Positions 1 to 64,000 of a stretch of DNA of 64,000 bases are shown piece by piece. Under the pieces are notes generated by a model that saw nothing but the letters and a program-made list of their open reading frames with translations, ran no database searches and was not told the DNA's origin. The position numbers were made by a program, and so were the translations under genes. The stretch spans positions 62,001-126,000 of the forward strand of contig JAHCAR010000003.1 in NCBI GenBank assembly GCA_019634795.1, written 5' to 3'. This stretch comes from Dokdonella sp. GTDB lineage: Bacteria; Pseudomonadota; Gammaproteobacteria; Xanthomonadales; Rhodanobacteraceae. The first letter of the stretch is position 1; every line of letters starts with the position of its first letter.

Positions 1-125
1 TCCGTCTCGCAGTGCCAACGATCGGCGATCGTTGCGCCTCCAATCAATCACAAATTGGTGCTATGCGTCAAACTAATTGGACGTCCAAATGGTTCCACTG
101 GAAACCAATGGATCGTCGGGTTCGA

Positions 126-2804
126 CTAGCCGAGAGTCTCGAGCGCGGCGTCCAGGGCACGCTTGAAGCGCGTTTCGAGCGCGGCGTCCCCGGTCGCGAT
201 GGGACCGAGCTGCAGCCACTCGCCGAGCAGGTTCTGCAAGGCGACATCGGGCGCCGGCGCATGCACGCCACGCATGCGCGCGGAGAGCTTTTCGAGTTGC
301 AGGTCCATGCGCCGCTGGCGATCTTCGGCAGGCGGTTCGAGCCCCGCCAATTGCTCGATTTCGAGCACGCAGTCGCGCAACAGCTCGCGGTCGCCGAACT
401 CGGCTTCGTGGCCCTCGAGCACCTGTTCGACGCGCGCGCGCAATTCGTCTGCGGCGAGGGTCAACGTGGGCAATCCGGACTCGGCTGCGCGGTATCCGTC
501 GCCGTCGATGGCCGAGCGTTCGAGCTGGCGGCAGAGCTCGTAATGCGAGAGCCAGATGTCGAACTGGGCGCGATGGCGCTGCTTCTCGATGCGCCGGCCG
601 AGCTCGGCGAGTTTGGCCTGGGCGGACTGGAATCTTTGCCGCAGTGCGGCATCCGCAGTCGACAGTTCGCGCCAGGCGCTCTCGATGCGCTGCACGGCGG
701 CGCGCTCCGGCGGCGCGTCGCCCGCGGCGAGCGTTTCGAGCTCGGCGCAAAGGCCCGCGGCCGTTTCGAGTGCCTTGCGCTCCTGCGCCGAACGTTCGGC
801 GCGTTCGTTGTCGGCACGTCCGAACACGGCATCGACCGCGGCGCGGAAGGTCTTCCATTGGGCCTGGTCGCGTGAACGCTTGCCGTTGCCGGCTTTCTGC
901 CAGAGCTTCTGCAGGTCGCGCGCCTGGCTGATCGCGGTTCGCGTATCGGCCACTTCGCCCAGCGCCGAGGCGCGTTCGATCAGCGCGTTCTTCGCCGTTT
1001 CGACTTCGGTGTTCTGCGCCGAGACGCGTTCGTCGACCAGAGCCAGGGCCGCCTTGATTTCGGCGGCGAGGTTCTTGCGCTCGCGCGGGTCGACGCGATC
1101 AAGGCTGCGCAGGGCATCGGCCAGTTGCCGGCGCAGGGTCGACAGTGCGCGCAGGTCCGGTTCCTCGGCCGCCGCCGCGGTCCTGGCTGCGGAAATCAGC
1201 TCGCTGGTTTCCTTCGTTCCCTGCTTGCGCAATTCATCGCGCTTCTCGAAATAGGGCTTGGCCGGTTCGATGGCCTTGCGGCAGAGCGCACGAAAATGCC
1301 GGGCCATGCCTTCGGTGGCATGGACCGAGCGCGCCTCGATCTGGTCGAGATGCGTCCACTCGGCCTGGATCTCGCGCACGCGCGTTGCCAGCGCGTCCGG
1401 GTGCAGGCCGGCCTGGGGCAGCAGTTCGAGTTCGTCGCAGAGTTGGCGGCGGCGCGCATTGTCGCTCCATCGCTGCCACTCGGCGATCTTGGCGTACTCG
1501 CTTTCGACATCGGCGAGACGCTCGCGCAGCGAAGCCGGGACGGAGCCGATCTGTCGGCGCAGGCGGCCGATGCTGGCGTGATGGATATGCGCTTCGGCGG
1601 TCTTGCCGGTCTGCATGGCGCTCGCGGTCGCTTCGATGGCGGCCTGCAGTTCGTCGGTCAAGGCCTCGATCTGCTGCTGGCGGGCGGCCTTTGCCGCCTT
1701 TGCGCGGGCGGTGCGCTCGGCTTCTGCGGCAAGGCGGTCGCTGTCCTCGGCATTTGTCGCGGATGCGATGGTCGGCTCGTCGCGAGGCAGCGGCTCGAGC
1801 GCGGCGATCTGTGCGCCCAGGCGGGCAAAGCGGACTGAGAGGCCGGCGCTCGAATCATCGACGTCCTCGGCATAGGCCGCGTGCAGCTCGGCCAGCTCGT
1901 CGTAGCGCTGCATCAGTTCGTCGCGCTGCTGGCCGCCCTGGTGGTCGGTCAGCAGGCGCTCCAGCGCGCCGATCTGCTCCTCGATGCGCACTCGGTCTTC
2001 GGCACGCCGGCGCAGCCTGGCCACGGCTTCGGGATTGCGGCTCAGTTCGAAGAGTTCGCGCGCATTGCGGTAGCGGGCGACGAAAGCAGGTGGCGCCTTG
2101 TCCGCGATGCCGGCCCACGCCGTTGCGATATCCGCGGCTTCGTCGCTGCCGTCGCCTTCGCGCAGGACGCGCTCGAGGCGCTCGCAGAGCAGGCGCGCGC
2201 GCTGGGCGATGGCCTCGACGTCGCCGCGGTCGACGCGCAGGTTTTCGAGTCGCTCGGCAGCCAGCCGGTTGATCGTCTTGTCGGTCTTGCGCGTGCGCTC
2301 GACGATGCGTGCGAGCTGGCCTTCGTCGTCGATGCGGCCCAGCGCAGCCAGGCGCACTTCGGGATCGGCGTCCGCCGTTGCCCGGTCGAGGATCAGGGCC
2401 TGGCGGTCGATGCGCTGCAGGGCGGCCAGGCGGAGCTGGGCTTCCGGAGCGCTGGTCGCGATCTGTTCGATCAGGCGCGGATCGTCCTGGGCGCGCAGCA
2501 GACGCAGGCGATCGGCCAGCGAGGGCGCCTCGGCATGCGTGCCTGAAAGCAGTTCTGCCCAAAGATTGCGAGCGGCGACGCGCACGCCTTCGTCACGGTC
2601 GTCGCTGGCCATGGCCTGGGTCAGGCCCGGATCGGCGAGGCGCTTCATCGCCGCGATGCGCACGCCGGCGTCAGTATCCTCGCGGGCGAGCCTCGGCAGT
2701 GCTTCGATCAGCTCGGGTTCCTTGTCGGCCGCCACCGCGGCGCGGCGTACGGATTCGTCCTTCGATTGCCAGCGTGGCTTGGTAAAGAATCGGGCAAGGC
2801 TCAT
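126..2804 (-). CDS. DUF349 domain-containing protein with N-terminal HEAT-like repeats
   Basis: An 892-residue, alanine- and arginine-rich, almost wholly helical protein. The first 200 residues or so carry degenerate HEAT-like units (for example 'DAGVRIAAMKRLADPG' and 'DPEVRLAALGRI'). The rest holds several DUF349 modules with recurring W-pair signatures such as 'LQKLWQKAG' and 'QAQWKTFRAAVDAVF'. DUF349 proteins are soluble coiled-coil proteins of unknown biochemical role. No signal peptide or membrane segment is visible. It is the last gene of a minus-strand group, 33 bp after the TraB-family gene. Family assignment is secure; function is unknown. Confidence 0.85.
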   Translation of the reverse strand: MSLARFFTKPRWQSKDESVRRAAVAADKEPELIEALPRLAREDTDAGVRIAAMKRLADPGLTQAMASDDRDEGVRVAARNLWAELLSGTHAEAPSLADRLRLLRAQDDPRLIEQIATSAPEAQLRLAALQRIDRQALILDRATADADPEVRLAALGRIDDEGQLARIVERTRKTDKTINRLAAERLENLRVDRGDVEAIAQRARLLCERLERVLREGDGSDEAADIATAWAGIADKAPPAFVARYRNARELFELSRNPEAVARLRRRAEDRVRIEEQIGALERLLTDHQGGQQRDELMQRYDELAELHAAYAEDVDDSSAGLSVRFARLGAQIAALEPLPRDEPTIASATNAEDSDRLAAEAERTARAKAAKAARQQQIEALTDELQAAIEATASAMQTGKTAEAHIHHASIGRLRRQIGSVPASLRERLADVESEYAKIAEWQRWSDNARRRQLCDELELLPQAGLHPDALATRVREIQAEWTHLDQIEARSVHATEGMARHFRALCRKAIEPAKPYFEKRDELRKQGTKETSELISAARTAAAAEEPDLRALSTLRRQLADALRSLDRVDPRERKNLAAEIKAALALVDERVSAQNTEVETAKNALIERASALGEVADTRTAISQARDLQKLWQKAGNGKRSRDQAQWKTFRAAVDAVFGRADNERAERSAQERKALETAAGLCAELETLAAGDAPPERAAVQRIESAWRELSTADAALRQRFQSAQAKLAELGRRIEKQRHRAQFDIWLSHYELCRQLERSAIDGDGYRAAESGLPTLTLAADELRARVEQVLEGHEAEFGDRELLRDCVLEIEQLAGLEPPAEDRQRRMDLQLEKLSARMRGVHAPAPDVALQNLLGEWLQLGPIATGDAALETRFKRALDAALETLG

Positions 2805-2837
2805 GGCATGTTCTTCGGAAGGAGGCGGGAGTGGAAT

Positions 2838-4088
2838 TCAGAGCAGCGACTTGACGATGCGGAACCCGGCGATCCACTCGCCGAGGATCATGCCGAAATT
2901 GGCGAATACGAAAACCATCAGGGTGCGCGAGATACGGTTCTTCCACCAGCCGGTCCAGTGGATGACGTCGTCGCGCAGGCTGTCGAAGTCGGCCACCCGC
3001 GGGCGATGGATCCAGACCTCGACGCCGGCGGCGGCCGCGCCGACCGGGACGCCAGGGCGGAACGGCTTGAGCGGCCCGACCACGAAAGCAGCCAGGGTGC
3101 TGAGCGGATGGCCACCGGCGGCGAGCGTGCCGATTGCCGAGCCGATGCCAGTGCAGAGCACCCAGGTCCACAGCGCCTCGGTGCCCGAGTCGGCGCCGCG
3201 ATAGAACAGGATCGCGATGGCCACCGCGATGATGGCGAACAGGGCCAAGCCGATCCGCTTCGGCCACGGCGAGCCGGGCGGCAGTTCGGCCAGGGTTTTC
3301 TGCATCGGGCCCGGGTCGTCCTGCTGCGCTTCGATCGCCTTCTCGATGCCGGCCAGGTGGCCGGCGCCGATCACCGCGAGGACGCGCCGGACCGGCTTGT
3401 CCGCGCGTGCGGCATCGGCCGACTCCTCGCGCAGGCGTGCGGTCATGTAGCGATCGCGCTCGGCGATCAGGGCTTCGAACAGCGGTGGCGATTCCTTGGC
3501 GAACTCGTTGAACATGCTGCCGAGCATGTCGCCTTCCTTGAGCTTTTCGATCTCGCTTTCCTCGACGTCCTCGCGCGTGATCAGGCTTCCGGCGAGACCA
3601 CCCATGATGCCGAGCCGGTCCATGAAGCCGACGCTGCGGATCGCGCGCTTGAGGGTGATGCCGACCTCGCGGTCGATCAGCCAGATCGGCAGGTCGCGCG
3701 CCTCGGCACCGTCGATCGCCGCCTTCATCTCGGCGCCCGGTTCGATGCCGAACTGCTCGGCCAGGCGGCGCTGGAAGGCGGACAGGGCGAGGTTGGCCGC
3801 GACCAGGCCGGCCTTGCCCTGGCGGATGATCTGGAACAGGTCGAGGTTGCGGAACGATTCGGGATCGCGCATCGACTTGTAACGCGGCTCGCACAGCTCG
3901 ACGGCCACGGCATCGAAGGATTCGCGTTCGAGGATTTCGCGAACGGCCTCGACGCTGGCGCGCGAGACGTGCGCGGTGCCGAGCAGGACGTACTCGACGC
4001 CATCGCGGGTGACCCGCGCGATCGGTTGTGCGGCGAGGCTGGCACTCATTTCGCCCGCGGTGGCGGGAAGTTCGTTTTCGCTGGACAT
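2838..4088 (-). CDS. TraB/GumN-type membrane protein
   Basis: A 416-residue TraB-domain protein. The hallmark 'LLGTAHVS' lies near residue 28, and a second conserved 'VIGAGHLAG' occurs near residue 240, the two GxxH-type motifs of the TraB/Tiki-like fold. The C-terminal third has about four hydrophobic helices, so the domain is membrane anchored. TraB relatives are pheromone-shutdown or protease-like proteins; the substrate here is unknown. The start lies 11 bp after the aguB stop and the stop 33 bp before the DUF349 gene, suggesting co-transcription. Confidence 0.85.
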   Translation of the reverse strand: MSSENELPATAGEMSASLAAQPIARVTRDGVEYVLLGTAHVSRASVEAVREILERESFDAVAVELCEPRYKSMRDPESFRNLDLFQIIRQGKAGLVAANLALSAFQRRLAEQFGIEPGAEMKAAIDGAEARDLPIWLIDREVGITLKRAIRSVGFMDRLGIMGGLAGSLITREDVEESEIEKLKEGDMLGSMFNEFAKESPPLFEALIAERDRYMTARLREESADAARADKPVRRVLAVIGAGHLAGIEKAIEAQQDDPGPMQKTLAELPPGSPWPKRIGLALFAIIAVAIAILFYRGADSGTEALWTWVLCTGIGSAIGTLAAGGHPLSTLAAFVVGPLKPFRPGVPVGAAAAGVEVWIHRPRVADFDSLRDDVIHWTGWWKNRISRTLMVFVFANFGMILGEWIAGFRIVKSLL

Positions 4089-4099
4089 GGGTTCCGGGA

Positions 4100-4987
4100 T
4101 CAGTCGCGGTAGCGCTTGAGCAGATCGGCGTAGGCGTCGATGCGGCGGTCGCGCAGGAAGGGCCAGATCCGGCGCACCGACTCGCTGCGCGCGAGATCGA
4201 CATCGGCCAGCAGCAGCTCGCGCTGGTCGGTCGAGGCCTGGGCCAGGAACTCGCCCTGGGGGCCGGCAACGAAGCTCGAGCCCCAGAACTGGATGCCGCG
4301 GCCGCCATCGGGCGAGGCCTCGAAACCGGTGCGGTTGACCGAAAGCAGGGGCAGGCCGTTGGCCACCGAATGGGCGCGCTGGCTGATGATCCAGGCTTCG
4401 CGCTGGCGGTCCTTTTCATCCTGTGCGTCGGCCGGATCCCAGCCGATCGCGGTCGGATACAGGAGCAGGTCGGCTCCGGCCAGGGCCATCAGGCGCGCGC
4501 CTTCGGGATACCACTGGTCCCAGCAGACCAGCACGCCGAGCTTGCCGACCGATGTCTGGATCGGCTCGAAGCCGAGGTCGCCCGGGGTGAAGTAGAACTT
4601 CTCGTAGAAGGCCGGATCGTCCGGGATGTGCATCTTGCGATAGACGCCGGCGATCGCGCGCGAGCGGTCAAAGACGACGGCGGTGTTGTGATAGAGCCCC
4701 GCAGCACGACGCTCGAACAGCGAGCAGACCACGACCAGGCGCAGTTCCTCGGCCAGCGTGCCGATGCGTTCGGTCGACGGGCCCGGAATGGACTCGGCAC
4801 GGTCGAACTCATCGACGCTTTCGTGCTGGCAGAAATACGGGCCGTTGTGCAGCTCCTGCAGCAGCACCAGCTGCGCACCGGCGCCCGCGGCCTCGCGCAG
4901 GCCGACCTCGATGGCGTCCAGATTGGCCGCGGTGCTGCCGTGGTCGGTTTCCTGCAGCAGGGCAACCTTGAGGGACTTCGGGCTCAT
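4100..4987 (-). CDS. aguB: N-carbamoylputrescine amidase
   Basis: A 295-residue carbon-nitrogen hydrolase (nitrilase superfamily). It should hydrolyse N-carbamoylputrescine to putrescine, CO2 and ammonia, the last step of the agmatine route. The triad is visible: Glu45 in 'LLQELHNGP', Lys118 in 'YRKMHIPDD' and Cys155 in 'LVCWDQWYPE', the plant/bacterial N-carbamoylputrescine amidase signature. I chose the ATG at 4987 because the conserved 'KVALLQE' strand begins right after it; an in-frame upstream extension is not conserved-looking. Its partner aguA lies upstream on the same strand, separated by REP repeats and a RAYT gene. Confidence 0.93.
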   Translation of the reverse strand: MSPKSLKVALLQETDHGSTAANLDAIEVGLREAAGAGAQLVLLQELHNGPYFCQHESVDEFDRAESIPGPSTERIGTLAEELRLVVVCSLFERRAAGLYHNTAVVFDRSRAIAGVYRKMHIPDDPAFYEKFYFTPGDLGFEPIQTSVGKLGVLVCWDQWYPEGARLMALAGADLLLYPTAIGWDPADAQDEKDRQREAWIISQRAHSVANGLPLLSVNRTGFEASPDGGRGIQFWGSSFVAGPQGEFLAQASTDQRELLLADVDLARSESVRRIWPFLRDRRIDAYADLLKRYRD

Positions 4988-5122
4988 GGGAATGACGGGA
5001 AGGCAAAGGCGGAATGGTAGCGCGGAATACGAGTTGCGGGTTTGATTGCCCGATCTCAAGGCAACATCGAAGCGGAAACGCATCGCCGGGCATCGAAGCC
5101 CTGCGCCGGTGGCCGGCCCTTC

Positions 5123-5539
5123 GCAGGAGCGCCTTCAGGCGCGATGCACTCCGCCACCAATCTGGAAAGGGCATCGCGGCTGAAGCCGCTCCTACAACGA
5201 AGCGGAAGCGCATCGCCGGTCGTCGGGGCGCTGTGCCGGCATTCCGGCTTTTCGTACGAGCGCCTTCAGGCGCGATGCTCTCCCGCACGATTCTGGAAAG
5301 GGCATCGCGGCTGAAGCCGCTCCTACAACGAAGCGGAAACGTATCGCCGGTCGTCGGGGCCCTGTGCCGGCATTCCGGCTTTTCGTAGGAGCGCCTTCAG
5401 GCGCGATGTTCTCCCGCATGATCCTGGAAAGGGCATCGCGGCTGAAGCCGCTCCTACAACGAAATGGAAACGTATCGCCGTTCGCCGAATCGCTGGGCCG
5501 GCATTTGCTCTTTTCGTAGGAGCGCCTTCAGGCGCGATG
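5123..5539. repeat. Tandem REP/BIME array with 131-bp period
   Basis: Four forward REP units (starts 5123, 5254, 5385 and 5516) are exactly 131 bp apart. Each contains the core GCGCCTTCAGGCGC within a GTAGGAG...GATG frame. Between them sit three inverted units (5171, 5302 and 5433) with the alternative core GCGGCTGAAGCCGC followed by CTCCTAC. Each pair can fold as a BIME-like hairpin. The whole 4988-5658 interval has no gene besides these repeats. The neighbouring RAYT is the likely source of mobilisation. Confidence 0.92.
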
Positions 5540-5658
5540 CCCCTGCTCAGGGTTGCCGCGAGAGTCAACTACCTGACCAGCACCAATGCGGCATTTTCCT
5601 ACAAAAAACTCCGAAAACGTCCATCGTGCATTAGCCGGCCTTGGCGAATCATAGCCGC

Positions 5659-6150
5659 ATGAACCAGCCAAGCATTCCTGTTCGAGGCCACGCGCGCTTG
5701 CGCATAGGTCGCGCAAGTGACCCCGGCCGAATATATCTCGTCACATTCTGCACGGCTGGTCGCGCGACGCTATTTGCCGACCAGACCAGCGCACGGGCCT
5801 TCGTACGTGCCCTTAATGCGCGGGAGCTTCTGCGGCAATCACTGCTGTTTTGCTGGGTGCTAATGCCCGACCACTGGCATGGACTGGTCGAACTCGGTGG
5901 CGCCGATTTGCTTTCGACCCTTGTCGGACGCATCAAGGGGTCGACATCCCGGGCGGTGAATGTGTCGCGTGCCGCCAGCGGACAGGTCTGGGCCCGCGGA
6001 TTCCACGATCATGCCGTGCGCCGCGACGAAGACGTGGTTTCGCTCGCACGCTACGTGGTCCGCAATCCGGTACGTGCCGGCCTGGCAAGGCGCGTCGGCG
6101 AGTATCCATTCTGGGATGCGGTGTGGCTGAGCGAAGGGCATCGTGGCTAA
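5659..6150 (+). CDS. REP-associated tyrosine transposase (RAYT)
   Basis: A 163-residue IS200/IS605-related Y1 transposase of the RAYT class. The HUH pair is His72-x-His74 in 'LMPDHWHGLVEL', and the catalytic tyrosine is Tyr132 in 'ARYVVRNPVRAGL', the canonical RAYT context. These enzymes nick and transfer REP hairpins. REP units flank it on both sides (5123-5539 and 6137-6390), the usual REPtron layout. I chose the ATG at 5659; a TTG six codons upstream is possible. No frame damage is seen, so it may still be active. Confidence 0.93.
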   Translation: MNQPSIPVRGHARLRIGRASDPGRIYLVTFCTAGRATLFADQTSARAFVRALNARELLRQSLLFCWVLMPDHWHGLVELGGADLLSTLVGRIKGSTSRAVNVSRAASGQVWARGFHDHAVRRDEDVVSLARYVVRNPVRAGLARRVGEYPFWDAVWLSEGHRG

Positions 6151-6390
6151 AGCCGCTACAAAGAAGCGGAAACGCATCGCCGGCCATCGACGCCCGCGTC
6201 ACCCCGCCGGCCCTTCGTAGGAGCGCCTTCAGGCGCGATGCTCTCCGGCACCAATCCGACTTTCTGGCACCAACCCAAAAAAGGGCATCGCGGCTGAAGC
6301 CGCTCCTACAATGAAACGGAAACGCATCGCCGCTCATCGACCTCCGCGCCGCCCGACCGGCTCGTCGTAGGAGCGCCTTCAGGCGCGATG
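6137..6390. repeat. REP units downstream of the RAYT gene
   Basis: Forward REPs lie at 6217-6240 and 6367-6390 (core GCGCCTTCAGGCGC). An inverted unit with core GCGGCTGAAGCCGC lies at 6284-6308. A decayed unit around 6137-6150 runs into the RAYT stop. The last forward unit ends 10 bp from the aguA stop codon, so its hairpin could stabilise or terminate the aguA transcript. Confidence 0.88.
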
Positions 6391-6400
6391 CTCTCGCCGA

Positions 6401-7435
6401 TCAGGCCAGCACGCCCTCGGGCAACTGCATCGTCACGCAATGCAGGCTGCCGTTCTGCCAGATCAGCGGGCGGCAAGGAATCTGGACGATCTCTCGACCC
6501 GGATGGGCAAGGCCGATGATGCGGGCGGCCTCGTTGTCGGCCTCGTCGCCGTAGGCGGGCACGAGGACCGCGCCGTTGACGATCAGGTAGTTCGCGTACG
6601 AGGCGGCCAGGCGCCGGCCTTCGTCGATGATCGGTTTCGGCCAGGGCAGGGCGTACAGGCGGTAGGGTTTGCCTTCCGGGGTGCGCAGGGCTTCGAGCTC
6701 TGAGCGCATGCGGCCCAGTTCTTCGTAGTGCCTGTCGGCAGGATCGCTGCAGGCCTGGTAGACGATTGCGTCGTCCGGCGCGAAGCGCGCCAGGGTGTCG
6801 ATATGCGCGTCGGTGTCGTCGCCTTCGAGGTAGCCGTGGTCGAGCCAGAGCACGCGCGTGGCGGCGAGGGTATCGCACAGAACCGCATCGATCTGTTCGC
6901 GCGATTGATCGGGATGGCGCAGATGCAGGCATTTCCAGGTGGTCAGGATCGAGCCGCGACCATCGGATTCGATCGCGCCGCCTTCCAGCGCCCAGTCGAT
7001 AGGGCGGTGGGTCGATTCGGCGAACACGCTGCGATCGACCAGTTCGCCGACGATGCGGTCGTCGAGGCTGGCCTCGAACTTGCCGCCCCAGCCGGTGAAA
7101 CGGAAATCGTTCAGGGTGAAGCGACGGCCATCGGTCAACGTGATCGGCCCCGAATCGCGCAACCAGGTGTCGTCATAGGGCACCTGCAGATAACGGACCC
7201 GGTCCGTATCGACGCCATGCTGTTTCAGCAGCTGATCCGCGCGATTGCGCACTTCGGCATCGGCAACGAGCACAAAGGCGGGTTCGAAGCGGGTGATGCC
7301 GGCGACCAGGGCGGCATAGGTCGATTCAACCGATCCAAGGCGGTCGGCCCAATCGGTGCCGGCATGGGGCCAGGCAACAAGGATCGCTGCCTGCGGTTCC
7401 CACTCGGCAGGCAGGCGCCTGGCAGATTCGGTCAT
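6401..7435 (-). CDS. aguA: Agmatine deiminase
   Basis: A 344-residue porphyromonas-type peptidylarginine/agmatine deiminase. It should convert agmatine to N-carbamoylputrescine and ammonia, feeding AguB. Conserved features include 'DDTWLRDSGP' (residues 88-97), 'ALEGGAIESDG', the catalytic His211 in 'DAHIDTLARF', and the nucleophile Cys333 in 'LHCVTMQLP' close to the C-terminus. Length matches the family. It starts 9 bp after the stop of the small exported protein gene. A REP/RAYT block separates it from aguB. Confidence 0.95.
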   Translation of the reverse strand: MTESARRLPAEWEPQAAILVAWPHAGTDWADRLGSVESTYAALVAGITRFEPAFVLVADAEVRNRADQLLKQHGVDTDRVRYLQVPYDDTWLRDSGPITLTDGRRFTLNDFRFTGWGGKFEASLDDRIVGELVDRSVFAESTHRPIDWALEGGAIESDGRGSILTTWKCLHLRHPDQSREQIDAVLCDTLAATRVLWLDHGYLEGDDTDAHIDTLARFAPDDAIVYQACSDPADRHYEELGRMRSELEALRTPEGKPYRLYALPWPKPIIDEGRRLAASYANYLIVNGAVLVPAYGDEADNEAARIIGLAHPGREIVQIPCRPLIWQNGSLHCVTMQLPEGVLA

Positions 7436-7444
7436 CGGGTCGGA

Positions 7445-7744
7445 TCAGGCGTCGTCGCGGACGCTGTGCAGGACGATGTTTCGCTCGAAGTAGACGGTGA
7501 AGCCGTTGTACTTCCAGCGATTGATGGTCGGATGCAGCGGGGTGTCGCCGCCGGCAGGAGCCAGCTTGGCTTCGGGCGCGCCGAAGCGCTTCTCGACCTG
7601 GCTCATGGTCAGGCCGCGATCAGGCGTCTTGACCGCACGGACCGTGGTCTGGCCGAGCATGAGGTCTTCCGCGTGGACCACGGGGGCGGCCGCGAAGAGG
7701 CCGGCAACGAGCAGCGTGCTACCGAGAACAAACTTCAAGTTCAT
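7445..7744 (-). CDS. Small exported protein, SmpA/OmlA-like
   Basis: A 99-residue protein with a clear Sec signal peptide (hydrophobic residues about 5-18, then 'VHAED'). The mature part includes 'GLTMSQVEKRFGAPEAK' and 'RWKYNGFTVYFERN', resembling the small alpha/beta SmpA/OmlA (BamE-like) fold. That comparison is by eye. No lipobox cysteine is present, so it is probably a soluble periplasmic protein. The ATG at 7744 is preferred because the signal peptide starts there. It sits 9 bp upstream of aguA on the same strand, but a role in polyamine metabolism is not implied. Confidence 0.8.
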   Translation of the reverse strand: MNLKFVLGSTLLVAGLFAAAPVVHAEDLMLGQTTVRAVKTPDRGLTMSQVEKRFGAPEAKLAPAGGDTPLHPTINRWKYNGFTVYFERNIVLHSVRDDA

Positions 7745-7865
7745 CTCCGAACCTCCTGATCCCAATGGATGATTTTGCCGACAGGCGCAGTTTTAACAGA
7801 ACCGCAGCGCGAGTTCCATGGCCTTTCGCACATTATCCCTGCGAGCCGAAATGGGAGGCCATAAA

Positions 7866-7888
7866 CGCAAAAGGCCGCTTGCGCGGCC
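7866..7888 (-). terminator. Rho-independent terminator of rpmJ
   Basis: Read on the minus strand, a 6-bp GC stem (GCGGCC/GGCCGC, 4-nt loop) is followed directly by TTTT. It lies 28 bp beyond the rpmJ stop. Confidence 0.8.
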
Positions 7889-7916
7889 CTTCGACGCGGA
7901 ACTGCGGTCGATCCGC

Positions 7917-8042
7917 TCAGCGCTGGCGCGCCTTGAAACGCGGGTTGCTCTTGCAGATCACGAAAACCTTGCCGCGGCGACGCACGATCTTGCAATCGCG
8001 GTGGCGGGACTTGGCGGACTTGAGCGAAGAAAGGACTTTCAT
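7917..8042 (-). CDS. rpmJ: 50S ribosomal protein L36, zinc-independent type
   Basis: A 41-residue protein starting '[14 protein letters not shown]' and ending '[12 protein letters not shown]', typical of L36. Only two cysteines (17 and 30) remain, so the four-ligand zinc site of classical L36 is absent. This matches the YkgO-like 'C-minus' form. It is monocistronic, with its own terminator, and diverges from selO. Confidence 0.95.
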
Positions 8043-8167
8043 TGGAAACCTCGGGGCGAACGGGCTTGAGCAAAGCGCGCAAGTATATCGGCACGGGCTG
8101 GATCTTGCAAAGCCCCGGCAATGGCCGACACTGGCCGCTTGATTCGCCTGCGAACGCGCCGACATTG

Positions 8168-9751
<1,584 letters not shown>

Positions 9752-9886
9752 ACATTGCGTCAGCCCCGTGCCGCGCTTTACTGGGCAATCGGGCGTCGAC
9801 CATGCCTATCCTCACATGACGCGGCAGCCTGATTGCCCCACGATCGAGCGATTGCCGGGATCGGCGCAGGTACAGCGGAGCCATCG

Positions 9887-11521
9887 ATGCAACGACGTGA
9901 CTTCATCAAGGCCAGCGGACTTGGTCTCGGCGCCCTGGCGATTCCGGCCTGGGGCCGCGCCATCGCCGCCGAAGAACTGGTCAGCAAGCTCGACGTGGGT
10001 TTGAAGAAGCGCCTGGCCGATACCGCGATGACGGCGGCCAGGGGCGACGGCGCGACTTACTGCGACGTGCGCATCGGGCGTTACCTGCGCCAGTTCGTGA
10101 TCACCCGCGAAGACAAGGTGCAGAACGTCGTCAACACCGAATCGACCGGTGTCGGCATCCGCGTGATCGCGAACGGCACCTGGGGCTTCGCGGCCTCGAG
10201 CGACCTCAGTGCCGATGCCGTGGCGAAGGCGGCACGCCAGGCCGTGCAGATCGCCAAGGCCAATTCGAAACTGACTACCGAGGCGGTCCAGCTGGCACCG
10301 ACCCCGGGCGTCGGCGAAGTGTCCTGGGCCACGCCGATCGTCAAGAACGCGATGGCGGTGCCGATCAAGGAAAAGGTCGACCTCCTGCTCGGCGTCAACG
10401 CGGCTGCGATTGCCGCCGGCGCGAGCTTCGTCAATTCGACGCTGTTCCAGATCAACGAGCAGAAGTACTTCGCTTCGACCGACGGCTCCTACATCGACCA
10501 GGACATCCATCGCATCTGGGCGCCGCTGCAGGTCACCGCCGTGGACAAGGCCAGCGGCAAGTTCCGCCGCCGCGACGGCCTGTCGGCGCCAATGGGCATG
10601 GGCTATGAGTACCTCGATGCAAAGAAGGAGGACCGCTTCGAGATGCCGGGCGGCGCGGTGGTCTATGGACGTTCCTATGACATGCACGCCGATGCCGTGG
10701 CCGCAGCCAGGCAGACGCGCGAGAAACTAAAGGCGCCGTCGGTGAAGCCCGGCAAATACGATCTGGTCCTCGACCCGACCAACCTGTTCCTGACCATCCA
10801 CGAATCGGTCGGCCATCCGCTCGAGCTCGATCGCGTGCTCGGCTACGAGGCCAACTACGCCGGCACCAGCTTCGCCACCCTCGACAAGTGGAAGTCGAAG
10901 AACTTCAGGTACGCGAGCGACAAGGTCACGATCGTCGCCGACAAGACCCAGCCCGGCTCTCTCGGTGCCGTCGGCTATGACGACGAAGGCGTCAAGACCG
11001 GGCGCTGGGATCTGATCAGGGACGGCGTACTGGTCAACTACCAGGCGATCCGCGACCAGGCCCATATCCTCGGTCTCGAGCACTCACAGGGTTGCTGTTA
11101 CGCCGATTCATGGGCGAGCGTGCAGTTCCAGCGCATGGCCAACGTCTCGCTGCAGCCGGGCCAGGCCGAACTCGATCCGGCGACGATGATCAGGGATGTC
11201 GAGAACGGCATCTACATCTTCGGTCGCGGTTCGTACTCGATCGACCAGCAGCGCTACAACGCGCAGTTCGGTGGCCAACTCTTCTACGAGATCAGGAACG
11301 GCAAGATCACCGGCCAGATCGAAGATGTCGCCTACCAGATCCGCACACCCGAGTTCTGGAACGCTTGCAGCGCGATCTGCGACCAGCGCGACTACCGGAT
11401 CGGCGGGACATTTTTCGACGGCAAGGGCCAGCCCGGCCAGGTCTCGGCCGTGTCGCACGGCGCAAGCACGGCGCGCTTCGACGGCATCAACGTGATCAAT
11501 ACCGCACGCAGTCTGGGTTAG
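9887..11521 (+). CDS. TldD-like metalloprotease, Tat-exported (copy A)
   Basis: A 544-residue TldD/PmbA-family protein. It opens with a Tat signal: 'QRRDFIKAS', a hydrophobic stretch to about residue 20, then a likely cut near 'GRAIAAEE'. The zinc motif HExxxH is His305-Glu306 ... His310 in 'LTIHESVGHPLELD'. TldD pairs with TldE to form a protease acting on unfolded peptides; the family is normally cytosolic, so the Tat signal is notable. The ATG at 9887 is set by the Tat motif. The next gene is a close tandem paralogue: residues 1-173 differ at only two positions, while later regions differ much more. Confidence 0.9.
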   Translation: MQRRDFIKASGLGLGALAIPAWGRAIAAEELVSKLDVGLKKRLADTAMTAARGDGATYCDVRIGRYLRQFVITREDKVQNVVNTESTGVGIRVIANGTWGFAASSDLSADAVAKAARQAVQIAKANSKLTTEAVQLAPTPGVGEVSWATPIVKNAMAVPIKEKVDLLLGVNAAAIAAGASFVNSTLFQINEQKYFASTDGSYIDQDIHRIWAPLQVTAVDKASGKFRRRDGLSAPMGMGYEYLDAKKEDRFEMPGGAVVYGRSYDMHADAVAAARQTREKLKAPSVKPGKYDLVLDPTNLFLTIHESVGHPLELDRVLGYEANYAGTSFATLDKWKSKNFRYASDKVTIVADKTQPGSLGAVGYDDEGVKTGRWDLIRDGVLVNYQAIRDQAHILGLEHSQGCCYADSWASVQFQRMANVSLQPGQAELDPATMIRDVENGIYIFGRGSYSIDQQRYNAQFGGQLFYEIRNGKITGQIEDVAYQIRTPEFWNACSAICDQRDYRIGGTFFDGKGQPGQVSAVSHGASTARFDGINVINTARSLG

Positions 11522-11672
11522 GACAACCATGCCATTCGCCACATGACGGGTCATTCGACGAACGCCATTCTCGCCCGGTGTGTCACCGCGAATGGACCCC
11601 GGTCGTTTCGTGGAAAGCCGATGGCCGCCTTGATCCGGTCGTCCAGTCAACCGTTTTCAGCTGGAGGAAACC

Positions 11673-13307
11673 ATGCAACGACGTGACTTTATCAAGGCCA
11701 GCGGACTTGGCCTCGGCGCCCTGGCGATTCCGGCCTGGGGTCGGGCCATCGCCGCCGAAGAACTGGTCAGCAAGCTCGACGTGGGTTTGAAGAAGCGCCT
11801 TGCCGATACCGCGATGACGGCGGCCAAGGGCGACGGCGCGACTTACTGCGACGTGCGCATCGGGCGCTACCTGCGCCAGTTCGTGATCACCCGCGAAGAC
11901 AAGGTGCAGAACGTCGTCAACACCGAATCGACCGGTGTCGGCATCCGCGTGATCGCCAACGGCACCTGGGGCTTCGCCGCCTCGAGCGACCTCAGTGCCG
12001 ATGCCGTGGCGAAGGCCGCGCGCCAGGCCGTGCAGATCGCCAAGGCCAATTCGAAGCTGACCACCGAGCCGGTCCAGCTGGCGCCGACGCCGGGTGTCGG
12101 CGAAGTGTCCTGGGCCACGCCGATCGTCAAGAACGCGATGGCCGTGCCGATCAAGGAAAAGGTCGACCTCCTGCTCGGTGTCAATGCCGCGGCCATGAAG
12201 GCCGGCGCCAACTACGTCAATTCGATCCTGTTCCAGGTCAACGAGCAGAAATACTTCGCCTCGACCGACGGCTCCTACATCGACCAGGACATCCATCGCA
12301 TCTGGGCACCGCTGCAGGTCACCGCGATCGACAAGGCCAGCGGCAAGTTCCGCACCCGCGACGGCCTGTCCGCGCCGGTCGGAATGGGTTTCGAATACCT
12401 CGATGCGAAGAAGGAGCACAAGATCGCGCTGCCCGGCGGCGTGGTCGGCTACACCGACTCCTACGACATGCTCGAGGACGCCGTGGCCGCGGCCAAGCAG
12501 GCCCAGCAGAAGCTCAAGGCGCGCTCGGTCAAGCCGGGCAAGTTCGACCTCGTGCTCGACCCAACCCACCTGTGGCTGACCATCCACGAGTCGGTCGGCC
12601 ATCCGACCGAACTCGATCGCGTGCTCGGCTACGAGGCCAACTATGCCGGCACCAGCTTCGCCACCCTCGACAAGTGGAAGTCGAAGAACTTCAAGTACGG
12701 CAGCGACAAGGTCACGATCTTCGCCGACAAGGTGCAGAAGACCTCGCTCGGCGCCGTCGGCTACGACGACGAGGGCGTCAAGACCCAGCGCTGGGACCTG
12801 ATCAAGGATGGCGTGCTGGTCAACTACCAGGCGATCCGCGACCAGGCCCATATCCTCGGGCTCGAGCACTCGCAGGGTTGCTGTTACGCCGATTCATGGT
12901 CGAGCGTGCAGTTCCAGCGCATGGCCAACGTCTCGCTGGCCGCGGGCAAGGACAAGCTCAGCCCGGCCGACATGATCAAGGACGTCGAGGACGGCATCTA
13001 CATCATCGGCGACGGTTCGTTCTCGATCGACCAGCAGCGCTACAACGCGCAGTTCGGCGGCCAGCTCTTCTATGAGATCAAGAAGGGCAAGATCACCGAA
13101 ATGATCGAGGACGTCGCCTACCAGATCCGCACGCCCGAGTTCTGGAACGCCTGCAGTGCGATCTGCGACGAGAGCGACTATCGCCTGAACGGTTCGTTCT
13201 TCGACGGCAAGGGCCAGCCCGGTCAGGTTTCCGCCGTTTCGCACGGATCGAGCACCGCCCGATTCAATGGCATCAACGTGATCAACACCGCTCGCAGCCT
13301 TGGTTGA
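11673..13307 (+). CDS. TldD-like metalloprotease, Tat-exported (copy B)
   Basis: A 544-residue tandem paralogue of the preceding gene, same length, with the same 'QRRDFIKAS' Tat motif and intact HExxxH (His305, Glu306, His310). A good Shine-Dalgarno (GGAGG at about 11664) precedes the ATG. Differences from copy A cluster after residue 174, for instance 'DAKKEHKIALPGG' against 'DAKKEDRFEMPGG', suggesting different substrate surfaces or ongoing gene conversion of the 5' part. The TldE-like gene starts 17 bp downstream, so copy B is probably its main partner. Confidence 0.9.
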   Translation: MQRRDFIKASGLGLGALAIPAWGRAIAAEELVSKLDVGLKKRLADTAMTAAKGDGATYCDVRIGRYLRQFVITREDKVQNVVNTESTGVGIRVIANGTWGFAASSDLSADAVAKAARQAVQIAKANSKLTTEPVQLAPTPGVGEVSWATPIVKNAMAVPIKEKVDLLLGVNAAAMKAGANYVNSILFQVNEQKYFASTDGSYIDQDIHRIWAPLQVTAIDKASGKFRTRDGLSAPVGMGFEYLDAKKEHKIALPGGVVGYTDSYDMLEDAVAAAKQAQQKLKARSVKPGKFDLVLDPTHLWLTIHESVGHPTELDRVLGYEANYAGTSFATLDKWKSKNFKYGSDKVTIFADKVQKTSLGAVGYDDEGVKTQRWDLIKDGVLVNYQAIRDQAHILGLEHSQGCCYADSWSSVQFQRMANVSLAAGKDKLSPADMIKDVEDGIYIIGDGSFSIDQQRYNAQFGGQLFYEIKKGKITEMIEDVAYQIRTPEFWNACSAICDESDYRLNGSFFDGKGQPGQVSAVSHGSSTARFNGINVINTARSLG

Positions 13308-13324
13308 GCGCAGGAGTCTTATCG

Positions 13325-14659
13325 ATGAGCATCTATTCAGAACAGGACGCCAAGGCGATCCTCGAAAAGGTCGTAAAGCTGTCGAAGGCCGACGAATGCA
13401 CGGCCACCCTCGACGGCCGGGTTGACGGCAACATCCGCTACGCCCTGAACCAGGTTTCGACCAGCGGCATCGTCAGCGACGCCGAACTCGGCGTGCAGGT
13501 CGCGTTCGGCAAGCGCGTCGGCACCGCGACGATCAACGAATTCGACGACGCCTCACTTGAAAAGGTCGTGCGTCGCGCCGAGGAGCTGGCCCGGCTGGCG
13601 CCGGAGAACCCCGAGTTCGTGCCGGCGATCGGCAAGCAGAGCTACACGCCGAGCAAGACCTGGTTCGAGAAGACCGCAACGATCAAGCCCGAATACCGGG
13701 CCCAGGTCGCCGCCGATTCGATCGGTCCGAGCAAGGCGGCCAAATGCGTGGCGGCCGGCTTCTTCGCCGACAGCGATCGCTTCTCGGCGATCGCCAACAG
13801 CAACGGCAACTTCGCCTACCAGAAAAGCACCAACCTCGATTTCACCTGCACCGTGCGCACCGACGACGGCACCGGTTCGGGCTGGGTCGCGCGCAACCTG
13901 GCCGACGTCGGCCAGTTCGATGCCCAGGACGAGATCAAGGTCGCGGTCGACAAGGCCACGAAATCGAGGGATGCCAAGGCACTCGAGCCGGGCAAGTACA
14001 CGGTGATCCTCGAACCTGCGGCGTCGTCGGGCCTGATCTCGTTCATGATGTTCGGCTTCGATGCGCGCCAGGCCGACGAAGGACGCAGCTTCCTGTCGAA
14101 GAAGGGCGGTGGCAACAAGGTCGGCGAAAAGCTCTACGACGAGCGCGTGACCCTGTACGCCGACCCGGCCGACCCGGTCGCCGGGGTGTTGCCCTGGGAC
14201 GACGAAGGCCTGCCGCGCGAGCGCACGCCGATCATCACCAAGGGCAAGGTCGAATACCTGCAGTACTCGCGCTACTGGGCCAAGCTCAAGGAAAAGAAGG
14301 CGATCGGCCAGCCCGGCAACCTGATCATGGTCGGCGGCGACAAGTCGACGATGGACCTGGTCAAGACGACCAAGAAGGGCATCCTCGTCACGCGCACATG
14401 GTACATCCGCATGGTCGATCCGCAGACCGTGCTGCTGACCGGCCTGACCCGCGACGGCACCTTCTACATCGAGAACGGCGAGATCAAGTATCCGATCAAG
14501 AATTTCCGCTTCAACGAGTCGCCGGTGATCATGCTCAACAACATCGAGGAGATCGGCAAGCCGGTCCGCGTCGGCGACGACGAGTCGCCGTTCGTGATGA
14601 TGATCCCGCCGATGAAGATCCGCGACTTCACGTTTACCTCGTTGTCGGATGCCGTTTGA
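13325..14659 (+). CDS. TldE/PmbA-like metalloprotease-family partner
   Basis: A 444-residue PmbA/TldE-type protein beginning 'MSIYSEQDAKAILEK', with no signal peptide. It lacks HExxxH, as expected for TldE, the non-metal-binding half of the heterodimer. The C-terminal region has family-typical blocks 'VAGVLPWDDEGLPRERT' and 'TRDGTFYIENGEI'. GGAG at 13312 supports the ATG at 13325. Because its TldD-like partners carry Tat signals and it does not, it either stays in the cytosol or travels with a folded partner through Tat; the sequence cannot decide. Confidence 0.88.
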   Translation: MSIYSEQDAKAILEKVVKLSKADECTATLDGRVDGNIRYALNQVSTSGIVSDAELGVQVAFGKRVGTATINEFDDASLEKVVRRAEELARLAPENPEFVPAIGKQSYTPSKTWFEKTATIKPEYRAQVAADSIGPSKAAKCVAAGFFADSDRFSAIANSNGNFAYQKSTNLDFTCTVRTDDGTGSGWVARNLADVGQFDAQDEIKVAVDKATKSRDAKALEPGKYTVILEPAASSGLISFMMFGFDARQADEGRSFLSKKGGGNKVGEKLYDERVTLYADPADPVAGVLPWDDEGLPRERTPIITKGKVEYLQYSRYWAKLKEKKAIGQPGNLIMVGGDKSTMDLVKTTKKGILVTRTWYIRMVDPQTVLLTGLTRDGTFYIENGEIKYPIKNFRFNESPVIMLNNIEEIGKPVRVGDDESPFVMMIPPMKIRDFTFTSLSDAV

Positions 14660-14661
14660 TC

Positions 14662-14884
14662 GGGAATTGGGAATAGGGAATAGGGAATGGTGAAGAGCGG
14701 TCGAAGCCGGACATTCGTGTGTTGTTCCGGCCGACCGCCATTCATCGCGCACTGGCTCCAATCGATCCGATGACTCGCGCCGAATTCCTCCGCCTCCTTG
14801 TTGCCGGCCTCGCCATCGCGCCGGTTTCGCATGCGCGAGGCGCGTCCTCCATTCCCGATTCTCCATTCCCCATTCCCGGCTCTT
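14662..14884. repeat. Inverted pair of GGGAAT repeats
   Basis: At 14662-14700 a run of GGGAAT-type units (GGGAATTGGGAATAGGGAAT and on) follows the TldE-like stop. At 14849-14884 the same motif occurs inverted (CCATTCCCGATTCTCCATTC and on). This G-rich repeat family is common in xanthomonad genomes. The second arm lies inside the next coding region and encodes a Pro/Ser linker. Confidence 0.85.
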
Positions 14885-15495
14885 ATGACTTCCGCTTCAC
14901 GCGCCTCATGTACGAGTCGGGAGACTGGGATGTCGATCAGCGCATGCCTTCCAACCTGATCGATGCGCTGATTCAGTACACGACCTTGCGGGTCGATCCG
15001 AAGGAGCATGTGCTGGCGCTGGCCGATCCGCGCATGCTCGATGCGCCGTTCTGCTATCTGGCCGGACACAAGCTCGTCGAGTTCAACCCCGATGAACGGC
15101 GCAACTTCGAGACCTATGTGCGAAATGGCGGCTTCGTTCTGGTCGACGACTGCAACCACGACATCGACGGGCTGTTCGCGACGTCGTTCGAGAGCGAGAT
15201 GGCTTCGATCTTCGGTGCCCAGGCGCTCAGGAAGCTGCCGAAGTCGCATCCGCTATTCACGAGCTTCTTCCGATTCGACGGGCCACCGGCGACTGGCTTC
15301 GAGCTCAACGGCTGGGGCGACGACCTGGTCCACGACTACCTCAAGGGCATCGAGATCGACGGTCGGCTCGGTCTGCTCTACAGCAACAAGGACTACGGCT
15401 GCGAGTGGGACTACGACTGGCGCAACAAGCGCTTCCTGGCCGAGGACAACACCAAGTTCGCGGTCAACATTGCGGTCTATGCAATGACCAACTAG
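14770..15495 (+). CDS. DUF4159 domain-containing exported protein
   Basis: A 241-residue DUF4159 protein. The N-terminus 'MTRAEFLRLLVAGLAIAPVSHARG' looks like a Tat-type leader that has lost one arginine. It is followed by a linker 'SSIPDSPFPIPGS' encoded by the inserted GGGAAT repeat. The domain, a glutamine-amidotransferase-like fold in related proteins, includes 'FRFTRLMYESGDWD', 'GGFVLVDDCNHD' and 'YSNKDYGCEWDYDW'. It lies between the TldD/TldE genes and the MoxR-DUF58 operon, a context seen for DUF4159 elsewhere. Function unknown. Confidence 0.85.
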   Translation: MTRAEFLRLLVAGLAIAPVSHARGASSIPDSPFPIPGSYDFRFTRLMYESGDWDVDQRMPSNLIDALIQYTTLRVDPKEHVLALADPRMLDAPFCYLAGHKLVEFNPDERRNFETYVRNGGFVLVDDCNHDIDGLFATSFESEMASIFGAQALRKLPKSHPLFTSFFRFDGPPATGFELNGWGDDLVHDYLKGIEIDGRLGLLYSNKDYGCEWDYDWRNKRFLAEDNTKFAVNIAVYAMTN

Positions 15496-15508
15496 GCATG
15501 AACTAGCT

Positions 15509-15580
15509 GTAGGAGCGCCTTCAGGCGCGATGCTTTTGCTTTGGTCGCACCAAGAGCATCGCGCCTGAAGGCGCTCCTAC
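15509..15580. repeat. BIME: two head-to-head REP units
   Basis: A forward REP (15509-15532) and its near-perfect inverted copy (15556-15580), both with the CCTTCAGG-type core, are separated by 23 bp. Transcription through it would form a 24-bp stem, 14 bp after the DUF4159 stop and 50 bp before moxR. Confidence 0.92.
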
Positions 15581-15632
15581 GAGGGACCGGGGCATCCTGC
15601 CGCGGTGCCGACACAGATCCGGAAGAATGAAC

Positions 15633-16628
<996 letters not shown>

Positions 16629-16638
16629 GAGCCGGCCG

Positions 16639-17529
16639 GTGCGGCTGCCAGATGCGTTGCGGGCGAGGCTCAGGGACCTGCGCCTGGTCGCGCGCTCGAC
16701 CGCCGGTGGTGACGGGCTCGGCATGCATTCGAGTCGCAGTCGCGGCGCCGGCCTTGAATTCGCCCAGTACCGCGGCTACGAGCCGGGCGACGAGCCGCGT
16801 CGCATCGACTGGAAGTTGTATGCGCGATCCGATCGCTACTTCGTGCGCGAGGCCGAACGCGACAGCCCGCTGACGGTCTGGATCGTGATCGATGCCAGCG
16901 CCTCGATGGCCCAGGCCGACCGCAGTCGCGCCGACTACAGCAAACTCGACGCGGCCCGCTTGCTGGCCGCCTGCGTGATCGAACTGGCCCTGCGCCAGGG
17001 CGACCGCTTCGGACTGGTCGGCCTGTCCGGCAGCGAGCTGCATTTCGTCGCCGATGCGGCCGGTGCACGCCAGCGCGATCGCTGCATGCTCGAACTCGAA
17101 CGCATGCGCTGCGCCGGTGAACTGCCCGAGGCCGCGCAACTGCGTCCGCTCTGGGAGCGAATCCGGCCCGGCGCGCTGGTGGTATTGCTGTCGGACGATT
17201 TCGATGAGCGTCTGGTCGAACTGGCCACGCGTCTCGCCGTTGCCCGGCGCGAGGTCGTCTCGATCGGCCTGCTCAGCGCCGAGGAGCGCGACTTTCCGTT
17301 CCATGGCGGCCATCGATTCCGCGACCCCGAGACCGGTGCCGAGTTGCTCGCCGACGGCGATCGTGCGCGCAACGATTTCCTCGAGCGCTTTTCGGCGGCG
17401 CGCGACAGCCTGGCCAAGCGCTTCGCAGCAGTCGGCATCGCGCATGTCGAGCATCATCTCGATCGCGAACCCGACGAGCCGCTGCGGCGCCTGTTCGGGG
17501 CGCCGCAGCGCGCGGCGGAACGCCAGTGA
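16639..17529 (+). CDS. DUF58 (VWA-like) protein
   Basis: A 296-residue DUF58 protein, the standard partner of MoxR. The signature block 'QYRGYEPGDEPRRIDWKLYAR' lies near residue 50, followed by a VWA-like metal-binding sequence 'VIDASASM' near residue 85. It starts with GTG 10 bp after moxR and ends in a 4-bp overlap with the next gene. Probably cytosolic or peripheral; a target of the MoxR ATPase by analogy. Confidence 0.9.
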   Translation: MRLPDALRARLRDLRLVARSTAGGDGLGMHSSRSRGAGLEFAQYRGYEPGDEPRRIDWKLYARSDRYFVREAERDSPLTVWIVIDASASMAQADRSRADYSKLDAARLLAACVIELALRQGDRFGLVGLSGSELHFVADAAGARQRDRCMLELERMRCAGELPEAAQLRPLWERIRPGALVVLLSDDFDERLVELATRLAVARREVVSIGLLSAEERDFPFHGGHRFRDPETGAELLADGDRARNDFLERFSAARDSLAKRFAAVGIAHVEHHLDREPDEPLRRLFGAPQRAAERQ

Positions 17530-18671
17530 GCCTGAGCCTGCTGCTGCCGTTCGGATTGTTCGCGCTGGCCGGGGCGCTGCTGCCGCTGCTCATCCATCTG
17601 ATCCGGCGGACAGAACAGACCGCCATCGACTTCGCCGCCCTGCGCTGGCTACGCGAAAGCGTCAAGCCGCGCCGGCGCCTGCGCTTCGAGGATCCCTGGT
17701 TGCTCGCATGGCGACTGCTGCTGCTCGCGCTGGTCGCCCTGTTGCTGGCACAGCCACTGCTGCAGGGCAGTTGGCGCGGTCCGCGGCAGTGGATCGCCGT
17801 GGCCGATGGTGTGGACATCACCGCTGCAAAACGGGAACTGGCCGACACCGGCGGCGAGTGGCGCTGGCTCGCGCCGGGATTTCCCGAGGTCGGCGATGCC
17901 GCGCCGCCTTCGCCGCAGCCGTTCGCGAGCCTGCTGCGCGAATTCGATGCCGGCCTCGACCCGGCGGACCGGCTCACCGTGCTCGTCCCGGCCGAACTCG
18001 ATGGCCTCGATGCCGGCAGCCTGCAACTGCAGCATGCGGGCGAATGGCGGATCGTGCCGGGCCAGCCGCCGGTCTCGGCGACGCTGCCCCCGACCCAGCA
18101 CGCAGTCGCCTTGCGCCATGCCGGCCCCGAAGCTGCCGGCCTCGAGTACTTTCGTGCGGCACTGGGCGCCTGGCAGGCCAGCGACCCGAAACGCTGGACG
18201 ATCGATGATCGCCTGATCGGCGCGCAGGTCGATGCGGCCACGAACTGGCTGGTCTGGCTCGGCCCCGAACTGCCGCCCGAACTACTCGGCTGGGTCCGCG
18301 ACGGCGGTCGCCTGTTGCGTATCGAAGAGGGCGCGCAGGCCGGTCGCGTGGTCTGGCGCGATGCCGGCGGCACGCCGCTGGCGCGTGACGAATCGATCGG
18401 CCGCGGACATCTGATCCGCCTGCTGCATCCGCCGACGCCCGAGCGCCTGCCGGCGTTGCTCGATGCCGGGTTTCCGGACCGGCTGCGCAGGCTGTTCGAA
18501 GGCGAGACCAGGGCGCCGACGCGTGCGCTGGCCACTGCCGTGCAGGCGCAGCGCGGCGCGAATGCAGGCATCGCTCCGAAGACGCCACTCGATACACCGC
18601 TGCTTATCCTGATCGCGCTGGTGTTCCTTGCCGAGCGTCTGCTGGCCACGCGCCGACGGAGCAGCTCGTGA
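17526..18671 (+). CDS. BatA-like N-terminal membrane protein
   Basis: A 381-residue protein with the BatA/aerotolerance N-terminal module: a first membrane helix 'LLLPFGLFALAGALLPLLIH', then 'RRTEQTAIDFAALRWL', a second helix around residues 58-78 and a soluble periplasmic middle. A final helix ('LLILIALVFLAERLL') lies near the C-terminus. The VWA domain of full-length BatA is not recognisable, so the name applies only to the N-terminal module. GTG start in a 4-bp overlap with the DUF58 gene. Confidence 0.82.
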   Translation: MSLSLLLPFGLFALAGALLPLLIHLIRRTEQTAIDFAALRWLRESVKPRRRLRFEDPWLLAWRLLLLALVALLLAQPLLQGSWRGPRQWIAVADGVDITAAKRELADTGGEWRWLAPGFPEVGDAAPPSPQPFASLLREFDAGLDPADRLTVLVPAELDGLDAGSLQLQHAGEWRIVPGQPPVSATLPPTQHAVALRHAGPEAAGLEYFRAALGAWQASDPKRWTIDDRLIGAQVDAATNWLVWLGPELPPELLGWVRDGGRLLRIEEGAQAGRVVWRDAGGTPLARDESIGRGHLIRLLHPPTPERLPALLDAGFPDRLRRLFEGETRAPTRALATAVQAQRGANAGIAPKTPLDTPLLILIALVFLAERLLATRRRSSS

Positions 18672-20812
18672 GCCTGGCCGTGCTGCAGCAGTCGCGGACC
18701 CGCGTGCGTCGCCGGCGTGCCGCGATCGTGCTCGCCTCGAGCCTGCCCGTACTCGTGCCGGCGCTGCTCGTGCTGGCCTTGCACGCCCCGATTGCAATGA
18801 CGCTGGCCGGCCTGCTGCTGGCGGTCGCCGTCCTCGCCTGGCTGCTGCAGCGTGCGCTGCGGCCGATCGACATGCTGTGGGTCGCGCGCCGCTTCGAGAC
18901 CGCCGTGCCGCTGCTCGAGGACAGCACCGATCTGCTGTTGAGGCCCGCTGATGACGAATCGCCATTGCAGCGCCTGCAGCGCGAACGCATCCGCGCCCGA
19001 CTCGATAAGATCCCGCCGCCTGAACTTCGCCCGCATTGGCCATGGCGGCGCATCACCTTCGGCGTTCTGTGCGGGGTCGCGATCCTGTTGCTGCTGCCGT
19101 TCTGGCCGCAGGGCGGCAGACACGAACAGGCCGATGGCGGATTGCCGGTGGCCGACCTGCCAGCGCCGGCCACGGTGATCCGGATTGCAGCCGGCACGCT
19201 CGAGGTCGAGGCTCCAGCCTATACCGGCCTGGCCCGGCGCCGCGAAGCAGGGCTCGAAACCGAGGCCGTCGAGGGTTCGAAACTGCGCTGGACGATTCGC
19301 TTCGACCCGCAGCCGACCGCTGCCGCGCTCGTGTTCCTCGATGGCAGCCGGCTGCCGCTGGCGGAGCAGGGCGGGCAATGGACCGCCGAACGCATCCTCG
19401 CTGATTCGGTGCTCTACCGGATCGCGCCCGAGTCGACATTGCCACTGGCCGAAGACCGCCTGTACCGGCTCGATGCCACAATCGACCATGCGCCCGAAAT
19501 CCGCGTGATCGAGCCGGAGCGTACCCTCAGCCAGGTCGCTGACGGTCAGCACATCTGGACGCTCGATTTCGAAGTCGACGACGACTTCGGCCTCGGTGAC
19601 GCGCGCTTGAGCCTGACCCTGGCCCAGGGCAGCGGCGAGCAGGTCTCGGTCAGCGAGCGCAGCCTCACGCTGAAGGCGGAGCAGGGCGGTAGCGAACGCC
19701 ATCGACGCTACCGGCAGCGCATCGCGATCGACCGACTCGGCATGGCCGCGGGCGACGACCTGATCGTGCGCCTGGAGATCGCCGATAACCGCCAGCCCAA
19801 GCCCAACGTCGCGCGCAGCGCGGGCTATATCCTGCGCTGGCCGTCCGAACTCTCGGCGCCGAGCGAGGGCGTCGAGGGGATCGTGCAGAAGGTGCTGCCG
19901 GCTTACTTCCGCAGCCAGCGCCAGATCATCATCGATACCGAGGCCCTGATTGGCGAGCGCGCCTCGCTGGCCGCCGAGGCCTTCCTGTCGAGATCCGATT
20001 CGATCGGCGTCGACCAGAAGATCCTGCGCCTGCGTTACGGCCAGTTCCTCGGCGAGGAGTTCGAGTCGGGGCGGGCCGAGGCCCGGGTTGCAGAAAGCCA
20101 CGACGAGGAGCACAAGCCGGAACAGGCCGACGCGCTCGCCGGCGATCACAGCCACGAAGGCAGTGCCGAACCGGCAGCCGGCTTCGGTCGCGCCGACGAC
20201 ATCCTCGCCGAATACGGCCATACCCATGACCACGCCGAGGCGGCGACCCTGCTCGATCCGGAGACCAAGAAGATCCTCAAGTCCGCCCTGGCCGAGATGT
20301 GGCAGGCCGAACTGCACCTGCGCCAGGGCGCGCCGGCCAAGGCCTTGCCCTACGAAAATCGCGCGCTGGGGTTCATCAAGCAGGTCCAGCAATCGACCCG
20401 CATCTACCTGGCCCGGGTCGGGCTCGAGCTTCCGCCCGTCGACGAGAGCCGTCGCCTGTCCGGTGAACGCGCCGGTCTGCGCGATCCGCGCGGCGTCCTC
20501 GTCGCGACCAGTGTCGAGGAGCAGCCGCTGATCGACGCATATCAGGCACTGCAGGATGGCGGCTTGCCCGAGTTCGAGGTGCTCGAAGCCTGGCTGCGCG
20601 AACGCGGAAAGCGCCTCCCCGATGCGCTTGGCCTGATTGCCGCGGCCGACGCACTGAAGCGCGAACCGGCCTGCGCGACATGCCGTCGGCAATTGCAGGA
20701 TCGCCTGTGGGCGGCCTTGCCGACACCGGCGGCGGGCACCCGGCAGCGCGCCGAACCCGATCCGGCCGGGCGCCAGTATCTCGACATCCTCGCCGGCGAG
20801 GCGCAGCCATGA
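18668..20812 (+). CDS. Large membrane protein, DUF4175-like
   Basis: A 714-residue protein. Two N-terminal membrane helices (about 20-70) precede a charged segment with 'VARRFETAVPLLEDSTDLLL', then a third helix around residue 125. The long remainder is hydrophilic and beta-rich ('IRVIEPERTLSQVADGQ'), then helical with His/Glu-rich stretches. The layout resembles DUF4175-type proteins found beside MoxR-DUF58-BatA operons; this is a structural impression. GTG start and 4-bp overlaps at both ends show translational coupling. Confidence 0.78.
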   Translation: MSLAVLQQSRTRVRRRRAAIVLASSLPVLVPALLVLALHAPIAMTLAGLLLAVAVLAWLLQRALRPIDMLWVARRFETAVPLLEDSTDLLLRPADDESPLQRLQRERIRARLDKIPPPELRPHWPWRRITFGVLCGVAILLLLPFWPQGGRHEQADGGLPVADLPAPATVIRIAAGTLEVEAPAYTGLARRREAGLETEAVEGSKLRWTIRFDPQPTAAALVFLDGSRLPLAEQGGQWTAERILADSVLYRIAPESTLPLAEDRLYRLDATIDHAPEIRVIEPERTLSQVADGQHIWTLDFEVDDDFGLGDARLSLTLAQGSGEQVSVSERSLTLKAEQGGSERHRRYRQRIAIDRLGMAAGDDLIVRLEIADNRQPKPNVARSAGYILRWPSELSAPSEGVEGIVQKVLPAYFRSQRQIIIDTEALIGERASLAAEAFLSRSDSIGVDQKILRLRYGQFLGEEFESGRAEARVAESHDEEHKPEQADALAGDHSHEGSAEPAAGFGRADDILAEYGHTHDHAEAATLLDPETKKILKSALAEMWQAELHLRQGAPAKALPYENRALGFIKQVQQSTRIYLARVGLELPPVDESRRLSGERAGLRDPRGVLVATSVEEQPLIDAYQALQDGGLPEFEVLEAWLRERGKRLPDALGLIAAADALKREPACATCRRQLQDRLWAALPTPAAGTRQRAEPDPAGRQYLDILAGEAQP

Positions 20813-22524
20813 ACGCCATGCAGATCACTGCGGTGATTCTCCTCGTCGCCGTCGTGGCCGGGCTCTGGCGAACCCTGCGCCGCGGCGGACGCTGGCCCGC
20901 GTGGCGCTGTATCGGCCAGGTGCTCGTGGCCGCGGCGTTGTGGCTGCTGCTGTATCCGCCGTCGATTCCGCAAGCGCGCGTTAGCGCGATCGTGCTGAGC
21001 CCGGGCGTCGACAGCGCGACGATTGCCGCGCGCGCCCCGGGTCTGCTCACGCTGGCCCTGCCGGATGTCGCGGTCGGCGATGATCAGACCTTCGAGCGCG
21101 TTCCCGATCTCGCCACCGGCCTTCGACGCCATCCCGAGATCGGCGAGCTGCGCATTCTTGGCGACGGTCTCGACGCGCGTGATCGCGAGCTGCCAGATGG
21201 CATTGGTATTGCGTTCGAGCCCGGTCAGCCGCCGCTCGGTGTAGTTGCCCTCGAAGCGCCGGGCGCCGTCGAGGCCGGTAGCCGTTGGGCGGTCCGCGGC
21301 AGGCTTGCCGGTGTGGACAAGGCCACCCTCGAACTGCGCGACCATGACGATGCCGTGCTGGCCACCGTCACGGCGGGGGAAGATGGGCAATTCGAACTGC
21401 CGATGACGGCCCGCTTTCCGGGCGTGCAGGACTTCCGTCTGCGCGTGCTCGACGCCGACGCGAGCGTGCTCGAAGAACTGCCGGTTGCCGTGGTCGTCCG
21501 CCCCGGCGATGCGCTGCGCAGCCTGTTCGTCGCCGGCGCCGCCGATGCCGAACTGAAGTACCTGCGGCGCTGGGCGCTCGACTCGGGCCAGCGTTCGGCC
21601 AGCCGCATTGCCCTGAGCCGTGGCATCGAGCAGCGCCAGCAGGCGCCCGAACTCGATGCCGCGACCCTCGCCGCTGCCGACCTGCTGGTCATCGACGAAC
21701 GCGCCTGGGCCGGATTGTCGACGCGCGAAAAATCGGCGCTCATGACCGCCCTCGACAAGGGCCTCGGCCTGCTCCTGCGCGTGACCGGCCCGCTGCCGGC
21801 GTCGGTTACCGAGGACTGGGCCGACCTCGGTCTGGCACTCGAGCCCGGCGACCGCGATCGCAGCGTCGAACTTGCCGGGCAGACGAATGAACGCGCGGCG
21901 GCTTCGGGCCTGACGCGCTGGCCGGCGAGCGTCGATGCGGCGAAATCGGTCGCCCTGGCCCGCGCCGCCGACGGCTCGGATCTGGGCCGCTGGACGACGC
22001 ATGGCCAGGGCAGGGTCGGTGTCTGGTTACTGCTCGACAGTTATCGCTTGCTGCTCGGCGGCGACAGCGCACGCTACGGCACGCTGTGGAGCGAAGTGTT
22101 CGCGACACTGGCCCGCGCAGGAGGTCGCACCGCTCCCAGTCTGCCCGAGAGGGCGCGCGTTGACAGGCGCAGCATCGTCTGCGGGATTTCTTCGTCGGCG
22201 CACATCGTCGACGCCGCGGGTGCCGAGGTGTCCCTGCTGCCCGAATCCGGTGAGCGCCAGTGCGCCGCGTGGTGGCCAGGGGCGGCAGGCTGGCACACGC
22301 TGATCGATGGCGATGCACGCTGGCCGATCTTCGTTCTCGCAACGGATCAGGGCAGGGCCCTGTTGCGCAGCGAAATCCGCGAGCAGACCGCCGCTCTCGT
22401 GCGCAGTGCCGCAGCGCTGCCGAAGGTCGACGCGGTCCTGCCGCGCTGGCCGCTGTTCCTGCTCTGGCTGCTGCTCGCCAGCGGCCTGTGGTGGCTGGAG
22501 CGCAAGGCAGCGCCGCTGCGCTGA
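20809..22524 (+). CDS. Membrane-anchored protein closing the MoxR operon
   Basis: A 571-residue protein with two N-terminal helices (about 5-22 and 35-50) and one at the C-terminus ('LFLLWLLLASGLWWLE'). The periplasmic body has two immunoglobulin-like stretches followed by a glutamine-amidotransferase-like core ('ADLLVIDERAW', 'LDKGLGLLLRVTGP'), comparable to BatA/DUF4159-linked proteins. The ATG at 20809 overlaps the previous stop by 4 bp; a longer upstream extension is rejected for that reason. Converges with a DMT transporter gene 16 bp downstream. Confidence 0.8.
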   Translation: MNAMQITAVILLVAVVAGLWRTLRRGGRWPAWRCIGQVLVAAALWLLLYPPSIPQARVSAIVLSPGVDSATIAARAPGLLTLALPDVAVGDDQTFERVPDLATGLRRHPEIGELRILGDGLDARDRELPDGIGIAFEPGQPPLGVVALEAPGAVEAGSRWAVRGRLAGVDKATLELRDHDDAVLATVTAGEDGQFELPMTARFPGVQDFRLRVLDADASVLEELPVAVVVRPGDALRSLFVAGAADAELKYLRRWALDSGQRSASRIALSRGIEQRQQAPELDAATLAAADLLVIDERAWAGLSTREKSALMTALDKGLGLLLRVTGPLPASVTEDWADLGLALEPGDRDRSVELAGQTNERAAASGLTRWPASVDAAKSVALARAADGSDLGRWTTHGQGRVGVWLLLDSYRLLLGGDSARYGTLWSEVFATLARAGGRTAPSLPERARVDRRSIVCGISSSAHIVDAAGAEVSLLPESGERQCAAWWPGAAGWHTLIDGDARWPIFVLATDQGRALLRSEIREQTAALVRSAAALPKVDAVLPRWPLFLLWLLLASGLWWLERKAAPLR

Positions 22525-22540
22525 GCGTGCCGCTTGCGGC

Positions 22541-23536
22541 TCAGACCTGCGGTTCGCCCTTGGCCACCACCGGTTCGGCCAGCTGCTGGCGGGCGACCTG
22601 GGCTTCGCGCCGGGCGATGTAGAGGCTGGCGGAAATCACGATTGCGGCGCCGAACAGGGTGTAGCCGTCGATCAGCTCGCCGAACAGCGCCCAGGCGAGG
22701 AAGCCGACGACGATGAATTGCAGGTAGCTGAGCGGCGCCAGCGCCGAAGCCTCGGCCATCTTCAGCGCGCGCGTCCAGCAGTAGTGGCCGCCGGTGCCGA
22801 GCGCGCCCGACAGGACCAGCCACGGCCAGACTTCGAGGGTCGGCCATTTCCAGACCGCGAGCGCCGGCGGCAGGCTCAGCGGCACCCAGAGCAAGGTGGT
22901 CAGCAGCACGATGCGATCCGGCGGGTCGGTGCGCGAGAGGTACTTGATGCTGATCGTGACCATGCCGCTGATGGCTGCGGCGAGCAGCGCCACCAGGGTC
23001 GCCGAGCTGAAATCCGTGGCGGTCGGACGAACGATCACGAGCACGCCGATGAAGCCGGCGATCACCGCGCTCCAGCGCCGCATGCGCACGACTTCGCCGA
23101 GCACGAGCACGGCGCCGATCGTGATGAACAGCGGCGTCGAATAGGACAGGGCGACCGCCTGCGCCAGCGGCAGGTGGACCAGCGCCCAGAACCCGCACAT
23201 CATCGAGACGATGCCGACCCCGCAGCGAACCAGATAGAAGCCGAGCCGGCGCGTGCGCAGGATCTCGAGTCCGTGGACGCGGAGCAGGGGCAGGGCGAAC
23301 AGGGCACCGAAAAAGCAGCGAAAAAAACCGATCTCGAACGGGTGCTGTTGCCTCGAGGCGTAGCGGATCGCGATCGCCATGACGCCGAACAGGGTTGCGC
23401 TGGCTGCCATCAGCAATGCGGCGCGCGTTGGAAGCGCGGACGGCACGCTGGGAGCGGTATTCACGGCAGGCGTCGGACTCGGATTTCGCGGGCCTGCATG
23501 ATACACCGTGGCCCTGTATTTGCCGGGCGCGCTCAT
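22541..23536 (-). CDS. EamA/DMT-family transporter
   Basis: A 331-residue drug/metabolite transporter with ten predicted membrane helices in two EamA repeats. The first starts at 'LLMAASATLFGVMAIAIRYAS' and the second near 'VALLAAAISGMVTISIKYLS'. A 35-residue Pro/Ala-rich tail precedes the first helix, so the true start may be further in. The substrate is unknown; S-adenosylmethionine-type carriers have similar sequence. Converges with the MoxR operon. Confidence 0.88.
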   Translation of the reverse strand: MSAPGKYRATVYHAGPRNPSPTPAVNTAPSVPSALPTRAALLMAASATLFGVMAIAIRYASRQQHPFEIGFFRCFFGALFALPLLRVHGLEILRTRRLGFYLVRCGVGIVSMMCGFWALVHLPLAQAVALSYSTPLFITIGAVLVLGEVVRMRRWSAVIAGFIGVLVIVRPTATDFSSATLVALLAAAISGMVTISIKYLSRTDPPDRIVLLTTLLWVPLSLPPALAVWKWPTLEVWPWLVLSGALGTGGHYCWTRALKMAEASALAPLSYLQFIVVGFLAWALFGELIDGYTLFGAAIVISASLYIARREAQVARQQLAEPVVAKGEPQV

Positions 23537-23575
23537 CTACCCTGATGGGCGATATTCAGGCAGCAGAAACCCAAG

Positions 23576-24355
23576 ATGGCTTCCGATCTGGAATTCGTAG
23601 TCGCCATTCCCGCCCGGTTCGGTTCGCAACGCCTGCCCGGCAAGCCGCTGCTGCCGATCGCCGGGGTGCCGATGATCGTCCACGTGACGCGACGGGCCCT
23701 GCTTGCCGGCGCCCGCGAAGTCGTCGTCGCCACCGACGACGCGCGCATCGCCAGGGCACTCGCCGACAGTGCGGTCGAGGTCTGCATGACCCGCGACGAC
23801 CACGCCTCGGGTGCCGACCGACTCGCCGAGCTGGCGAGCATCCGCAACTGGAGCGACCAGACCATCGTCGTCAACCTGCAGGGCGACGAACCGTTGGCGC
23901 CGGCCAGCGGCATCCGCACGGTGGCGGCGACCCTCGCCCTCAGCGGCAGCCCGATGGCAACCCTGGCGACGCCGCTGCAGACGGCCGCCGAGCTGTTCGA
24001 TCCGAATTGCGTGAAGGTGGTCTGCCGAGCCGATGGCAATGCCCTCTACTTCAGTCGCGCGCCGCTGCCGTGGGCACGCGATGCGTTCGCGCGCGACCGC
24101 GCCGTGCTGCCGGTGAACACGCCGTTCCTGCGCCACATCGGCCTGTACGCCTATCGGGCCGGCTTCCTGCGGCTATTTTCGAGCCTGCGCCATACCCCGC
24201 TCGAGCAGGTCGAGGCGCTCGAGCAGCTGCGCGCGCTCGAGCACGGCCATGACATCGCCGTGGCCCTGGCGCCGGAACCGTTTCCGGCCGGCGTCGATAC
24301 CGCCGAGGACCTGGCCCGGGTCGAGCGCATCCTCGCGGGTCGCCGTCCGGCATGA
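23576..24355 (+). CDS. kdsB: 3-deoxy-manno-octulosonate cytidylyltransferase
   Basis: A 259-residue CMP-KDO synthetase. It activates KDO with CTP for lipopolysaccharide inner-core synthesis in the cytosol. Diagnostic blocks are '[17 protein letters not shown]' near the N-terminus, '[14 protein letters not shown]' and '[11 protein letters not shown]'. Length is near the usual 250. It overlaps the following phosphatase gene by 4 bp (ATGA). Confidence 0.95.
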
Positions 24356-24810
24356 GGATCCTGTTCGTCTGCATGGGCAACATCTGCCGTTCGCCGACCG
24401 TGGAAAGCGTGGCCCGCGTCGAGTTCGCCAGGGCCGGCCTCGACATCGAAGTGGCCTCGGCCGGTACCGAGAATTACCACGTCGGCGGCAGCGCCGACGC
24501 GCGCGCGATTGCCATGGCCGAAGCGCATGGCTATCCGCTCATCGCGCATCGCGCACGCCAGCTCGAAGCGGCGGACTTCGGCCGCTTCGATCACCTGCTG
24601 GCCATGGACCGGGTCAACCTTGAAGCGATGCTGCGCCGGGCGCCGGCCGCGGGCCGGGAACGCGCCGCGCTGTTCCTGCCGTTCGTCGGGATTTCCGATC
24701 CTGTCGAACTGCCCGATCCGTATTACGGCCAGACGCGTGACTTCCAACGCGCCCTCGATCTGGCCCGCGATGGCATCATGGCACTCACGAGACGCCTCGG
24801 TCGGTCATAA
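24352..24810 (+). CDS. Low-molecular-weight protein tyrosine phosphatase
   Basis: A 152-residue LMW-PTP. The P-loop is Cys7-MGNIC-Arg13-Ser, and the general acid is Asp122 in 'LPDPYYG'. In gammaproteobacteria such enzymes often control tyrosine kinases of exopolysaccharide export, but no such kinase is nearby. The 4-bp overlap with kdsB suggests translational coupling and perhaps an envelope-related role. Confidence 0.93.
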
Positions 24811-24876
24811 TCGGGGCGGCAGGCGATGCCAGGTGCGTTCGGCATGGCCGATACAGGATTGCATCGAGGGGTGAGG

Positions 24877-26301
24877 ATGGATTCGCGTACGCCAGCGCCC
24901 GAATTTCCGGCAGGTCTGGACTGGGTCAACGCCAGCGAGGCGCCGATGTTGTCGGCCCTGCGCGGCCGTGCCGTCCTGCTCTGGTTCTGGAGCTACGACA
25001 ACGTCCATTGCTGGAACCTGCTGCCCGACCTGACCTATCTCGAAAACCGCTATCACGACGGCCTCACCGTGATCGGCATCCACACGCCGAAATATCCGCA
25101 TCAGCGCGATTCGGGCGCGGTCCTCAAGGCGGTCAACCGCCTGCATATCCGCCACCCGGTGGCCAATGACCCCGATCATCTGCTCTGGCGCCAGTACGGC
25201 GTCGATGCCTGGCCGAGCGCGGTCCTGATCGATGCCGAGGGCTTGATTTCGGCGATCATCCCGGGCGAAGGACGCCGTCAGGATCTCGACGAACGCATCG
25301 CCGCGGTGCTCGACGAAGCTGCCGAGCGCGATCTGCGCGAATACGAGGCTGCGGTTCCGGCCTCGCGACCCGAGCCGCGGCTGCCGCTGCTGTTCCCGGG
25401 CAAGCTGCTGGCCACCGACAAGCTGCTCTACGTCGCCGACAGCGGCCACCACCGCGTGCTCGAGTGCAATCACGACGGTCGCATCCTGCGCCAGTTCGGA
25501 TCGGCCGACGCGGGCTACTGGGACGGGCGCAACGAGGAATGCGGGCTGAACGATCCGCAGGGGCTCGCCATCCGCGACGATTTCCTCTACGTCGCCGATC
25601 GCGGCAACCACTGCGTACGCCGGATACGACTCTATGGCGGCGATGTCGAGACCGTGCTCGGCAACGGCGAACACGCGCGCCTGCGTCCGCATGACGCGAT
25701 CGCCACGGAAACGCCGATCGGCAATCCGACCGACCTGACCATCGTCGCCGACAAGCTGTATGCGCTCTCGGCCAGCCAGAACCAGGTCTGGGAACTCAAC
25801 CTGAATACCGGCAAGGTCAATGTCCTGGCCGGTACCGGCAAACTCGGCGTGCAGGACGGGCTTTCGCTGGAGGCCAGCTTCGCCCAGCCGAGCGGCGTCG
25901 CCCCGAGCGGCCTGCAGTTGCTGGTCGCCGATGCGGCGGCCTCGGCCATACGCCTGGTCCGCCTCAGTGACGGCCGCGTCACCACCCTCGTCGGCCACGG
26001 ACTCTACGAATACGGCGATGCCGCCGGCGCCCGCGATACGGCCCGCCTGCAGAACCCGCTCGACGTCGCCATGGATCCGCGCGGCATCGTCTTCATTGCC
26101 GATACCTACAACGGCAAGATCAAGGCCCTGAGCCTGAAAAGCGGTGCGGTGCGCTCGCTCAACGTCAACTACCGCCTGGTCGAACCGGGCGGCCTGTCGA
26201 TTGCCGCCGGCGCCCTCTGGGTCGCCAACACCAACGTCCACGAGATCGTCCGCATCGACCTCGCCAGCGGCGTCGGCAAGCGCGTGCCGATCGGCGAGTA
26301 G
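24877..26301 (+). CDS. Thioredoxin-like/NHL-repeat protein
   Basis: A 474-residue fusion similar in plan to NHLRC2. Residues about 5-145 form a thioredoxin-like fold ('AVLLWFWSYDNVHCWN', 'QYGVDAWPSAVLID'); residues about 175-470 form an NHL beta-propeller ('YVADSGHHRVLECNHDGRI', 'YVADRGNHCVRRI'). The active-site CxxC is reduced to one cysteine (Cys45; the first position is Asn42), so disulfide exchange of the usual type is doubtful. The ATG at 24877 follows GAGGGG by 6 nt, which favours it over two earlier ATGs. No signal peptide, so likely cytosolic. Confidence 0.85.
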   Translation: MDSRTPAPEFPAGLDWVNASEAPMLSALRGRAVLLWFWSYDNVHCWNLLPDLTYLENRYHDGLTVIGIHTPKYPHQRDSGAVLKAVNRLHIRHPVANDPDHLLWRQYGVDAWPSAVLIDAEGLISAIIPGEGRRQDLDERIAAVLDEAAERDLREYEAAVPASRPEPRLPLLFPGKLLATDKLLYVADSGHHRVLECNHDGRILRQFGSADAGYWDGRNEECGLNDPQGLAIRDDFLYVADRGNHCVRRIRLYGGDVETVLGNGEHARLRPHDAIATETPIGNPTDLTIVADKLYALSASQNQVWELNLNTGKVNVLAGTGKLGVQDGLSLEASFAQPSGVAPSGLQLLVADAAASAIRLVRLSDGRVTTLVGHGLYEYGDAAGARDTARLQNPLDVAMDPRGIVFIADTYNGKIKALSLKSGAVRSLNVNYRLVEPGGLSIAAGALWVANTNVHEIVRIDLASGVGKRVPIGE

Positions 26302-26331
26302 CGTCGCGCACTCCGAAAAGCGTGCGATGTG

Positions 26332-26930
26332 TGGCGCGGGCCTCGATCACCGCTGCCGCGTTGCCGCTTCGTTGTTGCTTCAGCCGCGATGCTCTTTTGC
26401 GGCAAACCGCAAGGCATCAGTTTCTCGGCAATTTGCCGAAGAGCATCGCGCCTGAAGGCGCTCCTACAACGAAGCGGCAACGCGAGATCCGCCAACGAAG
26501 CCCGCGCAGCAGGTCGCCCGCTCTTCGTAGGAGCGCGTTCACGCGCGATGCTTTTCGTCACGATGCGCAAGAGGAATCGCGGCTAAAGCCGCTTACGTAG
26601 AACGGCGAGCTGGCGGCGCGGGCTTCGATCACCGCTGCCGCGTTGCCGCTTTGTTGTTGGCGGTGAGCGTACGCGAACCCCAACGTCGTGTAGAAGCATC
26701 GCGCCTGAAGGCGCTCCTACGAAGAGCGCGATGGGTGGCGCGGGCTTCGATGACCGGTGCCGCGTTACCGCTTTGTTGTAGGTTGGAGGTGAGCGAATGC
26801 GAACCCCAACGTCGTGTAGAAGCATCGCGCCTGAAGGCGCTCCTACGAAGAGCGCGATGGGTGGCGCGGGCTTCGATGACCGGTGCCGCGTTCCCGCTTC
26901 GTTGTTGCTTCAGCCGCGATTTTCTTTGCG
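26332..26930. repeat. REP-rich block with 126-bp tandem units
   Basis: The 777-bp gap 26302-27078 has no gene. It holds REP units at 26443-26467, 26527-26550 (core altered to CGTTCACG), 26696-26720 and 26822-26846, plus decayed ones near 26575 and 26911. The last two full units are 126 bp apart inside a near-identical tandem duplication that also includes GCGAACCCCAACGTCGTG. Older copies of the unit begin near 26332 and 26610. Confidence 0.88.
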
Positions 26931-27078
26931 TGTCGGGACAGGGCATGGTGAAGAAAGGCGTCGAATCTGAACGTTCTTCCTGCGAGCAGCGCGATTCACG
27001 TGTCCCGGCGCGCGGCGGCTTCGCGAGGATTCACCGCCGTCTGTTTCCGAAATGCGCCATCCACGCGACAATCCCCCC

Positions 27079-28896
27079 ATGCAGCCCGATCCCCCGTTCG
27101 ACGGCAAGGCCTTCGTCGCCAATCTCAGCAGCGCGCCAGGCGTCTACCGCATGCTCGGCGAAGCCCGCGATCTACTCTATGTCGGCAAGGCCGGCAACCT
27201 GAAGAAGCGCGTCGGCAGCTATTTCCTCAAGCCGCGCATGGAACCGCGCATCGCGGCCATGGTCGCCCAGATCGCGCGCATCGAAACCACGGTCACGCGC
27301 ACCGAGGCCGAGGCCCTGCTGCTCGAAGCGCAGCTGATCAAGACCCTGCGTCCGCGCTACAACATCCTGCTTCGCGACGACAAGAGCTATCCCTACATCC
27401 ACCTGACTCCCGGCGACTACCCGCGCCTGGCCTTCCACCGCGGCGCGCGCAGCGGCGGCGGGCGCTACTTCGGCCCGTATCCGAGCGCGATCGCCGTGCG
27501 CGAGACCCTGAGCGTGCTGCAGAAGCTGTTCCGCATCCGCAACTGCGAGGACAGCTACTTCAAGAACCGTTCGCGGCCCTGTCTGCAGCACCAGATCGGA
27601 CGCTGCAGCGCCCCCTGCGTCGATTTCATCAGCGCCGAGGACTACCAGACAAGCGTGCGCCACGCCGCGATGTTCCTCGAAGGCAAGAGCAACGCCTTGC
27701 TCGACGAATTGATCGGCCAGATGGAGGCGGCCAGCGCCAGGCTCGACTTCGAACGCGCCGCCCTCATGCGCGACCGCGTGGCGGCCGTGAAGAAGATCCA
27801 GGCCCGCCACTACGTGCATGGCGCGGGCCGCGACATGGACGTGCTGGCCTGCGTGATCGACAACGGCATCGCCTGCGTCAGCGTGATGTTCTTCCGCAAC
27901 GGCAACAGCCTCGGCTCGCGCGACTTCTTCCCGCGCCTGGCCCTCGATGCCGACGAAGCGACCGTGCTCGGTTCCTTCCTCGGCCAGTACTACCTCGAAC
28001 GCCCGGTGCCCGAGGAGATCATCCTGAGCCACGCCCCGGAAGACATCGACATCCTCGGTGAGGCGCTGGCCGCGCATGCCGACCACAAGGTCGAGATCAA
28101 GACCTCGGTGCGCACCGATCGCGCGCGCTTCCTCGACATGGCCCGCACCAATGCCAGCGCCGCACTGAGCGCGCGCCTGGCCAGCCGGCAGACCCTGCTG
28201 GCCCGGTTCGAGGCCCTGCGCGACCTGCTCAGGCTCGAGGAAGTGCCGCAACGCATCGAGTGCTTCGACATCAGCCACACCATGGGCGAAGCGACGGTCG
28301 CCTCGTGCGTGGTGTTCGGTATCGAAGGCCCGGAGAAATCCCAGTACCGTCGCTTCAACATCGAGGGCATCACCGGCGGCGACGACTACGCGGCCATGCA
28401 CCAGGCCCTCGAGCGGCGCTACCGGCGCATCCAGGCCGGCGAAGGCCGCCTGCCGGATATCCTGCTCATCGACGGCGGACTCGGCCAGGTGCGCCAAGCC
28501 ATCGACGTGCTCGCAACCCTCGGCGTGGAAGGCGTACAGGTGGTCGGCGTGGCCAAGGGCGAGGCGCGCAAGGCCGGGCATGAGAGCCTGATCCTCGGCG
28601 ATTCGGGGCGCAGCCTGTGGCCGGGCCCCGAATCGCCGGCTTCGCACCTGATCCAGTCGATCCGCGATGAAGCCCATCGTTTCGCCATCACCGGCCATCG
28701 CGGTCGCCGCGAGAAGGCGCGCGAGGCCTCGAGTCTGGAGGAGGTGGCCGGGGTAGGGGCCAAGCGCAGGGCCGCGCTGTTGCGCCAGTTCGGCGGCCTG
28801 GCCGGGGTCACCCGGGCCGGAATCGAGGAACTCATGCAGGTAAACGGGATCAATCGTGAACTTGCCGAACGCATTTACGCCGCACTCCATGGATAA
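27079..28896 (+). CDS. uvrC: Excinuclease ABC subunit C
   Basis: A 605-residue UvrC. The GIY-YIG 3'-incision domain is at the N-terminus (GVY 21-23, YVG 34-36). A UVR motif for UvrB contact follows around residue 205 ('SARLDFERAALMRDRV'). The RNase H-like 5'-incision domain comes next ('IECFDISHTMGE', 'LLIDGGLGQV'), then C-terminal helix-hairpin-helix repeats ('VAGVGAKRRAALL'). The ATG at 27079 places GIY-YIG at the normal distance. pgsA starts 9 bp downstream, the same order as in Escherichia coli. Confidence 0.97.
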   Translation: MQPDPPFDGKAFVANLSSAPGVYRMLGEARDLLYVGKAGNLKKRVGSYFLKPRMEPRIAAMVAQIARIETTVTRTEAEALLLEAQLIKTLRPRYNILLRDDKSYPYIHLTPGDYPRLAFHRGARSGGGRYFGPYPSAIAVRETLSVLQKLFRIRNCEDSYFKNRSRPCLQHQIGRCSAPCVDFISAEDYQTSVRHAAMFLEGKSNALLDELIGQMEAASARLDFERAALMRDRVAAVKKIQARHYVHGAGRDMDVLACVIDNGIACVSVMFFRNGNSLGSRDFFPRLALDADEATVLGSFLGQYYLERPVPEEIILSHAPEDIDILGEALAAHADHKVEIKTSVRTDRARFLDMARTNASAALSARLASRQTLLARFEALRDLLRLEEVPQRIECFDISHTMGEATVASCVVFGIEGPEKSQYRRFNIEGITGGDDYAAMHQALERRYRRIQAGEGRLPDILLIDGGLGQVRQAIDVLATLGVEGVQVVGVAKGEARKAGHESLILGDSGRSLWPGPESPASHLIQSIRDEAHRFAITGHRGRREKAREASSLEEVAGVGAKRRAALLRQFGGLAGVTRAGIEELMQVNGINRELAERIYAALHG

Positions 28897-28905
28897 TGCC
28901 CGCCG

Positions 28906-29496
28906 ATGCACCTGACCCTGCCGACGATCCTCACCCTTTTCCGCATCGCGCTGTTGCCGGTCATCGTTATCGTCTTCTACCTGCCCGAATACTTCCCGGC
29001 GACGCGGAGCTGGTCGAACCTCGCCGCCGCCGGCATCTTCGTCGCGGCCGGCATCACCGACTGGCTCGATGGCTGGATCGCCCGCCGCTACAACATGAGC
29101 TCGGCGTTCGGCGCCTTCCTCGATCCGGTCGCCGACAAGCTCATGGTCGCGGTCGCCCTGTTCCTGATCGTGCAGCAGAACCCGAGCGCCCTGATGGCGG
29201 TCGCAAGCGCCGTCATCGTCGGTCGCGAAATCAGCATTTCGGCGCTGCGCGAGTGGATGGCCGAGCTCGGCAAGCGCGCCGCTGTCGGCGTCGCCTGGGT
29301 CGGCAAGTTCAAGACCGTCATGCAGATCGTCGCCATCGTCGTCTGCCTGCACCAGCGCGATTTCCCCGAACTGCGCCTGTATCGCATCGGCGAAGGCCTG
29401 CTCGTGGTCGCCGCGGCCCTGACCATCTGGTCGGCGATCGTCTATGTGCGCGCCGCCTGGCCGATCATGCGCGATGCCGACAGCGGCAAGATCTGA
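28906..29496 (+). CDS. pgsA: CDP-diacylglycerol-glycerol-3-phosphate 3-phosphatidyltransferase
   Basis: A 196-residue membrane enzyme making phosphatidylglycerophosphate. The CDP-alcohol phosphatidyltransferase motif is complete: Asp52-x2-Asp55-Gly56-x2-Ala59-Arg60 ... Gly69-x3-Asp73-x3-Asp77. About five membrane helices. It follows uvrC by 9 bp and precedes the tRNA genes, a conserved gammaproteobacterial order. Confidence 0.96.
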   Translation: MHLTLPTILTLFRIALLPVIVIVFYLPEYFPATRSWSNLAAAGIFVAAGITDWLDGWIARRYNMSSAFGAFLDPVADKLMVAVALFLIVQQNPSALMAVASAVIVGREISISALREWMAELGKRAAVGVAWVGKFKTVMQIVAIVVCLHQRDFPELRLYRIGEGLLVVAAALTIWSAIVYVRAAWPIMRDADSGKI

Positions 29497-29550
29497 GCGA
29501 TCGGGCGTCACCGACCCGCTGGTTGACGGACTTGTTCAATATCCGGGGCC

Positions 29551-29812
29551 TGTCGTCCCCGCGCAGGCGGGGACCCAGCGACTTTGGCGCTCAGGAAATC
29601 TCGAAAGTCACTGGATTCCTGCCTTCGCAGGAATGACGAAGACAGAGGTTCGTGTCGGCCTGGCGGTTTCGGCAGGGCCATCCCCAATCGGGACGTTTGC
29701 CACCAGCCTGAGATGTGTTTCCAGAGCTCAAAGCAGCGCGCTCCCTTCAATCCAGCAATCCCTTCTCCCGCTGGCGGGAGAAGTCCCCGGAGGGGGATGA
29801 GGGTGGTGCTCC
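29551..29812. repeat. Two dispersed hairpin repeats downstream of pgsA
   Basis: The 447-bp gap 29497-29943 has no gene. At 29551-29640 two arms form an imperfect long inverted repeat: TCCCCGCGCAGGCGGGGACC with CAGCGACTTT, against AAAGTCACTGG with TCCTGCCTTCGCAGGAATGA. At 29762-29783 a perfect 10-bp stem (CTTCTCCCGC/GCGGGAGAAG) starts a G-rich run ending GATGAGGG. Both look like widespread proteobacterial intergenic repeats. Confidence 0.75.
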
Positions 29813-29905
29813 TGATCTCGGCTCCATCACCCAATGGGGTGCCCCCAACTGCGGCACAACGGCGCGCTGCGGCCCTTCCAGCACGGCCAAACGATCAAAA
29901 CTGGT

Positions 29906-29933
29906 TGACTCCTGCGTGGCATTCCGTAATATG
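29906..29933 (+). promoter_or_regulatory. Sigma-70 promoter of tRNA-Gly
   Basis: TTGACT (29906-29911) and TAATAT (29928-29933) are separated by 16 bp and end 10 bp before the tRNA. A GC-rich discriminator (GCGCGTCCC) follows, as in stringently controlled stable-RNA promoters. Confidence 0.78.
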
Positions 29934-29943
29934 CGCGTCCCAC

Positions 29944-30019
<76 letters not shown>

Positions 30020-30101
30020 GTTTGTTCGCCACGATACGGCTGCCGACAGCGTCGTCGCGAAGATCCGGCCAGTCCGCGAGCCATCGCACTGCCGGCGCAG
30101 G

Positions 30102-30130
30102 AACCTCGGTCCGCCGAGGTTTTGTTTTTT
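30102..30130 (+). terminator. Rho-independent terminator after tRNA-Gly
   Basis: An 8-bp stem AACCTCGG/CCGAGGTT with a 4-nt loop is followed by TTTGTTTTTT. It separates tRNA-Gly from tRNA-Cys, so the two are probably transcribed separately. Confidence 0.85.
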
Positions 30131-30161
30131 GATGACGACGCATTAAGCTCGCCATCCCACC

Positions 30162-30235
30162 GGCCTGGTGGCAGAGTGGTCATGCAGCGGCCTGCAAAGC
30201 CGCGTACGCCGGTTCGATTCCGACCCAGGCCTCCA
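30162..30235 (+). tRNA. tRNA-Cys (GCA), integration site
   Basis: A 74-nt tRNA with acceptor GGCCTGG/CCAGGCC, U discriminator, encoded CCA and anticodon loop CTGCAAA giving GCA. Its 3' 58 nt are part of the 59-bp att repeat, so the gene was kept whole after integration of the adjacent element. No clear -35/-10 pair is seen between the upstream terminator and the tRNA. Confidence 0.96.
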
Positions 30236-30236
30236 T
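30178..30236 (+). other. attL in tRNA-Cys
   Basis: A 59-bp sequence from the anticodon arm side of tRNA-Cys through the CCA and one extra T, identical to 44903-44961. Confidence 0.93.
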
Positions 30237-30238
30237 AT

Positions 30239-30261
30239 AAATCAGTAAGTTACACTGATTT
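30239..30261. promoter_or_regulatory. Perfect inverted repeat inside attL
   Basis: AAATCAGT and ACTGATTT flank a 7-nt spacer 3 bp inside the element. Position suggests an integrase arm-type site or operator of int; the function is inferred. Confidence 0.5.
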
Positions 30262-30379
30262 TCTCATCCCCCGTTCGACCTTTTTTCGCCGACTTTTTCG
30301 AGGCCAGCCACTCGAAAATCGGCCAAAACCACGCGTACTCGATAGCGCATGCCGTGTACGCGGGTTCCGGGGTGAATCT

Positions 30380-31495
30380 GTGGCTACCAAACGCGAACGC
30401 AACAACCGTTGGCATTACGTGATCCGGCGCGGCGAACTGCTGCCCAAACCGGTCTATCTGTCATTCCCAACTGAGCGCGAAGGGGACGAGTACGTCGCCC
30501 GGCTCGAAGCCCTTCTAGACCGGGGAATCGTCCCCGATGAAGTGAAGGACGGGCCGAAGAAACGGCCCCGGCTGCTGATCGAGGCCACGCGCGAATATCT
30601 TGCTCGGCAGCATGTGTCCGAGGTGGACCGCGAACAACTTCGATTGGCCGCCGAGCACTTGCCGCCCGGGATCGAACTGCGTGCGCTGACGTTCGCATGG
30701 GCGTCGGAGTGGACCACGAGTCTGAAAAGACGGCACAACCTCGCACCATCCACGATCCGGCATCGAGTGGGCGCCCTAGCACGCTGCCTAGACTGGATCG
30801 CGGCGCACGCGGACATTCCGACCAACCCGCTGCGATTGCTGCCGAAGGGCTACTCGATCTACACCCCTGAGGACTCGCGCGTCGTGCTTGCTGCTGACGG
30901 CGTGGTGAAGCTTTCGCAGGAACGCGACCGGAGGCTATGGGAGGGCGAGGAAGAGCGAATCAGGGCGATCCTCGCCGGTGAGCGTCCGAAGGGCCGCCAG
31001 CGCCCGTTGGAGCTTCACGAGGCGCCCTCGTTGGTCCTGCTGTTCGACCTGGCTCTAGAGTCGGCCATGCGGTTGCGCGAAATGTTCACGCTGACTTGGG
31101 ATCAGGTGGACGTGTCCCGGCGGACGGTGTTCCTAGACAAGACCAAGAACGGCGACCGGCGGCAGGTGCCGTTGTCATCGGTTGCGGTGCGTTTGCTTGG
31201 GATGCGTGCCGGCCGGGCGGGGCAGGTATTCCCTTGGTGGGATGGGAGCGACAACCGGAAGTCGCTAGGCCGGACGACTTCGCTACTGTCGCGCCAGTTC
31301 GCGCGGATTTTCAGCGCGGCGAGGTGCATGGACCTGCACTTCCACGACCTGCGCCACGAGGCTACTAGCCGGCTTTTCGAGCGGACCACGCTGGACGCGA
31401 TCGAGATTGCCAAGATTACGGGACACCGGTCCCCACGCTCCCTGATGCGGTATGCGAACCTGCGAGCTTCGACGCTGGCGGAGCGAATGTGGTGA
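30380..31495 (+). CDS. int: Tyrosine-type site-specific integrase
   Basis: A 371-residue phage integrase. The catalytic set is visible: Arg231 in 'ESAMRLREMFTLTW', His322-x2-Arg325 in 'HFHDLRHEATSRLFE', His349 in 'ITGHRSP' and nucleophile Tyr358 in 'LMRYANLR'. The N-terminal half is the arm-binding and core-binding region. GTG at 30380 is chosen because GGGGTGA lies 5 nt upstream; the reading frame runs open back into the tRNA but has no start signal there. It sits directly inside attL, as expected for an integrase that uses tRNA-Cys. Confidence 0.93.
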   Translation: MATKRERNNRWHYVIRRGELLPKPVYLSFPTEREGDEYVARLEALLDRGIVPDEVKDGPKKRPRLLIEATREYLARQHVSEVDREQLRLAAEHLPPGIELRALTFAWASEWTTSLKRRHNLAPSTIRHRVGALARCLDWIAAHADIPTNPLRLLPKGYSIYTPEDSRVVLAADGVVKLSQERDRRLWEGEEERIRAILAGERPKGRQRPLELHEAPSLVLLFDLALESAMRLREMFTLTWDQVDVSRRTVFLDKTKNGDRRQVPLSSVAVRLLGMRAGRAGQVFPWWDGSDNRKSLGRTTSLLSRQFARIFSAARCMDLHFHDLRHEATSRLFERTTLDAIEIAKITGHRSPRSLMRYANLRASTLAERMW

Positions 31496-31514
31496 CGCTT
31501 GAGAATCCAAGAGC

Positions 31515-32198
31515 CTAGGGCTTCTTCCCTTCCGGCATTTCGTCCAAGTACTTCTTCGTAAGGACGACATGGCGAATCCAGCCAGCAGTAAGGTCAACGA
31601 GCGTGTTGAGGTCAGTTATGTCCTTATCTTCCCAACGCCGGATGTAGTGAGTTTCGTCATTGCCAAGCCAAGCCGCTCGTTCGGCGCAGGCATTGATGTT
31701 TGTGTCTTTGATGAACGTCTTGATGCAGTACATGAGATTCGCGCCTTTGATCTCATCACTTCTACTTGGATCGAGATACGCGCAGAAGTCTTTTACGAGG
31801 AATTCAAGCGCTTTCCGCAACGCGATCCCGGTGACCTCTTTCAAGCCATAGCTTTCTGCCGCCTTGGCTTGTTGATAGATGCTCACGAACGATTGAGATA
31901 CTTTTTCGACTTCTGGAGCTATTGCCGGTTTAACAAGCTCCTTCGGAAGGATGCGATCAACACTCAAATTGACTTCGCTAGCCGAGCTTCCTGAGACCTT
32001 GCATCGTGCGATATACACATGAAAGCAAGAGTGTCGTGGGCATCGCAGAATGACTTCAAAACGACCCGGAATCCCTGGGGGGGACGGCATGGAAACATGG
32101 GTCACAAAGATCGGGACGATTCCGTGGTGACAGATTGGGCAAGTGTCGACAATGCCGGGCAGGGTATAGGTGCTGCGTTCGTTCTTGAACGAAATCAT
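31515..32198 (-). CDS. DUF4145 domain-containing protein
   Basis: A 227-residue protein. The N-terminus carries a zinc-ribbon-like 'CPICHHG' with a later 'CPRHSCFHVY'. The C-terminal half is a DUF4145 module ('ALRKALEFLVKDFC', 'WLGNDETHYIRRWED'), a HEPN-like helical fold often found in defence and restriction contexts. AAGGGA lies 8 nt before the ATG. It converges with the integrase, in a position where satellites often keep accessory genes. Role unknown; defence is only a suggestion. Confidence 0.82.
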   Translation of the reverse strand: MISFKNERSTYTLPGIVDTCPICHHGIVPIFVTHVSMPSPPGIPGRFEVILRCPRHSCFHVYIARCKVSGSSASEVNLSVDRILPKELVKPAIAPEVEKVSQSFVSIYQQAKAAESYGLKEVTGIALRKALEFLVKDFCAYLDPSRSDEIKGANLMYCIKTFIKDTNINACAERAAWLGNDETHYIRRWEDKDITDLNTLVDLTAGWIRHVVLTKKYLDEMPEGKKP

Positions 32199-32281
32199 CT
32201 TGAGATTCCCTTGCTATGCTGAATCCACGTCGGTGCGACTCATTCTCCTAGATTCACAATACGGACGGTAGGGCAAACTGC

Positions 32282-32307
32282 AATAGGGCAGCGACCGCTG
32301 CCCTATT
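32282..32307. promoter_or_regulatory. 12-bp perfect palindrome between two minus-strand genes
   Basis: AATAGGGCAGCG and CGCTGCCCTATT are separated by 2 nt. It lies 16 bp beyond the stop of the 136-residue gene (minus strand). No T-run follows, so a hairpin end or an operator for the DUF4145 gene are both possible. Confidence 0.55.
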
Positions 32308-32322
32308 TGGAGAGATGAACAG

Positions 32323-32733
32323 TTACGACTCTTGTGTAGAACCGTCGGATAGCTGGGGTGAAACCGAGAGGCTGCGTATCTCGTCGAGGTCGTACTCAGT
32401 CAAGATGTTTTCCACCTCTGCATCGGTCAGTGCGATGGCTTCGCCCTGATCGAAACCTTTGCCAAGCCGAGCCAAGAAGCTCGCGTGATCCGCGCCGGCT
32501 CGGAATGCAATCCTCAAGTCGTCAACCCTCATTGCTTCCAGCAGGTCGAAACTTGCGAGGTGCACGGTCTCATGGGTTCCGTCTTCCATTGTCACTGGAA
32601 TTCCCAGTATCTCGCCTCTTCGAATGCGCGATAGGTCGTCCCGATTCAATCGGATGCATTGGCGGGTGCTCTGGACGGCCTCGCGCTTCGAACGGCGCAT
32701 GATTGCGGGGGCGGAAATGGTCTTGTTTGTCAT
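32323..32733 (-). CDS. Satellite protein of unknown function
   Basis: A 136-residue protein I do not recognise. Basic N-terminus ('MRRSKREAVQSTRQ') and acidic C-terminal half ('ALTDAEVENILTEYDLDEI'). No signal, membrane segment or known motif. GGAGA 7 nt before the ATG supports translation. Confidence 0.65.
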   Translation of the reverse strand: MTNKTISAPAIMRRSKREAVQSTRQCIRLNRDDLSRIRRGEILGIPVTMEDGTHETVHLASFDLLEAMRVDDLRIAFRAGADHASFLARLGKGFDQGEAIALTDAEVENILTEYDLDEIRSLSVSPQLSDGSTQES

Positions 32734-32845
32734 GTTGGGTTCTCCATGTTGGTCAGCAGTTTTGGGGCGCGAAGTCTCGCGGTGTGAATCCGAAATGTCG
32801 ACAAGAGTTTGTGGGTTAGTTGCGAATGAAACTAGCCAAATTTCC

Positions 32846-33073
32846 CTAGTCCCGATCGGGCGCGGTCGACCAAGTCACAACGACGCTTCCCCCGCCGACC
32901 ATCGAATCGATGCATAACGCCACGTCGCTGCCGTCGACCCGACCGGCGACCAAATCCATTCCGCCGACCCGGGTGCGGGTTAGGGACTCCATCCGCGCGA
33001 GGACGTCCGCCGTTTGCGCGAACGTAAGGACCGGCACTGCCGGGATTGTCTGGCTCATCGAGAAGTTCTGCAT
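32846..33073 (-). CDS. Small satellite protein of unknown function
   Basis: A 75-residue protein ('MQNFSMSQTIPAVPVLTFAQ' onward) with a helix-strand pattern. GAGGAAG lies 6 nt upstream of the ATG, a good ribosome site. Not recognised; size and place fit an early regulatory gene, but no helix-turn-helix is evident. Confidence 0.6.
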   Translation of the reverse strand: MQNFSMSQTIPAVPVLTFAQTADVLARMESLTRTRVGGMDLVAGRVDGSDVALCIDSMVGGGSVVVTWSTAPDRD

Positions 33074-33184
33074 GGTTCGCTTCCTCAGGTTGGGTTAGGT
33101 GCCGCGAGCGAAGGGTGGCAGCCAGTGGGGGGCTTACAGCAAGCCCAGGTTGGTGTAGGATTCTCAGCTATGGGGACATGTGGA

Positions 33185-33202
33185 TAAGTCAGCACTGACT
33201 TA
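33185..33202. promoter_or_regulatory. 8-bp perfect palindrome TAAGTCAG-CA-CTGACTTA
   Basis: The 18-bp dyad overlaps the 3' end of the 93-residue gene and lies 111 bp upstream of the 75-residue gene on the same strand. A dimeric regulator site is plausible. Confidence 0.45.
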
Positions 33203-33470
33203 CAGCCCCGCGTTTCAATGCGATTGGCGTCTCCTCTCGGGTCCCCCGTTTCCGGGGCGCGAAATTCCCGAGCACTGCAACTTTGCAATTCGTGCGGGGA
33301 AGCGGCCCACGCGCACGAGGACGCCACAACGTAGGCGGCAGCATGACGAGTTCGCACCCGCCGGCTAGCGTCTTTCGCTGCGGCGGAAGTTCTCGCATGT
33401 TCCAACCCGGTGACTTCTGTGCGAGGCGCACGAGTTCGTCGACGGTGAACGATGATTCTTCGATGTTCAT
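33189..33470 (-). CDS. Small satellite protein of unknown function
   Basis: A 93-residue basic protein starting 'MNIEESSFTVDELVRLAQ'. Only the first 30 residues look like a folded helical segment; the rest is Pro/Arg rich. A 155-residue frame overlaps the same DNA with a less natural composition. Coding status is moderate, and rests on its place in the minus-strand series. Confidence 0.45.
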   Translation of the reverse strand: MNIEESSFTVDELVRLAQKSPGWNMRELPPQRKTLAGGCELVMLPPTLWRPRARGPLPRTNCKVAVLGNFAPRKRGTREETPIALKRGAVSQC

Positions 33471-33502
33471 GCTCGGTCCCTACTGGCTGACATGGTGTTG
33501 AG

Positions 33503-34246
33503 TCAGGCGGCACGTGTGATCGGCGGCGCGGCAGGCTCCACAGCGGTTCCACGCTTCCACATGCCGACTCGGTAGCCGCTGGTATTCGTGTCGAATTTGT
33601 GTGCCGACGTCTTCGACAGCGGAGCCCAGGTCAACGCGTAGAGCCTGCAGCGGCGCCGGTTCGATTCGCGTGTGATGAACAGGAATCCGGTTTCGATTGC
33701 CTCCCGGATCGCATCGGTTAGGGCTCTCTTGCTTCGGTTTTCCCATCCGGAACAGCGGATCACGGATACCGCCGCGGAAACGTCCCCGTTGTTTGCGCGA
33801 AGCCCGGCGAGCACCCGCAAAAGCTTGCGGGTATTCGGTGCGAGGCGGTCCCACTCTGCGGAACGGATGACCTCGTCGGGAATGAGGCAGGGGAGCGGGT
33901 GGGGTGGGACTGTTGCGGCCTTTGGCCGGAGTGTGACCTGTTCGGACTGGCACGGCTCGGCCACGGGTGCCGTGCTGCCTGCGCCTATGACTTCCCGCGG
34001 ATGGTCTATGCCGGCGAGCAAAGAGGCTAGCTCGTCGTCGATCGCTAGACTCTTGGGGTGTTCTGGTTGGGGCGATGGCGGGGTCTGGGCAGTACGTAGC
34101 TGTTCCAGCCGGGCCGGCAACACCTCGTGTTCAAGGAAGTCAGCGTTCCGCCACAACTGCGGGTCGCCGCTTGCGCGCTGAGTGTGGATCGTTTGGCGTA
34201 TGTCCTCGATAGCGTCGACTATTCGATCGGCGTCGGAATCTCGCAT
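33503..34246 (-). CDS. Winged-helix protein, possible replication initiator
   Basis: A 247-residue protein. The N-terminal part is helical ('DADRIVDAIEDIRQTIHTQ'), the middle Pro-rich and disordered. The C-terminal 95 residues ('LAPNTRKLLRVLAGLRANNG', 'RALTDAIREAIETGFLFI') look like a winged helix of the sort found in phage and plasmid replication proteins. The ATG at 34246 has GGAAGG 5 nt upstream. Iteron-like repeats begin about 220 bp upstream, which suits an initiator that binds its own upstream region. No helicase or primase domain is seen, so host replisome recruitment would be needed. Confidence 0.65.
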   Translation of the reverse strand: MRDSDADRIVDAIEDIRQTIHTQRASGDPQLWRNADFLEHEVLPARLEQLRTAQTPPSPQPEHPKSLAIDDELASLLAGIDHPREVIGAGSTAPVAEPCQSEQVTLRPKAATVPPHPLPCLIPDEVIRSAEWDRLAPNTRKLLRVLAGLRANNGDVSAAVSVIRCSGWENRSKRALTDAIREAIETGFLFITRESNRRRCRLYALTWAPLSKTSAHKFDTNTSGYRVGMWKRGTAVEPAAPPITRAA

Positions 34247-34462
34247 GCAGACCTTCCGGAGTGCAGGGGCGCAGTCTCTCGCGCTTGGTCTGGGAGTTTC
34301 GACGCGCGTTCGCTTGGCGTCGGTCGCTGCGCGGTCTCTTGGCAGCGACGCCGCGACGTCGGACGCACCGACTGCGGCTAGCAAAGTCCGGGGAACCGGA
34401 TGTGCAAATGATAGCGGATTTGCTTCGCGGCGTGTTGGGAATTTTCGTGATGGGGTGCGGAA

Positions 34463-34629
34463 AGTTATGCCCCCACTCAACCAGAGTTATGCCCCCAGTT
34501 CCCGAGTTATGCCCCCAAAGTGGGGGACCTAAAAGCTCAAGAGCAAAAGCAAAAGCAAGAGCAAGAACAAGAGCAAGAGCAAGAGCTAAAGGCTTAAGAG
34601 CAAGAGCTTTCGTTTTACTTCGTAAAACG
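34463..34629. other. Iteron cluster and hexamer tract: candidate replication origin
   Basis: Three exact copies of AGTTATGCCCCCA start at 34463, 34485 and 34505 (22 and 20 bp apart, about two helical turns). An AAGAGC/AAAAGC hexamer tract follows at 34534-34608, T-poor on this strand. Then a perfect hairpin CGTTTTAC-TTC-GTAAAACG sits at 34611-34629. The 765-bp gap 34247-35011 holds no convincing gene. Iterons plus a biased tract beside a winged-helix gene fit an origin; this is inference. Confidence 0.65.
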
Positions 34630-34880
34630 AGGCGGCGGAAATCTTCGCGCGTCGCTTCGCGCCGCACTCGATCCCGGCCGCCACAAGAAAGTCAGTCATC
34701 CCGGGGTGAGCTGGAAGAGGGAAGGAAGGAAAAATTCCCGGCCCGAAGGAGGCGGCTGAAATTTATTGGTGAAATTAACTTGCAACTGCACCCGGGAAGT
34801 CGGCCCTTTCGTTTATCAACCGTTCATGCATCCGGCCGGGCTGCGGTGTTGCGGTCCGAAATAATGGGTTGCGCTCCGAT

Positions 34881-34931
34881 ACGTCAAGACAACGTCAATC
34901 TAACGTCAAGCGAAAGGAAAGCAAGTAGATA
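34881..34931 (+). promoter_or_regulatory. Triple ACGTCAA operator and possible promoter of the head operon
   Basis: ACGTCAA occurs at 34881, 34892 and 34903, an exact 11-bp period (one face of the helix). A -10-like TAGATA lies at 34926-34931, so the last copy would occupy the -35 position. This suggests an activator-dependent promoter for terL and the genes after it. Confidence 0.6.
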
Positions 34932-35011
34932 AAAACAAAATAGCTAACTGCATAGATGTGGCGAATACCGGTCAATAAAATTGCGCTATTCGATCACTCA
35001 CGACCGACTCT

Positions 35012-36694
35012 GTGGCAACTGGAACGACCCGAGCAAAAACGACGAAGCTAGACCGCTGGAAAAACGGCAGCGTCGGCTTTTTCGCATTCCTCGACGACGT
35101 GCAGCCGCGCGTCCGGGATGGCCGGGGCGGCTTCGTTGCATACAACCCGACCGGCGAGGAACACGCAGCGATTGCCGAAGCAATCGACGGCGGTTATTCA
35201 ATTGCGTGTCTGAGCTGGCCGCGACGCCACGGTAAGACAATGGCCGTGATCATGATCGCGCTGTGGCGCTTCATGACGCGCCACGGTGAAGCCGTCGCGA
35301 TCGTCGCGAACTCCCAGACCCAAGCGATCGGAACAGCATTCAAGGCGCTGGTAGACGCGTTCCGGCAGACCCCGACGCTCGCCAAGCTGGTCAAGGCTGG
35401 CGACGTCAAGATTCTCGCCGACCGGATCGAGCTTTCCGAGTTCTCGAACTCGATTCAGGCATTCCCCGCGAATGCCGGGGCTCTGTGGGGTAAGAAGCTC
35501 ACGATTGCCCAGGTATCCGAGTTGCATGCAACGAAGTCCGCCGATGTGCTGGACGCGTTGCAAGGCTCATTGCTTGATAGCGCGGGCTCGCTCCTGCTGG
35601 TCGACAGCACAGTCGGGCCGAAGAGTTCGCCAATCTGGGGACTCTACCAAGAGTCACAGCAGCCCGGCTCGGGCGTGTACTTCTCGCACATCCAATACGC
35701 CGACCTCGACGACGCTGTTGCGAACGCGCCGCCGTGGATCGATACCAATAAACTCCGCGCCCTGTCGCGAACGATGCTGCCCCAGCAATTCGGGTTAATG
35801 CATCTGAATCGTTGGCAGGATGCAAGCTCGGCCCTGTTCTCGACCGAAGTCATCGCGCAATGCACGCGCTCAACGTATCCGGCCGACCTGAAAGCAATCA
35901 CTGCCGGCGCATCATTCGCCGTTGGCGGCGGTCTCGATCGTGCGTTCGGCCTCAGTCGCCACGGCGACGGCACCTATACGGCGGCCGTCCTGAAAATGAT
36001 CCTCGACGATGACGAAGAGCACTTCTTCGTTCTCGCATGTGACCGGGTTGCGTTCTCGCGGCTTGGCGGCATTCGGGCGAACCTGACCCGCTACGGCCGC
36101 GAGTTCAACATGACCCGGCTCGCGCTCGAATCGTTTAACGCGCAAGACGTGCACGACTGGTCCGTCCAGCAATCGGTGTTCGGTGCGGGAACCGAGTTGG
36201 TGCACCCGTCGCGCCGCCTGAAAGCAAACGCATTCACCTCGATGCACGCGATTGCAGCGGAAGGCCGTTTGCATATTGACCCGCGATTCCGCGACTTGCT
36301 CGACGAAATGCGCACGTTCGAAGTCAACTTCGACAACAGCGCCGAGTCTGACGGCGCGTCGTCCATTCCGAAATTTACCCACGCCCGCGGCGCTCATGAC
36401 GACGCGCTACATGCAGTGTGCTGGGCGATTCACTCGCTGCGCGAGTCCGTGCTATCCGGCTATGAACTCGACGGCGTGAACTGCCACGGCACGCCGATCA
36501 ACGTCCCGTTGTGCGTGCTCAACGGCGGCGAGATGGTCCCGTTTGCGTGCGCGGACTCCTGCCGCTCCATGGCGCAGGCGCGAACGCTGCATACCTCCTA
36601 CCTTTCCCGGCAACCGCTGGCACCGCTTCCCCTCGACGAGTTCATCGCGAAGCGCGTGACGGTTACCGGCTTCCACACGATGCCGCGCACATGA
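35012..36694 (+). CDS. terL: Phage terminase large subunit
   Basis: A 560-residue packaging motor. The ATPase Walker A variant is 'SWPRRHGKT' (68-76), followed by Walker-B-like 'LLLVDS' near residue 195. The C-terminal RNase H-like nuclease shows 'GGLDRAFGLSRHGDGTY' and 'HARGAHDDALHAVCWA', with acidic residues in family positions. GTG start at 35012; no strong Shine-Dalgarno. No small-subunit gene is recognised upstream. It overlaps the portal gene by 4 bp (ATGA). Confidence 0.9.
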   Translation: MATGTTRAKTTKLDRWKNGSVGFFAFLDDVQPRVRDGRGGFVAYNPTGEEHAAIAEAIDGGYSIACLSWPRRHGKTMAVIMIALWRFMTRHGEAVAIVANSQTQAIGTAFKALVDAFRQTPTLAKLVKAGDVKILADRIELSEFSNSIQAFPANAGALWGKKLTIAQVSELHATKSADVLDALQGSLLDSAGSLLLVDSTVGPKSSPIWGLYQESQQPGSGVYFSHIQYADLDDAVANAPPWIDTNKLRALSRTMLPQQFGLMHLNRWQDASSALFSTEVIAQCTRSTYPADLKAITAGASFAVGGGLDRAFGLSRHGDGTYTAAVLKMILDDDEEHFFVLACDRVAFSRLGGIRANLTRYGREFNMTRLALESFNAQDVHDWSVQQSVFGAGTELVHPSRRLKANAFTSMHAIAAEGRLHIDPRFRDLLDEMRTFEVNFDNSAESDGASSIPKFTHARGAHDDALHAVCWAIHSLRESVLSGYELDGVNCHGTPINVPLCVLNGGEMVPFACADSCRSMAQARTLHTSYLSRQPLAPLPLDEFIAKRVTVTGFHTMPRT

Positions 36695-37992
36695 TCCGCA
36701 ATCCATTCAAGCGCGAGGAAAACGCGTTTCTCAAGCTCGTGCAGTCCAGCGCCGGCCGCAAGGCCGATGCAGTTCGCCGGCAGCGCTACTACCACGACCA
36801 ACAGGCAGACGAAACTTTCCGCCTGATTGCGCAGCGATTCTCTGACCCTGCGAGCTTCCGCGTTTTCACAATCAACATTCTCCGGCGCATCGTGGACAAG
36901 AGCGCTGCGACTTACCGAGTCGCGCCCAAGCGCGTCTTTTCCGGCTGGTCGCAGGCAGCGGGCGAAGCACTCTATCGGTCGATCAATGCGGATGCCGTGC
37001 TGAAACGCGCTTCGCGCCTGACCAAGCTCCACAAAACGACCGTCATGCGCGTGGCGTGGATCGAAGGCGATCCAGCTCTGTATCTGCACACGCCCGCGAT
37101 TCTCGACGTGGAAGCCGTGGACCCGGAACGCCCGGACCGAATCATCGTCACGCACACGGCCAGCAACCCGGACGGCGTGACGTATTCCGACTGGACGGCC
37201 GACCGCTACACCTTGCGCGATCACCGAGGAAACCGAATCTCGAGCACTGACAATCCGGACGGCGTGAACCCTTACGGCGCGCTTCCATTCGTGCCGCTGT
37301 TCGACGCATTGCCTGATTCGGATTTCTTCCTGCCGGGAGGCGCTGACCTTGTGGAAGCTCAGCAGGCCGTCAACGTCGCGTTGAGCAATTTGTGGCGATC
37401 GGTCGAACTGCAGGCCCACGGCCAAGCATGGGCATCGGGTGTTGGCGCCGGAACGCGACTGGAAACGGGTCCGAACCGCGCGATCCTCTTGCCGACCGAA
37501 GGCAAGTTCGGTTTCGCCGCGCCGAATTCGCCAATCGACTCGATCCTAAACGCAATCGAGTTTGTGATGCGCCAGGTATCCGCGACGAACGCCGTCGGCG
37601 CCGACATTTTCGACCTCAGCAAATCCAGCGAATCGGCCAGCGCCAAAGCCGCGGCCCGGATCGACCTGAAGGAAGCCCGGGCGGACGACATTGCATTGTG
37701 GCGCGTCTCCGAATCGCGACTGTTCGACGTACTCAAGGCCGTGGTGAACACGCACAAGCCGGGAACCATTCCGGCCGAGGCCTCGATGCGTGTCGACTTT
37801 GCCGACCAGCAAGACGAACTCACCGAGGCGGAGTCACTCGCGAACGCGACGACCAAGCAAGAGCTGGGCATCTGGTCGCCTGTTGACGTGCTCATGAATT
37901 CGAACCCCGACGGCTATCCAACACGCGCCGACGCATACACCGAGCTGATGCGGCGCCGCGACGAAACCCAAACTTTGACGCTTCCTCTGTAA
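36691..37992 (+). CDS. Phage portal protein
   Basis: A 433-residue portal protein, the dodecameric DNA gate at the capsid vertex. The N-terminal part has 'DAVRRQRYYHDQQADETFRL' and 'INILRRIVDKSAATYRVAPK', typical of the SPP1/HK97-like wing and clip. The later helical region contains 'LVEAQQAVNVALSNLW'. Position between terL and the capsid gene supports the call. The ATG at 36691 is fixed by the 4-bp overlap with terL. Confidence 0.85.
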   Translation: MIRNPFKREENAFLKLVQSSAGRKADAVRRQRYYHDQQADETFRLIAQRFSDPASFRVFTINILRRIVDKSAATYRVAPKRVFSGWSQAAGEALYRSINADAVLKRASRLTKLHKTTVMRVAWIEGDPALYLHTPAILDVEAVDPERPDRIIVTHTASNPDGVTYSDWTADRYTLRDHRGNRISSTDNPDGVNPYGALPFVPLFDALPDSDFFLPGGADLVEAQQAVNVALSNLWRSVELQAHGQAWASGVGAGTRLETGPNRAILLPTEGKFGFAAPNSPIDSILNAIEFVMRQVSATNAVGADIFDLSKSSESASAKAAARIDLKEARADDIALWRVSESRLFDVLKAVVNTHKPGTIPAEASMRVDFADQQDELTEAESLANATTKQELGIWSPVDVLMNSNPDGYPTRADAYTELMRRRDETQTLTLPL

Positions 37993-38005
37993 CGAGCAAT
38001 CCAAC

Positions 38006-38338
38006 ATGCCCGATGAACTAAACAACACGAACGCGCCCACGGCCGAACAGATCCGCGCGACCTTGCTTGCTGAACTGGCAACCGAACGCGCAGCGCTCAC
38101 GGTCGCGGCGGAAGAACTGCTCACGGCCGAACTCGCGGCCATCCCCGAATCCCTGCGCGCACTCGTGCCCGACGTGACCACGGCCGAAAAGCTGGCGTGG
38201 ATCAGGAAGGCGAAGGCAGCGCAGCCCCAGACCGTCCCGGCGACCGACCAGCGCCGGCCCACCAACAACCCGCCACCGCCCGACGTGGCGTCGCTGTCCC
38301 CGATTGCTCGCATTGCTGCGGGCTACAACAAGAACTGA
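38006..38338 (+). CDS. Putative scaffold-like head protein
   Basis: A 110-residue acidic, Ala/Glu-rich helical protein ('EQIRATLLAELATERAALTV') with a Pro-rich stretch near the C-terminus ('RRPTNNPPPPDV'). It lies between portal and major capsid genes, where scaffold proteins or proteases usually sit. It is too short for a protease and has no catalytic motif. Scaffold is inferred from place and composition. Confidence 0.6.
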   Translation: MPDELNNTNAPTAEQIRATLLAELATERAALTVAAEELLTAELAAIPESLRALVPDVTTAEKLAWIRKAKAAQPQTVPATDQRRPTNNPPPPDVASLSPIARIAAGYNKN

Positions 38339-38355
38339 CCAAGGAACCCTGATAC

Positions 38356-39258
38356 ATGCTGACCGTTACCGAGTGGGAAAAACTCAACCCGACGCCGCTG
38401 GCTTCCGGCGTCGTCGAAATCTTCGCGCGCGAAAATCCGGTGCTCGCGGCGATGCCGTTCCAGAACATCGCCGGCAACAGCTATCGTTACAACGTCGAAC
38501 AGACCTTGCCGGGCGTCGCCTTCCGCGACATTGGCGAGGGCTACACCGAGTCGACCGGCGTCATCAATCCGGCGACCGAAGCACTGCGCATCCTTGGCGG
38601 TGATTCCGATTTCGATACCGCGCAGATCGCCATGGGCACCGGCGACAACGACAGTCGCGCCGTCCACGACGCGATGAAGGCCAAGGCCCTCGCGCTGACG
38701 TGGCTGGATACGTTTTTCCATGGCGACAATACGGCGAACCCCAAGGAGTTCGACGGACTCGCCAATCGCCTGACGGGCAATCAGGTGATCTACGCGGGCG
38801 CCAACGGTGCGCAGTTGACGATGGACATGCTCGACGACCTCGTCGACGCGGTGAACGGCGAGCCGTCCGTGTTGCTGTGCTCCAAGCCGATCCGCCGTGC
38901 AATCACCAAGCTCGCGCGCAACTCGTCCAATTTGAGCTGGACGGTCGATCAGTTCGGCCGACAGGTCGCCGTGTATGCCGGCGTTCCGATCGGCATCATC
39001 GAAGAGGGCGCGGACGGTAACCCGATTCTCGCGTTCGACGAGACACGCGGCACCAGCGACATTACGGGTTCGATCTATGCGGTCCGCTTCGGCGCCGACA
39101 TGCTCAGTGGCATTCAGACGGCCCCGGTCAGCGTCCGCGACCTTGGCGAGATCGACGCCAAGCCGGCGCTGCGAACCCGTATCGAATGGTTCTCGGGCGT
39201 GGTCCTGAAGCATCCACGCTGCGCCGCACGCCTTGCCGGGATTCTCGCGCCGGCATAA
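38356..39258 (+). CDS. Phage major capsid protein
   Basis: A 300-residue HK97-fold-type capsid protein ('GVVEIFARENPVLAAMPFQN', 'DRFGADMLSGIQ'-like C-terminal region, 'EPSVLLCSKPIRRAITKLAR'). It has no long N-terminal delta domain, consistent with a separate small scaffold. A 9-bp GC hairpin 20 bp after its stop could limit read-through and help keep capsid mRNA abundant. Confidence 0.87.
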   Translation: MLTVTEWEKLNPTPLASGVVEIFARENPVLAAMPFQNIAGNSYRYNVEQTLPGVAFRDIGEGYTESTGVINPATEALRILGGDSDFDTAQIAMGTGDNDSRAVHDAMKAKALALTWLDTFFHGDNTANPKEFDGLANRLTGNQVIYAGANGAQLTMDMLDDLVDAVNGEPSVLLCSKPIRRAITKLARNSSNLSWTVDQFGRQVAVYAGVPIGIIEEGADGNPILAFDETRGTSDITGSIYAVRFGADMLSGIQTAPVSVRDLGEIDAKPALRTRIEWFSGVVLKHPRCAARLAGILAPA

Positions 39259-39277
39259 CTCCCCCGAGCCCACCGGG

Positions 39278-39303
39278 CCGGCGCCCCCAGCAACGGGCGC
39301 CGG
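39278..39303 (+). terminator. GC hairpin after the capsid gene
   Basis: CCGGCGCCC and GGGCGCCGG pair perfectly across an 8-nt loop. No T-run follows, so it is more likely a 3'-stabilising or attenuating stem than a full terminator. Confidence 0.6.
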
Positions 39304-39406
39304 ATAGTGGGATGGCGTTTTGGTCGCGTGTCCGCCAGTAGGAAAACATGCGACAGCCCGCGCGAGTCACGATCGACGGCGGGCACTCTTTCCCCTTGGA
39401 CTACCC

Positions 39407-39730
39407 ATGTTTGCAGCCGATATCGCGTCATTCCTTCCCGACACGGTCCATCACGCAACGCGCACCACGTCCACGGGCGCGGGGGCGGGCGTATTCGGCG
39501 AAGAACGGCCCTATCGCGCCCGGGTTGTCCGCAAGTTGCGCAGCATCTATCGCAAGACGGAAGGCGGTTACACGCTCATTGAGTCGAGTTGCCAAGCGTG
39601 GATTGCCGGCCTTTCGTCCATCCAATTCGCTGATCGGCTGCGACTGCCCGACGGGTCCACGCCGCCGATTCTCATGATCGAGCAAGTCCCGGACGAACGG
39701 GGCGAACTCTTCACAAAGGTCTATCTCTGA
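39407..39730 (+). CDS. Small head-completion protein candidate
   Basis: A 107-residue protein ('MFAADIASFLPDTVHHATRT' onward; 'RPYRARVVRKLRSIYRKTEGG'). Size and place after the capsid gene fit a head-closure or stopper protein, and the beta-rich centre agrees. It is 1 bp upstream of the connector gene. Longer in-frame starts at 39320 are less likely because they cross the hairpin region. Confidence 0.65.
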   Translation: MFAADIASFLPDTVHHATRTTSTGAGAGVFGEERPYRARVVRKLRSIYRKTEGGYTLIESSCQAWIAGLSSIQFADRLRLPDGSTPPILMIEQVPDERGELFTKVYL

Positions 39731-39731
39731 A

Positions 39732-40196
39732 ATGGTCACGATCGGCGAAGATACTTTCGTTTCACTCGAGTACGCCAATGCCTACTTTGCACGGCGCCCG
39801 TACTCAAGTGCGTGGACAGCTGCCACCGAAGAGGCCCGCGAAAACGCCTTGATCGCCGCAGCCCGGCATCTGGACGTGCTGGACTGGGAAGGCTTCCGGA
39901 CCTCGAAGGCGCAGCCGCTTTCGTGGCCGCGTCGCTACGTTCTCGACCACGAAGGCGAGCTCGTCCCGGCCGACATCATCCCGCCCCGGCTGGCGCAGGC
40001 TCAGTGCGAGCTTGCGATTCTCTCGCTGTCCAAGGACCTGACCACGACCGAGCCCGGCATCCGCCGCAAGCGCGTTGGCGACCTTGAAGTCGAATACGAA
40101 TCCGCAATGCCGGACGTCCTCCCGACCCATGTTCGCCGGCTCGTGTCGTCCCTGATGCGCGATCAATCGCCGCATTCGGCCCGCCTGATCTTCTGA
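39732..40196 (+). CDS. Head-tail connector (gp6/DnaT-like) protein
   Basis: A 154-residue protein with the pattern 'VSLEYANAYFARR ... ALIAAARHLDVLDWEG ... PLSWPR', typical of phage proteins annotated as DnaT-like ssDNA-binding or head-tail adaptors. Its location supports the adaptor role. Translationally close to both neighbours. Confidence 0.8.
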   Translation: MVTIGEDTFVSLEYANAYFARRPYSSAWTAATEEARENALIAAARHLDVLDWEGFRTSKAQPLSWPRRYVLDHEGELVPADIIPPRLAQAQCELAILSLSKDLTTTEPGIRRKRVGDLEVEYESAMPDVLPTHVRRLVSSLMRDQSPHSARLIF

Positions 40197-40202
40197 CAAC
40201 TC

Positions 40203-41183
40203 ATGACCGACACAACCACACAACTGCAACAGGCGCTTTCGGCTGTGTTCCGGTCGATTGCCGGCCAAGTCGACCCCGAAGCATTGGGCCGCGCGGTGAC
40301 AGCAAACGACCTCGCCGCGATTTATGCCGCATTCGGTGTCAGCCCGGCCGGCACCGAGTGGCCCGCACTCGACAATGCCATCTGCCAAGCACTGGCCGAC
40401 GAACTGTTGCCCCTGATCCAGACCACCGCCCAGACCGAACAGGAGGCACTAGGCGCCGTGCTTCCATCCTTTGCCCCGGATGCGTCGCTCTACGAGGAGA
40501 CACGCGCCACGATCGTTTCTGACACGCTGTCGGGCTTCGTGGCCGCCGTGGCCTTGTTGCTTGCATCCAGCGCGTCGGATGCAGACAAGGTGCTCCGCAT
40601 TCGGCAGGCCGTAGGGATGACCAGTCCCCAAGCCGAACTGTTCGCCCTCACGCAACAGCACGTCGCAAACCTATTCAACAAGTCGACAGGTGCAGCATTC
40701 GACAAGCTCCGCACTGGCACGTCGAATCAGACTCGTGCTGACTTCCTTGCACTCGCGCTGCGTTCACTGCATCCGACCATCCGGGCCGCAATCCGCCGCA
40801 TGCTGGATCGGGCAGAGGGTAGGGCATTGCTACCGAGTGACACCGAAGCCCTCTTCAAGTCGCTTTCCAAATCCTTGATCGACTACCGGTCACGCGCCGT
40901 CGCTGACCTCGCCAACACGGCCGCAATCAACGCCGCGTTGTTGGCCGTGTGGCTTGCCGCCCAGGCATCCGGAATCCTTGAACGCGACGCCCGCAAGTAT
41001 TGGCACGACCGGGGAGACGATCGTGTCCGCGTCACGCACCATCAGATTGAACTGATGAACGCGCAGGGCGTGCCCCTCGATCAACCGTTCGCTAACCCAC
41101 TCGGCAAAGCGCTGATGTTCCCGCCGGCGGAATACGGCTGCCGGTGCCGAATCGCACTGGTCCCGAAAAGGGCTGCGGCATGA
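40203..41183 (+). CDS. Phage head morphogenesis protein (SPP1 gp7/Mu F type)
   Basis: A 326-residue minor head protein. The C-terminal domain carries the family pattern 'YWHDRGDDRVRVTHHQIELMN ... FANPLGKALMFPP ... GCRCRI'. Such proteins bind portal and are packaged in the head, perhaps guiding DNA ejection. The 4-bp overlap with the next gene couples them. Confidence 0.85.
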   Translation: MTDTTTQLQQALSAVFRSIAGQVDPEALGRAVTANDLAAIYAAFGVSPAGTEWPALDNAICQALADELLPLIQTTAQTEQEALGAVLPSFAPDASLYEETRATIVSDTLSGFVAAVALLLASSASDADKVLRIRQAVGMTSPQAELFALTQQHVANLFNKSTGAAFDKLRTGTSNQTRADFLALALRSLHPTIRAAIRRMLDRAEGRALLPSDTEALFKSLSKSLIDYRSRAVADLANTAAINAALLAVWLAAQASGILERDARKYWHDRGDDRVRVTHHQIELMNAQGVPLDQPFANPLGKALMFPPAEYGCRCRIALVPKRAAA

Positions 41184-41587
41184 AGGCGTGGGGCGACGAG
41201 ACATCGCACGGTCTGCACCCCGACTTTGCCGCACCGGCATACATCAGGATTCCGCAAATGGCGATTGTGCTTGCAGTGCAGGACGCATGCGGTAAGCCCA
41301 GCAACGGCACGCAAGATGCGAAGCAATGGATCTTCGGGACGGGCGGCAACTTTGAAGAGTTCGCAATGATGGCCGGATGGGACCCGGACTGGCTGCGACG
41401 CAAGGTGCGCCAATTGCTGGAAAGCGAGCAGCCCATAAGGCGGACGAGTCGGTTATCAGGGAGGCCGCGGCAGGGCGTGGACGCGGACGACGATTTCGAC
41501 GAATGGGAAACCAACGATATTCCGGCCCCTCGCGCGCTCCGCAGTCCAGCAAAACGCGCAGAAAACGCCCCGAGGGCCAACGCATGA
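41180..41587 (+). CDS. Satellite protein of unknown function
   Basis: A 135-residue protein ('MKAWGDETSHGLHPDFAAPAY'). Conserved-looking 'QDAKQWIFGTGGNFEEFAMMAGWDPDWLRRKVRQLLE' at the centre suggests a small helical DNA-binding or adaptor domain; the tail is Arg/Ala rich. ATGA overlaps on both sides. It may be a terminase-small-subunit-like gene displaced downstream; that is speculative. Confidence 0.7.
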   Translation: MKAWGDETSHGLHPDFAAPAYIRIPQMAIVLAVQDACGKPSNGTQDAKQWIFGTGGNFEEFAMMAGWDPDWLRRKVRQLLESEQPIRRTSRLSGRPRQGVDADDDFDEWETNDIPAPRALRSPAKRAENAPRANA

Positions 41588-41970
41588 CCGCCCCGCATTC
41601 CGACCAAGACACCCCGGCCCGGCTCGTCATCGGCGGCGAGCCTGTCGACCTTCGGACCCGTGAGGCGCGGCGCTTTCGCGACCTGTTGGCCGACCTGACC
41701 GACCAGCTAGACGGCGACCCGACCCCGGCCGAGCGCATGCAACTGGTGCAGGCGGCCACGCTGCAGGCATTGTGCGAGCGCGGGACCGCGGCATTGCTGC
41801 GTGGCGAGGCATTCGAGCCCGAAGACTACCGGCGCAACGTGACGGCCTTGCGGTCGGTCCTGACCGCGCTGGGGCTGGCGATGAAGAGCCGGGACATCAC
41901 CAAAGGCAACTTGCGCCGGGGTAAGTCGGCCTTGTCCGCAATGATCGAGGGCGAGGCCGAAGAGGTCTAG
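41584..41970 (+). CDS. Satellite helical protein of unknown function
   Basis: A 128-residue helical protein ('RTREARRFRDLLADLTDQL', 'AERMQLVQAATLQALCERG'). No recognised family. Overlaps the previous gene by 4 bp and ends the packaging/head operon. Its charged helices resemble small terminase or head-binding proteins in composition only. Confidence 0.7.
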   Translation: MTAPHSDQDTPARLVIGGEPVDLRTREARRFRDLLADLTDQLDGDPTPAERMQLVQAATLQALCERGTAALLRGEAFEPEDYRRNVTALRSVLTALGLAMKSRDITKGNLRRGKSALSAMIEGEAEEV

Positions 41971-42045
41971 CGCTATACCGAAAACCCCCTTGCAACGCTT
42001 CCCGTAAGTGCGCGTTCCTTCGGGGGCGATTCTGGCGGTTCGGGG

Positions 42046-42075
42046 TATACCAAAAACATCTGTTTTAGGTATAAT
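42046..42075. promoter_or_regulatory. Dyad operator overlapping the recombinase promoter
   Basis: TATACCAAAAACA and TGTTTTAGGTATA form a 13-bp inverted repeat with one mismatch and a 2-bp centre (42046-42073). TATAAT (42070-42075) overlaps its right arm as a likely -10. A related half-site TATACCGAAAA lies about 72 bp upstream at 41974. Fits autoregulation or a res site of the serine recombinase. Confidence 0.68.
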
Positions 42076-42102
42076 CTCCGCACCAGTTTGAAGGGGCGCG
42101 CC

Positions 42103-42681
42103 ATGACCAAAGCGGCTATTTATCTCCGGGTCTCGACCGACGGCCAGACAACCGAGCACCAGCGCCGGGAACTCGCCGAAGTCGCGGCCCGCCGCGGCTG
42201 GGAGGTTGTTGAGTTCTATGAGGATGCAGGTATCAGCGGCAGCAAGGGCCGCGACAAGCGCCCGGCCCTCGATCGCATGTTGAAAGACGCCACGCGCAAG
42301 CGCTTCGACGTGATCGCGGCGTGGTCCGTGGACCGTCTAGGCCGTAGTCTGCCGCATCTGGTCGAAATGCTCGGGGAGATTCACGGGGTAGGGTGTGACC
42401 TGTATCTGCATCAGCAAGCCGTGGACACGGCTACGCCCTCCGGCCGGGCGCTGTTCGGCATGATGGGCGTATTCGCCGAATTCGAGCGCGCAATGATCCG
42501 CGAGCGCGTCATGGCAGGGCTTGCAACGGCCCGTAAGCGCGGCGTGAAGCTTGGCCGCCGCAGGGTCGGCGGGGAAGTGGAGGGCAAAATCCGGGCGTTG
42601 CGGCAGCAAGGCCACGGAATGCTCAAGATTGCGAAAGAGGTAGGCTGCGGCGTGTCCGTGGTGCAACGCGTACTGAACTAG
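42103..42681 (+). CDS. Serine recombinase (resolvase/invertase)
   Basis: A 192-residue small serine recombinase. Catalytic Ser11 lies in 'YLRVSTDGQ'; other family blocks are 'FYEDAGISGSKGRDKRPAL', 'WSVDRLGRSLPHLVE' and 'MMGVFAEFERAMIRERV'. A C-terminal helix-turn-helix ('GMLKIAKEVGCGVSVVQRVL') follows. Such enzymes resolve multimers or invert segments. It follows a dyad operator and is followed by a strong terminator, so it forms its own unit. Confidence 0.93.
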   Translation: MTKAAIYLRVSTDGQTTEHQRRELAEVAARRGWEVVEFYEDAGISGSKGRDKRPALDRMLKDATRKRFDVIAAWSVDRLGRSLPHLVEMLGEIHGVGCDLYLHQQAVDTATPSGRALFGMMGVFAEFERAMIRERVMAGLATARKRGVKLGRRRVGGEVEGKIRALRQQGHGMLKIAKEVGCGVSVVQRVLN

Positions 42682-42707
42682 CTGACCCAACCCATCCAGA
42701 TCGACCG

Positions 42708-42732
42708 AGCCCGCCCTGTGCGGGCTTTTTTG
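42708..42732 (+). terminator. Rho-independent terminator of the serine recombinase
   Basis: A perfect 7-bp stem AGCCCGC/GCGGGCT with loop CCTGT is followed by TTTTTT. Confidence 0.93.
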
Positions 42733-42754
42733 TGCCTGTCGATCGGTGGTCGAT
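42722..42754 (+). repeat. Left imperfect direct repeat of the cargo cassette
   Basis: A 33-bp stretch overlapping the terminator tail matches 44043-44075 at 27 positions, sharing GCCTGTC and GGTGGTCGAT blocks in the same order. Confidence 0.55.
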
Positions 42755-42773
42755 CCCTTCGTGGGCGAAGAAG

Positions 42774-42801
42774 CTACCACAATTTTTATACTTTCTGGTA
42801 G
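42774..42801 (+). promoter_or_regulatory. Dyad around a -10-like box before the cargo genes
   Basis: CTACCA (42774) and TGGTAG (42796) flank TATACT (42787-42792). The region is AT rich compared with its surroundings. It fits a repressed promoter of the 96-, 155- and 89-residue genes. Confidence 0.5.
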
Positions 42802-42875
42802 ATTCGACCTGGCCGTCATGAAATTTGTAGGCGCTCTAGGAGCGGCATTCCTCAGAAAGTCAACGGGAGTAGTTT

Positions 42876-43166
42876 GTGGAAGACAAGATCTACGAAGCAA
42901 TCGGAGTCTGGGCGCGCCCCTTCACTTGGTTCACCAGTCACCCTGCGGACGAAAAGCGGTTTCACGAAGCAATAACAAACATCTATGAGCAAATCGGTCC
43001 GGACGTCAGCGAAGAAGACTTCCGAAACGCGTTGAAGAGACATCGTTCGGAGAATACCGAAGGGCTAGGCGGTAAGCCGAACGATGAAATGCTCGAAAAG
43101 CATGTACAGCGCGCAATGGACGTGATCGCGTATCTGAAAAACCAAGGCGAACACCTGAAGGAGTAG
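42876..43166 (+). CDS. Cargo protein 1, unknown
   Basis: A 96-residue helical protein ('DEKRFHEAITNIYEQIGPDV', 'EMLEKHVQRAMDVIAYL'). GTG start with GGGAG 6 nt upstream. Lower GC than the head genes. First of three closely spaced genes (3 bp to the next), in a region that satellites use for cargo such as phage defence. Not recognised. Confidence 0.7.
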   Translation: MEDKIYEAIGVWARPFTWFTSHPADEKRFHEAITNIYEQIGPDVSEEDFRNALKRHRSENTEGLGGKPNDEMLEKHVQRAMDVIAYLKNQGEHLKE

Positions 43167-43169
43167 ACA

Positions 43170-43637
43170 GTGGAAGCAATCAATGTCTCGTTCTTGACGC
43201 CGTCGAAAGCGATCATTCGTGATTTTGACAACGGTCAGTTGTGCGTCTTGCGAATTGGTCGGACAGGCTTTCCGGTTACCAAGAGTGACGTGTCTCTGGC
43301 GTTGTCGAAGATGAAGGCAGTTCGCGAAATTGAACAGCTTTATCGTGAAAGATCGCAAACGGCTGGATTCTTGCGAGTTAGAGCTTTGGACGTCGACAAC
43401 AAGCATTCCTACTCAACGACCGTCTTTGTCGACCTCGTTGTCGCCCATGGCACAAACGAAAAGGACAGCGCGCTTCTCCTCGAAATGGCCAAAGTCTTAG
43501 TCCTTGGGCATGAAGAGTTGGCAGAAGTGGATTCGAACGGTTGCTTTGTGCAGACAGAAATCGCGCTTAAGGATGCGCTGCTTTCGAGCGACAACTTTCA
43601 TCGAGACGCAGAATCATTCTACGAGCAGCACCTATAG
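43170..43637 (+). CDS. Cargo protein 2, unknown
   Basis: A 155-residue alpha/beta protein ('LTPSKAIIRDFDNGQLCVLR', 'VDNKHSYSTTVFVDLVVAHG'). No membrane segment, and no nuclease or nucleotide-binding motif I can identify. GTG start with AAGGAG about 7 nt upstream, overlapping the end of cargo gene 1. Its tight spacing with genes 1 and 3 suggests a joint function. Confidence 0.72.
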   Translation: MEAINVSFLTPSKAIIRDFDNGQLCVLRIGRTGFPVTKSDVSLALSKMKAVREIEQLYRERSQTAGFLRVRALDVDNKHSYSTTVFVDLVVAHGTNEKDSALLLEMAKVLVLGHEELAEVDSNGCFVQTEIALKDALLSSDNFHRDAESFYEQHL

Positions 43638-43646
43638 GGGAAGAGT

Positions 43647-43916
43647 ATGTCAGTAAAGGGCGATAAAATTGAATTGATCGAAGCCTCGCCTCGCTTTGAA
43701 ATGTCGCGGGAGCTGGGGACCGGAAATCGTGGCGTGGCTCGAACCTTCGTAGGGTTCGCGGCAATTGGAGCCAACTGCTTAGGGTGCAATTGCTCATGGA
43801 CGGCTCGTCATGGCCAGTTCCGCGAGACTCCGGGGTATGTAACGCTCACATGTCCCTCGTGCGGTAACGAAGAGCCATTCAAGGGAGTTGACGTCAAGAC
43901 TCTAGTTGACCGCTAA
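43647..43916 (+). CDS. Cargo protein 3, small zinc-ribbon protein
   Basis: An 89-residue protein with a four-cysteine zinc ribbon: 'NCLGCNC' near residue 48 and 'TCPSCG' near residue 73. An AGGGG-type ribosome site lies 9 bp after gene 2. Zinc ribbons of this size act in nucleic-acid or protein contacts; the target is unknown. Confidence 0.72.
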   Translation: MSVKGDKIELIEASPRFEMSRELGTGNRGVARTFVGFAAIGANCLGCNCSWTARHGQFRETPGYVTLTCPSCGNEEPFKGVDVKTLVDR

Positions 43917-44042
43917 ACCGATCGTGCACAATTGGCTAGACTCGTCGGACGACAGTCGATCGAGCGTTGTGGTCTCACGTCTACAGCCAGCACTTGCATT
44001 GAGATGCCGGTCCCATGGGCCAGCGCCAAACCGGCGTCCTTT

Positions 44043-44075
44043 GCGCCTTTTTGCGCCTGTCATTTGGTGGTCGAT
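44043..44075 (+). repeat. Right imperfect direct repeat of the cargo cassette
   Basis: Partner of 42722-42754 (27 of 33 positions alike). Together they bracket the three cargo genes. The 183-bp gap 43917-44099 holds nothing else. Confidence 0.55.
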
Positions 44076-44099
44076 AGGATTCCTCGGAACTTCGGCGCA

Positions 44100-44513
44100 C
44101 TACCTATGCTTGAATAGCTCGGCCAACTTCATAATCTCGCTGTCTAGCAAAGCGTCGACTTCCCGGCCCCTGGCGCTCTCCAATCTATATTGCTCCATTG
44201 CACCGTGATAGCTTTCCGCAATGGTTCGCAAGCCTTCCTCTGCAGCGTTCCGCACTATCTCCACTTCTTCCGGTATCAAAGAAGAAAACAACGCGGAGGC
44301 TTGCAATGTCGTATAGACGGATCTTCCCGCAAGTCTCAAGCGTTCCGTGGTCTTCTCCTTAAATGAATTGGCGAGAGGCCCGTTTGGTGCGCTAAACCCT
44401 CGCGCCGAGAATGACTCCAATGCAACTTGAAAGTCTTTCTGAAGCGCTGATGCCTGAACGTCAATCACCTTTTGCACTTGCGCCATCGCGGCTTGTGCGG
44501 CTTCTCCGGGCAT
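44100..44513 (-). CDS. Satellite helical protein, phasin-like composition
   Basis: A 137-residue protein, Ala-rich and helical throughout ('AMAQVQKVIDVQASALQKDF', 'EVEIVRNAAEEGLRTIAESY'). The heptad-like pattern resembles phasin or coiled-coil proteins, but homology is not established. It opposes the cargo genes and is the last gene before attR. The following 44514-44902 interval has only a doubtful 69-codon frame. Confidence 0.62.
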   Translation of the reverse strand: MPGEAAQAAMAQVQKVIDVQASALQKDFQVALESFSARGFSAPNGPLANSFKEKTTERLRLAGRSVYTTLQASALFSSLIPEEVEIVRNAAEEGLRTIAESYHGAMEQYRLESARGREVDALLDSEIMKLAELFKHR

Positions 44514-44902
44514 ATTGGCTACTCCTACATGGATATCGCGTTACCTTTGGGCTTGCCGCAGGTCCTTTCAAGGCCTAGGTCGGGAAAGAAAGAATGAAGG
44601 GCGTATGCGAAAATTTTGTCCATCGCGCTTCAAGTTGCGATCGTTAGAGCCACGGAATCCGCGGCTGCGGGGGCGCCACAGACGAAACTCTCTGTGAAGG
44701 CAGGCAAAATCCCTACAGGTCAAGGCAGGAAAGACGTACTCGCTGCAGTCGGACCGCCGACGTCCACGGCCCGCACTCCCGATCAGATGTTGGCCGTGTA
44801 CGTGAGCAGCAAAACGGCGTCCTGATGCGGTATTCTCAGGGTCGATTTTGAGGCGGTTTTGGCTGGCGAACGTGGCAGAGTAGGTAAGGCATTGGGGCGA
44901 TA

Positions 44903-44961
44903 GGTCATGCAGCGGCCTGCAAAGCCGCGTACGCCGGTTCGATTCCGACCCAGGCCTCCAT
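44903..44961 (+). other. attR: 3' tRNA-Cys duplicate
   Basis: Identical to 30178-30236. It lacks the acceptor 5' strand and D-arm, so it is not a functional tRNA. A 10-bp copy of GTGGCAGAGT from the tRNA D-arm lies 21 bp to its left (44872-44881). Between here and kdpE (44962-45161) no gene is visible. Confidence 0.93.
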
Positions 44962-45161
44962 TTCGGTCAGCCGCTTGCGCTGACTGCCCGATCGATGCGA
45001 AGTCCTCGAGCCGTTGGCCTCCGTCGCATGCGAATGCCTGATGCAGACGTCTGCCTGCCCGTGCACCGCTGCTATCGCCGTCGACGGTCCGATGGCGCCT
45101 TGTCGAAATTCATTGCGATTATCCGGTCCAGGCGCCGGAGCGCGCGCACTCCTGTCCGATC

Positions 45162-45890
45162 CTAGTCTTCGGCTGGTTCGAGGAAGCGCAATCCGACACC
45201 GGGTTCGGTGGCGATCCATCGCGGCGCTGCGGGATTGTCGCCGAGTTTCTGGCGCAGCTTGCCGACCAACACGCGCAGGTAATGGGTGTCGTGGGCGTGG
45301 GTCGGACCCCAGACCTCGCGCAGGATCTGCGGTTGCGTGACGAGCCGCCCGGCGTGCTGGACGAGCAGGGCCAGTAGCGCGAATTCCTTGCGCGAGAGCA
45401 CCAGCAGGTCGCCGTGCAGCCGCACTTCGCGGCGCGCCAGGTCGACGTGCAGGGTGCCGTCATCGAACACCGGCGAGCGTGCGCCGGAGGCGGCGCGATC
45501 GCGCAGCAGGGCGCGGATCCGGGCCATGAACTCCTGGATTCCGAACGGCTTGGTCACGTAGTCGTTGGCACCGGCATCGAGCACGGCCACCTTTTCCGAT
45601 TCCGACGAGCGGGCGGTCAGTACGATGGCCGGCACCACGGACCATTCGCGCAATTCGATCAGGACATCGCGGCCATCCCGATCGGGCAGGCCGAGGTCGA
45701 GGACCACGAGATCAGCGCCGCGGGTCGCCAGCGCGGCGAGACCGGCCTGGCCGGTCTCTGCCACCTCGACCTGATAACCCTGCGCGCGCAGGCTGATTTC
45801 GAGGAAGCGGCGGATCTGCGGTTCGTCGTCCACGACCAGCACCCGGGCCGGTTGGGCCGCTGAGGCGGAGTCGGGCGAAACCTCGGTCAT
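45162..45890 (-). CDS. kdpE: KdpE response regulator
   Basis: A 242-residue OmpR-family regulator. Receiver acid pocket Asp21-Asp22, phospho-acceptor Asp65 in 'VVLDLGLPDRDG', Lys114 in 'YVTKPFG'; the C-terminal winged helix ends 'PRWIATEPGVGLRFLEP'. It activates kdp transcription under potassium limitation or osmotic stress. Start overlaps the kdpD stop by 4 bp. Confidence 0.95.
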   Translation of the reverse strand: MTEVSPDSASAAQPARVLVVDDEPQIRRFLEISLRAQGYQVEVAETGQAGLAALATRGADLVVLDLGLPDRDGRDVLIELREWSVVPAIVLTARSSESEKVAVLDAGANDYVTKPFGIQEFMARIRALLRDRAASGARSPVFDDGTLHVDLARREVRLHGDLLVLSRKEFALLALLVQHAGRLVTQPQILREVWGPTHAHDTHYLRVLVGKLRQKLGDNPAAPRWIATEPGVGLRFLEPAED

Positions 45891-48541
45891 CGGGACGGTG
45901 CGGGTGCCTGTTCCATGGGCGCAAGGGTAATGCGGATCGTCGTTCCGCGGCCATCGGGTCCCGGAAGCGCTTCCACCGAGCCGCCATGGGCGCCGACGAG
46001 CCCCTGCACGATCGCCAGGCCGAGGCCGGTACCCGTGCGTCCCCGGTCGCCGCGCTCGGCGCTGTAGAACATGTCGAAAATGCGCGTGCGCTCGCCCTCG
46101 GGAATGCCCGGGCCGCGATCGCGCACGTCGATGCGCGGGCGGCCATCGACGATGCGCGCGTCGATCATCACGGGCTGGTCCGGCGGCGAGAACTTCACGG
46201 CATTCTCGATGACATTGAACAGGGCCTGTTCGATCAGGGCCGGATGTACCCAGATCGGTGCCAGATCCGGAGCCAGCGTGACTTCGAAGCGCGCCGAGGG
46301 CTGGTAGCGCTGCAGGCGCTTGACCGCCGAGCCGATCAGTTCGCCGATGCCGATCCAGTCGCGATTGAGGGCGAGCCCGCCGTGTCCGAGCCGGGTCATG
46401 TCGAGCAGATTCTGGATGTAGCGGTCGAGGCGTTCGCCTTCGATGCGAATGGTATCGAGCAGACCGTGCCGGTCCTCGCGGTTCATTGCGTCGCCGTAGC
46501 TGTCCAGGCTGCTGGCCGCACCGATGATGGCGGCCAGCGGTGAACGAAGGTCGTGCGAAACCGAAGACAGCAGGGCCGAGCGCAGGCGTTCGGTCTCGCT
46601 GGTCACGCGCGCGTCCTCGAGGTCGGCGACCAGCCGGGCGCGCACGATCGCTTCGGCGAGGTCGCCGACCATGGCTTCGACCAGCCGGCGTTGCTCCGTG
46701 CCGAGCCGGGTCGTCTGCTCCGGGAAGCGCAGGCCGATCACGCCGGGATTGGATTCGTCCCCGACCAGGGGCAGAAACCACCAGGATGCGCTCGACAGCG
46801 TGTTCGTGAAGCGGCCGGCGGCCTGCCGATGCTGGCGGCACCAGTCGGCCGCGGCGCGGTCCTTGTCGAGCAGGTCGGGCTCGGCGTTGCCAGCCACTGG
46901 CGAGCCGTCGAGCTGCACGATCATCTCGACCCCGAGCGCGCGCCGGAATGCTTCACGACCGGCGCCGACGACCTGGCCCAGGTCTGCGGCGCTGGCCAGC
47001 CGGCGGCCCAATTGCTGCAGTGCCGTTGCGTGCGCATTGGCCGCGCGCAGGGCCAGCACCTGGGTCCGCAGCCGCGACGCCAGCCGGCCTGCGGCAAGCG
47101 CCGCGATCAGAAACAGCAGGACCGTGACGAGTCCTTGCCGGGCGCTGATGAAGAACGTCAGCCTCGGTTCGATGAAGAAGAAGTTGTAGGCCAGGAAGCA
47201 CAGGGTGGCCGCGATCACGGCCGCAGTCATGCGCGTGCGCGAAGCGACCAGCACGACCGCCACGATGAACACCATCGACAGGTCCTCGAGACCGGCGAAG
47301 CGCTCGAGTAATCCGCCCAGGCCGGTCGCGCAGCCTGCCGCGATCGCGGCAATGCCGACATCGCTGCCGCTGATGCGCCCGCCGATGCGTTTGAGGGCAC
47401 GACGCGCGCGGGCGCGCTCTTCGGGCGTGCTGACGATGGTGATCTCGTAGTGCGCGCCGCGCTGGATGATCTGCTGGGTCAGGGTGCGGTTGAACATGCG
47501 CGCGATCGGCCGCTCGCGCGTGCGCCCGAGGACGATCGCGGTGGCGCCGCTGCGGGCGGCATAGTCGAGCAGGGCGTCGACGATGTTGGCGCCGTGCAGG
47601 ACCGCGGTGTCGCCGCCGAGGCGTCGGGCGATGGCGAAGGCGCGATCGAGTTCGATCTGGGTATCGTCGTCGGGCATGCGGCCGCCGCGAACGGTGACGG
47701 CAGTCCATGGCGCGTCGCGGCGTTCGGCCAGGCGCCGGGCCACACGCACGAGATACTCCGATTGGCCGTGGCCGTCCACGGCGACGATCACGCGTCGGCG
47801 CAGCGACATGCCGGGAAGCCCGCGCGCGGCCTGCGACTCGCGCAGGTCGCTGTCGACGCGATCGGCCGCGGTCTGCATCGCCAGTTCGCGGAGGGCGGCG
47901 AGGTTCGACGGCGAGAAATACGCCTGCAACGCCTGCGTGGCCTGCTCGGGCACGTAGACCTTGCCCTGATGCAGGCGCTCGATCAGCTCGCGCGGCGGCA
48001 GGTCGATCAGGATCACGTCGCGAAGGCGATCGAACACCGAATCGGGCACGGTTTCGCTGACCCGGATTCCGGTGATGCGATGGACGATGTCGTTGAGGCT
48101 CTCGAGATGCTGGATATTGATCGTCGTGTAGACGTCGATACCCGCTTCGAGCAGCTCGGCCACGTCCTGCCAACGCCGCTCGTGGCGGCTGCCCGGCGCG
48201 TTGCTGTGCGCGAGCTCATCGACCAGGGCCAATGCAGGCCGGCGCGCCAGCAAGGCATCGAGGTCCATTTCCTCGAGGGTGCGGCCGCGGTAGGGGACCT
48301 TCGCGCGCGGGACGACTTCGAGGCCTTCGAGCAGGGCCGCAGTTTCGCTGCGGCCGTGCGTTTCGACGATGCCGACGACCACGTCGATGCCACGGCGCTT
48401 GAGCTCGCGTGCGCGGTTCAGCATCGCGTAGGTCTTGCCGACGCCGGGGGCGGCGCCGAGGAAGATCGTGAGCTGGCCGGCGCGCTCGCGCTTAAGCTCG
48501 CTGATCAGGGCATCGGCTTGTTCGCTGCGGGCGTCGTTCAT
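45887..48541 (-). CDS. kdpD: KdpD sensor histidine kinase
   Basis: An 884-residue potassium and turgor sensor. The N-terminal KdpD domain carries Walker A 'GAAPGVGKT' (about residues 30-38) and 'LVDELAHSN'. A universal-stress-like domain, four membrane helices ('TAAVIAATLCFLAYNFFFI' and neighbours) and a GAF-like region follow. Then come HisKA with 'SVSHDLRSPLAAIIG' and an HATPase with 'GTGLGLAIVQGLVGAHGG'. The ATG at 48541 is preferred over one 17 codons upstream. 25 bp after kdpC. Confidence 0.96.
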   Translation of the reverse strand: MNDARSEQADALISELKRERAGQLTIFLGAAPGVGKTYAMLNRARELKRRGIDVVVGIVETHGRSETAALLEGLEVVPRAKVPYRGRTLEEMDLDALLARRPALALVDELAHSNAPGSRHERRWQDVAELLEAGIDVYTTINIQHLESLNDIVHRITGIRVSETVPDSVFDRLRDVILIDLPPRELIERLHQGKVYVPEQATQALQAYFSPSNLAALRELAMQTAADRVDSDLRESQAARGLPGMSLRRRVIVAVDGHGQSEYLVRVARRLAERRDAPWTAVTVRGGRMPDDDTQIELDRAFAIARRLGGDTAVLHGANIVDALLDYAARSGATAIVLGRTRERPIARMFNRTLTQQIIQRGAHYEITIVSTPEERARARRALKRIGGRISGSDVGIAAIAAGCATGLGGLLERFAGLEDLSMVFIVAVVLVASRTRMTAAVIAATLCFLAYNFFFIEPRLTFFISARQGLVTVLLFLIAALAAGRLASRLRTQVLALRAANAHATALQQLGRRLASAADLGQVVGAGREAFRRALGVEMIVQLDGSPVAGNAEPDLLDKDRAAADWCRQHRQAAGRFTNTLSSASWWFLPLVGDESNPGVIGLRFPEQTTRLGTEQRRLVEAMVGDLAEAIVRARLVADLEDARVTSETERLRSALLSSVSHDLRSPLAAIIGAASSLDSYGDAMNREDRHGLLDTIRIEGERLDRYIQNLLDMTRLGHGGLALNRDWIGIGELIGSAVKRLQRYQPSARFEVTLAPDLAPIWVHPALIEQALFNVIENAVKFSPPDQPVMIDARIVDGRPRIDVRDRGPGIPEGERTRIFDMFYSAERGDRGRTGTGLGLAIVQGLVGAHGGSVEALPGPDGRGTTIRITLAPMEQAPAPSR

Positions 48542-48566
48542 GGCGAGGATTATCCGCGGAGCGGGT

Positions 48567-49169
48567 CTATTCGGGGCGCGTAGCGGCGGCATCGAGGGCC
48601 AGATTGAGCTCCAGCACGTTGACGCGCGGTTCGCCGAGCAGGCCGAACTGCGGCGGCGTGGTATTCGCCCGGAGCAGGGCCTGCACGGCGTCCACGCTCA
48701 TGCCGCGGGCCTTCGCCACGCGGGCGACCTGGACAGCGGCTGCCGCGGGCGAGAGATCGGGGTCGATGCCACTTCCCGATGCGGTCAGCAGATCGCCCGG
48801 GACGGCCGATTCGGGCAAACCCTCGCGCTGCGCCACGATCGAACGGCGTTCGGCCATGCTCTGGCGCAGGGCCGGATTGCTGCGCGCCTGGTTGCTGCCC
48901 GCGACCGCCATCGGATCGTAGCCGGCGGCCGACGGCCGTGGCTGGAAGTAGCGGGCATCGGCGAACGGCTGCGCGACCAGCGTGGAGCCGACGACGCGGC
49001 CGTCGCGCTCGATCAGCGTGCCCTGTGCCTGGTGCGGGAACAGGACACGGCCGAGCGCGGTGCCAGCGAGTTCGTAGAGCAGGCCGCAGCCGAGCAGCAC
49101 GAACACGGTGAAGACGAGCGCGGCGCGCAGGCTCGGGCGATCGTCGAATGCGAGTTGCGAAGTATCCAT
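48567..49169 (-). CDS. kdpC: Potassium-transporting ATPase subunit KdpC
   Basis: A 200-residue KdpC with one N-terminal membrane helix (about 15-37) and the periplasmic 'VGSTLVAQPFADARYFQPRPSAA' block, then 'ASGSGIDPDLSPAAA'. It stabilises the KdpA-KdpB complex and aids ATP binding. Starts 1 bp after the kdpB stop. Confidence 0.95.
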   Translation of the reverse strand: MDTSQLAFDDRPSLRAALVFTVFVLLGCGLLYELAGTALGRVLFPHQAQGTLIERDGRVVGSTLVAQPFADARYFQPRPSAAGYDPMAVAGSNQARSNPALRQSMAERRSIVAQREGLPESAVPGDLLTASGSGIDPDLSPAAAAVQVARVAKARGMSVDAVQALLRANTTPPQFGLLGEPRVNVLELNLALDAAATRPE

Positions 49170-49170
49170 G

Positions 49171-51213
49171 TCAGGCTCCGAGGACGACGAGCAGGAGATC
49201 GATCAGCTTGATGCCGGCGAACGGCAGCAGCACGCCGCCGACGCCGTACACGAGCATGTTCCGCCGCAACAGCGACACGGCGCCGGCCGGCTTGAAGCGC
49301 ACGCCGGCGAGGGCCAGCGGAATCAGCGCCGGAATGATCACCGCATTGAAGATCAGGGCCGCGAGCACGGCGTTCGCCGGGCTCGACAGGTGCATGACGT
49401 CGAGCGCGGCCATCGACGGGATGGCGGCGGCGAACAGCGCCGGCAGGATCGCGAAGTATTTGGAGACGTCGTTGGCGAGCGAGAACGTCGTCAGGGCGCC
49501 GCGCGTGATCAGCTGTTGCTTGCCAACCTCGACGACGGCCAGCAGCTTGGCCGGATCGGAATCGAGATCGACCATGTTGCCGGCCTCCTTGGCGGCCTGC
49601 GTGCCGGAGTTCATGGCCAGGCCGACGTCGGCCTGGGCCAGCGCCGGGGCGTCGTTGGTGCCGTCGCCGACCATGGCCACGAGCCGGCCACCGGCCTGTT
49701 CCTGGCGGATTCGCGCGAGCTTGTCCTCGGGCTTGGCTTCGGCGATGTAGTCGTCGACGCCCGCCTCCGCCGCGATCGCGGCGGCCGTGAGCGGGTTGTC
49801 GCCGGTAATCATCACCGTGCGCACGCCCATTTCGCGCAGCCGCGCAAAGCGCTCCTGGACACCGTGCTTGACCACGTCCGACAACTCGACCACGCCGAGC
49901 ACGCAATTGCCGTCGGCGACGACCAGCGGGGTCGCGCCGCTGCGTGCGATCTGCTGCACGCGGGCGGCCAGCTCGGGCGTGAGCGTCGCGCCGAGCGCAG
50001 TGACGTGGCGTTCGATCGCGTCGCCGGCACCCTTGCGGATCGTGCGGCCGTCGTCGAGGTCGACACCGGACATGCGCGTCTGCGCGCTGAACTGGACGAA
50101 GTGCGCATGTTCGGGTTCGGTCACGCGGCTGCCGAGATCGCGCGCGAGTCGCACGATCGACTTGCCTTCCGGGGTCGGGTCGGCGACCGAAGCCAGCAGC
50201 GCCGCGTCGCGCAGTGCGTCGCGGTCGATGCCGGCCAGCGGATGGAACGCGGTGGCCTGGCGATCGCCGTGCGTGATCGTGCCGGTCTTGTCGAGCAGCA
50301 GCACGTCGACGTCGCCGGCGATCTCGACCGCCTTGCCGGACTTCGCCAGCACGTTCGCGGCCAGGGCCCGGTTCATGCCGGCGATGCCGATCGCCGGAAG
50401 CAGACCGCCGATGGTCGTCGGGATCAGGCACACCAGCAGCGCGATCAGGAGCAGGGGATCGAGGCTGGCGCCGACGAAGCCGGCGAGGAACGGCAGGGTC
50501 GCGACGACGATCAGGAAGGTCAGCGTCATCGCTGCCAGCAGCATCGTCAGGGCGATCTCGTTGGGCGTCTTCTGCCGGTTCGCCCCCTCGACCAGGGCGA
50601 TCATGCGGTCGAGAAAGCTGCCGCCCGGCTCGGCGCTGACCTCGACGAGGATCTCGTCCGAGAGCACCTTGGTGCCGCCGATGACGCCGCTGCGGTCGGT
50701 GCCGGCCTCGCGCAGGACGGGTGCCGACTCGCCGGTAACGGCGGCTTCGTTGATGGTGGCCACGCCGCGAATGATCTCGCCGTCGGCCGGTATCAGCTCG
50801 CCTTCCGAGACGATCACCCGATCGCCGCGCTTGAGCGTGGCTGCGGCGACCCGCGTTTCGCCGCCGGCGTCGTCGAGCTTGCGTGCCACGAGGTCGCGGC
50901 GCGCGGCACGCAGAGACGCCGCTTGCCCGCGCCCGCGTGCCTCGGCAAGCGCCTCGGCGAAATTCGCGAACAGCACGGTGACGAGCAGGATCAGCGTGAC
51001 GGCGAGGCCGAAGCCGGGGTTCTTGCCCGATGCTACCGTGATCAGCGCGGACAGCACGGTGCCGAGCAGGACGATCGCGATGACCGGGTTGCGCACCGCG
51101 TGCAGGGGAGAGAGCTTGCGCAGCGAATCGACCAGCGCGGCCTTGAGGGCGGCGCGATCGATTCCAGCTGTGGAGTGACGGCGCAGCGCGCCCAGATGCG
51201 TTGACGAATTCAT
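49171..51213 (-). CDS. kdpB: Potassium-transporting P-type ATPase subunit KdpB
   Basis: A 680-residue P-type ATPase. Phosphorylated Asp308 lies in '[12 protein letters not shown]'; actuator motif 'TGES' (160-163); hinge '[18 protein letters not shown]'. The ATG at 51213 matches family length, and an upstream in-frame extension runs into kdpA. It energises K+ uptake through KdpA. Confidence 0.97.
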
Positions 51214-51224
51214 GTTCGATACCC

Positions 51225-52961
51225 TCAGGGAATGGCGGCGCCGGCCGTCGTCAGTGCGAGGTGCTCGCCGACCGGGCCGAGCACGAGTGCGGGCATGAAT
51301 TGCAGGATCGTCAGGATGACGACCACCGATACCAGGGTCAGGGCGAAGGTCGGCGTCTCGACATCCAGCGTGCCGGACGATGTCGGCGCCACGCGCTTCT
51401 TCGCCATCAGGCCGGCGATCCACAGCGGCACGATCAGGGCTGCGTAGCGGCCGAAGAACAGGGCGACGACGCAGGTCAGGTTCCACCAGGGCGTGCCGTC
51501 GCCGAGGCCTTCGAAGCCCGATCCGTTGTTGGCGAACGCGGACGCATACTCATAGAGCACCTGGCTGATGCCGTGGAAGCCCGGATTGGAGTTGCCCGTG
51601 AATGCCGGCAGCGCGACCGTGAGCGCGGTAAAACCGATCACGATCAGCGGTTGCAGCAGGATCAGCAGGGCGAGCAGCCGCACCTCGCCCGCTTCGATCT
51701 TGCGGCCGAACAGCTCAGGTGTGCGTCCCGTCATCAAGCCGGACAGGAACGCGGCGAGCAGGAGATAGACCAGGAACTGCTGCAAGCCGCAGCCAACGCC
51801 GCCCCAGACCGCGTTGACGAGCATGTTCGTGATCGTCACCGCACCGGTCAGCGGTGCCAGCGAATCGTGCATTGAATCGACTGATCCATTGCTGGTCTGC
51901 GTCGTCAGGGTGGCCCACAGCGCCGAGTTCGATGCGCCGAAGCGCGTTTCCTTGCCTTCCATCAGGGCGGCATCCTGCGCGGTAGGCGAGTACGCCTCCG
52001 ACCACAGGGCGGCACCGGTGGACACGACCGACATCAAGGCCATGCAGCCGAACACGAGCGCGGTCAGCTTGCGGCGACCGGTCAACGGTCCGACCATGAA
52101 GGTGATGGCCACAGGAATCAGGATGATCGCGAGCGTTTCGAGGAGATTCGACAACGGCGTCGGATTCTCGAGCGGTACCGCGCTGTTCGGGCCGTACCAG
52201 CCGCCGCCGTTGGTGCCGAGCTGCTTGACCGCGACCATGGGCGCCACCGGACCGAGCGGGACGTGCTGCGAGCGCATCTCCACGCTCTGGTCGAGCGGCG
52301 TGTACGTCGGGCCTTCGGCGAGCGTGGCCGGGACGCCCTGCGACGCGAGCAGCACGCTCCAGAGCAGGGCCAGCGGAAGGAAGAAGCGCAGTGTCGCGCG
52401 CAGGACATCGACCCAGTAGTTGCCGACATCGCGCTCGCCGCGCGCCTCGTCGGTGGGGGTCGCCGCGGTGCCGCCAGCCATTTGCTCGCGTCCTCCGAAC
52501 AGGCCGCGCAGCGTGGCGACCACGATCGCCAGGCCCATCATCGGCGTGATCACTTGCAGGCCGGCGATGCCGACCATCTGCGAGAGATAGCTCAATTGCG
52601 CCTGGCCGGAGTAGTGCTGCTGATTGGTGTTGGTCAGGAACGACACCATCGTATGCAGGGCCAGGTCCCACGACATGTTCGGCGCGCCGTCCGGATTGAG
52701 CGGCAGCCACGCCTGCGTCATGAACAGGATCCAGACGACGACGCCGAGGGCGAGGTTGCTGAGCAGGAAGGCGCTTGCATAGCCCTTCCAGGACATGCCG
52801 CGGCGCGCATCGATGCCGAGCAGTCGATAGACGCCGCGCTCGATCGGACCGAAGACGCGGTCGAGCGGGGTGGGGTCGCCACGCATGACGCGGGCGAGAT
52901 AGTGGCCGAGCGGCCAGCCGAGACCGATCGCAAGGGCAAAGACAAGCAGAAGTTCGATCAT
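51225..52961 (-). CDS. kdpA: Potassium-transporting ATPase subunit KdpA
   Basis: A 578-residue channel-like subunit with about ten membrane helices and the selectivity-filter-like '[12 protein letters not shown]', '[21 protein letters not shown]' and 'NNGSGFEGL' segments. It starts 19 bp after kdpF. Confidence 0.97.
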
Positions 52962-52980
52962 GGGAGTTTCCTCGGTCCGC

Positions 52981-53073
52981 TCAGAAGTCTTCCGGACGCA
53001 CGATCACGTAAAGCAGGTACACGGCGGCCAGGACCGCCGACACGGCACACACTGCGATCAACCAGCCAGGCAT
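52981..53073 (-). CDS. kdpF: KdpF small membrane subunit
   Basis: A 30-residue, single-helix peptide: 'MPGWLIAVCAVSAVLAAVYL' then 'LYVIVRPEDF'. The tryptophan near the start and the '(R)PE(D/R)F' end are the KdpF hallmark. It stabilises the Kdp complex. It lies 12 bp after the porin-like gene and 19 bp before kdpA. Confidence 0.92.
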   Translation of the reverse strand: MPGWLIAVCAVSAVLAAVYLLYVIVRPEDF

Positions 53074-53085
53074 CGTCGTTCTCCA

Positions 53086-53805
53086 TCAGAATGAAACCGT
53101 GGCGGCCGCCTCGACGCGGCTGCCGGCGTAGGAATCGCCGAAAATGGACTTCGCATTCGCGTCGGTGGCATGCGCGGTGACACGAAGTTCGACGGCTTGC
53201 CGCGGCGACCAGATCGCGCTGAGCTGACCGTGCCAATAGCTTTCGTCATAGACGGCGTTCAATGCGTAGTGGCCGACGGCTGCCTCGAGGCGGAAGCGTT
53301 CGCTGATAGGGAACCGTGCACCGACCAGCGTGTAGACGCCCGAATCGTCGCTGCCGAGCGCTTCCGGCGAATAGCCAACCGCCAGCCAATAGTTGTCCCG
53401 ATAGGTGATCGTGCCGTTGAGTTCGGTCCAGTCGAGGTCGACCTCGGAGCCTGGATAGCGGTAATGCAGGACGTTGGCGTCGAGCGCCCAGTCCTGGCCG
53501 AGGCTGCCGCTCCAGCCCACCGTGAAATCGAACTCCGTGTCGGCGCCGACTTCGGGGCCGAACGAGACGTTCGAACCCCAGACCGAGGCGTAGAAACCCG
53601 AGTCTGCGGCGACCTTGAGTCCGGCCTGCAAGGCGGGATCGCCGCTCGATTGCGTGGTGCCGCGCCAGACATAGTCCGACGTCACCGTGGCGTTGCCGCT
53701 CCAGTCCGCGCCAAAACAAGTCGACGTTCCGGCGAGCAGAACAAGACCGCAACCGGCAAGCAGCGGCAGGCGAATGAAGCGTGGGCGAGTAGGGAATACG
53801 TTCAT
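53086..53805 (-). CDS. TorF-family putative outer-membrane porin
   Basis: A 239-residue exported beta-rich protein. Signal peptide to about residue 33 ('GTSTCFGADW'), then the family start 'NATVTSDYVWRGTTQSSGDPALQAG' split here by strand, with repeated aromatic strands and a C-terminal Phe ('AAATVSF'), typical of outer-membrane barrels. Family name TorF is by pattern. First gene of the kdp operon, so probably induced with potassium uptake. Confidence 0.82.
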   Translation of the reverse strand: MNVFPTRPRFIRLPLLAGCGLVLLAGTSTCFGADWSGNATVTSDYVWRGTTQSSGDPALQAGLKVAADSGFYASVWGSNVSFGPEVGADTEFDFTVGWSGSLGQDWALDANVLHYRYPGSEVDLDWTELNGTITYRDNYWLAVGYSPEALGSDDSGVYTLVGARFPISERFRLEAAVGHYALNAVYDESYWHGQLSAIWSPRQAVELRVTAHATDANAKSIFGDSYAGSRVEAAATVSF

Positions 53806-53887
53806 GGTTCCGAGAAGCGAGTGGATGCGTTGCGGCATTCTCGGTGCGGGTCGCGTAAACGCGCCATTCGCGGCTCGGCGCGCCAGC

Positions 53888-53906
53888 GTAAATTCCGAGT
53901 AAATTC
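53888..53906 (-). promoter_or_regulatory. Candidate KdpE operator
   Basis: GTAAATTC occurs at 53888 and 53899, an 11-bp direct repeat. Read on the operon strand it gives ATTTAC-N5-ATTTAC, similar in spacing and sequence to the TTTATA-N5-TTTACA site known for E. coli KdpE. It lies 83 bp upstream of the porin start; no clear -10 follows. Confidence 0.65.
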
Positions 53907-54313
53907 TGCGCGTCGCGGAGCCGCCCTCAGCAGGCGTTCAGCGCGCCAATCCCGGCGCATGGCAAGGACGCGTTCGGCGACGCTTTGCAGCGTTCGCGAG
54001 GGTCGCCGCTGCCCGAATCGGGCCTTCTGCCGCGCTGGCGGGTGTTCTTATGCCCGGCAACACGATCAGTCAGCGGAGCGAGAGGGTTATTGCCAAACCC
54101 GCCTCTGATATCAGCCTCGGGCGTGGGACGAGTGAATTCGCGACGGCGAATGGAAAGCCCTCGAACTCGGCGAATTGATCGGCTTCGGACGAATACGATG
54201 AACAGTGCCCAAACATGGGGTCGGAGATCGACCTGGCGCAGTGAAAGTTGCAATTCCGTTCAGTGAAGCCGGCGCCCAATGTCCAGAAGCGTCGCGTTCT
54301 GGGGAGTGTTGCC
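53907..54313. other. Intergenic region without visible gene
   Basis: About 400 bp between the divergent kdp operon and the 83-residue gene. No convincing frame, RNA gene or strong repeat is seen. Confidence 0.6.
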
Positions 54314-54565
54314 ATGCCAACCCGCTATGTCGAGGTCTGCAGCAAGAAGACCCATCGCAAGCATTACGTGCTTCTATATCAACCGGTCCGCACATCGGCG
54401 TCGGCAGCGGATTCGAGCAACGGCGAAGTTCCGCACCGAGTCCATCTCGACGATGGTCGCCCGCTGCGATGGACACAGGACCATTGTTGTTTTCAGGAGC
54501 TGCGAACCGACGAGGAGTTCGCGCCGGTCGCGAAGGATCTCGAAGCGCTGCGTCGACTCGGCTAA
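54314..54565 (+). CDS. Hypothetical 83-residue protein
   Basis: Starts 'MPTRYVEVCSKKTHRKHYVL' with GGGGAG 8 nt upstream, and has 'HLDDGRPLRWTQDHCCFQ' later. Two adjacent cysteines and several histidines are present, but no known motif. Stands alone between kdp and tRNA-Leu. Unknown function. Confidence 0.55.
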   Translation: MPTRYVEVCSKKTHRKHYVLLYQPVRTSASAADSSNGEVPHRVHLDDGRPLRWTQDHCCFQELRTDEEFAPVAKDLEALRRLG

Positions 54566-54728
54566 ACGGGATACCGAGAGGCATCGGCGACCCTCATCGA
54601 AATCGGAGCCGTCCTCAACAGGGCAAGCGCTGAAGGTCGAGGCCACGACAAGGGCCCACGATCGGCAGGGTCATACGTTCGTTAGGGGCTCTGGTCGCGC
54701 AACGCGTCATCGGGCATCCTTCGCACTG

Positions 54729-54815
54729 GCCCGGATGGCGAAACTGGTATACGCAAGGGACTTAAAATCCCTCGGCCGCAAGGCCATGCGGGTTCGACCC
54801 CCGCTCCGGGCACCA
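54729..54815 (+). tRNA. tRNA-Leu (UAA), integration site
   Basis: An 87-nt class II tRNA with acceptor GCCCGGA/TCCGGGC, long variable arm CTCGGCCGCAAGGCCATG, anticodon loop CTTAAAA giving TAA, and encoded CCA. Equivalent to E. coli leuZ. Its last 57 nt are repeated at 59717-59773. Confidence 0.96.
54759..54815 (+). other. attL in tRNA-Leu
   Basis: The 57-bp 3' portion of tRNA-Leu from the anticodon stem to CCA, identical to 59717-59773. Confidence 0.92.
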
Positions 54816-54963
54816 AACTTCTGTCGCTTCTATTGCCGTGGAATCGCTCCGGGTCTGGGGGCACTCGGGCATGCAACACGCGTATGCCGTGCTGAGGTGG
54901 CTGTGCGCCGAAGGCGTAGCAGGCATGGATGGCTGAATTGCTCCCACTACTCGATTATTCCCG

Positions 54964-55984
54964 ATGAATTTACTCAAGCGCCTGTTCGGCAGCGGCCAGC
55001 CAACCCAGACGCCCTTTGCCCAGGAGGACCATGCCCGGGTAGAGCTGAAATGGCACAGCGACACCACGGTTCCCCTGCCAGACTGGCAAGACGCCTGGTC
55101 GCTGGCACCGAGTCGGTCGGATGAGTCCGCGCTGAAGCGATTCTGGTGGAGTGCTGCGCTGACCTGGCTCGGTGCACTTCGGAACCATGTGGGCGAACAC
55201 TATTCAATCGAAGGTTCAAACTGTTTCGCGCTTTTGTCGCCGCTCGATCCCAGGCAGCGAACGCTGCTGCTCGAGTTCTGCGAACGTGCGCGTGCGCGCA
55301 TTCTGAGAACGCTGGAAGGCATCGCGTCGGGTTGGGGCCATGGGCCGCATGTCGTGCTCGTATTCGAGGATGTCGACGCCTACTACGACTACATCGGAAA
55401 CTACTATCCGAAGTCCGGCGTGTTTGGCATGTCCAGTGGCATGTTCATCAAAGCGCGGATACGGCCACTTCGTCTTTGTCGCTTCGGAAATGTCCGAGAT
55501 GGAACCCATCATCGCGCATGAGCTGACGCACTGTTTGCTCGCGCCTTTGAAGATTCCGGCGTGGCTCAACGAGGGAACGGCAGTAAACATGGAAAAGCAG
55601 CTTTGCCCTGGGGCGGTCGATCGACACCGCGGAATCTTCGTGCACCGGGAGGCGGCAAGACGCAGAGCTGAGTTCTGGAATGCCGAGACCATCCAGGAAT
55701 TCTGGTCCGGAAAGTCATTCAATCGCCCTGATGAGGGCTGCTCGCTCTCATATGAGCTGGCGGAAGAGCTCACCAAGCTCATCGCACGGGATTACACGCT
55801 GTATCGGTCGTACATGAATGACGCCCAGCTGGACGACGCGGGTGCGAGTGCAGCAAGGCAGGTTTTCGGCTGCCCGCTGGAAGAATTCGTGACCGCAATT
55901 CTCGGTGAAGGTGACTGGGCTCCCGATCCGGCGAAGTGGCGGGACGGTACGGCGCAAGGGCAGTTCCGGGAAATGCAGGCATAA
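54964..55984 (+). pseudogene. Zinc metallopeptidase (HExxH), frameshifted
   Basis: The first frame (54964 to about 55450) encodes 'MNLLKRLFGSGQPTQTPF' through 'GMSSGMF'. The second frame continues from about 55450 with 'GYGHFVFVASEMSEMEPIIA' and carries HELTH (55517-55531) and 'PAWLNEGTAV', a gluzincin-like zinc site. Joined, they give about 339 residues, with total length one base over a multiple of three. The break lies near ATCAAAGCGCGG. A real mutation, a sequencing error or programmed shifting are possible; no slippery site is obvious. The substrate is unknown. Confidence 0.75.
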
Positions 55985-56170
55985 ACAGGAATTCGGCCAA
56001 CGGTGAAGCGAAAGCGCATCGGCTCGATCCGCAACCATCAGCTTTCGAACTGTCGATCAGTGATTTGGTCTTGACCCCGGTCTGACTCTGAGAGCGATGC
56101 ATCTCGGGGACATTGAACCGCAGCCCATTGGCAAGGTCATAGTCACCACCCCAATCGATTGCAACGCCTC

Positions 56171-56551
56171 ATGGCCATAGAACGAAGTACATGGGTAACA
56201 GGAATTGCAGTTTCGACTTTTCTGGCCCTGATATCGGCGCTTCTACTAAGTGGCATGAATATCATTTGCACTGGATCCGAAATGACGCGCGCGATACTGG
56301 CGCATATCCGAACCAGCATCTCCGAATGCGAGATCAAAAACCCGCTGCCTGATCACGTGCAGGAATGCATCCGGCAATATGCGATCCGAAGGAACATTCC
56401 CCTGACTCACGGGGTCCCGTTTGCGTATGACACATACGGCGAGCTGATTGTTCTTGCGCCGTCCGAGGCATGTAGAGGCGAATCTGCAGGCCCCTATTCG
56501 AAAGGTCCAAACCGCATCGATGAGTGTGGTCGTGGCGATGATATTCGTTAA
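56171..56551 (+). CDS. Small membrane-anchored protein, unknown
   Basis: A 126-residue protein with one N-terminal helix ('GIAVSTFLALISALLLSGMN') and a soluble part with four cysteines ('SISECEIKNPLPDHVQECIR'). The cysteines suggest disulfides in the periplasm. No family recognised. Confidence 0.55.
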   Translation: MAIERSTWVTGIAVSTFLALISALLLSGMNIICTGSEMTRAILAHIRTSISECEIKNPLPDHVQECIRQYAIRRNIPLTHGVPFAYDTYGELIVLAPSEACRGESAGPYSKGPNRIDECGRGDDIR

Positions 56552-56732
56552 GCCCGATTCTGCCGTGATTCGCTCGCTGTACAAGTAGCTCGATGAGGCG
56601 CAGCGTTGCTCCCGGAACGAAATCCATGCCGGCGAAGGACTGGTTGAATCAAGATTCAAGACCTGCCCCGGGCCTTGCACGCGAGCCTTTCGCACCTAAG
56701 CCCATTGAAATAAACTCGGTCGTCTTGGATAT

Positions 56733-57935
56733 TCAATCGCTCAGCGGAGTGATCGGCTTGAAAACTCCCGTCTTGCTCATCACTCTGCGCAATTCGAAGC
56801 GCGTCAGCGCCTCGACGACATCGAGACCCTTTAGACCATCACTGCTGAAATCGATCGCACTCCACGCGCTCCGCTCGACACGCGCCGAATACAGATACTC
56901 GTCCTTCATCTGACCTGTCACTTTGTCGCGACGCTGGGAATACGCAGACGCCACGACCTGTTGAGCCACAGGCAGGGCGGCGAATGCTTCGCCAATGAGT
57001 CGAAAGCCGATCGCATGAACGTGGGTCATGTAAAGCTGCTTCAATTTGGTCGGAGGCATTTGTTTGATCGAAAGCTTGAGGCCTCGGGAGGGGATAGCCG
57101 CGGTAGTGGTCGGCATGTCCTCAATCTCAGGCAGATCGACATCCAGGTAGACGACGCGACCACTATCACGAACCTCCGCCGAAATGAGCGTCTCGCGAGG
57201 CCATGAAATATCCTGCAATGCCTCTTCTAGGAACGCCTCCATTGCCTCGACATCAGTGTAAATCTGTTCCTCGATGAGCTTGCGGCGCGCTGCCTCGGAT
57301 GTGTGATGAGTACTTCGATCTAGTTTCCACTCTTCGAGCGCTGCATCGTGTTGGCGCCGAAGCTCTGCGTTGTCGGCTTCGATCCGTCGGCGACGGGCTG
57401 GGAAGATTCGAGCAAAGATGTCGACTTTGCGCTCGGCCGGTCGGCTCGGTTCGGGAATGGGGAACTCGCGGATCGCGAATACCGGTCGCGAGTGAGGCGC
57501 CGGTGTGTCGTGATGGAGCTCGCCAATGGCTTCAATCTGCTCGTTGATCCAGTCGCACTTGGATTGGATCAGCTTTCGAATCACGTCGGCATGTTGCTTC
57601 TTGGCGGCCTTCACCCACGACTCCGGCAGCAGATTTCCGGCCGCATCCTTGAAGTAGAGCTCCCCATCATCATTGACGCCAATCGTCGCGTCGAGGGCCA
57701 CCTTCTGAGGCACGGACGAGTTGGTGGGACCGCGGGACCGGTTCGATGGCGCAGCGCCGCCCATAAGCTTCGATCGACTCGAAAACCCAAAGGCGCTCGC
57801 GTTAGCGTAGACACCTCGCTTTCCGATACTGACAGAGGATCCACGAGGGCCCACGTTGAAGCTCGCGCCGCTGACGCCGAACGTCATGCGTATGCCCGGA
57901 GCCACCTTGAACGATTTGCGGAATCTCAATCCCAT
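56733..57935 (-). CDS. DUF4236 domain-containing protein
   Basis: A 400-residue protein starting with the DUF4236 signature 'MGLRFRKSFKVAPGIRM', 'VGPRGSSVSIGKRGVY'. The middle is a charged coiled-coil ('RRRRIEADNAELRRQHDAAL'), and the C-terminal region is alpha/beta ('RAVYLDVDLPEIED'-like strands). DUF4236 is common on mobile elements and of unknown function. It is followed on the same strand by the small winged region without further genes. Confidence 0.85.
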   Translation of the reverse strand: MGLRFRKSFKVAPGIRMTFGVSGASFNVGPRGSSVSIGKRGVYANASAFGFSSRSKLMGGAAPSNRSRGPTNSSVPQKVALDATIGVNDDGELYFKDAAGNLLPESWVKAAKKQHADVIRKLIQSKCDWINEQIEAIGELHHDTPAPHSRPVFAIREFPIPEPSRPAERKVDIFARIFPARRRRIEADNAELRRQHDAALEEWKLDRSTHHTSEAARRKLIEEQIYTDVEAMEAFLEEALQDISWPRETLISAEVRDSGRVVYLDVDLPEIEDMPTTTAAIPSRGLKLSIKQMPPTKLKQLYMTHVHAIGFRLIGEAFAALPVAQQVVASAYSQRRDKVTGQMKDEYLYSARVERSAWSAIDFSSDGLKGLDVVEALTRFELRRVMSKTGVFKPITPLSD

Positions 57936-57961
57936 AGTTAACCCTCAGACATTGTCAGCCG

Positions 57962-58555
57962 TCAGAAGTCGTCTTTCGACACCTGCTGGCGCATGACCTT
58001 TTCGAGGTCCGCCGAGAGACCAGCGAATAGATTGGCCGCACCGGTTGCGATGTTGCGAGCGGCCCTGCGCTTGATAGTGCCGTCCTTCTTGAAGTTCGAC
58101 TCGTCACTGTAGTAGTCGTCAAAGACCATGTCGTAACGGGGCATGCCCGCGCCGGGCTGGAAAAACGAGTAATTGATGTCGTAGAGGTCGATCTTGTACC
58201 GGCCCTCCTTGATCTGAATTTTCAACGTGAACGACCAGGTCTTCTCCAAAGGCTGACCACCGAATCCGGTCTCCCGCACCATGGTCTTCCCTTTCCCCAG
58301 TAGCAGGCCGTTTTCCTTGTCATCGACCTGGATTGCGTCGCGGGAATCCTTGAAGGCTTCAGGGAGCCAGAGTCGAGCCCGCGCATAGAGCTCGTCCTTT
58401 GTATTGCCTTCCACGCTGACGATGGAGGAATACTTGACCTTGCCATCTTCGATCGGAACCGATACTACGTCGTCAGCCCGCGCAGAGACGCATTTCAGCG
58501 ACACAACTACAACAACAAGGCAGGATACCTGCTTCAAGAGTTCTGAGAAGGTCAT
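57962..58555 (-). CDS. DUF4468-like exported protein
   Basis: A 197-residue protein with a signal peptide ('LLKQVSCLVVVVVSLKCVSA') and a mature part 'VSVEGNTKDELYARARLWLP ... WSFTLKIQIKEGRYKIDLYD', the TBP-like pattern of DUF4468. Upstream of and co-directional with the DUF4236 gene (26 bp). Periplasmic or outer-membrane-associated; function unknown. Confidence 0.75.
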   Translation of the reverse strand: MTFSELLKQVSCLVVVVVSLKCVSARADDVVSVPIEDGKVKYSSIVSVEGNTKDELYARARLWLPEAFKDSRDAIQVDDKENGLLLGKGKTMVRETGFGGQPLEKTWSFTLKIQIKEGRYKIDLYDINYSFFQPGAGMPRYDMVFDDYYSDESNFKKDGTIKRRAARNIATGAANLFAGLSADLEKVMRQQVSKDDF

Positions 58556-58850
58556 TGTCGAATTCCTCACTAGATACACTAGTTTAGTGGTGTAACTGCA
58601 TTATGCCGCAAGTGTCTATCGACTGGCTTTCCGGATTCATTGATATTAACCGCAAGAGCATGTTGCTGGTCAGGGGCCGCTCTTAGGGCCTAGCCGGAGA
58701 GCCGGACGCGGTTTCGGGAGATGCAGGGGAAGGAGCTGATAACAAGCTATTCTTCATTTGAGCATGTCGTGAGACGTGCTGGGCTTAGGAGCAAAGACTA
58801 GGCCGAAAACTGGCTGATGGGCCGATGACACTTCGAACTTGGTGAGGCGC

Positions 58851-59486
58851 ATGGACACTTACAAATCCATTATCTATCCGAACTTTCAACAGCCGATTAC
58901 TACGATCGTATACAACCTGGTTCGAGCTAAACGCCCCAGTACAGACTGGAAGACAAACGAAGTAGATCTTGACTGGATCTTGTCCGGTATCTTGCTGACC
59001 GTGACGATGTTCGAGTGTGCACTTCGGTGGACTTCGGTTCACAAAGTTGTCTCCAAAAACGATAGCTGGTACCTGTATGAGGAACTCCGACAGAAGCATC
59101 CTGAACTGCCAGACGTGCGCGAAATATTCGTACTTCGCAATTCGATTGCCCATGGTCACGTGTGGGATTTGCCAACACCAGAAGGATTCCTCGCGCGGCT
59201 GAAGGCTAGGATGGAACGCGGTCGAGATAATGATGCGCACTGGAAGGCTTGCGTCGATCGAAAGACACAGCTCACACGCGTGTCGGGCATGCATGTAGTC
59301 CCTTCGCTGATGACTCGCGGAGATTTTCGGCTTGTGCTGGAGAAGACTACAGCGGCGTTTGATCACCTCGCTACACTCGGCTATCTCCTTCCAATTGTTC
59401 GCGAGCACGGGGCGAGCTGGCCGAATCCGAAAGGACCCGCCGAAACCGTTACGTTCTCGATGCTTGCTTGCAAGATCGGAATCTAG
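58851..59486 (+). CDS. HEPN-like protein with RNSIAH motif
   Basis: A 211-residue helical protein. 'VREIFVLRNSIAHGHVWDL' contains Arg96-Asn-x3-His101, the Rx4-6H motif of HEPN RNases found in toxins and defence systems. The N-terminal helices ('DLDWILSGILLTVTMFECAL') fit the four-helix HEPN core. GGTGAGG lies 3 nt before the ATG. No nucleotidyltransferase antitoxin gene is adjacent. The HEPN call is by motif, not search. Confidence 0.62.
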   Translation: MDTYKSIIYPNFQQPITTIVYNLVRAKRPSTDWKTNEVDLDWILSGILLTVTMFECALRWTSVHKVVSKNDSWYLYEELRQKHPELPDVREIFVLRNSIAHGHVWDLPTPEGFLARLKARMERGRDNDAHWKACVDRKTQLTRVSGMHVVPSLMTRGDFRLVLEKTTAAFDHLATLGYLLPIVREHGASWPNPKGPAETVTFSMLACKIGI

Positions 59487-59716
59487 GCGTTTGCATTTGG
59501 TGAGTTGGTCGCGCTTTTGGGGGAGGCAGCTACGCCTACAGCGGAACGTCGCGGAGAAGACTCGCTGAATGCGTAGACTACTCAGTGATTTCTGAATCTT
59601 TCGTGGGACTCTGGTGGGACACAAGCGCCCAGAATCGCCAACAATATGCAGGTGTGGTCTACACGCAAACCATTGAAGTCAATAGGATTCAACAGGTGGC
59701 GATGATTCCTGGACCC

Positions 59717-59773
59717 GACTTAAAATCCCTCGGCCGCAAGGCCATGCGGGTTCGACCCCCGCTCCGGGCACCA
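59717..59773 (+). other. attR: 3' tRNA-Leu duplicate
   Basis: Identical to 54759-54815, not a whole tRNA. Two GTGGGAC copies 11 bp apart (59603 and 59614) lie just inside and could be integrase arm sites. The 315-bp gap 59487-59801 has no gene. Confidence 0.92.
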
Positions 59774-59801
59774 TAGAAGATTTCGTCGGGATGCTGACCC
59801 G

Positions 59802-60302
59802 TTAGGTCATGTGGGCGGTCGCTCTGCGCATCAGCCATGCGAGCACCACATAGAACATCCCGATCAGGAACGCGCCCATCGCGCCCATGGTGAGGACTGA
59901 GGTCGCGTTTGCCTGGAGGTCGGCGTTGCTTTCGAGCAGGGCGGGGCGCTGCGACTGGCTCGGGTCGAAGTTGGCGTAGGCGACAGGGATGGTGCCGCCG
60001 ATTTCGATTTCGTCGGCGCGCGACATCAGGGTCGAGAACTTGCCCGTGTATTCCTTGCCATCGACGGCAAAGACGTACTTGAAGCGTGCGAGATGTTCCG
60101 ACGGCGGTGCGTCTTCGTCGTAGGCGACGGTTGCCTCGGTAATCGTGTGGTCGTCGAGGATGGCGCGGGCGTGAAGATAGTTGCTTGTCGCCGTCCAGGC
60201 CAGGACGATCAGCATGATCGGGAAGGCCACGGCCCACCAGAACAGTGTGTGCGCGCGGCGAAATTTGGCGCCGGTGGACAGGTCCTTCCATGCAGTTGCC
60301 AC
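59802..60302 (-). CDS. DUF3592-like membrane protein
   Basis: A 166-residue protein with two membrane helices (about 24-44 and 137-157) around a beta domain ('RFKYVFAVDGKEYTGKFS', 'GGTIPVAYANFDPSQSQ'), the DUF3592 arrangement. GTG start at 60302; the longer frame upstream overlaps the opposite gene and is discounted. Ends 28 bp from attR of island 2, so it was the neighbour of tRNA-Leu before insertion. Confidence 0.75.
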   Translation of the reverse strand: MATAWKDLSTGAKFRRAHTLFWWAVAFPIMLIVLAWTATSNYLHARAILDDHTITEATVAYDEDAPPSEHLARFKYVFAVDGKEYTGKFSTLMSRADEIEIGGTIPVAYANFDPSQSQRPALLESNADLQANATSVLTMGAMGAFLIGMFYVVLAWLMRRATAHMT

Positions 60303-60407
60303 GTGAATCTCCCATGCCGGCGCAACGATTGCGCGTTTGTCCTTGTACCTTATCCGGTTAATGTTGCAAGATGCAAAGCGATAGTTGGGCTGGCAAGGGA
60401 GGCAGGG

Positions 60408-60923
60408 ATGGTCGAGGTCAAGGGAAGGGCGAGCATGGTCTGGTACTGGAGCGGCGTGGGTGCCGTGGTATCGCTGTTCGGGTTGTGGTCGCTCGACTGG
60501 GTGGACGATCTCGGCAAGCTCTGGGAGATCATCGCGGTCAGCCTGATGATTACCGGCGTGATCGTCGTCGGCATGGGCATCTGGAAGGCGCTCGACAAGC
60601 GCCCGGTGCTGATCACCGATGCCGAGGGGCTGCTCGATCGCACCTCGGTGCCTTCGCGCCGGATCGCCTGGAACGACATCAAGGGCTTCGGCCTCGTCCC
60701 GTCGCAGGGCCAGACGCCGCGATTCCTGGCCGTCCAGCTCGCCGACCCTGCTGCCTTCAGGGCGAAGGCGCCGCGCACGCTTGCTCCAATCCTGGAGACC
60801 TTCGAGGAGAAATTCGGCACGCCCTGCGTGATTTCGCTCAGGGCGATGGATGCCGAGCCGCGGTCCCTGCTGCAGAACCTCAATGAGGCCATGGCGAGGC
60901 GCAAGCGCCCGGGCCGCTACTGA
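60408..60923 (+). CDS. Membrane protein with PH-like domain
   Basis: A 171-residue protein: two N-terminal helices ('VVSLFGLWSLDW', 'ISLMITGVIVVGMGIW'-like), then 'LLDRTSVPSRRIAWNDIKGF', a pattern of STM3941-type PH-like domains. GGGAGG precedes the ATG by a few bases. Function unknown. Confidence 0.75.
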   Translation: MVEVKGRASMVWYWSGVGAVVSLFGLWSLDWVDDLGKLWEIIAVSLMITGVIVVGMGIWKALDKRPVLITDAEGLLDRTSVPSRRIAWNDIKGFGLVPSQGQTPRFLAVQLADPAAFRAKAPRTLAPILETFEEKFGTPCVISLRAMDAEPRSLLQNLNEAMARRKRPGRY

Positions 60924-61024
60924 TCCGCATCGGATATCTGCGCCGCCCATTCCAGGGTGGCTCCGCTCCACCGTTCGAATGTCGTATCGTCTGCCGGGTC
61001 ATTTCGAACCGTGTGGAGATCCGG

Positions 61025-61432
61025 GTGAACACGCTGGACCTGATCAAGGCCTACTACGACGCCTTCAACCGTCGCGACCGCGAGGCCATGCTGGCCTTGA
61101 TGAGCGACGATGTCGTGCACGATCTCAACCAGGGCGCTCGCGAAAGCGGTCGTGAGGCGTTTCGGCTGTTCCTCGCGCGCATGGATCGCTGCTATGAGGA
61201 GACGCTGCGCGATGTCGTGGTGATGACGAGCGCCGACGGTCAGCGTGCCGCGGCCGAGTACGTCGTGCACGGTGCCTACGTTTCCACCGACGAAGGCCTG
61301 CCCGAGGCGAACGGGCAGCGTTACGCGTTGCCGGGCGGTGCCTTCTTCGAGGTTCATGACGGGCGCATTGCGCGTGTGACCAACTACTACAACCTTGCCG
61401 ACTGGATCAGCCAGGTCTCCGCGGGTGCCTGA
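61025..61432 (+). CDS. Ketosteroid isomerase-like (SnoaL) protein
   Basis: A 135-residue alpha+beta barrel protein ('LIKAYYDAFNRRDREAMLAL', 'ALPGGAFFEVHDGRIARVTN'), typical of SnoaL-like folds. GTG at 61025 has GGAG 6 nt upstream; a GTG four codons earlier is possible. The GNAT gene follows after 1 bp, so the two are co-expressed. Confidence 0.85.
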   Translation: MNTLDLIKAYYDAFNRRDREAMLALMSDDVVHDLNQGARESGREAFRLFLARMDRCYEETLRDVVVMTSADGQRAAAEYVVHGAYVSTDEGLPEANGQRYALPGGAFFEVHDGRIARVTNYYNLADWISQVSAGA

Positions 61433-61433
61433 G

Positions 61434-62042
61434 ATGGCGGGCGACCTGCGCGTGCTGAGTTTGCGTGGCGCTGAGATCGCGGAGTGGCTGCCGGCGGTCG
61501 CGCGTCTGCGCATCGTGGTGTTCCGCGAGTACCCCTACCTCTACGACGGCGACGAGGCCTACGAGGCGCGTTATCTGGCGACCTATGCGCGCTCGCCCGG
61601 CGGCGTGCTGGTCGTCGTGCTGGACGGCGAGCGTGTGGTCGGTGCATCGACCGGAATGCCGCTGGCCGGGACCGAGGCCGAATTCCAGGCGCCGTTCCTC
61701 GCACGCGGCATGCCGGTCGACGAGGTCTTCTACTGCGCCGAGTCTGTCCTGCTTCCAGAGTACCGGGGCCTGGGCTTCGGGCATCGTTTCTTCGAAGAAC
61801 GCGAGGCGCATGCACGTTCGCTCGGCGCTTGCGCCTGGACCGCGTTCGCGGCCGTGGATCGTGCCGAGGATGATCCGCGCTGCCCCGCCGGTTACCGCAG
61901 CAACGCACCGTTCTGGACGCGTCGTGGCTATGTCCGTCAGCCCGGCATGACGATGCGGCTTGCCTGGAAACAGATCGACTGCGATGTCGAGACCGAGCAG
62001 GCGCTGACCTTCTGGCTGCGGCGGCTGGATTCCGGGAATTAG
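61434..62042 (+). CDS. GNAT N-acetyltransferase
   Basis: A 202-residue acetyltransferase. The acetyl-CoA loop is in 'SVLLPEYRGLGFGHRFFEE' (Q/RxxGxG/A-type), with 'RGYVRQPGMTMRLAWKQID' near the end. Substrate unknown. Starts 1 bp after the SnoaL-like gene. Confidence 0.85.
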   Translation: MAGDLRVLSLRGAEIAEWLPAVARLRIVVFREYPYLYDGDEAYEARYLATYARSPGGVLVVVLDGERVVGASTGMPLAGTEAEFQAPFLARGMPVDEVFYCAESVLLPEYRGLGFGHRFFEEREAHARSLGACAWTAFAAVDRAEDDPRCPAGYRSNAPFWTRRGYVRQPGMTMRLAWKQIDCDVETEQALTFWLRRLDSGN

Positions 62043-62194
62043 CCGGCGCCGCCGCTACCGGCCGTGATCGACTGTTCGGCCGATGCGCGGGCGCACTGCG
62101 GCATTCCGACGCATCCCGCGCCCGCATTGACGTCGATCAAGTGGGGCGGGAAGGGCGAGGCAAGAATGGCGCCAGTTCTCAACTGGAGTCGATC

Positions 62195-62824
62195 ATGAAA
62201 CGTCTTACTGCGCTCGTAATAGCCCTGGTGGCCGGTGGCCTGCCGCTCGCCCATGCCCAACAGGCCGCGGACTGGCAGGCCGGCGACTGGCAGGTCAAAT
62301 TCGGATTGCACGTGGTGGATCCGAAATCGGGGAACGGCAGTCTCGCCGACGGTGCGCTGAAGTCCGATGTCGGCAACGGCCTGAGCCCGACGATCACGGC
62401 CGAGTATCGGGTTACCCCGACCTTCGGCATCGAACTGCTCGCGGCATTGCCGTTCTCGCACGACGTCAAGCTCAACGGCACCAAGGCGCTGTCGACGAAA
62501 CAGCTGCCGCCGACCCTGTCCGCGCAGTGGCATTTCCCGACCGATTCCGCCTTCGATCCGTTCGTTGGCATCGGCCTCAACTACACGCGTTTCTTCTCGG
62601 TCGACGAGAAGGGGCCGCTCACGGGCACCCGCGTTACCTTGAGCGATTCGTGGGGGCCGGCCCTGCACGCCGGTTTCGACTACATGTTCAACGAACGCTG
62701 GTCACTGACCGCAGATGTGCGCTGGGTCAGCATTTCGACCGACGTAAAGGTGGATGGTACGAAGGTCGGCACGGTCGATATCGATCCGCTGGTTTACGGT
62801 TTGGCGGTCGGCTACCGGTTCTGA
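62195..62824 (+). CDS. ompW: OmpW-family outer-membrane protein
   Basis: A 209-residue beta-barrel protein: signal peptide ('ALVIALVAGGLPLAHAQ'), then 'WQVKFGLHVVDPKSGNGSLA', 'FGIELLAALPFSHDVKLNG' and 'DPLVYGLAVGYRF' with a terminal Phe, all OmpW hallmarks. CTGGAG lies 6 nt before the ATG. Transports small hydrophobic compounds in relatives. Confidence 0.92.
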   Translation: MKRLTALVIALVAGGLPLAHAQQAADWQAGDWQVKFGLHVVDPKSGNGSLADGALKSDVGNGLSPTITAEYRVTPTFGIELLAALPFSHDVKLNGTKALSTKQLPPTLSAQWHFPTDSAFDPFVGIGLNYTRFFSVDEKGPLTGTRVTLSDSWGPALHAGFDYMFNERWSLTADVRWVSISTDVKVDGTKVGTVDIDPLVYGLAVGYRF

Positions 62825-62915
62825 TCGGGACGATCCGGTAGTGACCGGACGCGGCCCGGTGGCGAGCGCTCTCCCGCCATCGGGCCGCTGCGAATGGGGC
62901 CATGCAATCGGCAGC

Positions 62916-63809
62916 TCAGGGATGCATGGTCAGGATGTGGACCGGCAGGCTCGAGAATGATTGGGTCGTCGTGCCAATATTGCAGAAGCGCAGGACGACG
63001 GCACCGGCCGTATCGACGCGCATCGGCTGGGCGATGAACTTGGAGGGCAGGGTCGCGCCTTCCTGCAGGCTGAAGAAGACGACGTCGCCGACCTGGGCGC
63101 CACCGGCACCGACCGACACGTCGGCACAGCCTCCACCCGCAAGGGTTACCCCACCCATCGTTCCGGTAATGTCCGCGCCATTGATCTTCGCGCGCGTGAT
63201 GCTGTTGCTTGCGATTTTCGCTTCGGTGACGGCGCCAGTCGCGAGTTCGCTCGTGTCGACCGCACCGGATGCGATCGCCGCTGCGGTTACCGAGCTGGAT
63301 CCGAGTTTCGATGAGCTCACTGCCCCCGCCGATATTTTCGAGTTGGTCACCGAACCCGTCGCCAATGTGGGATTCGGGTAGGTGCCGCTCAGGTCGCCGC
63401 CGGCCGCGCCGCCGATCGACCCGCTCAGCGAGAACTGCGAGACCGGCACGGCCGTGACCGCTGTCCTCGGGAAGAGCGGCGTGCCGTTGACGGCGACGCT
63501 GAGCCACAGCTGCGTGCCATCAAAGGCGCCCGGGAACGACAACGACACCGTGAACAGGCCATCGACGACGGGATATGCCGGCTCGCTGATCGACGAGCCG
63601 ACCTGCGAGCCGCCTGTCTGCGCGTCGAAGAGTCCGAACAGAAGGTCGTAGTTGCCATTGGCCGGGACGCCGTTCTGGGTGAGTCGACCCTGGTAGGTGA
63701 ACTCGGGGAGTTGGGGCGCGGCGAGCGCGGAGGTCGACAACGCTGCGATCGCGATGGTGAACAGGAAGGCCGCGCAACGCAGGCGAACGGGGACGCTTCG
63801 GGTTTTCAT
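62916..63809 (-). CDS. Exported repeat protein with tail-fibre-like motifs
   Basis: A 297-residue secreted protein. Signal peptide to 'SALAAPQLPEF', a beta domain ('YQGRLTQNGVPANGNYDLLF'), then the 'GDLSGTYPNPTL' motif common in tail fibres and cell-surface proteins. About six decapeptide-like repeats follow ('SVTNSKISAGAV', 'GAVTEAKIASNSI'), likely a trimeric helix. The start overlaps the stop of the next gene by 4 bp. Confidence 0.8.
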   Translation of the reverse strand: MKTRSVPVRLRCAAFLFTIAIAALSTSALAAPQLPEFTYQGRLTQNGVPANGNYDLLFGLFDAQTGGSQVGSSISEPAYPVVDGLFTVSLSFPGAFDGTQLWLSVAVNGTPLFPRTAVTAVPVSQFSLSGSIGGAAGGDLSGTYPNPTLATGSVTNSKISAGAVSSSKLGSSSVTAAAIASGAVDTSELATGAVTEAKIASNSITRAKINGADITGTMGGVTLAGGGCADVSVGAGGAQVGDVVFFSLQEGATLPSKFIAQPMRVDTAGAVVLRFCNIGTTTQSFSSLPVHILTMHP

Positions 63810-64000
63810 TGGCAAGCCTCGAATCCGGTATCGAAAAGGGTGTCGCGCGTTCCCGGATCGAACCGCGCGACGTGGCCGGCCGTCAGCGCGAATGTGCCGC
63901 CTGACGAGGTTCCGACCGAGGGCTCGCCCAGTGTTGCTTCGAGCCTGAGACAGTGCCCGGGCGACTCGCTGTGGCCGCCTCCACCGACGATGACCGCGCC
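63806..64000 (-). CDS. Partial gene: C-terminus of a probable exported protein
   Basis: The last 64 codons enter from the window edge: 'GAVIVGGGGHSESPGHCLRL' to 'DTLFDTGFEACQ'. The two cysteines could pair. It overlaps the exported repeat gene by ATGA, so both belong to one operon. Identity unknown. Confidence 0.65.
   Translation of the reverse strand, partial: GAVIVGGGGHSESPGHCLRLEATLGEPSVGTSSGGTFALTAGHVARFDPGTRDTLFDTGFEACQ

Follow-up and report, generated by a model that had tools for sequence, protein, structure and literature searches.

A probable capsid-forming phage satellite in a tRNA-Cys gene of Dokdonella sp., apparently of a lineage separate from cfPICIs

We propose that a 14.7-kb element of Dokdonella sp. 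is most likely a phage satellite that forms its own capsids and belongs to a different lineage from the capsid-forming PICIs (cfPICIs). It encodes the parts of a head as far as the docking plug and no recognised tail or lysis genes, hence it probably spreads by borrowed tails. It seems to work like a cfPICI but fails several of the cfPICI markers that we tested, which argues for an independent lineage. The capsid-forming PICIs were reportedly described by Alqurainy et al. in 2023.

Results and Discussion

The window, i.e. the whole stretch of DNA that was analysed, comprises 64,000 nt of Dokdonella sp. GCA_019634795.1 (contig JAHCAR010000003.1, positions 62,001-126,000). The element in it is flanked by exact 59-nt repeats of the 3' end of tRNA-Cys:

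30162..30235, +, tRNA-Cys gene into which the element is integrated, intact in this left copy (tRNA call)
30178..30236, +, attL, 59-nt direct repeat (exact repeat match)
44903..44961, +, attR, 59-nt direct repeat, identical to attL (exact repeat match)

The original prediction had placed an element without obviously broken genes in tRNA-Cys, and both points held: exact repeats stand at both borders beside an intact left tRNA copy, and all 21 listed frames translate without an internal stop, no broken gene being found. The 26-nt end of the repeat has just these two sites in the window at up to 3 mismatches (chance expectation 0), and the right tRNA-Cys copy scores 30.6 bits, barely above the Rfam tRNA threshold of 29. 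Two related genomes (G003 and G004) have tRNA-Gly, tRNA-Cys and tRNA-Leu adjacent to each other as empty sites, and a third (G002) carries a probable degraded relative at the same site.

The genes from the integrase to the putative origin are as follows:

30380..31495, +, tyrosine integrase, 371 aa, GTG start (PF00589 E 2.9e-19, phrog_1 E 3.2e-32)
31515..32198, -, putative DNA-binding protein, possibly a regulator (phrog_1305 'DNA binding protein' E 8.3e-33)
32323..32733, -, 136-aa protein (open frame; best family match E 0.014)
32846..33073, -, 75-aa protein (relative in L002 upstream of TerL, ~51% identity)
33189..33470, -, 93-aa protein (open frame; no family)
33503..34480, -, possible replication initiator, alternative ATG start at 34246 (adjoins three iterons)
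34463..34517, no strand, three exact iterons AGTTATGCCCCCA with starts spaced by 22 and 20 bp, possible origin or regulator site

The PHROGs/Pfam scan recognised no repressor family, CI-type or other; 31515-32198 matches a DNA-binding family whose role is not specified. The possible initiator and origin of the original prediction fared unequally: the iterons beside 33503-34480 (three exact copies against 0.01 expected, for a pattern picked after the repeat was noticed) suggest that the element has its own origin of replication, whereas the putative initiator gained no support from profile or PDB searches, and a plasmid search gave one weak match, to a protein without assigned function.

As read from the sequence, the head genes are a tightly packed operon, in which the scaffold and the stopper are probable and the small terminase possible assignments:

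35012..36694, +, large terminase subunit (TerL), GTG start (phrog_9 E 8.3e-18)
36691..37992, +, portal protein (phrog_145 E 1.7e-6, a weak match; 4-nt overlap with terL)
38006..38338, +, small protein in the portal-capsid interval, probably the scaffold, as its position suggests
38356..39258, +, major capsid protein, GP7 type (phrog_212 E 9.2e-78, PF20911 E 2.6e-19)
39407..39730, +, probable stopper / head-closure (neck) protein, 107 aa (AlphaFold model, Foldseek)
39732..40196, +, head-tail adaptor Ad1 (phrog_477 E 2.1e-33)
40203..41183, +, MuF-like minor head protein (phrog_3517 E 1e-15)
41180..41587, +, small protein (4-nt overlaps at both ends; relative in L002), scanned as a longer form beginning at 41144
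41584..41970, +, conserved helical protein, possible small terminase subunit (alignment, model pLDDT 80)

PHROGs and Pfam profiles support the integrase, TerL, capsid, adaptor, MuF-like protein and serine recombinase. TerL reaches 24.3 bits with PF03354 (cut-off 23.7) and has four cysteines near its C-terminus that are invariant among nine aligned sequences; PDB sequence searches with the portal and TerL profiles gave no match. The only Pfam matches of the capsid are PF20911 and SU10_MCP, and its profile matches PDB 3j4u, 8cjz and 3j40. We take 3j4u and 3j40 to be capsids of BPP-1 / epsilon15-type phages, which are complete tailed phages and have this capsid protein family in common with the element. 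ORFs related to the putative scaffold gene were found in 14 of the 16 bounded relatives described below (two-step search), and relatives of the adaptor in 236 phage records (4 of the 12 phages listed bear siphovirus names). The MuF-like protein matches PF04233 at E 4.5e-4, under the cut-off. Its residues 220-322 match a PHROG 'head maturation protease' family (E 1.4e-8), which we take as the shared MuF region; the scan of the 20 proteins revealed no separate gene for a head maturation (prohead) protease. The TerL, portal, capsid and connectors claimed at the outset are thus present, by profiles that are weak for the portal, and for the second connector by fold only.

The product of 39407-39730, which the original prediction had left unnamed, has a neck-like fold. 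Its AlphaFold model (pLDDT 83.6) retrieves neck, connector or head-tail-interface entries in all of Foldseek rows 1-11, including SPP1 gp16; the best E of 2e-4 is the sole match below 0.001, the other neck rows lying above 0.01, with TM-scores of about 0.5. Lambda tail-tube proteins come next, from E 0.04, and some of the neck entries contain tail-terminator chains, so that a tail-side role retains some likelihood. On this one predicted model, we regard the protein as probably the stopper of the head. The 41584-type gene lies immediately upstream of TerL in two relatives (L071 and L159), which is consistent with its being the element's own, possible small terminase. Among the 50 fold matches listed for 41584-41970, four are to small terminases, none of them significant, and searches gave no family match and no phage relative.

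Downstream of the head operon lie:

42103..42681, +, serine recombinase, resolvase/invertase type (PF00239 E 1.4e-46)
42707..42727, +, terminator-like hairpin and T run, 3' of the serine recombinase gene (hairpin count in the region not above chance)
42876..43166, +, accessory gene, 96 aa (phrog_3439, a family without assigned function, E 2.4e-9)
43170..43637, +, accessory gene, 155 aa (open frame; no family at E < 0.1)
43647..43916, +, accessory gene, 89 aa (open frame; no family at E < 0.06)
44100..44513, -, accessory gene, 137 aa (open frame; no family at E < 0.03)

A sigma-70 promoter scan found nothing, with fewer hits than in shuffles, and PADLOC found no defence genes among 10 accessory or regulatory proteins of the element. 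For most of its proteins without assigned function, the comparison with family loci yielded no relative.

The PHROGs and Pfam scan covered 20 of the 21 frames, two of them as longer ORFs, leaving out a 69-codon frame at 44616-44825. As originally claimed, no tail or lysis gene was recognised: no such family stood above chance in the 20 proteins, and hydropathy showed no membrane segment in the small ones. In this respect the element differs from an ordinary temperate phage or prophage. The nearest tail match, of 43170-43634 to a tail-tube-initiator Pfam model, has E 0.19, far below the cut-off, and tape measures recovered in relatives served as a positive control for tail detection. No HNH endonuclease, AlpA regulator or Pri-Rep initiator was matched in the 20 proteins; HNH families do occur in the pooled proteins of other family members.

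The search for the same gene set in other genomes, suggested with the original prediction, found it in many. TerL searches gave 28 genome loci, five of which, weak matches in Candidatus Omnitrophota (L084-L088, 19-23% identity), were not counted as family. The TerL-portal-capsid set occurs in Sphingomonas, Brevundimonas, Azospirillum and others, the carriers found being mainly Alphaproteobacteria and members of the former Deltaproteobacteria. Borders were sought in 24 loci (the window and 23 others) and att repeats found in 17, which do not amount to 17 independent cases, since some loci are closely related (e.g. L008 and L068). Fifteen of the 17 have the repeats at called tRNA genes, of six kinds, and two (L006 and L071) at no called tRNA; L002, L007, L065, L070, L072, L077 and L078 yielded none. 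The repeats are spaced by 13.8-16.6 kb (mean 15.3, SD 0.55). Relatives of TerL, portal and capsid are present in all 16 other bounded elements, and the window element likewise has TerL, portal and a GP7-type capsid in about 15 kb between att repeats, which is how we define the family.

Four relatives (L073, L158, L166 and L186) carry a tape measure, so that the lack of any tail gene is not universal in the family; their scanned neighbours included no other recognised tail gene. The tail check of relatives concerned 104 non-core proteins from eight bounded elements (L006, L008, L061, L062, L071, L079, L081 and L082). A first pooled scan listed 25 of 83 families; a rescan took 66 proteins with all 24 families listed and 10 singly, leaving out 28 taken as integrases, recombinases, adaptors, MuF, primases etc. 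The pooled scan left out 19 of 123 relative proteins (13 from L073, two from L071 and four antisense shadows, of which one in L006, two in L061 and one in L071), and seven of these were scanned singly. Little can be concluded where the tape-measure probe phrog_339 gives no match, as it failed to detect the capsid relatives L023 and L026, whose contigs measure 34 and 39 kb.

We suggest the following life cycle. The element would first be excised and its DNA then copied. A small head would be built on the portal from its own capsid and scaffold proteins and filled by its own terminase with ~15 kb of element DNA; the adaptor and stopper would close this head and offer the docking ring to a long tail assembled beforehand. 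Tail and lysis would be provided by a co-resident or infecting tailed phage, and the chimeric particle would inject the element, to be inserted by its integrase at tRNA-Cys. Searches of the host genome for a PF10145 tape measure, a PF04865 baseplate J and a second phrog_9 terminase were negative, so that no resident helper is visible; with a genome 85% complete and three families tried, this is not decisive. PF10145 is matched in one of 10 genomes of the genus.

A variant that overlaps with this reading, in which the helper would be needed beyond tails and lysis, e.g. for replication or the small terminase, we consider possible, if less probable than not. The small terminase and initiator are candidates only, and in L068 no gene is seen in the interval from integrase to TerL; the 41584-type gene directly upstream of TerL in two relatives and the iterons speak against such wider dependence.

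We rejected as the main reading, and judge very unlikely, that the element is what remains of an ordinary tailed phage after deletion of its tail, lysis and immunity regions. Remnants are common, G002 has its probable degraded relative, and in L067 a stop codon interrupts TerL. However, the same set recurs at similar size in the 16 other bounded elements, and purifying selection acts on the head genes of close relatives: dN/dS is 0.00-0.24 for TerL, portal, capsid, adaptor and MuF in pairs of relatives that do not include the window copy (the 41584-type gene gave 0.76 in one distant pair). A full-length prophage with the same packaging module would point to simple deletion; none was found, and a tblastn search of 50,697 phage records at E 1e-5 matched neither TerL nor portal. 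The capsids of loci with the family TerL form one side of a tree branch with support 98/91, and among the best 80 of the 125 contigs found with this TerL a single one is longer than 20 kb, versus 19 of 42 with a related capsid and no such TerL. The open frames of the window element argue in the same direction.

The several small genes without annotation might instead encode an unrecognised short tail, making the element a complete small virus. This is highly improbable, given that these proteins are small and mostly without relatives in the family loci compared, that nothing resembling a membrane protein, a holin or a fibre was recognised in the element, and that the probable stopper, if its predicted fold is right, would be a neck part of long-tailed phages. 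Least probable of all is a domesticated head, akin to a gene transfer agent, packaging host DNA instead of the element: the head genes are conserved and some members (L068) show no gene in the integrase-TerL interval, but integrase, att repeats, varied tRNA sites, accessory genes and a patchy presence (one of 369 genomes sampled in the class) oppose it, and the gene transfer agents known to us are vertically inherited and encode tails.

Conclusions

Head-making, tail-stealing satellites are described mainly from enterobacteria, lactic-acid bacteria and their relatives (PMC10803314), and also from Vibrio and Streptomyces. The cfPICIs, as far as the cited accounts go (PMC10690885, PMC10448857, PMC13230959, PMC10803314), are integrated islands that average ~14 kb, close to the ~15 kb found here, with an integrase and att repeats and with their own terminase, portal, capsid and connectors and no tails, all as in the window element. 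On the other hand, its capsid is of the GP7 type and not PF05065, the family used for the published cf-PICIs (PMC13230959); the separate maturation protease, HNH, AlpA and Pri-Rep of the cited descriptions were not recognised in it; and the hosts listed for cfPICIs (PMC10803314) differ from the main carriers found for this family. For the small terminase that cfPICIs encode, the element has the candidate 41584-41970. The original concept of a capsid-forming island that borrows tails is well supported, but on the tested features not as a cfPICI; inducibility and a helper are what we infer.

According to the cited descriptions, the Streptomyces phage satellites MulchRoom and MiniFlayer similarly have their own terminases, portal, capsid, scaffold and adaptor, and in electron micrographs MulchRoom has small capsids whose tail is as long as that of the helper (PMC10690885); they differ in being actinobacterial, with virulent helpers and direct terminal repeats (PMC10690885). 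We set them apart by description; the searches of the phage collection, which may or may not include these satellites, returned no TerL or portal relative. The cf-PISP satellite-plasmids of Vibrio (15.8 kb) are also described as head-making without tail genes, but are plasmid-borne and have a PF05065 capsid, a protease and HNH (PMC13230959). The E. coli satellites reported with capsid genes, a tape measure and a baseplate component (PMC10448857) resemble our four tape-measure members, which likewise lack most tail genes; no terminase or adaptors are described for the E. coli satellites, whereas the window element has both and no tape measure.

For cfPICIs three capsid radiations have been reported (PMC11389934), to which another capsid type, with a terminase and portal without tblastn relatives in the phage collection searched, would add a further origin. 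It is tempting to speculate, though we hold this only tentatively, that these head-only satellites form an old and independent lineage which occurs across Alpha-, Gamma- and former Deltaproteobacteria, has terminase and portal families of its own and hijacks tails at docking, and that several members separately gained a lone tape measure. If so, the lone tape measure would enable them to commit helper tail tubes to the satellite's own length or own heads, a tail-redirecting counterpart of the capsid-size redirection in other satellites. Such elements may pass for phage fragments among viral contigs, as 79 of the 80 IMG/VR records examined with the family TerL are shorter than 20 kb. Since named Sphingomonas and Brevundimonas strains carry the family, it is directly testable, and the members with a lone tape measure make it testable which tail parts a satellite must itself supply.

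Insertion site and gene order

The 14.7-kb element is delimited by two identical 59-nt direct repeats that correspond to the 3' part of tRNA-Cys, and its integrase adjoins attL, which bears out the original prediction of an integrase-bearing element in this tRNA gene. No third copy of the 26-nt repeat end occurs within the window. In G003 and G004, two relatives of the host genome, the element is absent and tRNA-Gly, tRNA-Cys and tRNA-Leu are adjacent; the order pgsA-tRNA-Gly-tRNA-Cys-tRNA-Leu is that of E. coli, by which the host is probably a gammaproteobacterium. The G+C content per kilobase is 0.52-0.65 at 31-44 kb of the window; the 3 kb up to position 30 kb have 0.65-0.68, and 45-51 kb has 0.68-0.70. 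The order of features is as follows.

30178-30236 and 44903-44961, the tRNA-Cys repeats
adjoining attL, integrase
after the integrase, leftward block of five genes, including a putative DNA-binding protein (phrog_1305) and a possible initiator
35012-36694, rightward, TerL, first gene of the head operon
next, rightward, portal
next, rightward, small probable scaffold
38356-39258, rightward, capsid
39407-39730, rightward, probable stopper
39732-40196, rightward, adaptor Ad1
40203-41183, rightward, MuF-like protein
41180-41587, rightward, further gene of the head operon
41584-41970, rightward, candidate small terminase
3' of the head operon, serine recombinase, then four unknown accessory genes

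All 21 listed frames read without interruption, in agreement with the earlier statement that no gene is obviously broken, and the coordinates give four-nucleotide overlaps in three neighbouring gene pairs. Beside the possible initiator lie iterons, three exact 13-nt copies versus 0.01 expected for a pattern that was picked only after the repeat had been noticed.

In the sister species G002, a recombinase region 89% identical to that of the window lies beside the same tRNA-Cys and a right end is 91% identical (L099:2563-3786, L100:16507-18917), both pieces ending in transposase-like frames (named by eye) at contig ends; they are probably a degraded relative. In G005 (L101:1909-3061) tRNA-Cys is repeated about 1 kb past its first copy, which suggests that a different insertion at this site has left a remnant. 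From tRNA-Cys to tRNA-Leu the distance is within about 1 kb in G002-G005, whereas in the window a kdp-like potassium-transport operon (named by eye, 44962-54728) lies in between. Just left of the tRNA genes, a short sequence at 29761-29812 matches many places in the host genome and its relatives and, by these matches, is a dispersed repeat.

Head proteins and the lack of recognisable tail genes

The scan covered 20 proteins, every listed frame except 44616-44825, and recognised none of the tail, lysis, HNH, AlpA and Pri-Rep families above chance, so the claim that tail and lysis genes are lacking has held; the nearest tail match was a tail-tube-initiator model with E 0.19 for 43170-43634. The scanned proteins include no recognisable separate protease; a PHROG family with the annotation head maturation protease does match the MuF-like protein, in its MuF region. 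Hydropathy of the 21 frames revealed no membrane segments in the small proteins; only the MuF-like protein exceeded 1.6 (1.86, compared with 2.15 for the control, a membrane protein encoded in the window).

In an alignment of TerL from the window and eight relatives (n=9), the residues of the presumed Walker A motif and nuclease triad are invariant. Four cysteines near the C-terminus (window 36482-36562) are likewise invariant in all nine sequences, and may form a zinc site of the window-type terminase family. The capsid is a member of the GP7 family (PF20911); a search with the capsid profile matched three solved capsid proteins, 3j4u, 8cjz and 3j40, the first and last of which are from BPP-1 and epsilon15, respectively. 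Relatives of the adaptor were found in 236 phage records, and four of the 12 among the matches listed are named siphoviruses.

The 107-residue product of 39407-39730 had no informative match in the family search. The first 11 fold-match rows for its AlphaFold model (pLDDT 83.6) are all phage neck, connector or head-tail-interface entries, the best being the phiCD508 neck (E 2e-4) and the others, including SPP1 gp16, ranging from E 0.012 to 0.026, with TM-scores of about 0.3-0.5; tail-tube proteins of lambda appear from E 0.04 upward. The model thus points to a probable stopper, the final part of the head ahead of a long tail, and a tail-side protein of the same fold is the less likely reading. 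The stopper has relatives recognisable by sequence in four loci (L002, L005, L006 and L069), and the L062 protein adds others in L061-L064, L066 and L070. The predicted model of 41584-41970 is helical, and relatives of this gene immediately precede TerL in L071 and L159, whereas those in L072 and L073 are upstream at a greater distance; small terminases make up four of the 50 fold matches listed, none significant, and we regard it as a candidate small terminase, not more.

A family of elements of uniform size

A capsid search of viral contigs yielded 59 loci, 17 of which also carry the window-type TerL. A TerL-profile search of the species-genome collection yielded 28 loci, an undercount because the search rests on one short pattern; five weak matches in Candidatus Omnitrophota were left out, and 23 were counted as family. 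These include Sphingomonas, Sphingosinicella, Brevundimonas, Azospirillum, Magnetospirillum, other Alphaproteobacteria and a Gammaproteobacteria MAG, and six are from Desulfovibrio and other former Deltaproteobacteria (28-33% identity). Among the carriers are harmless strains that can be cultivated, such as Sphingomonas endophytica DSM 101535 and Brevundimonas guildfordensis Sa3CVA3. In the class of the window itself, the family was found in one of 369 genomes sampled, the host.

Direct repeats bound 17 of the 24 loci examined, at a spacing of 13,834 to 16,614 bp (mean 15,255, SD 546), and 15 of the 17 pairs overlap called tRNA genes (Cys, Pro, Ser, Gln, Met, Lys). This uniform size points to a packaging limit; we infer a head of about T=4, which by analogy with MulchRoom (43.7 nm) would measure about 45 nm and be smaller than that of the helper. 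The same gene set, sought elsewhere, does recur: blastp found relatives of TerL, portal and capsid in all 16 bounded relatives and, directly, the 41584-type gene in 13; with one intermediate blastp step, 14 of them were found to have the small protein that precedes the capsid, 12 the adaptor, 10 MuF and eight the recombinase.

The head genes of the family are under selection. In pairs of relatives, the window copy not among them, dN/dS is 0.00 to 0.19 for TerL, portal and capsid and 0.09 to 0.24 for adaptor and MuF; for the 41584-type gene, seven pairs give 0.12-0.35, and one distant pair (L072-L073) gives 0.76. The TerL of a Brevundimonas member (L067:9965-11635; L136:1769-3439) is broken by one stop codon, and therefore not all copies in the family are intact.

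A full-length prophage with the same packaging genes, from which the element could have arisen by simple deletion, was looked for and not found: a tblastn search of 50,697 phage records matched neither TerL nor portal at E 1e-5. Profile searches do show their distant kinship to phage terminases and portals. The stopper and 41584 had no match at E 0.01 in the same records, nor had TerL any in 72,556 plasmids. The capsid matches 285 phage records, with at most 47.5% identity among the 20 matches listed. In an unrooted capsid tree (n=78), which genome loci entered through their TerL, the 39 capsids from loci with the window-type TerL all fall on the same side of a branch (support 98/91), apart from the others. 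Contigs longer than 20 kb make up one of 80 with the window-type TerL (the best 80 of 125 found) versus 19 of 42 with a related capsid but without this TerL (Fisher p 9e-10). The element on the sole long TerL contig (50,960 bp) closely resembles that of Brevundimonas L067, and the contig shows no PF10145 tape measure.

Accessory genes pooled from eight bounded relatives (L006, L008, L061, L062, L071, L079, L081, L082) include, among the matches listed (25 of 69 families), Shedu SduA, type II methyltransferases and reverse transcriptases; L062:19947-21344 encodes a DNA methyltransferase. Ten accessory or regulatory proteins encoded in the window gave no such match.

Tail genes in relatives

Among 66 proteins pooled from eight bounded relatives, 24 families were matched, with one marginal minor-tail match (E 0.00099), and no tail family was found in 10 larger proteins of bounded relatives. 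A clear tape measure protein occurs in four members of the TerL family.

L073:12784-16320, phrog_339 (E 8.5e-124), in an element of 16.6 kb bounded at tRNA-Met
L158:6968-9238, best family phrog_339, the contig ending soon after the gene
L166:5902-8805, best family phrog_1533, directly upstream of TerL
L186:12140-13822, best family phrog_10574

The gene lies downstream of the head genes in L073, L158 and L186. The differing best families and gene positions suggest that tape measure genes were gained separately. PF10145 was detected in two of 50 TerL-family contigs tested (L166 and L186), and no further tail gene was recognised in the scanned neighbours (four in L073, three in L166, four in L186, zero in L158).

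Comparison with cfPICIs and proposed life cycle

Capsid-forming phage-inducible islands (cfPICIs) are characterized, in PMC10690885 and PMC10448857, by terminases, HNH, portal, protease, capsid, connectors, AlpA and Pri-Rep. The original assignment to this concept stands for the functional plan and fails for the markers: the element has no recognised separate protease, HNH, AlpA or Pri-Rep, and its capsid is not PF05065. Therefore, it would work in a cfPICI-like manner, yet it is no cfPICI on the features tested. The cfPICI hosts listed in the portion of PMC10803314 consulted include no Alphaproteobacteria.

We propose that the element excises, may replicate from the iteron region and would assemble its own head and fill it with element DNA; adaptor and stopper would close the head, on which the tails of a helper phage would dock. 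Helper lysis would then release particles for injection into a new cell and reintegration. As far as the docking step the anatomy has good support; past it, we infer the life cycle. No helper is visible by three families in the host genome (85% complete), and the PF10145 tape measure occurs in one of 10 genomes of the host genus. A lack of a resident helper would be no contradiction: according to PMC11389934, none of 17 resident prophages detectably mobilised the cfPICI of its own strain.

In the titles and abstract openings of the open-licence literature, we found no description of such a family in these hosts. We conclude that the window element is a real capsid-forming satellite without recognisable tail genes, and that it represents an apparently so far undescribed lineage.
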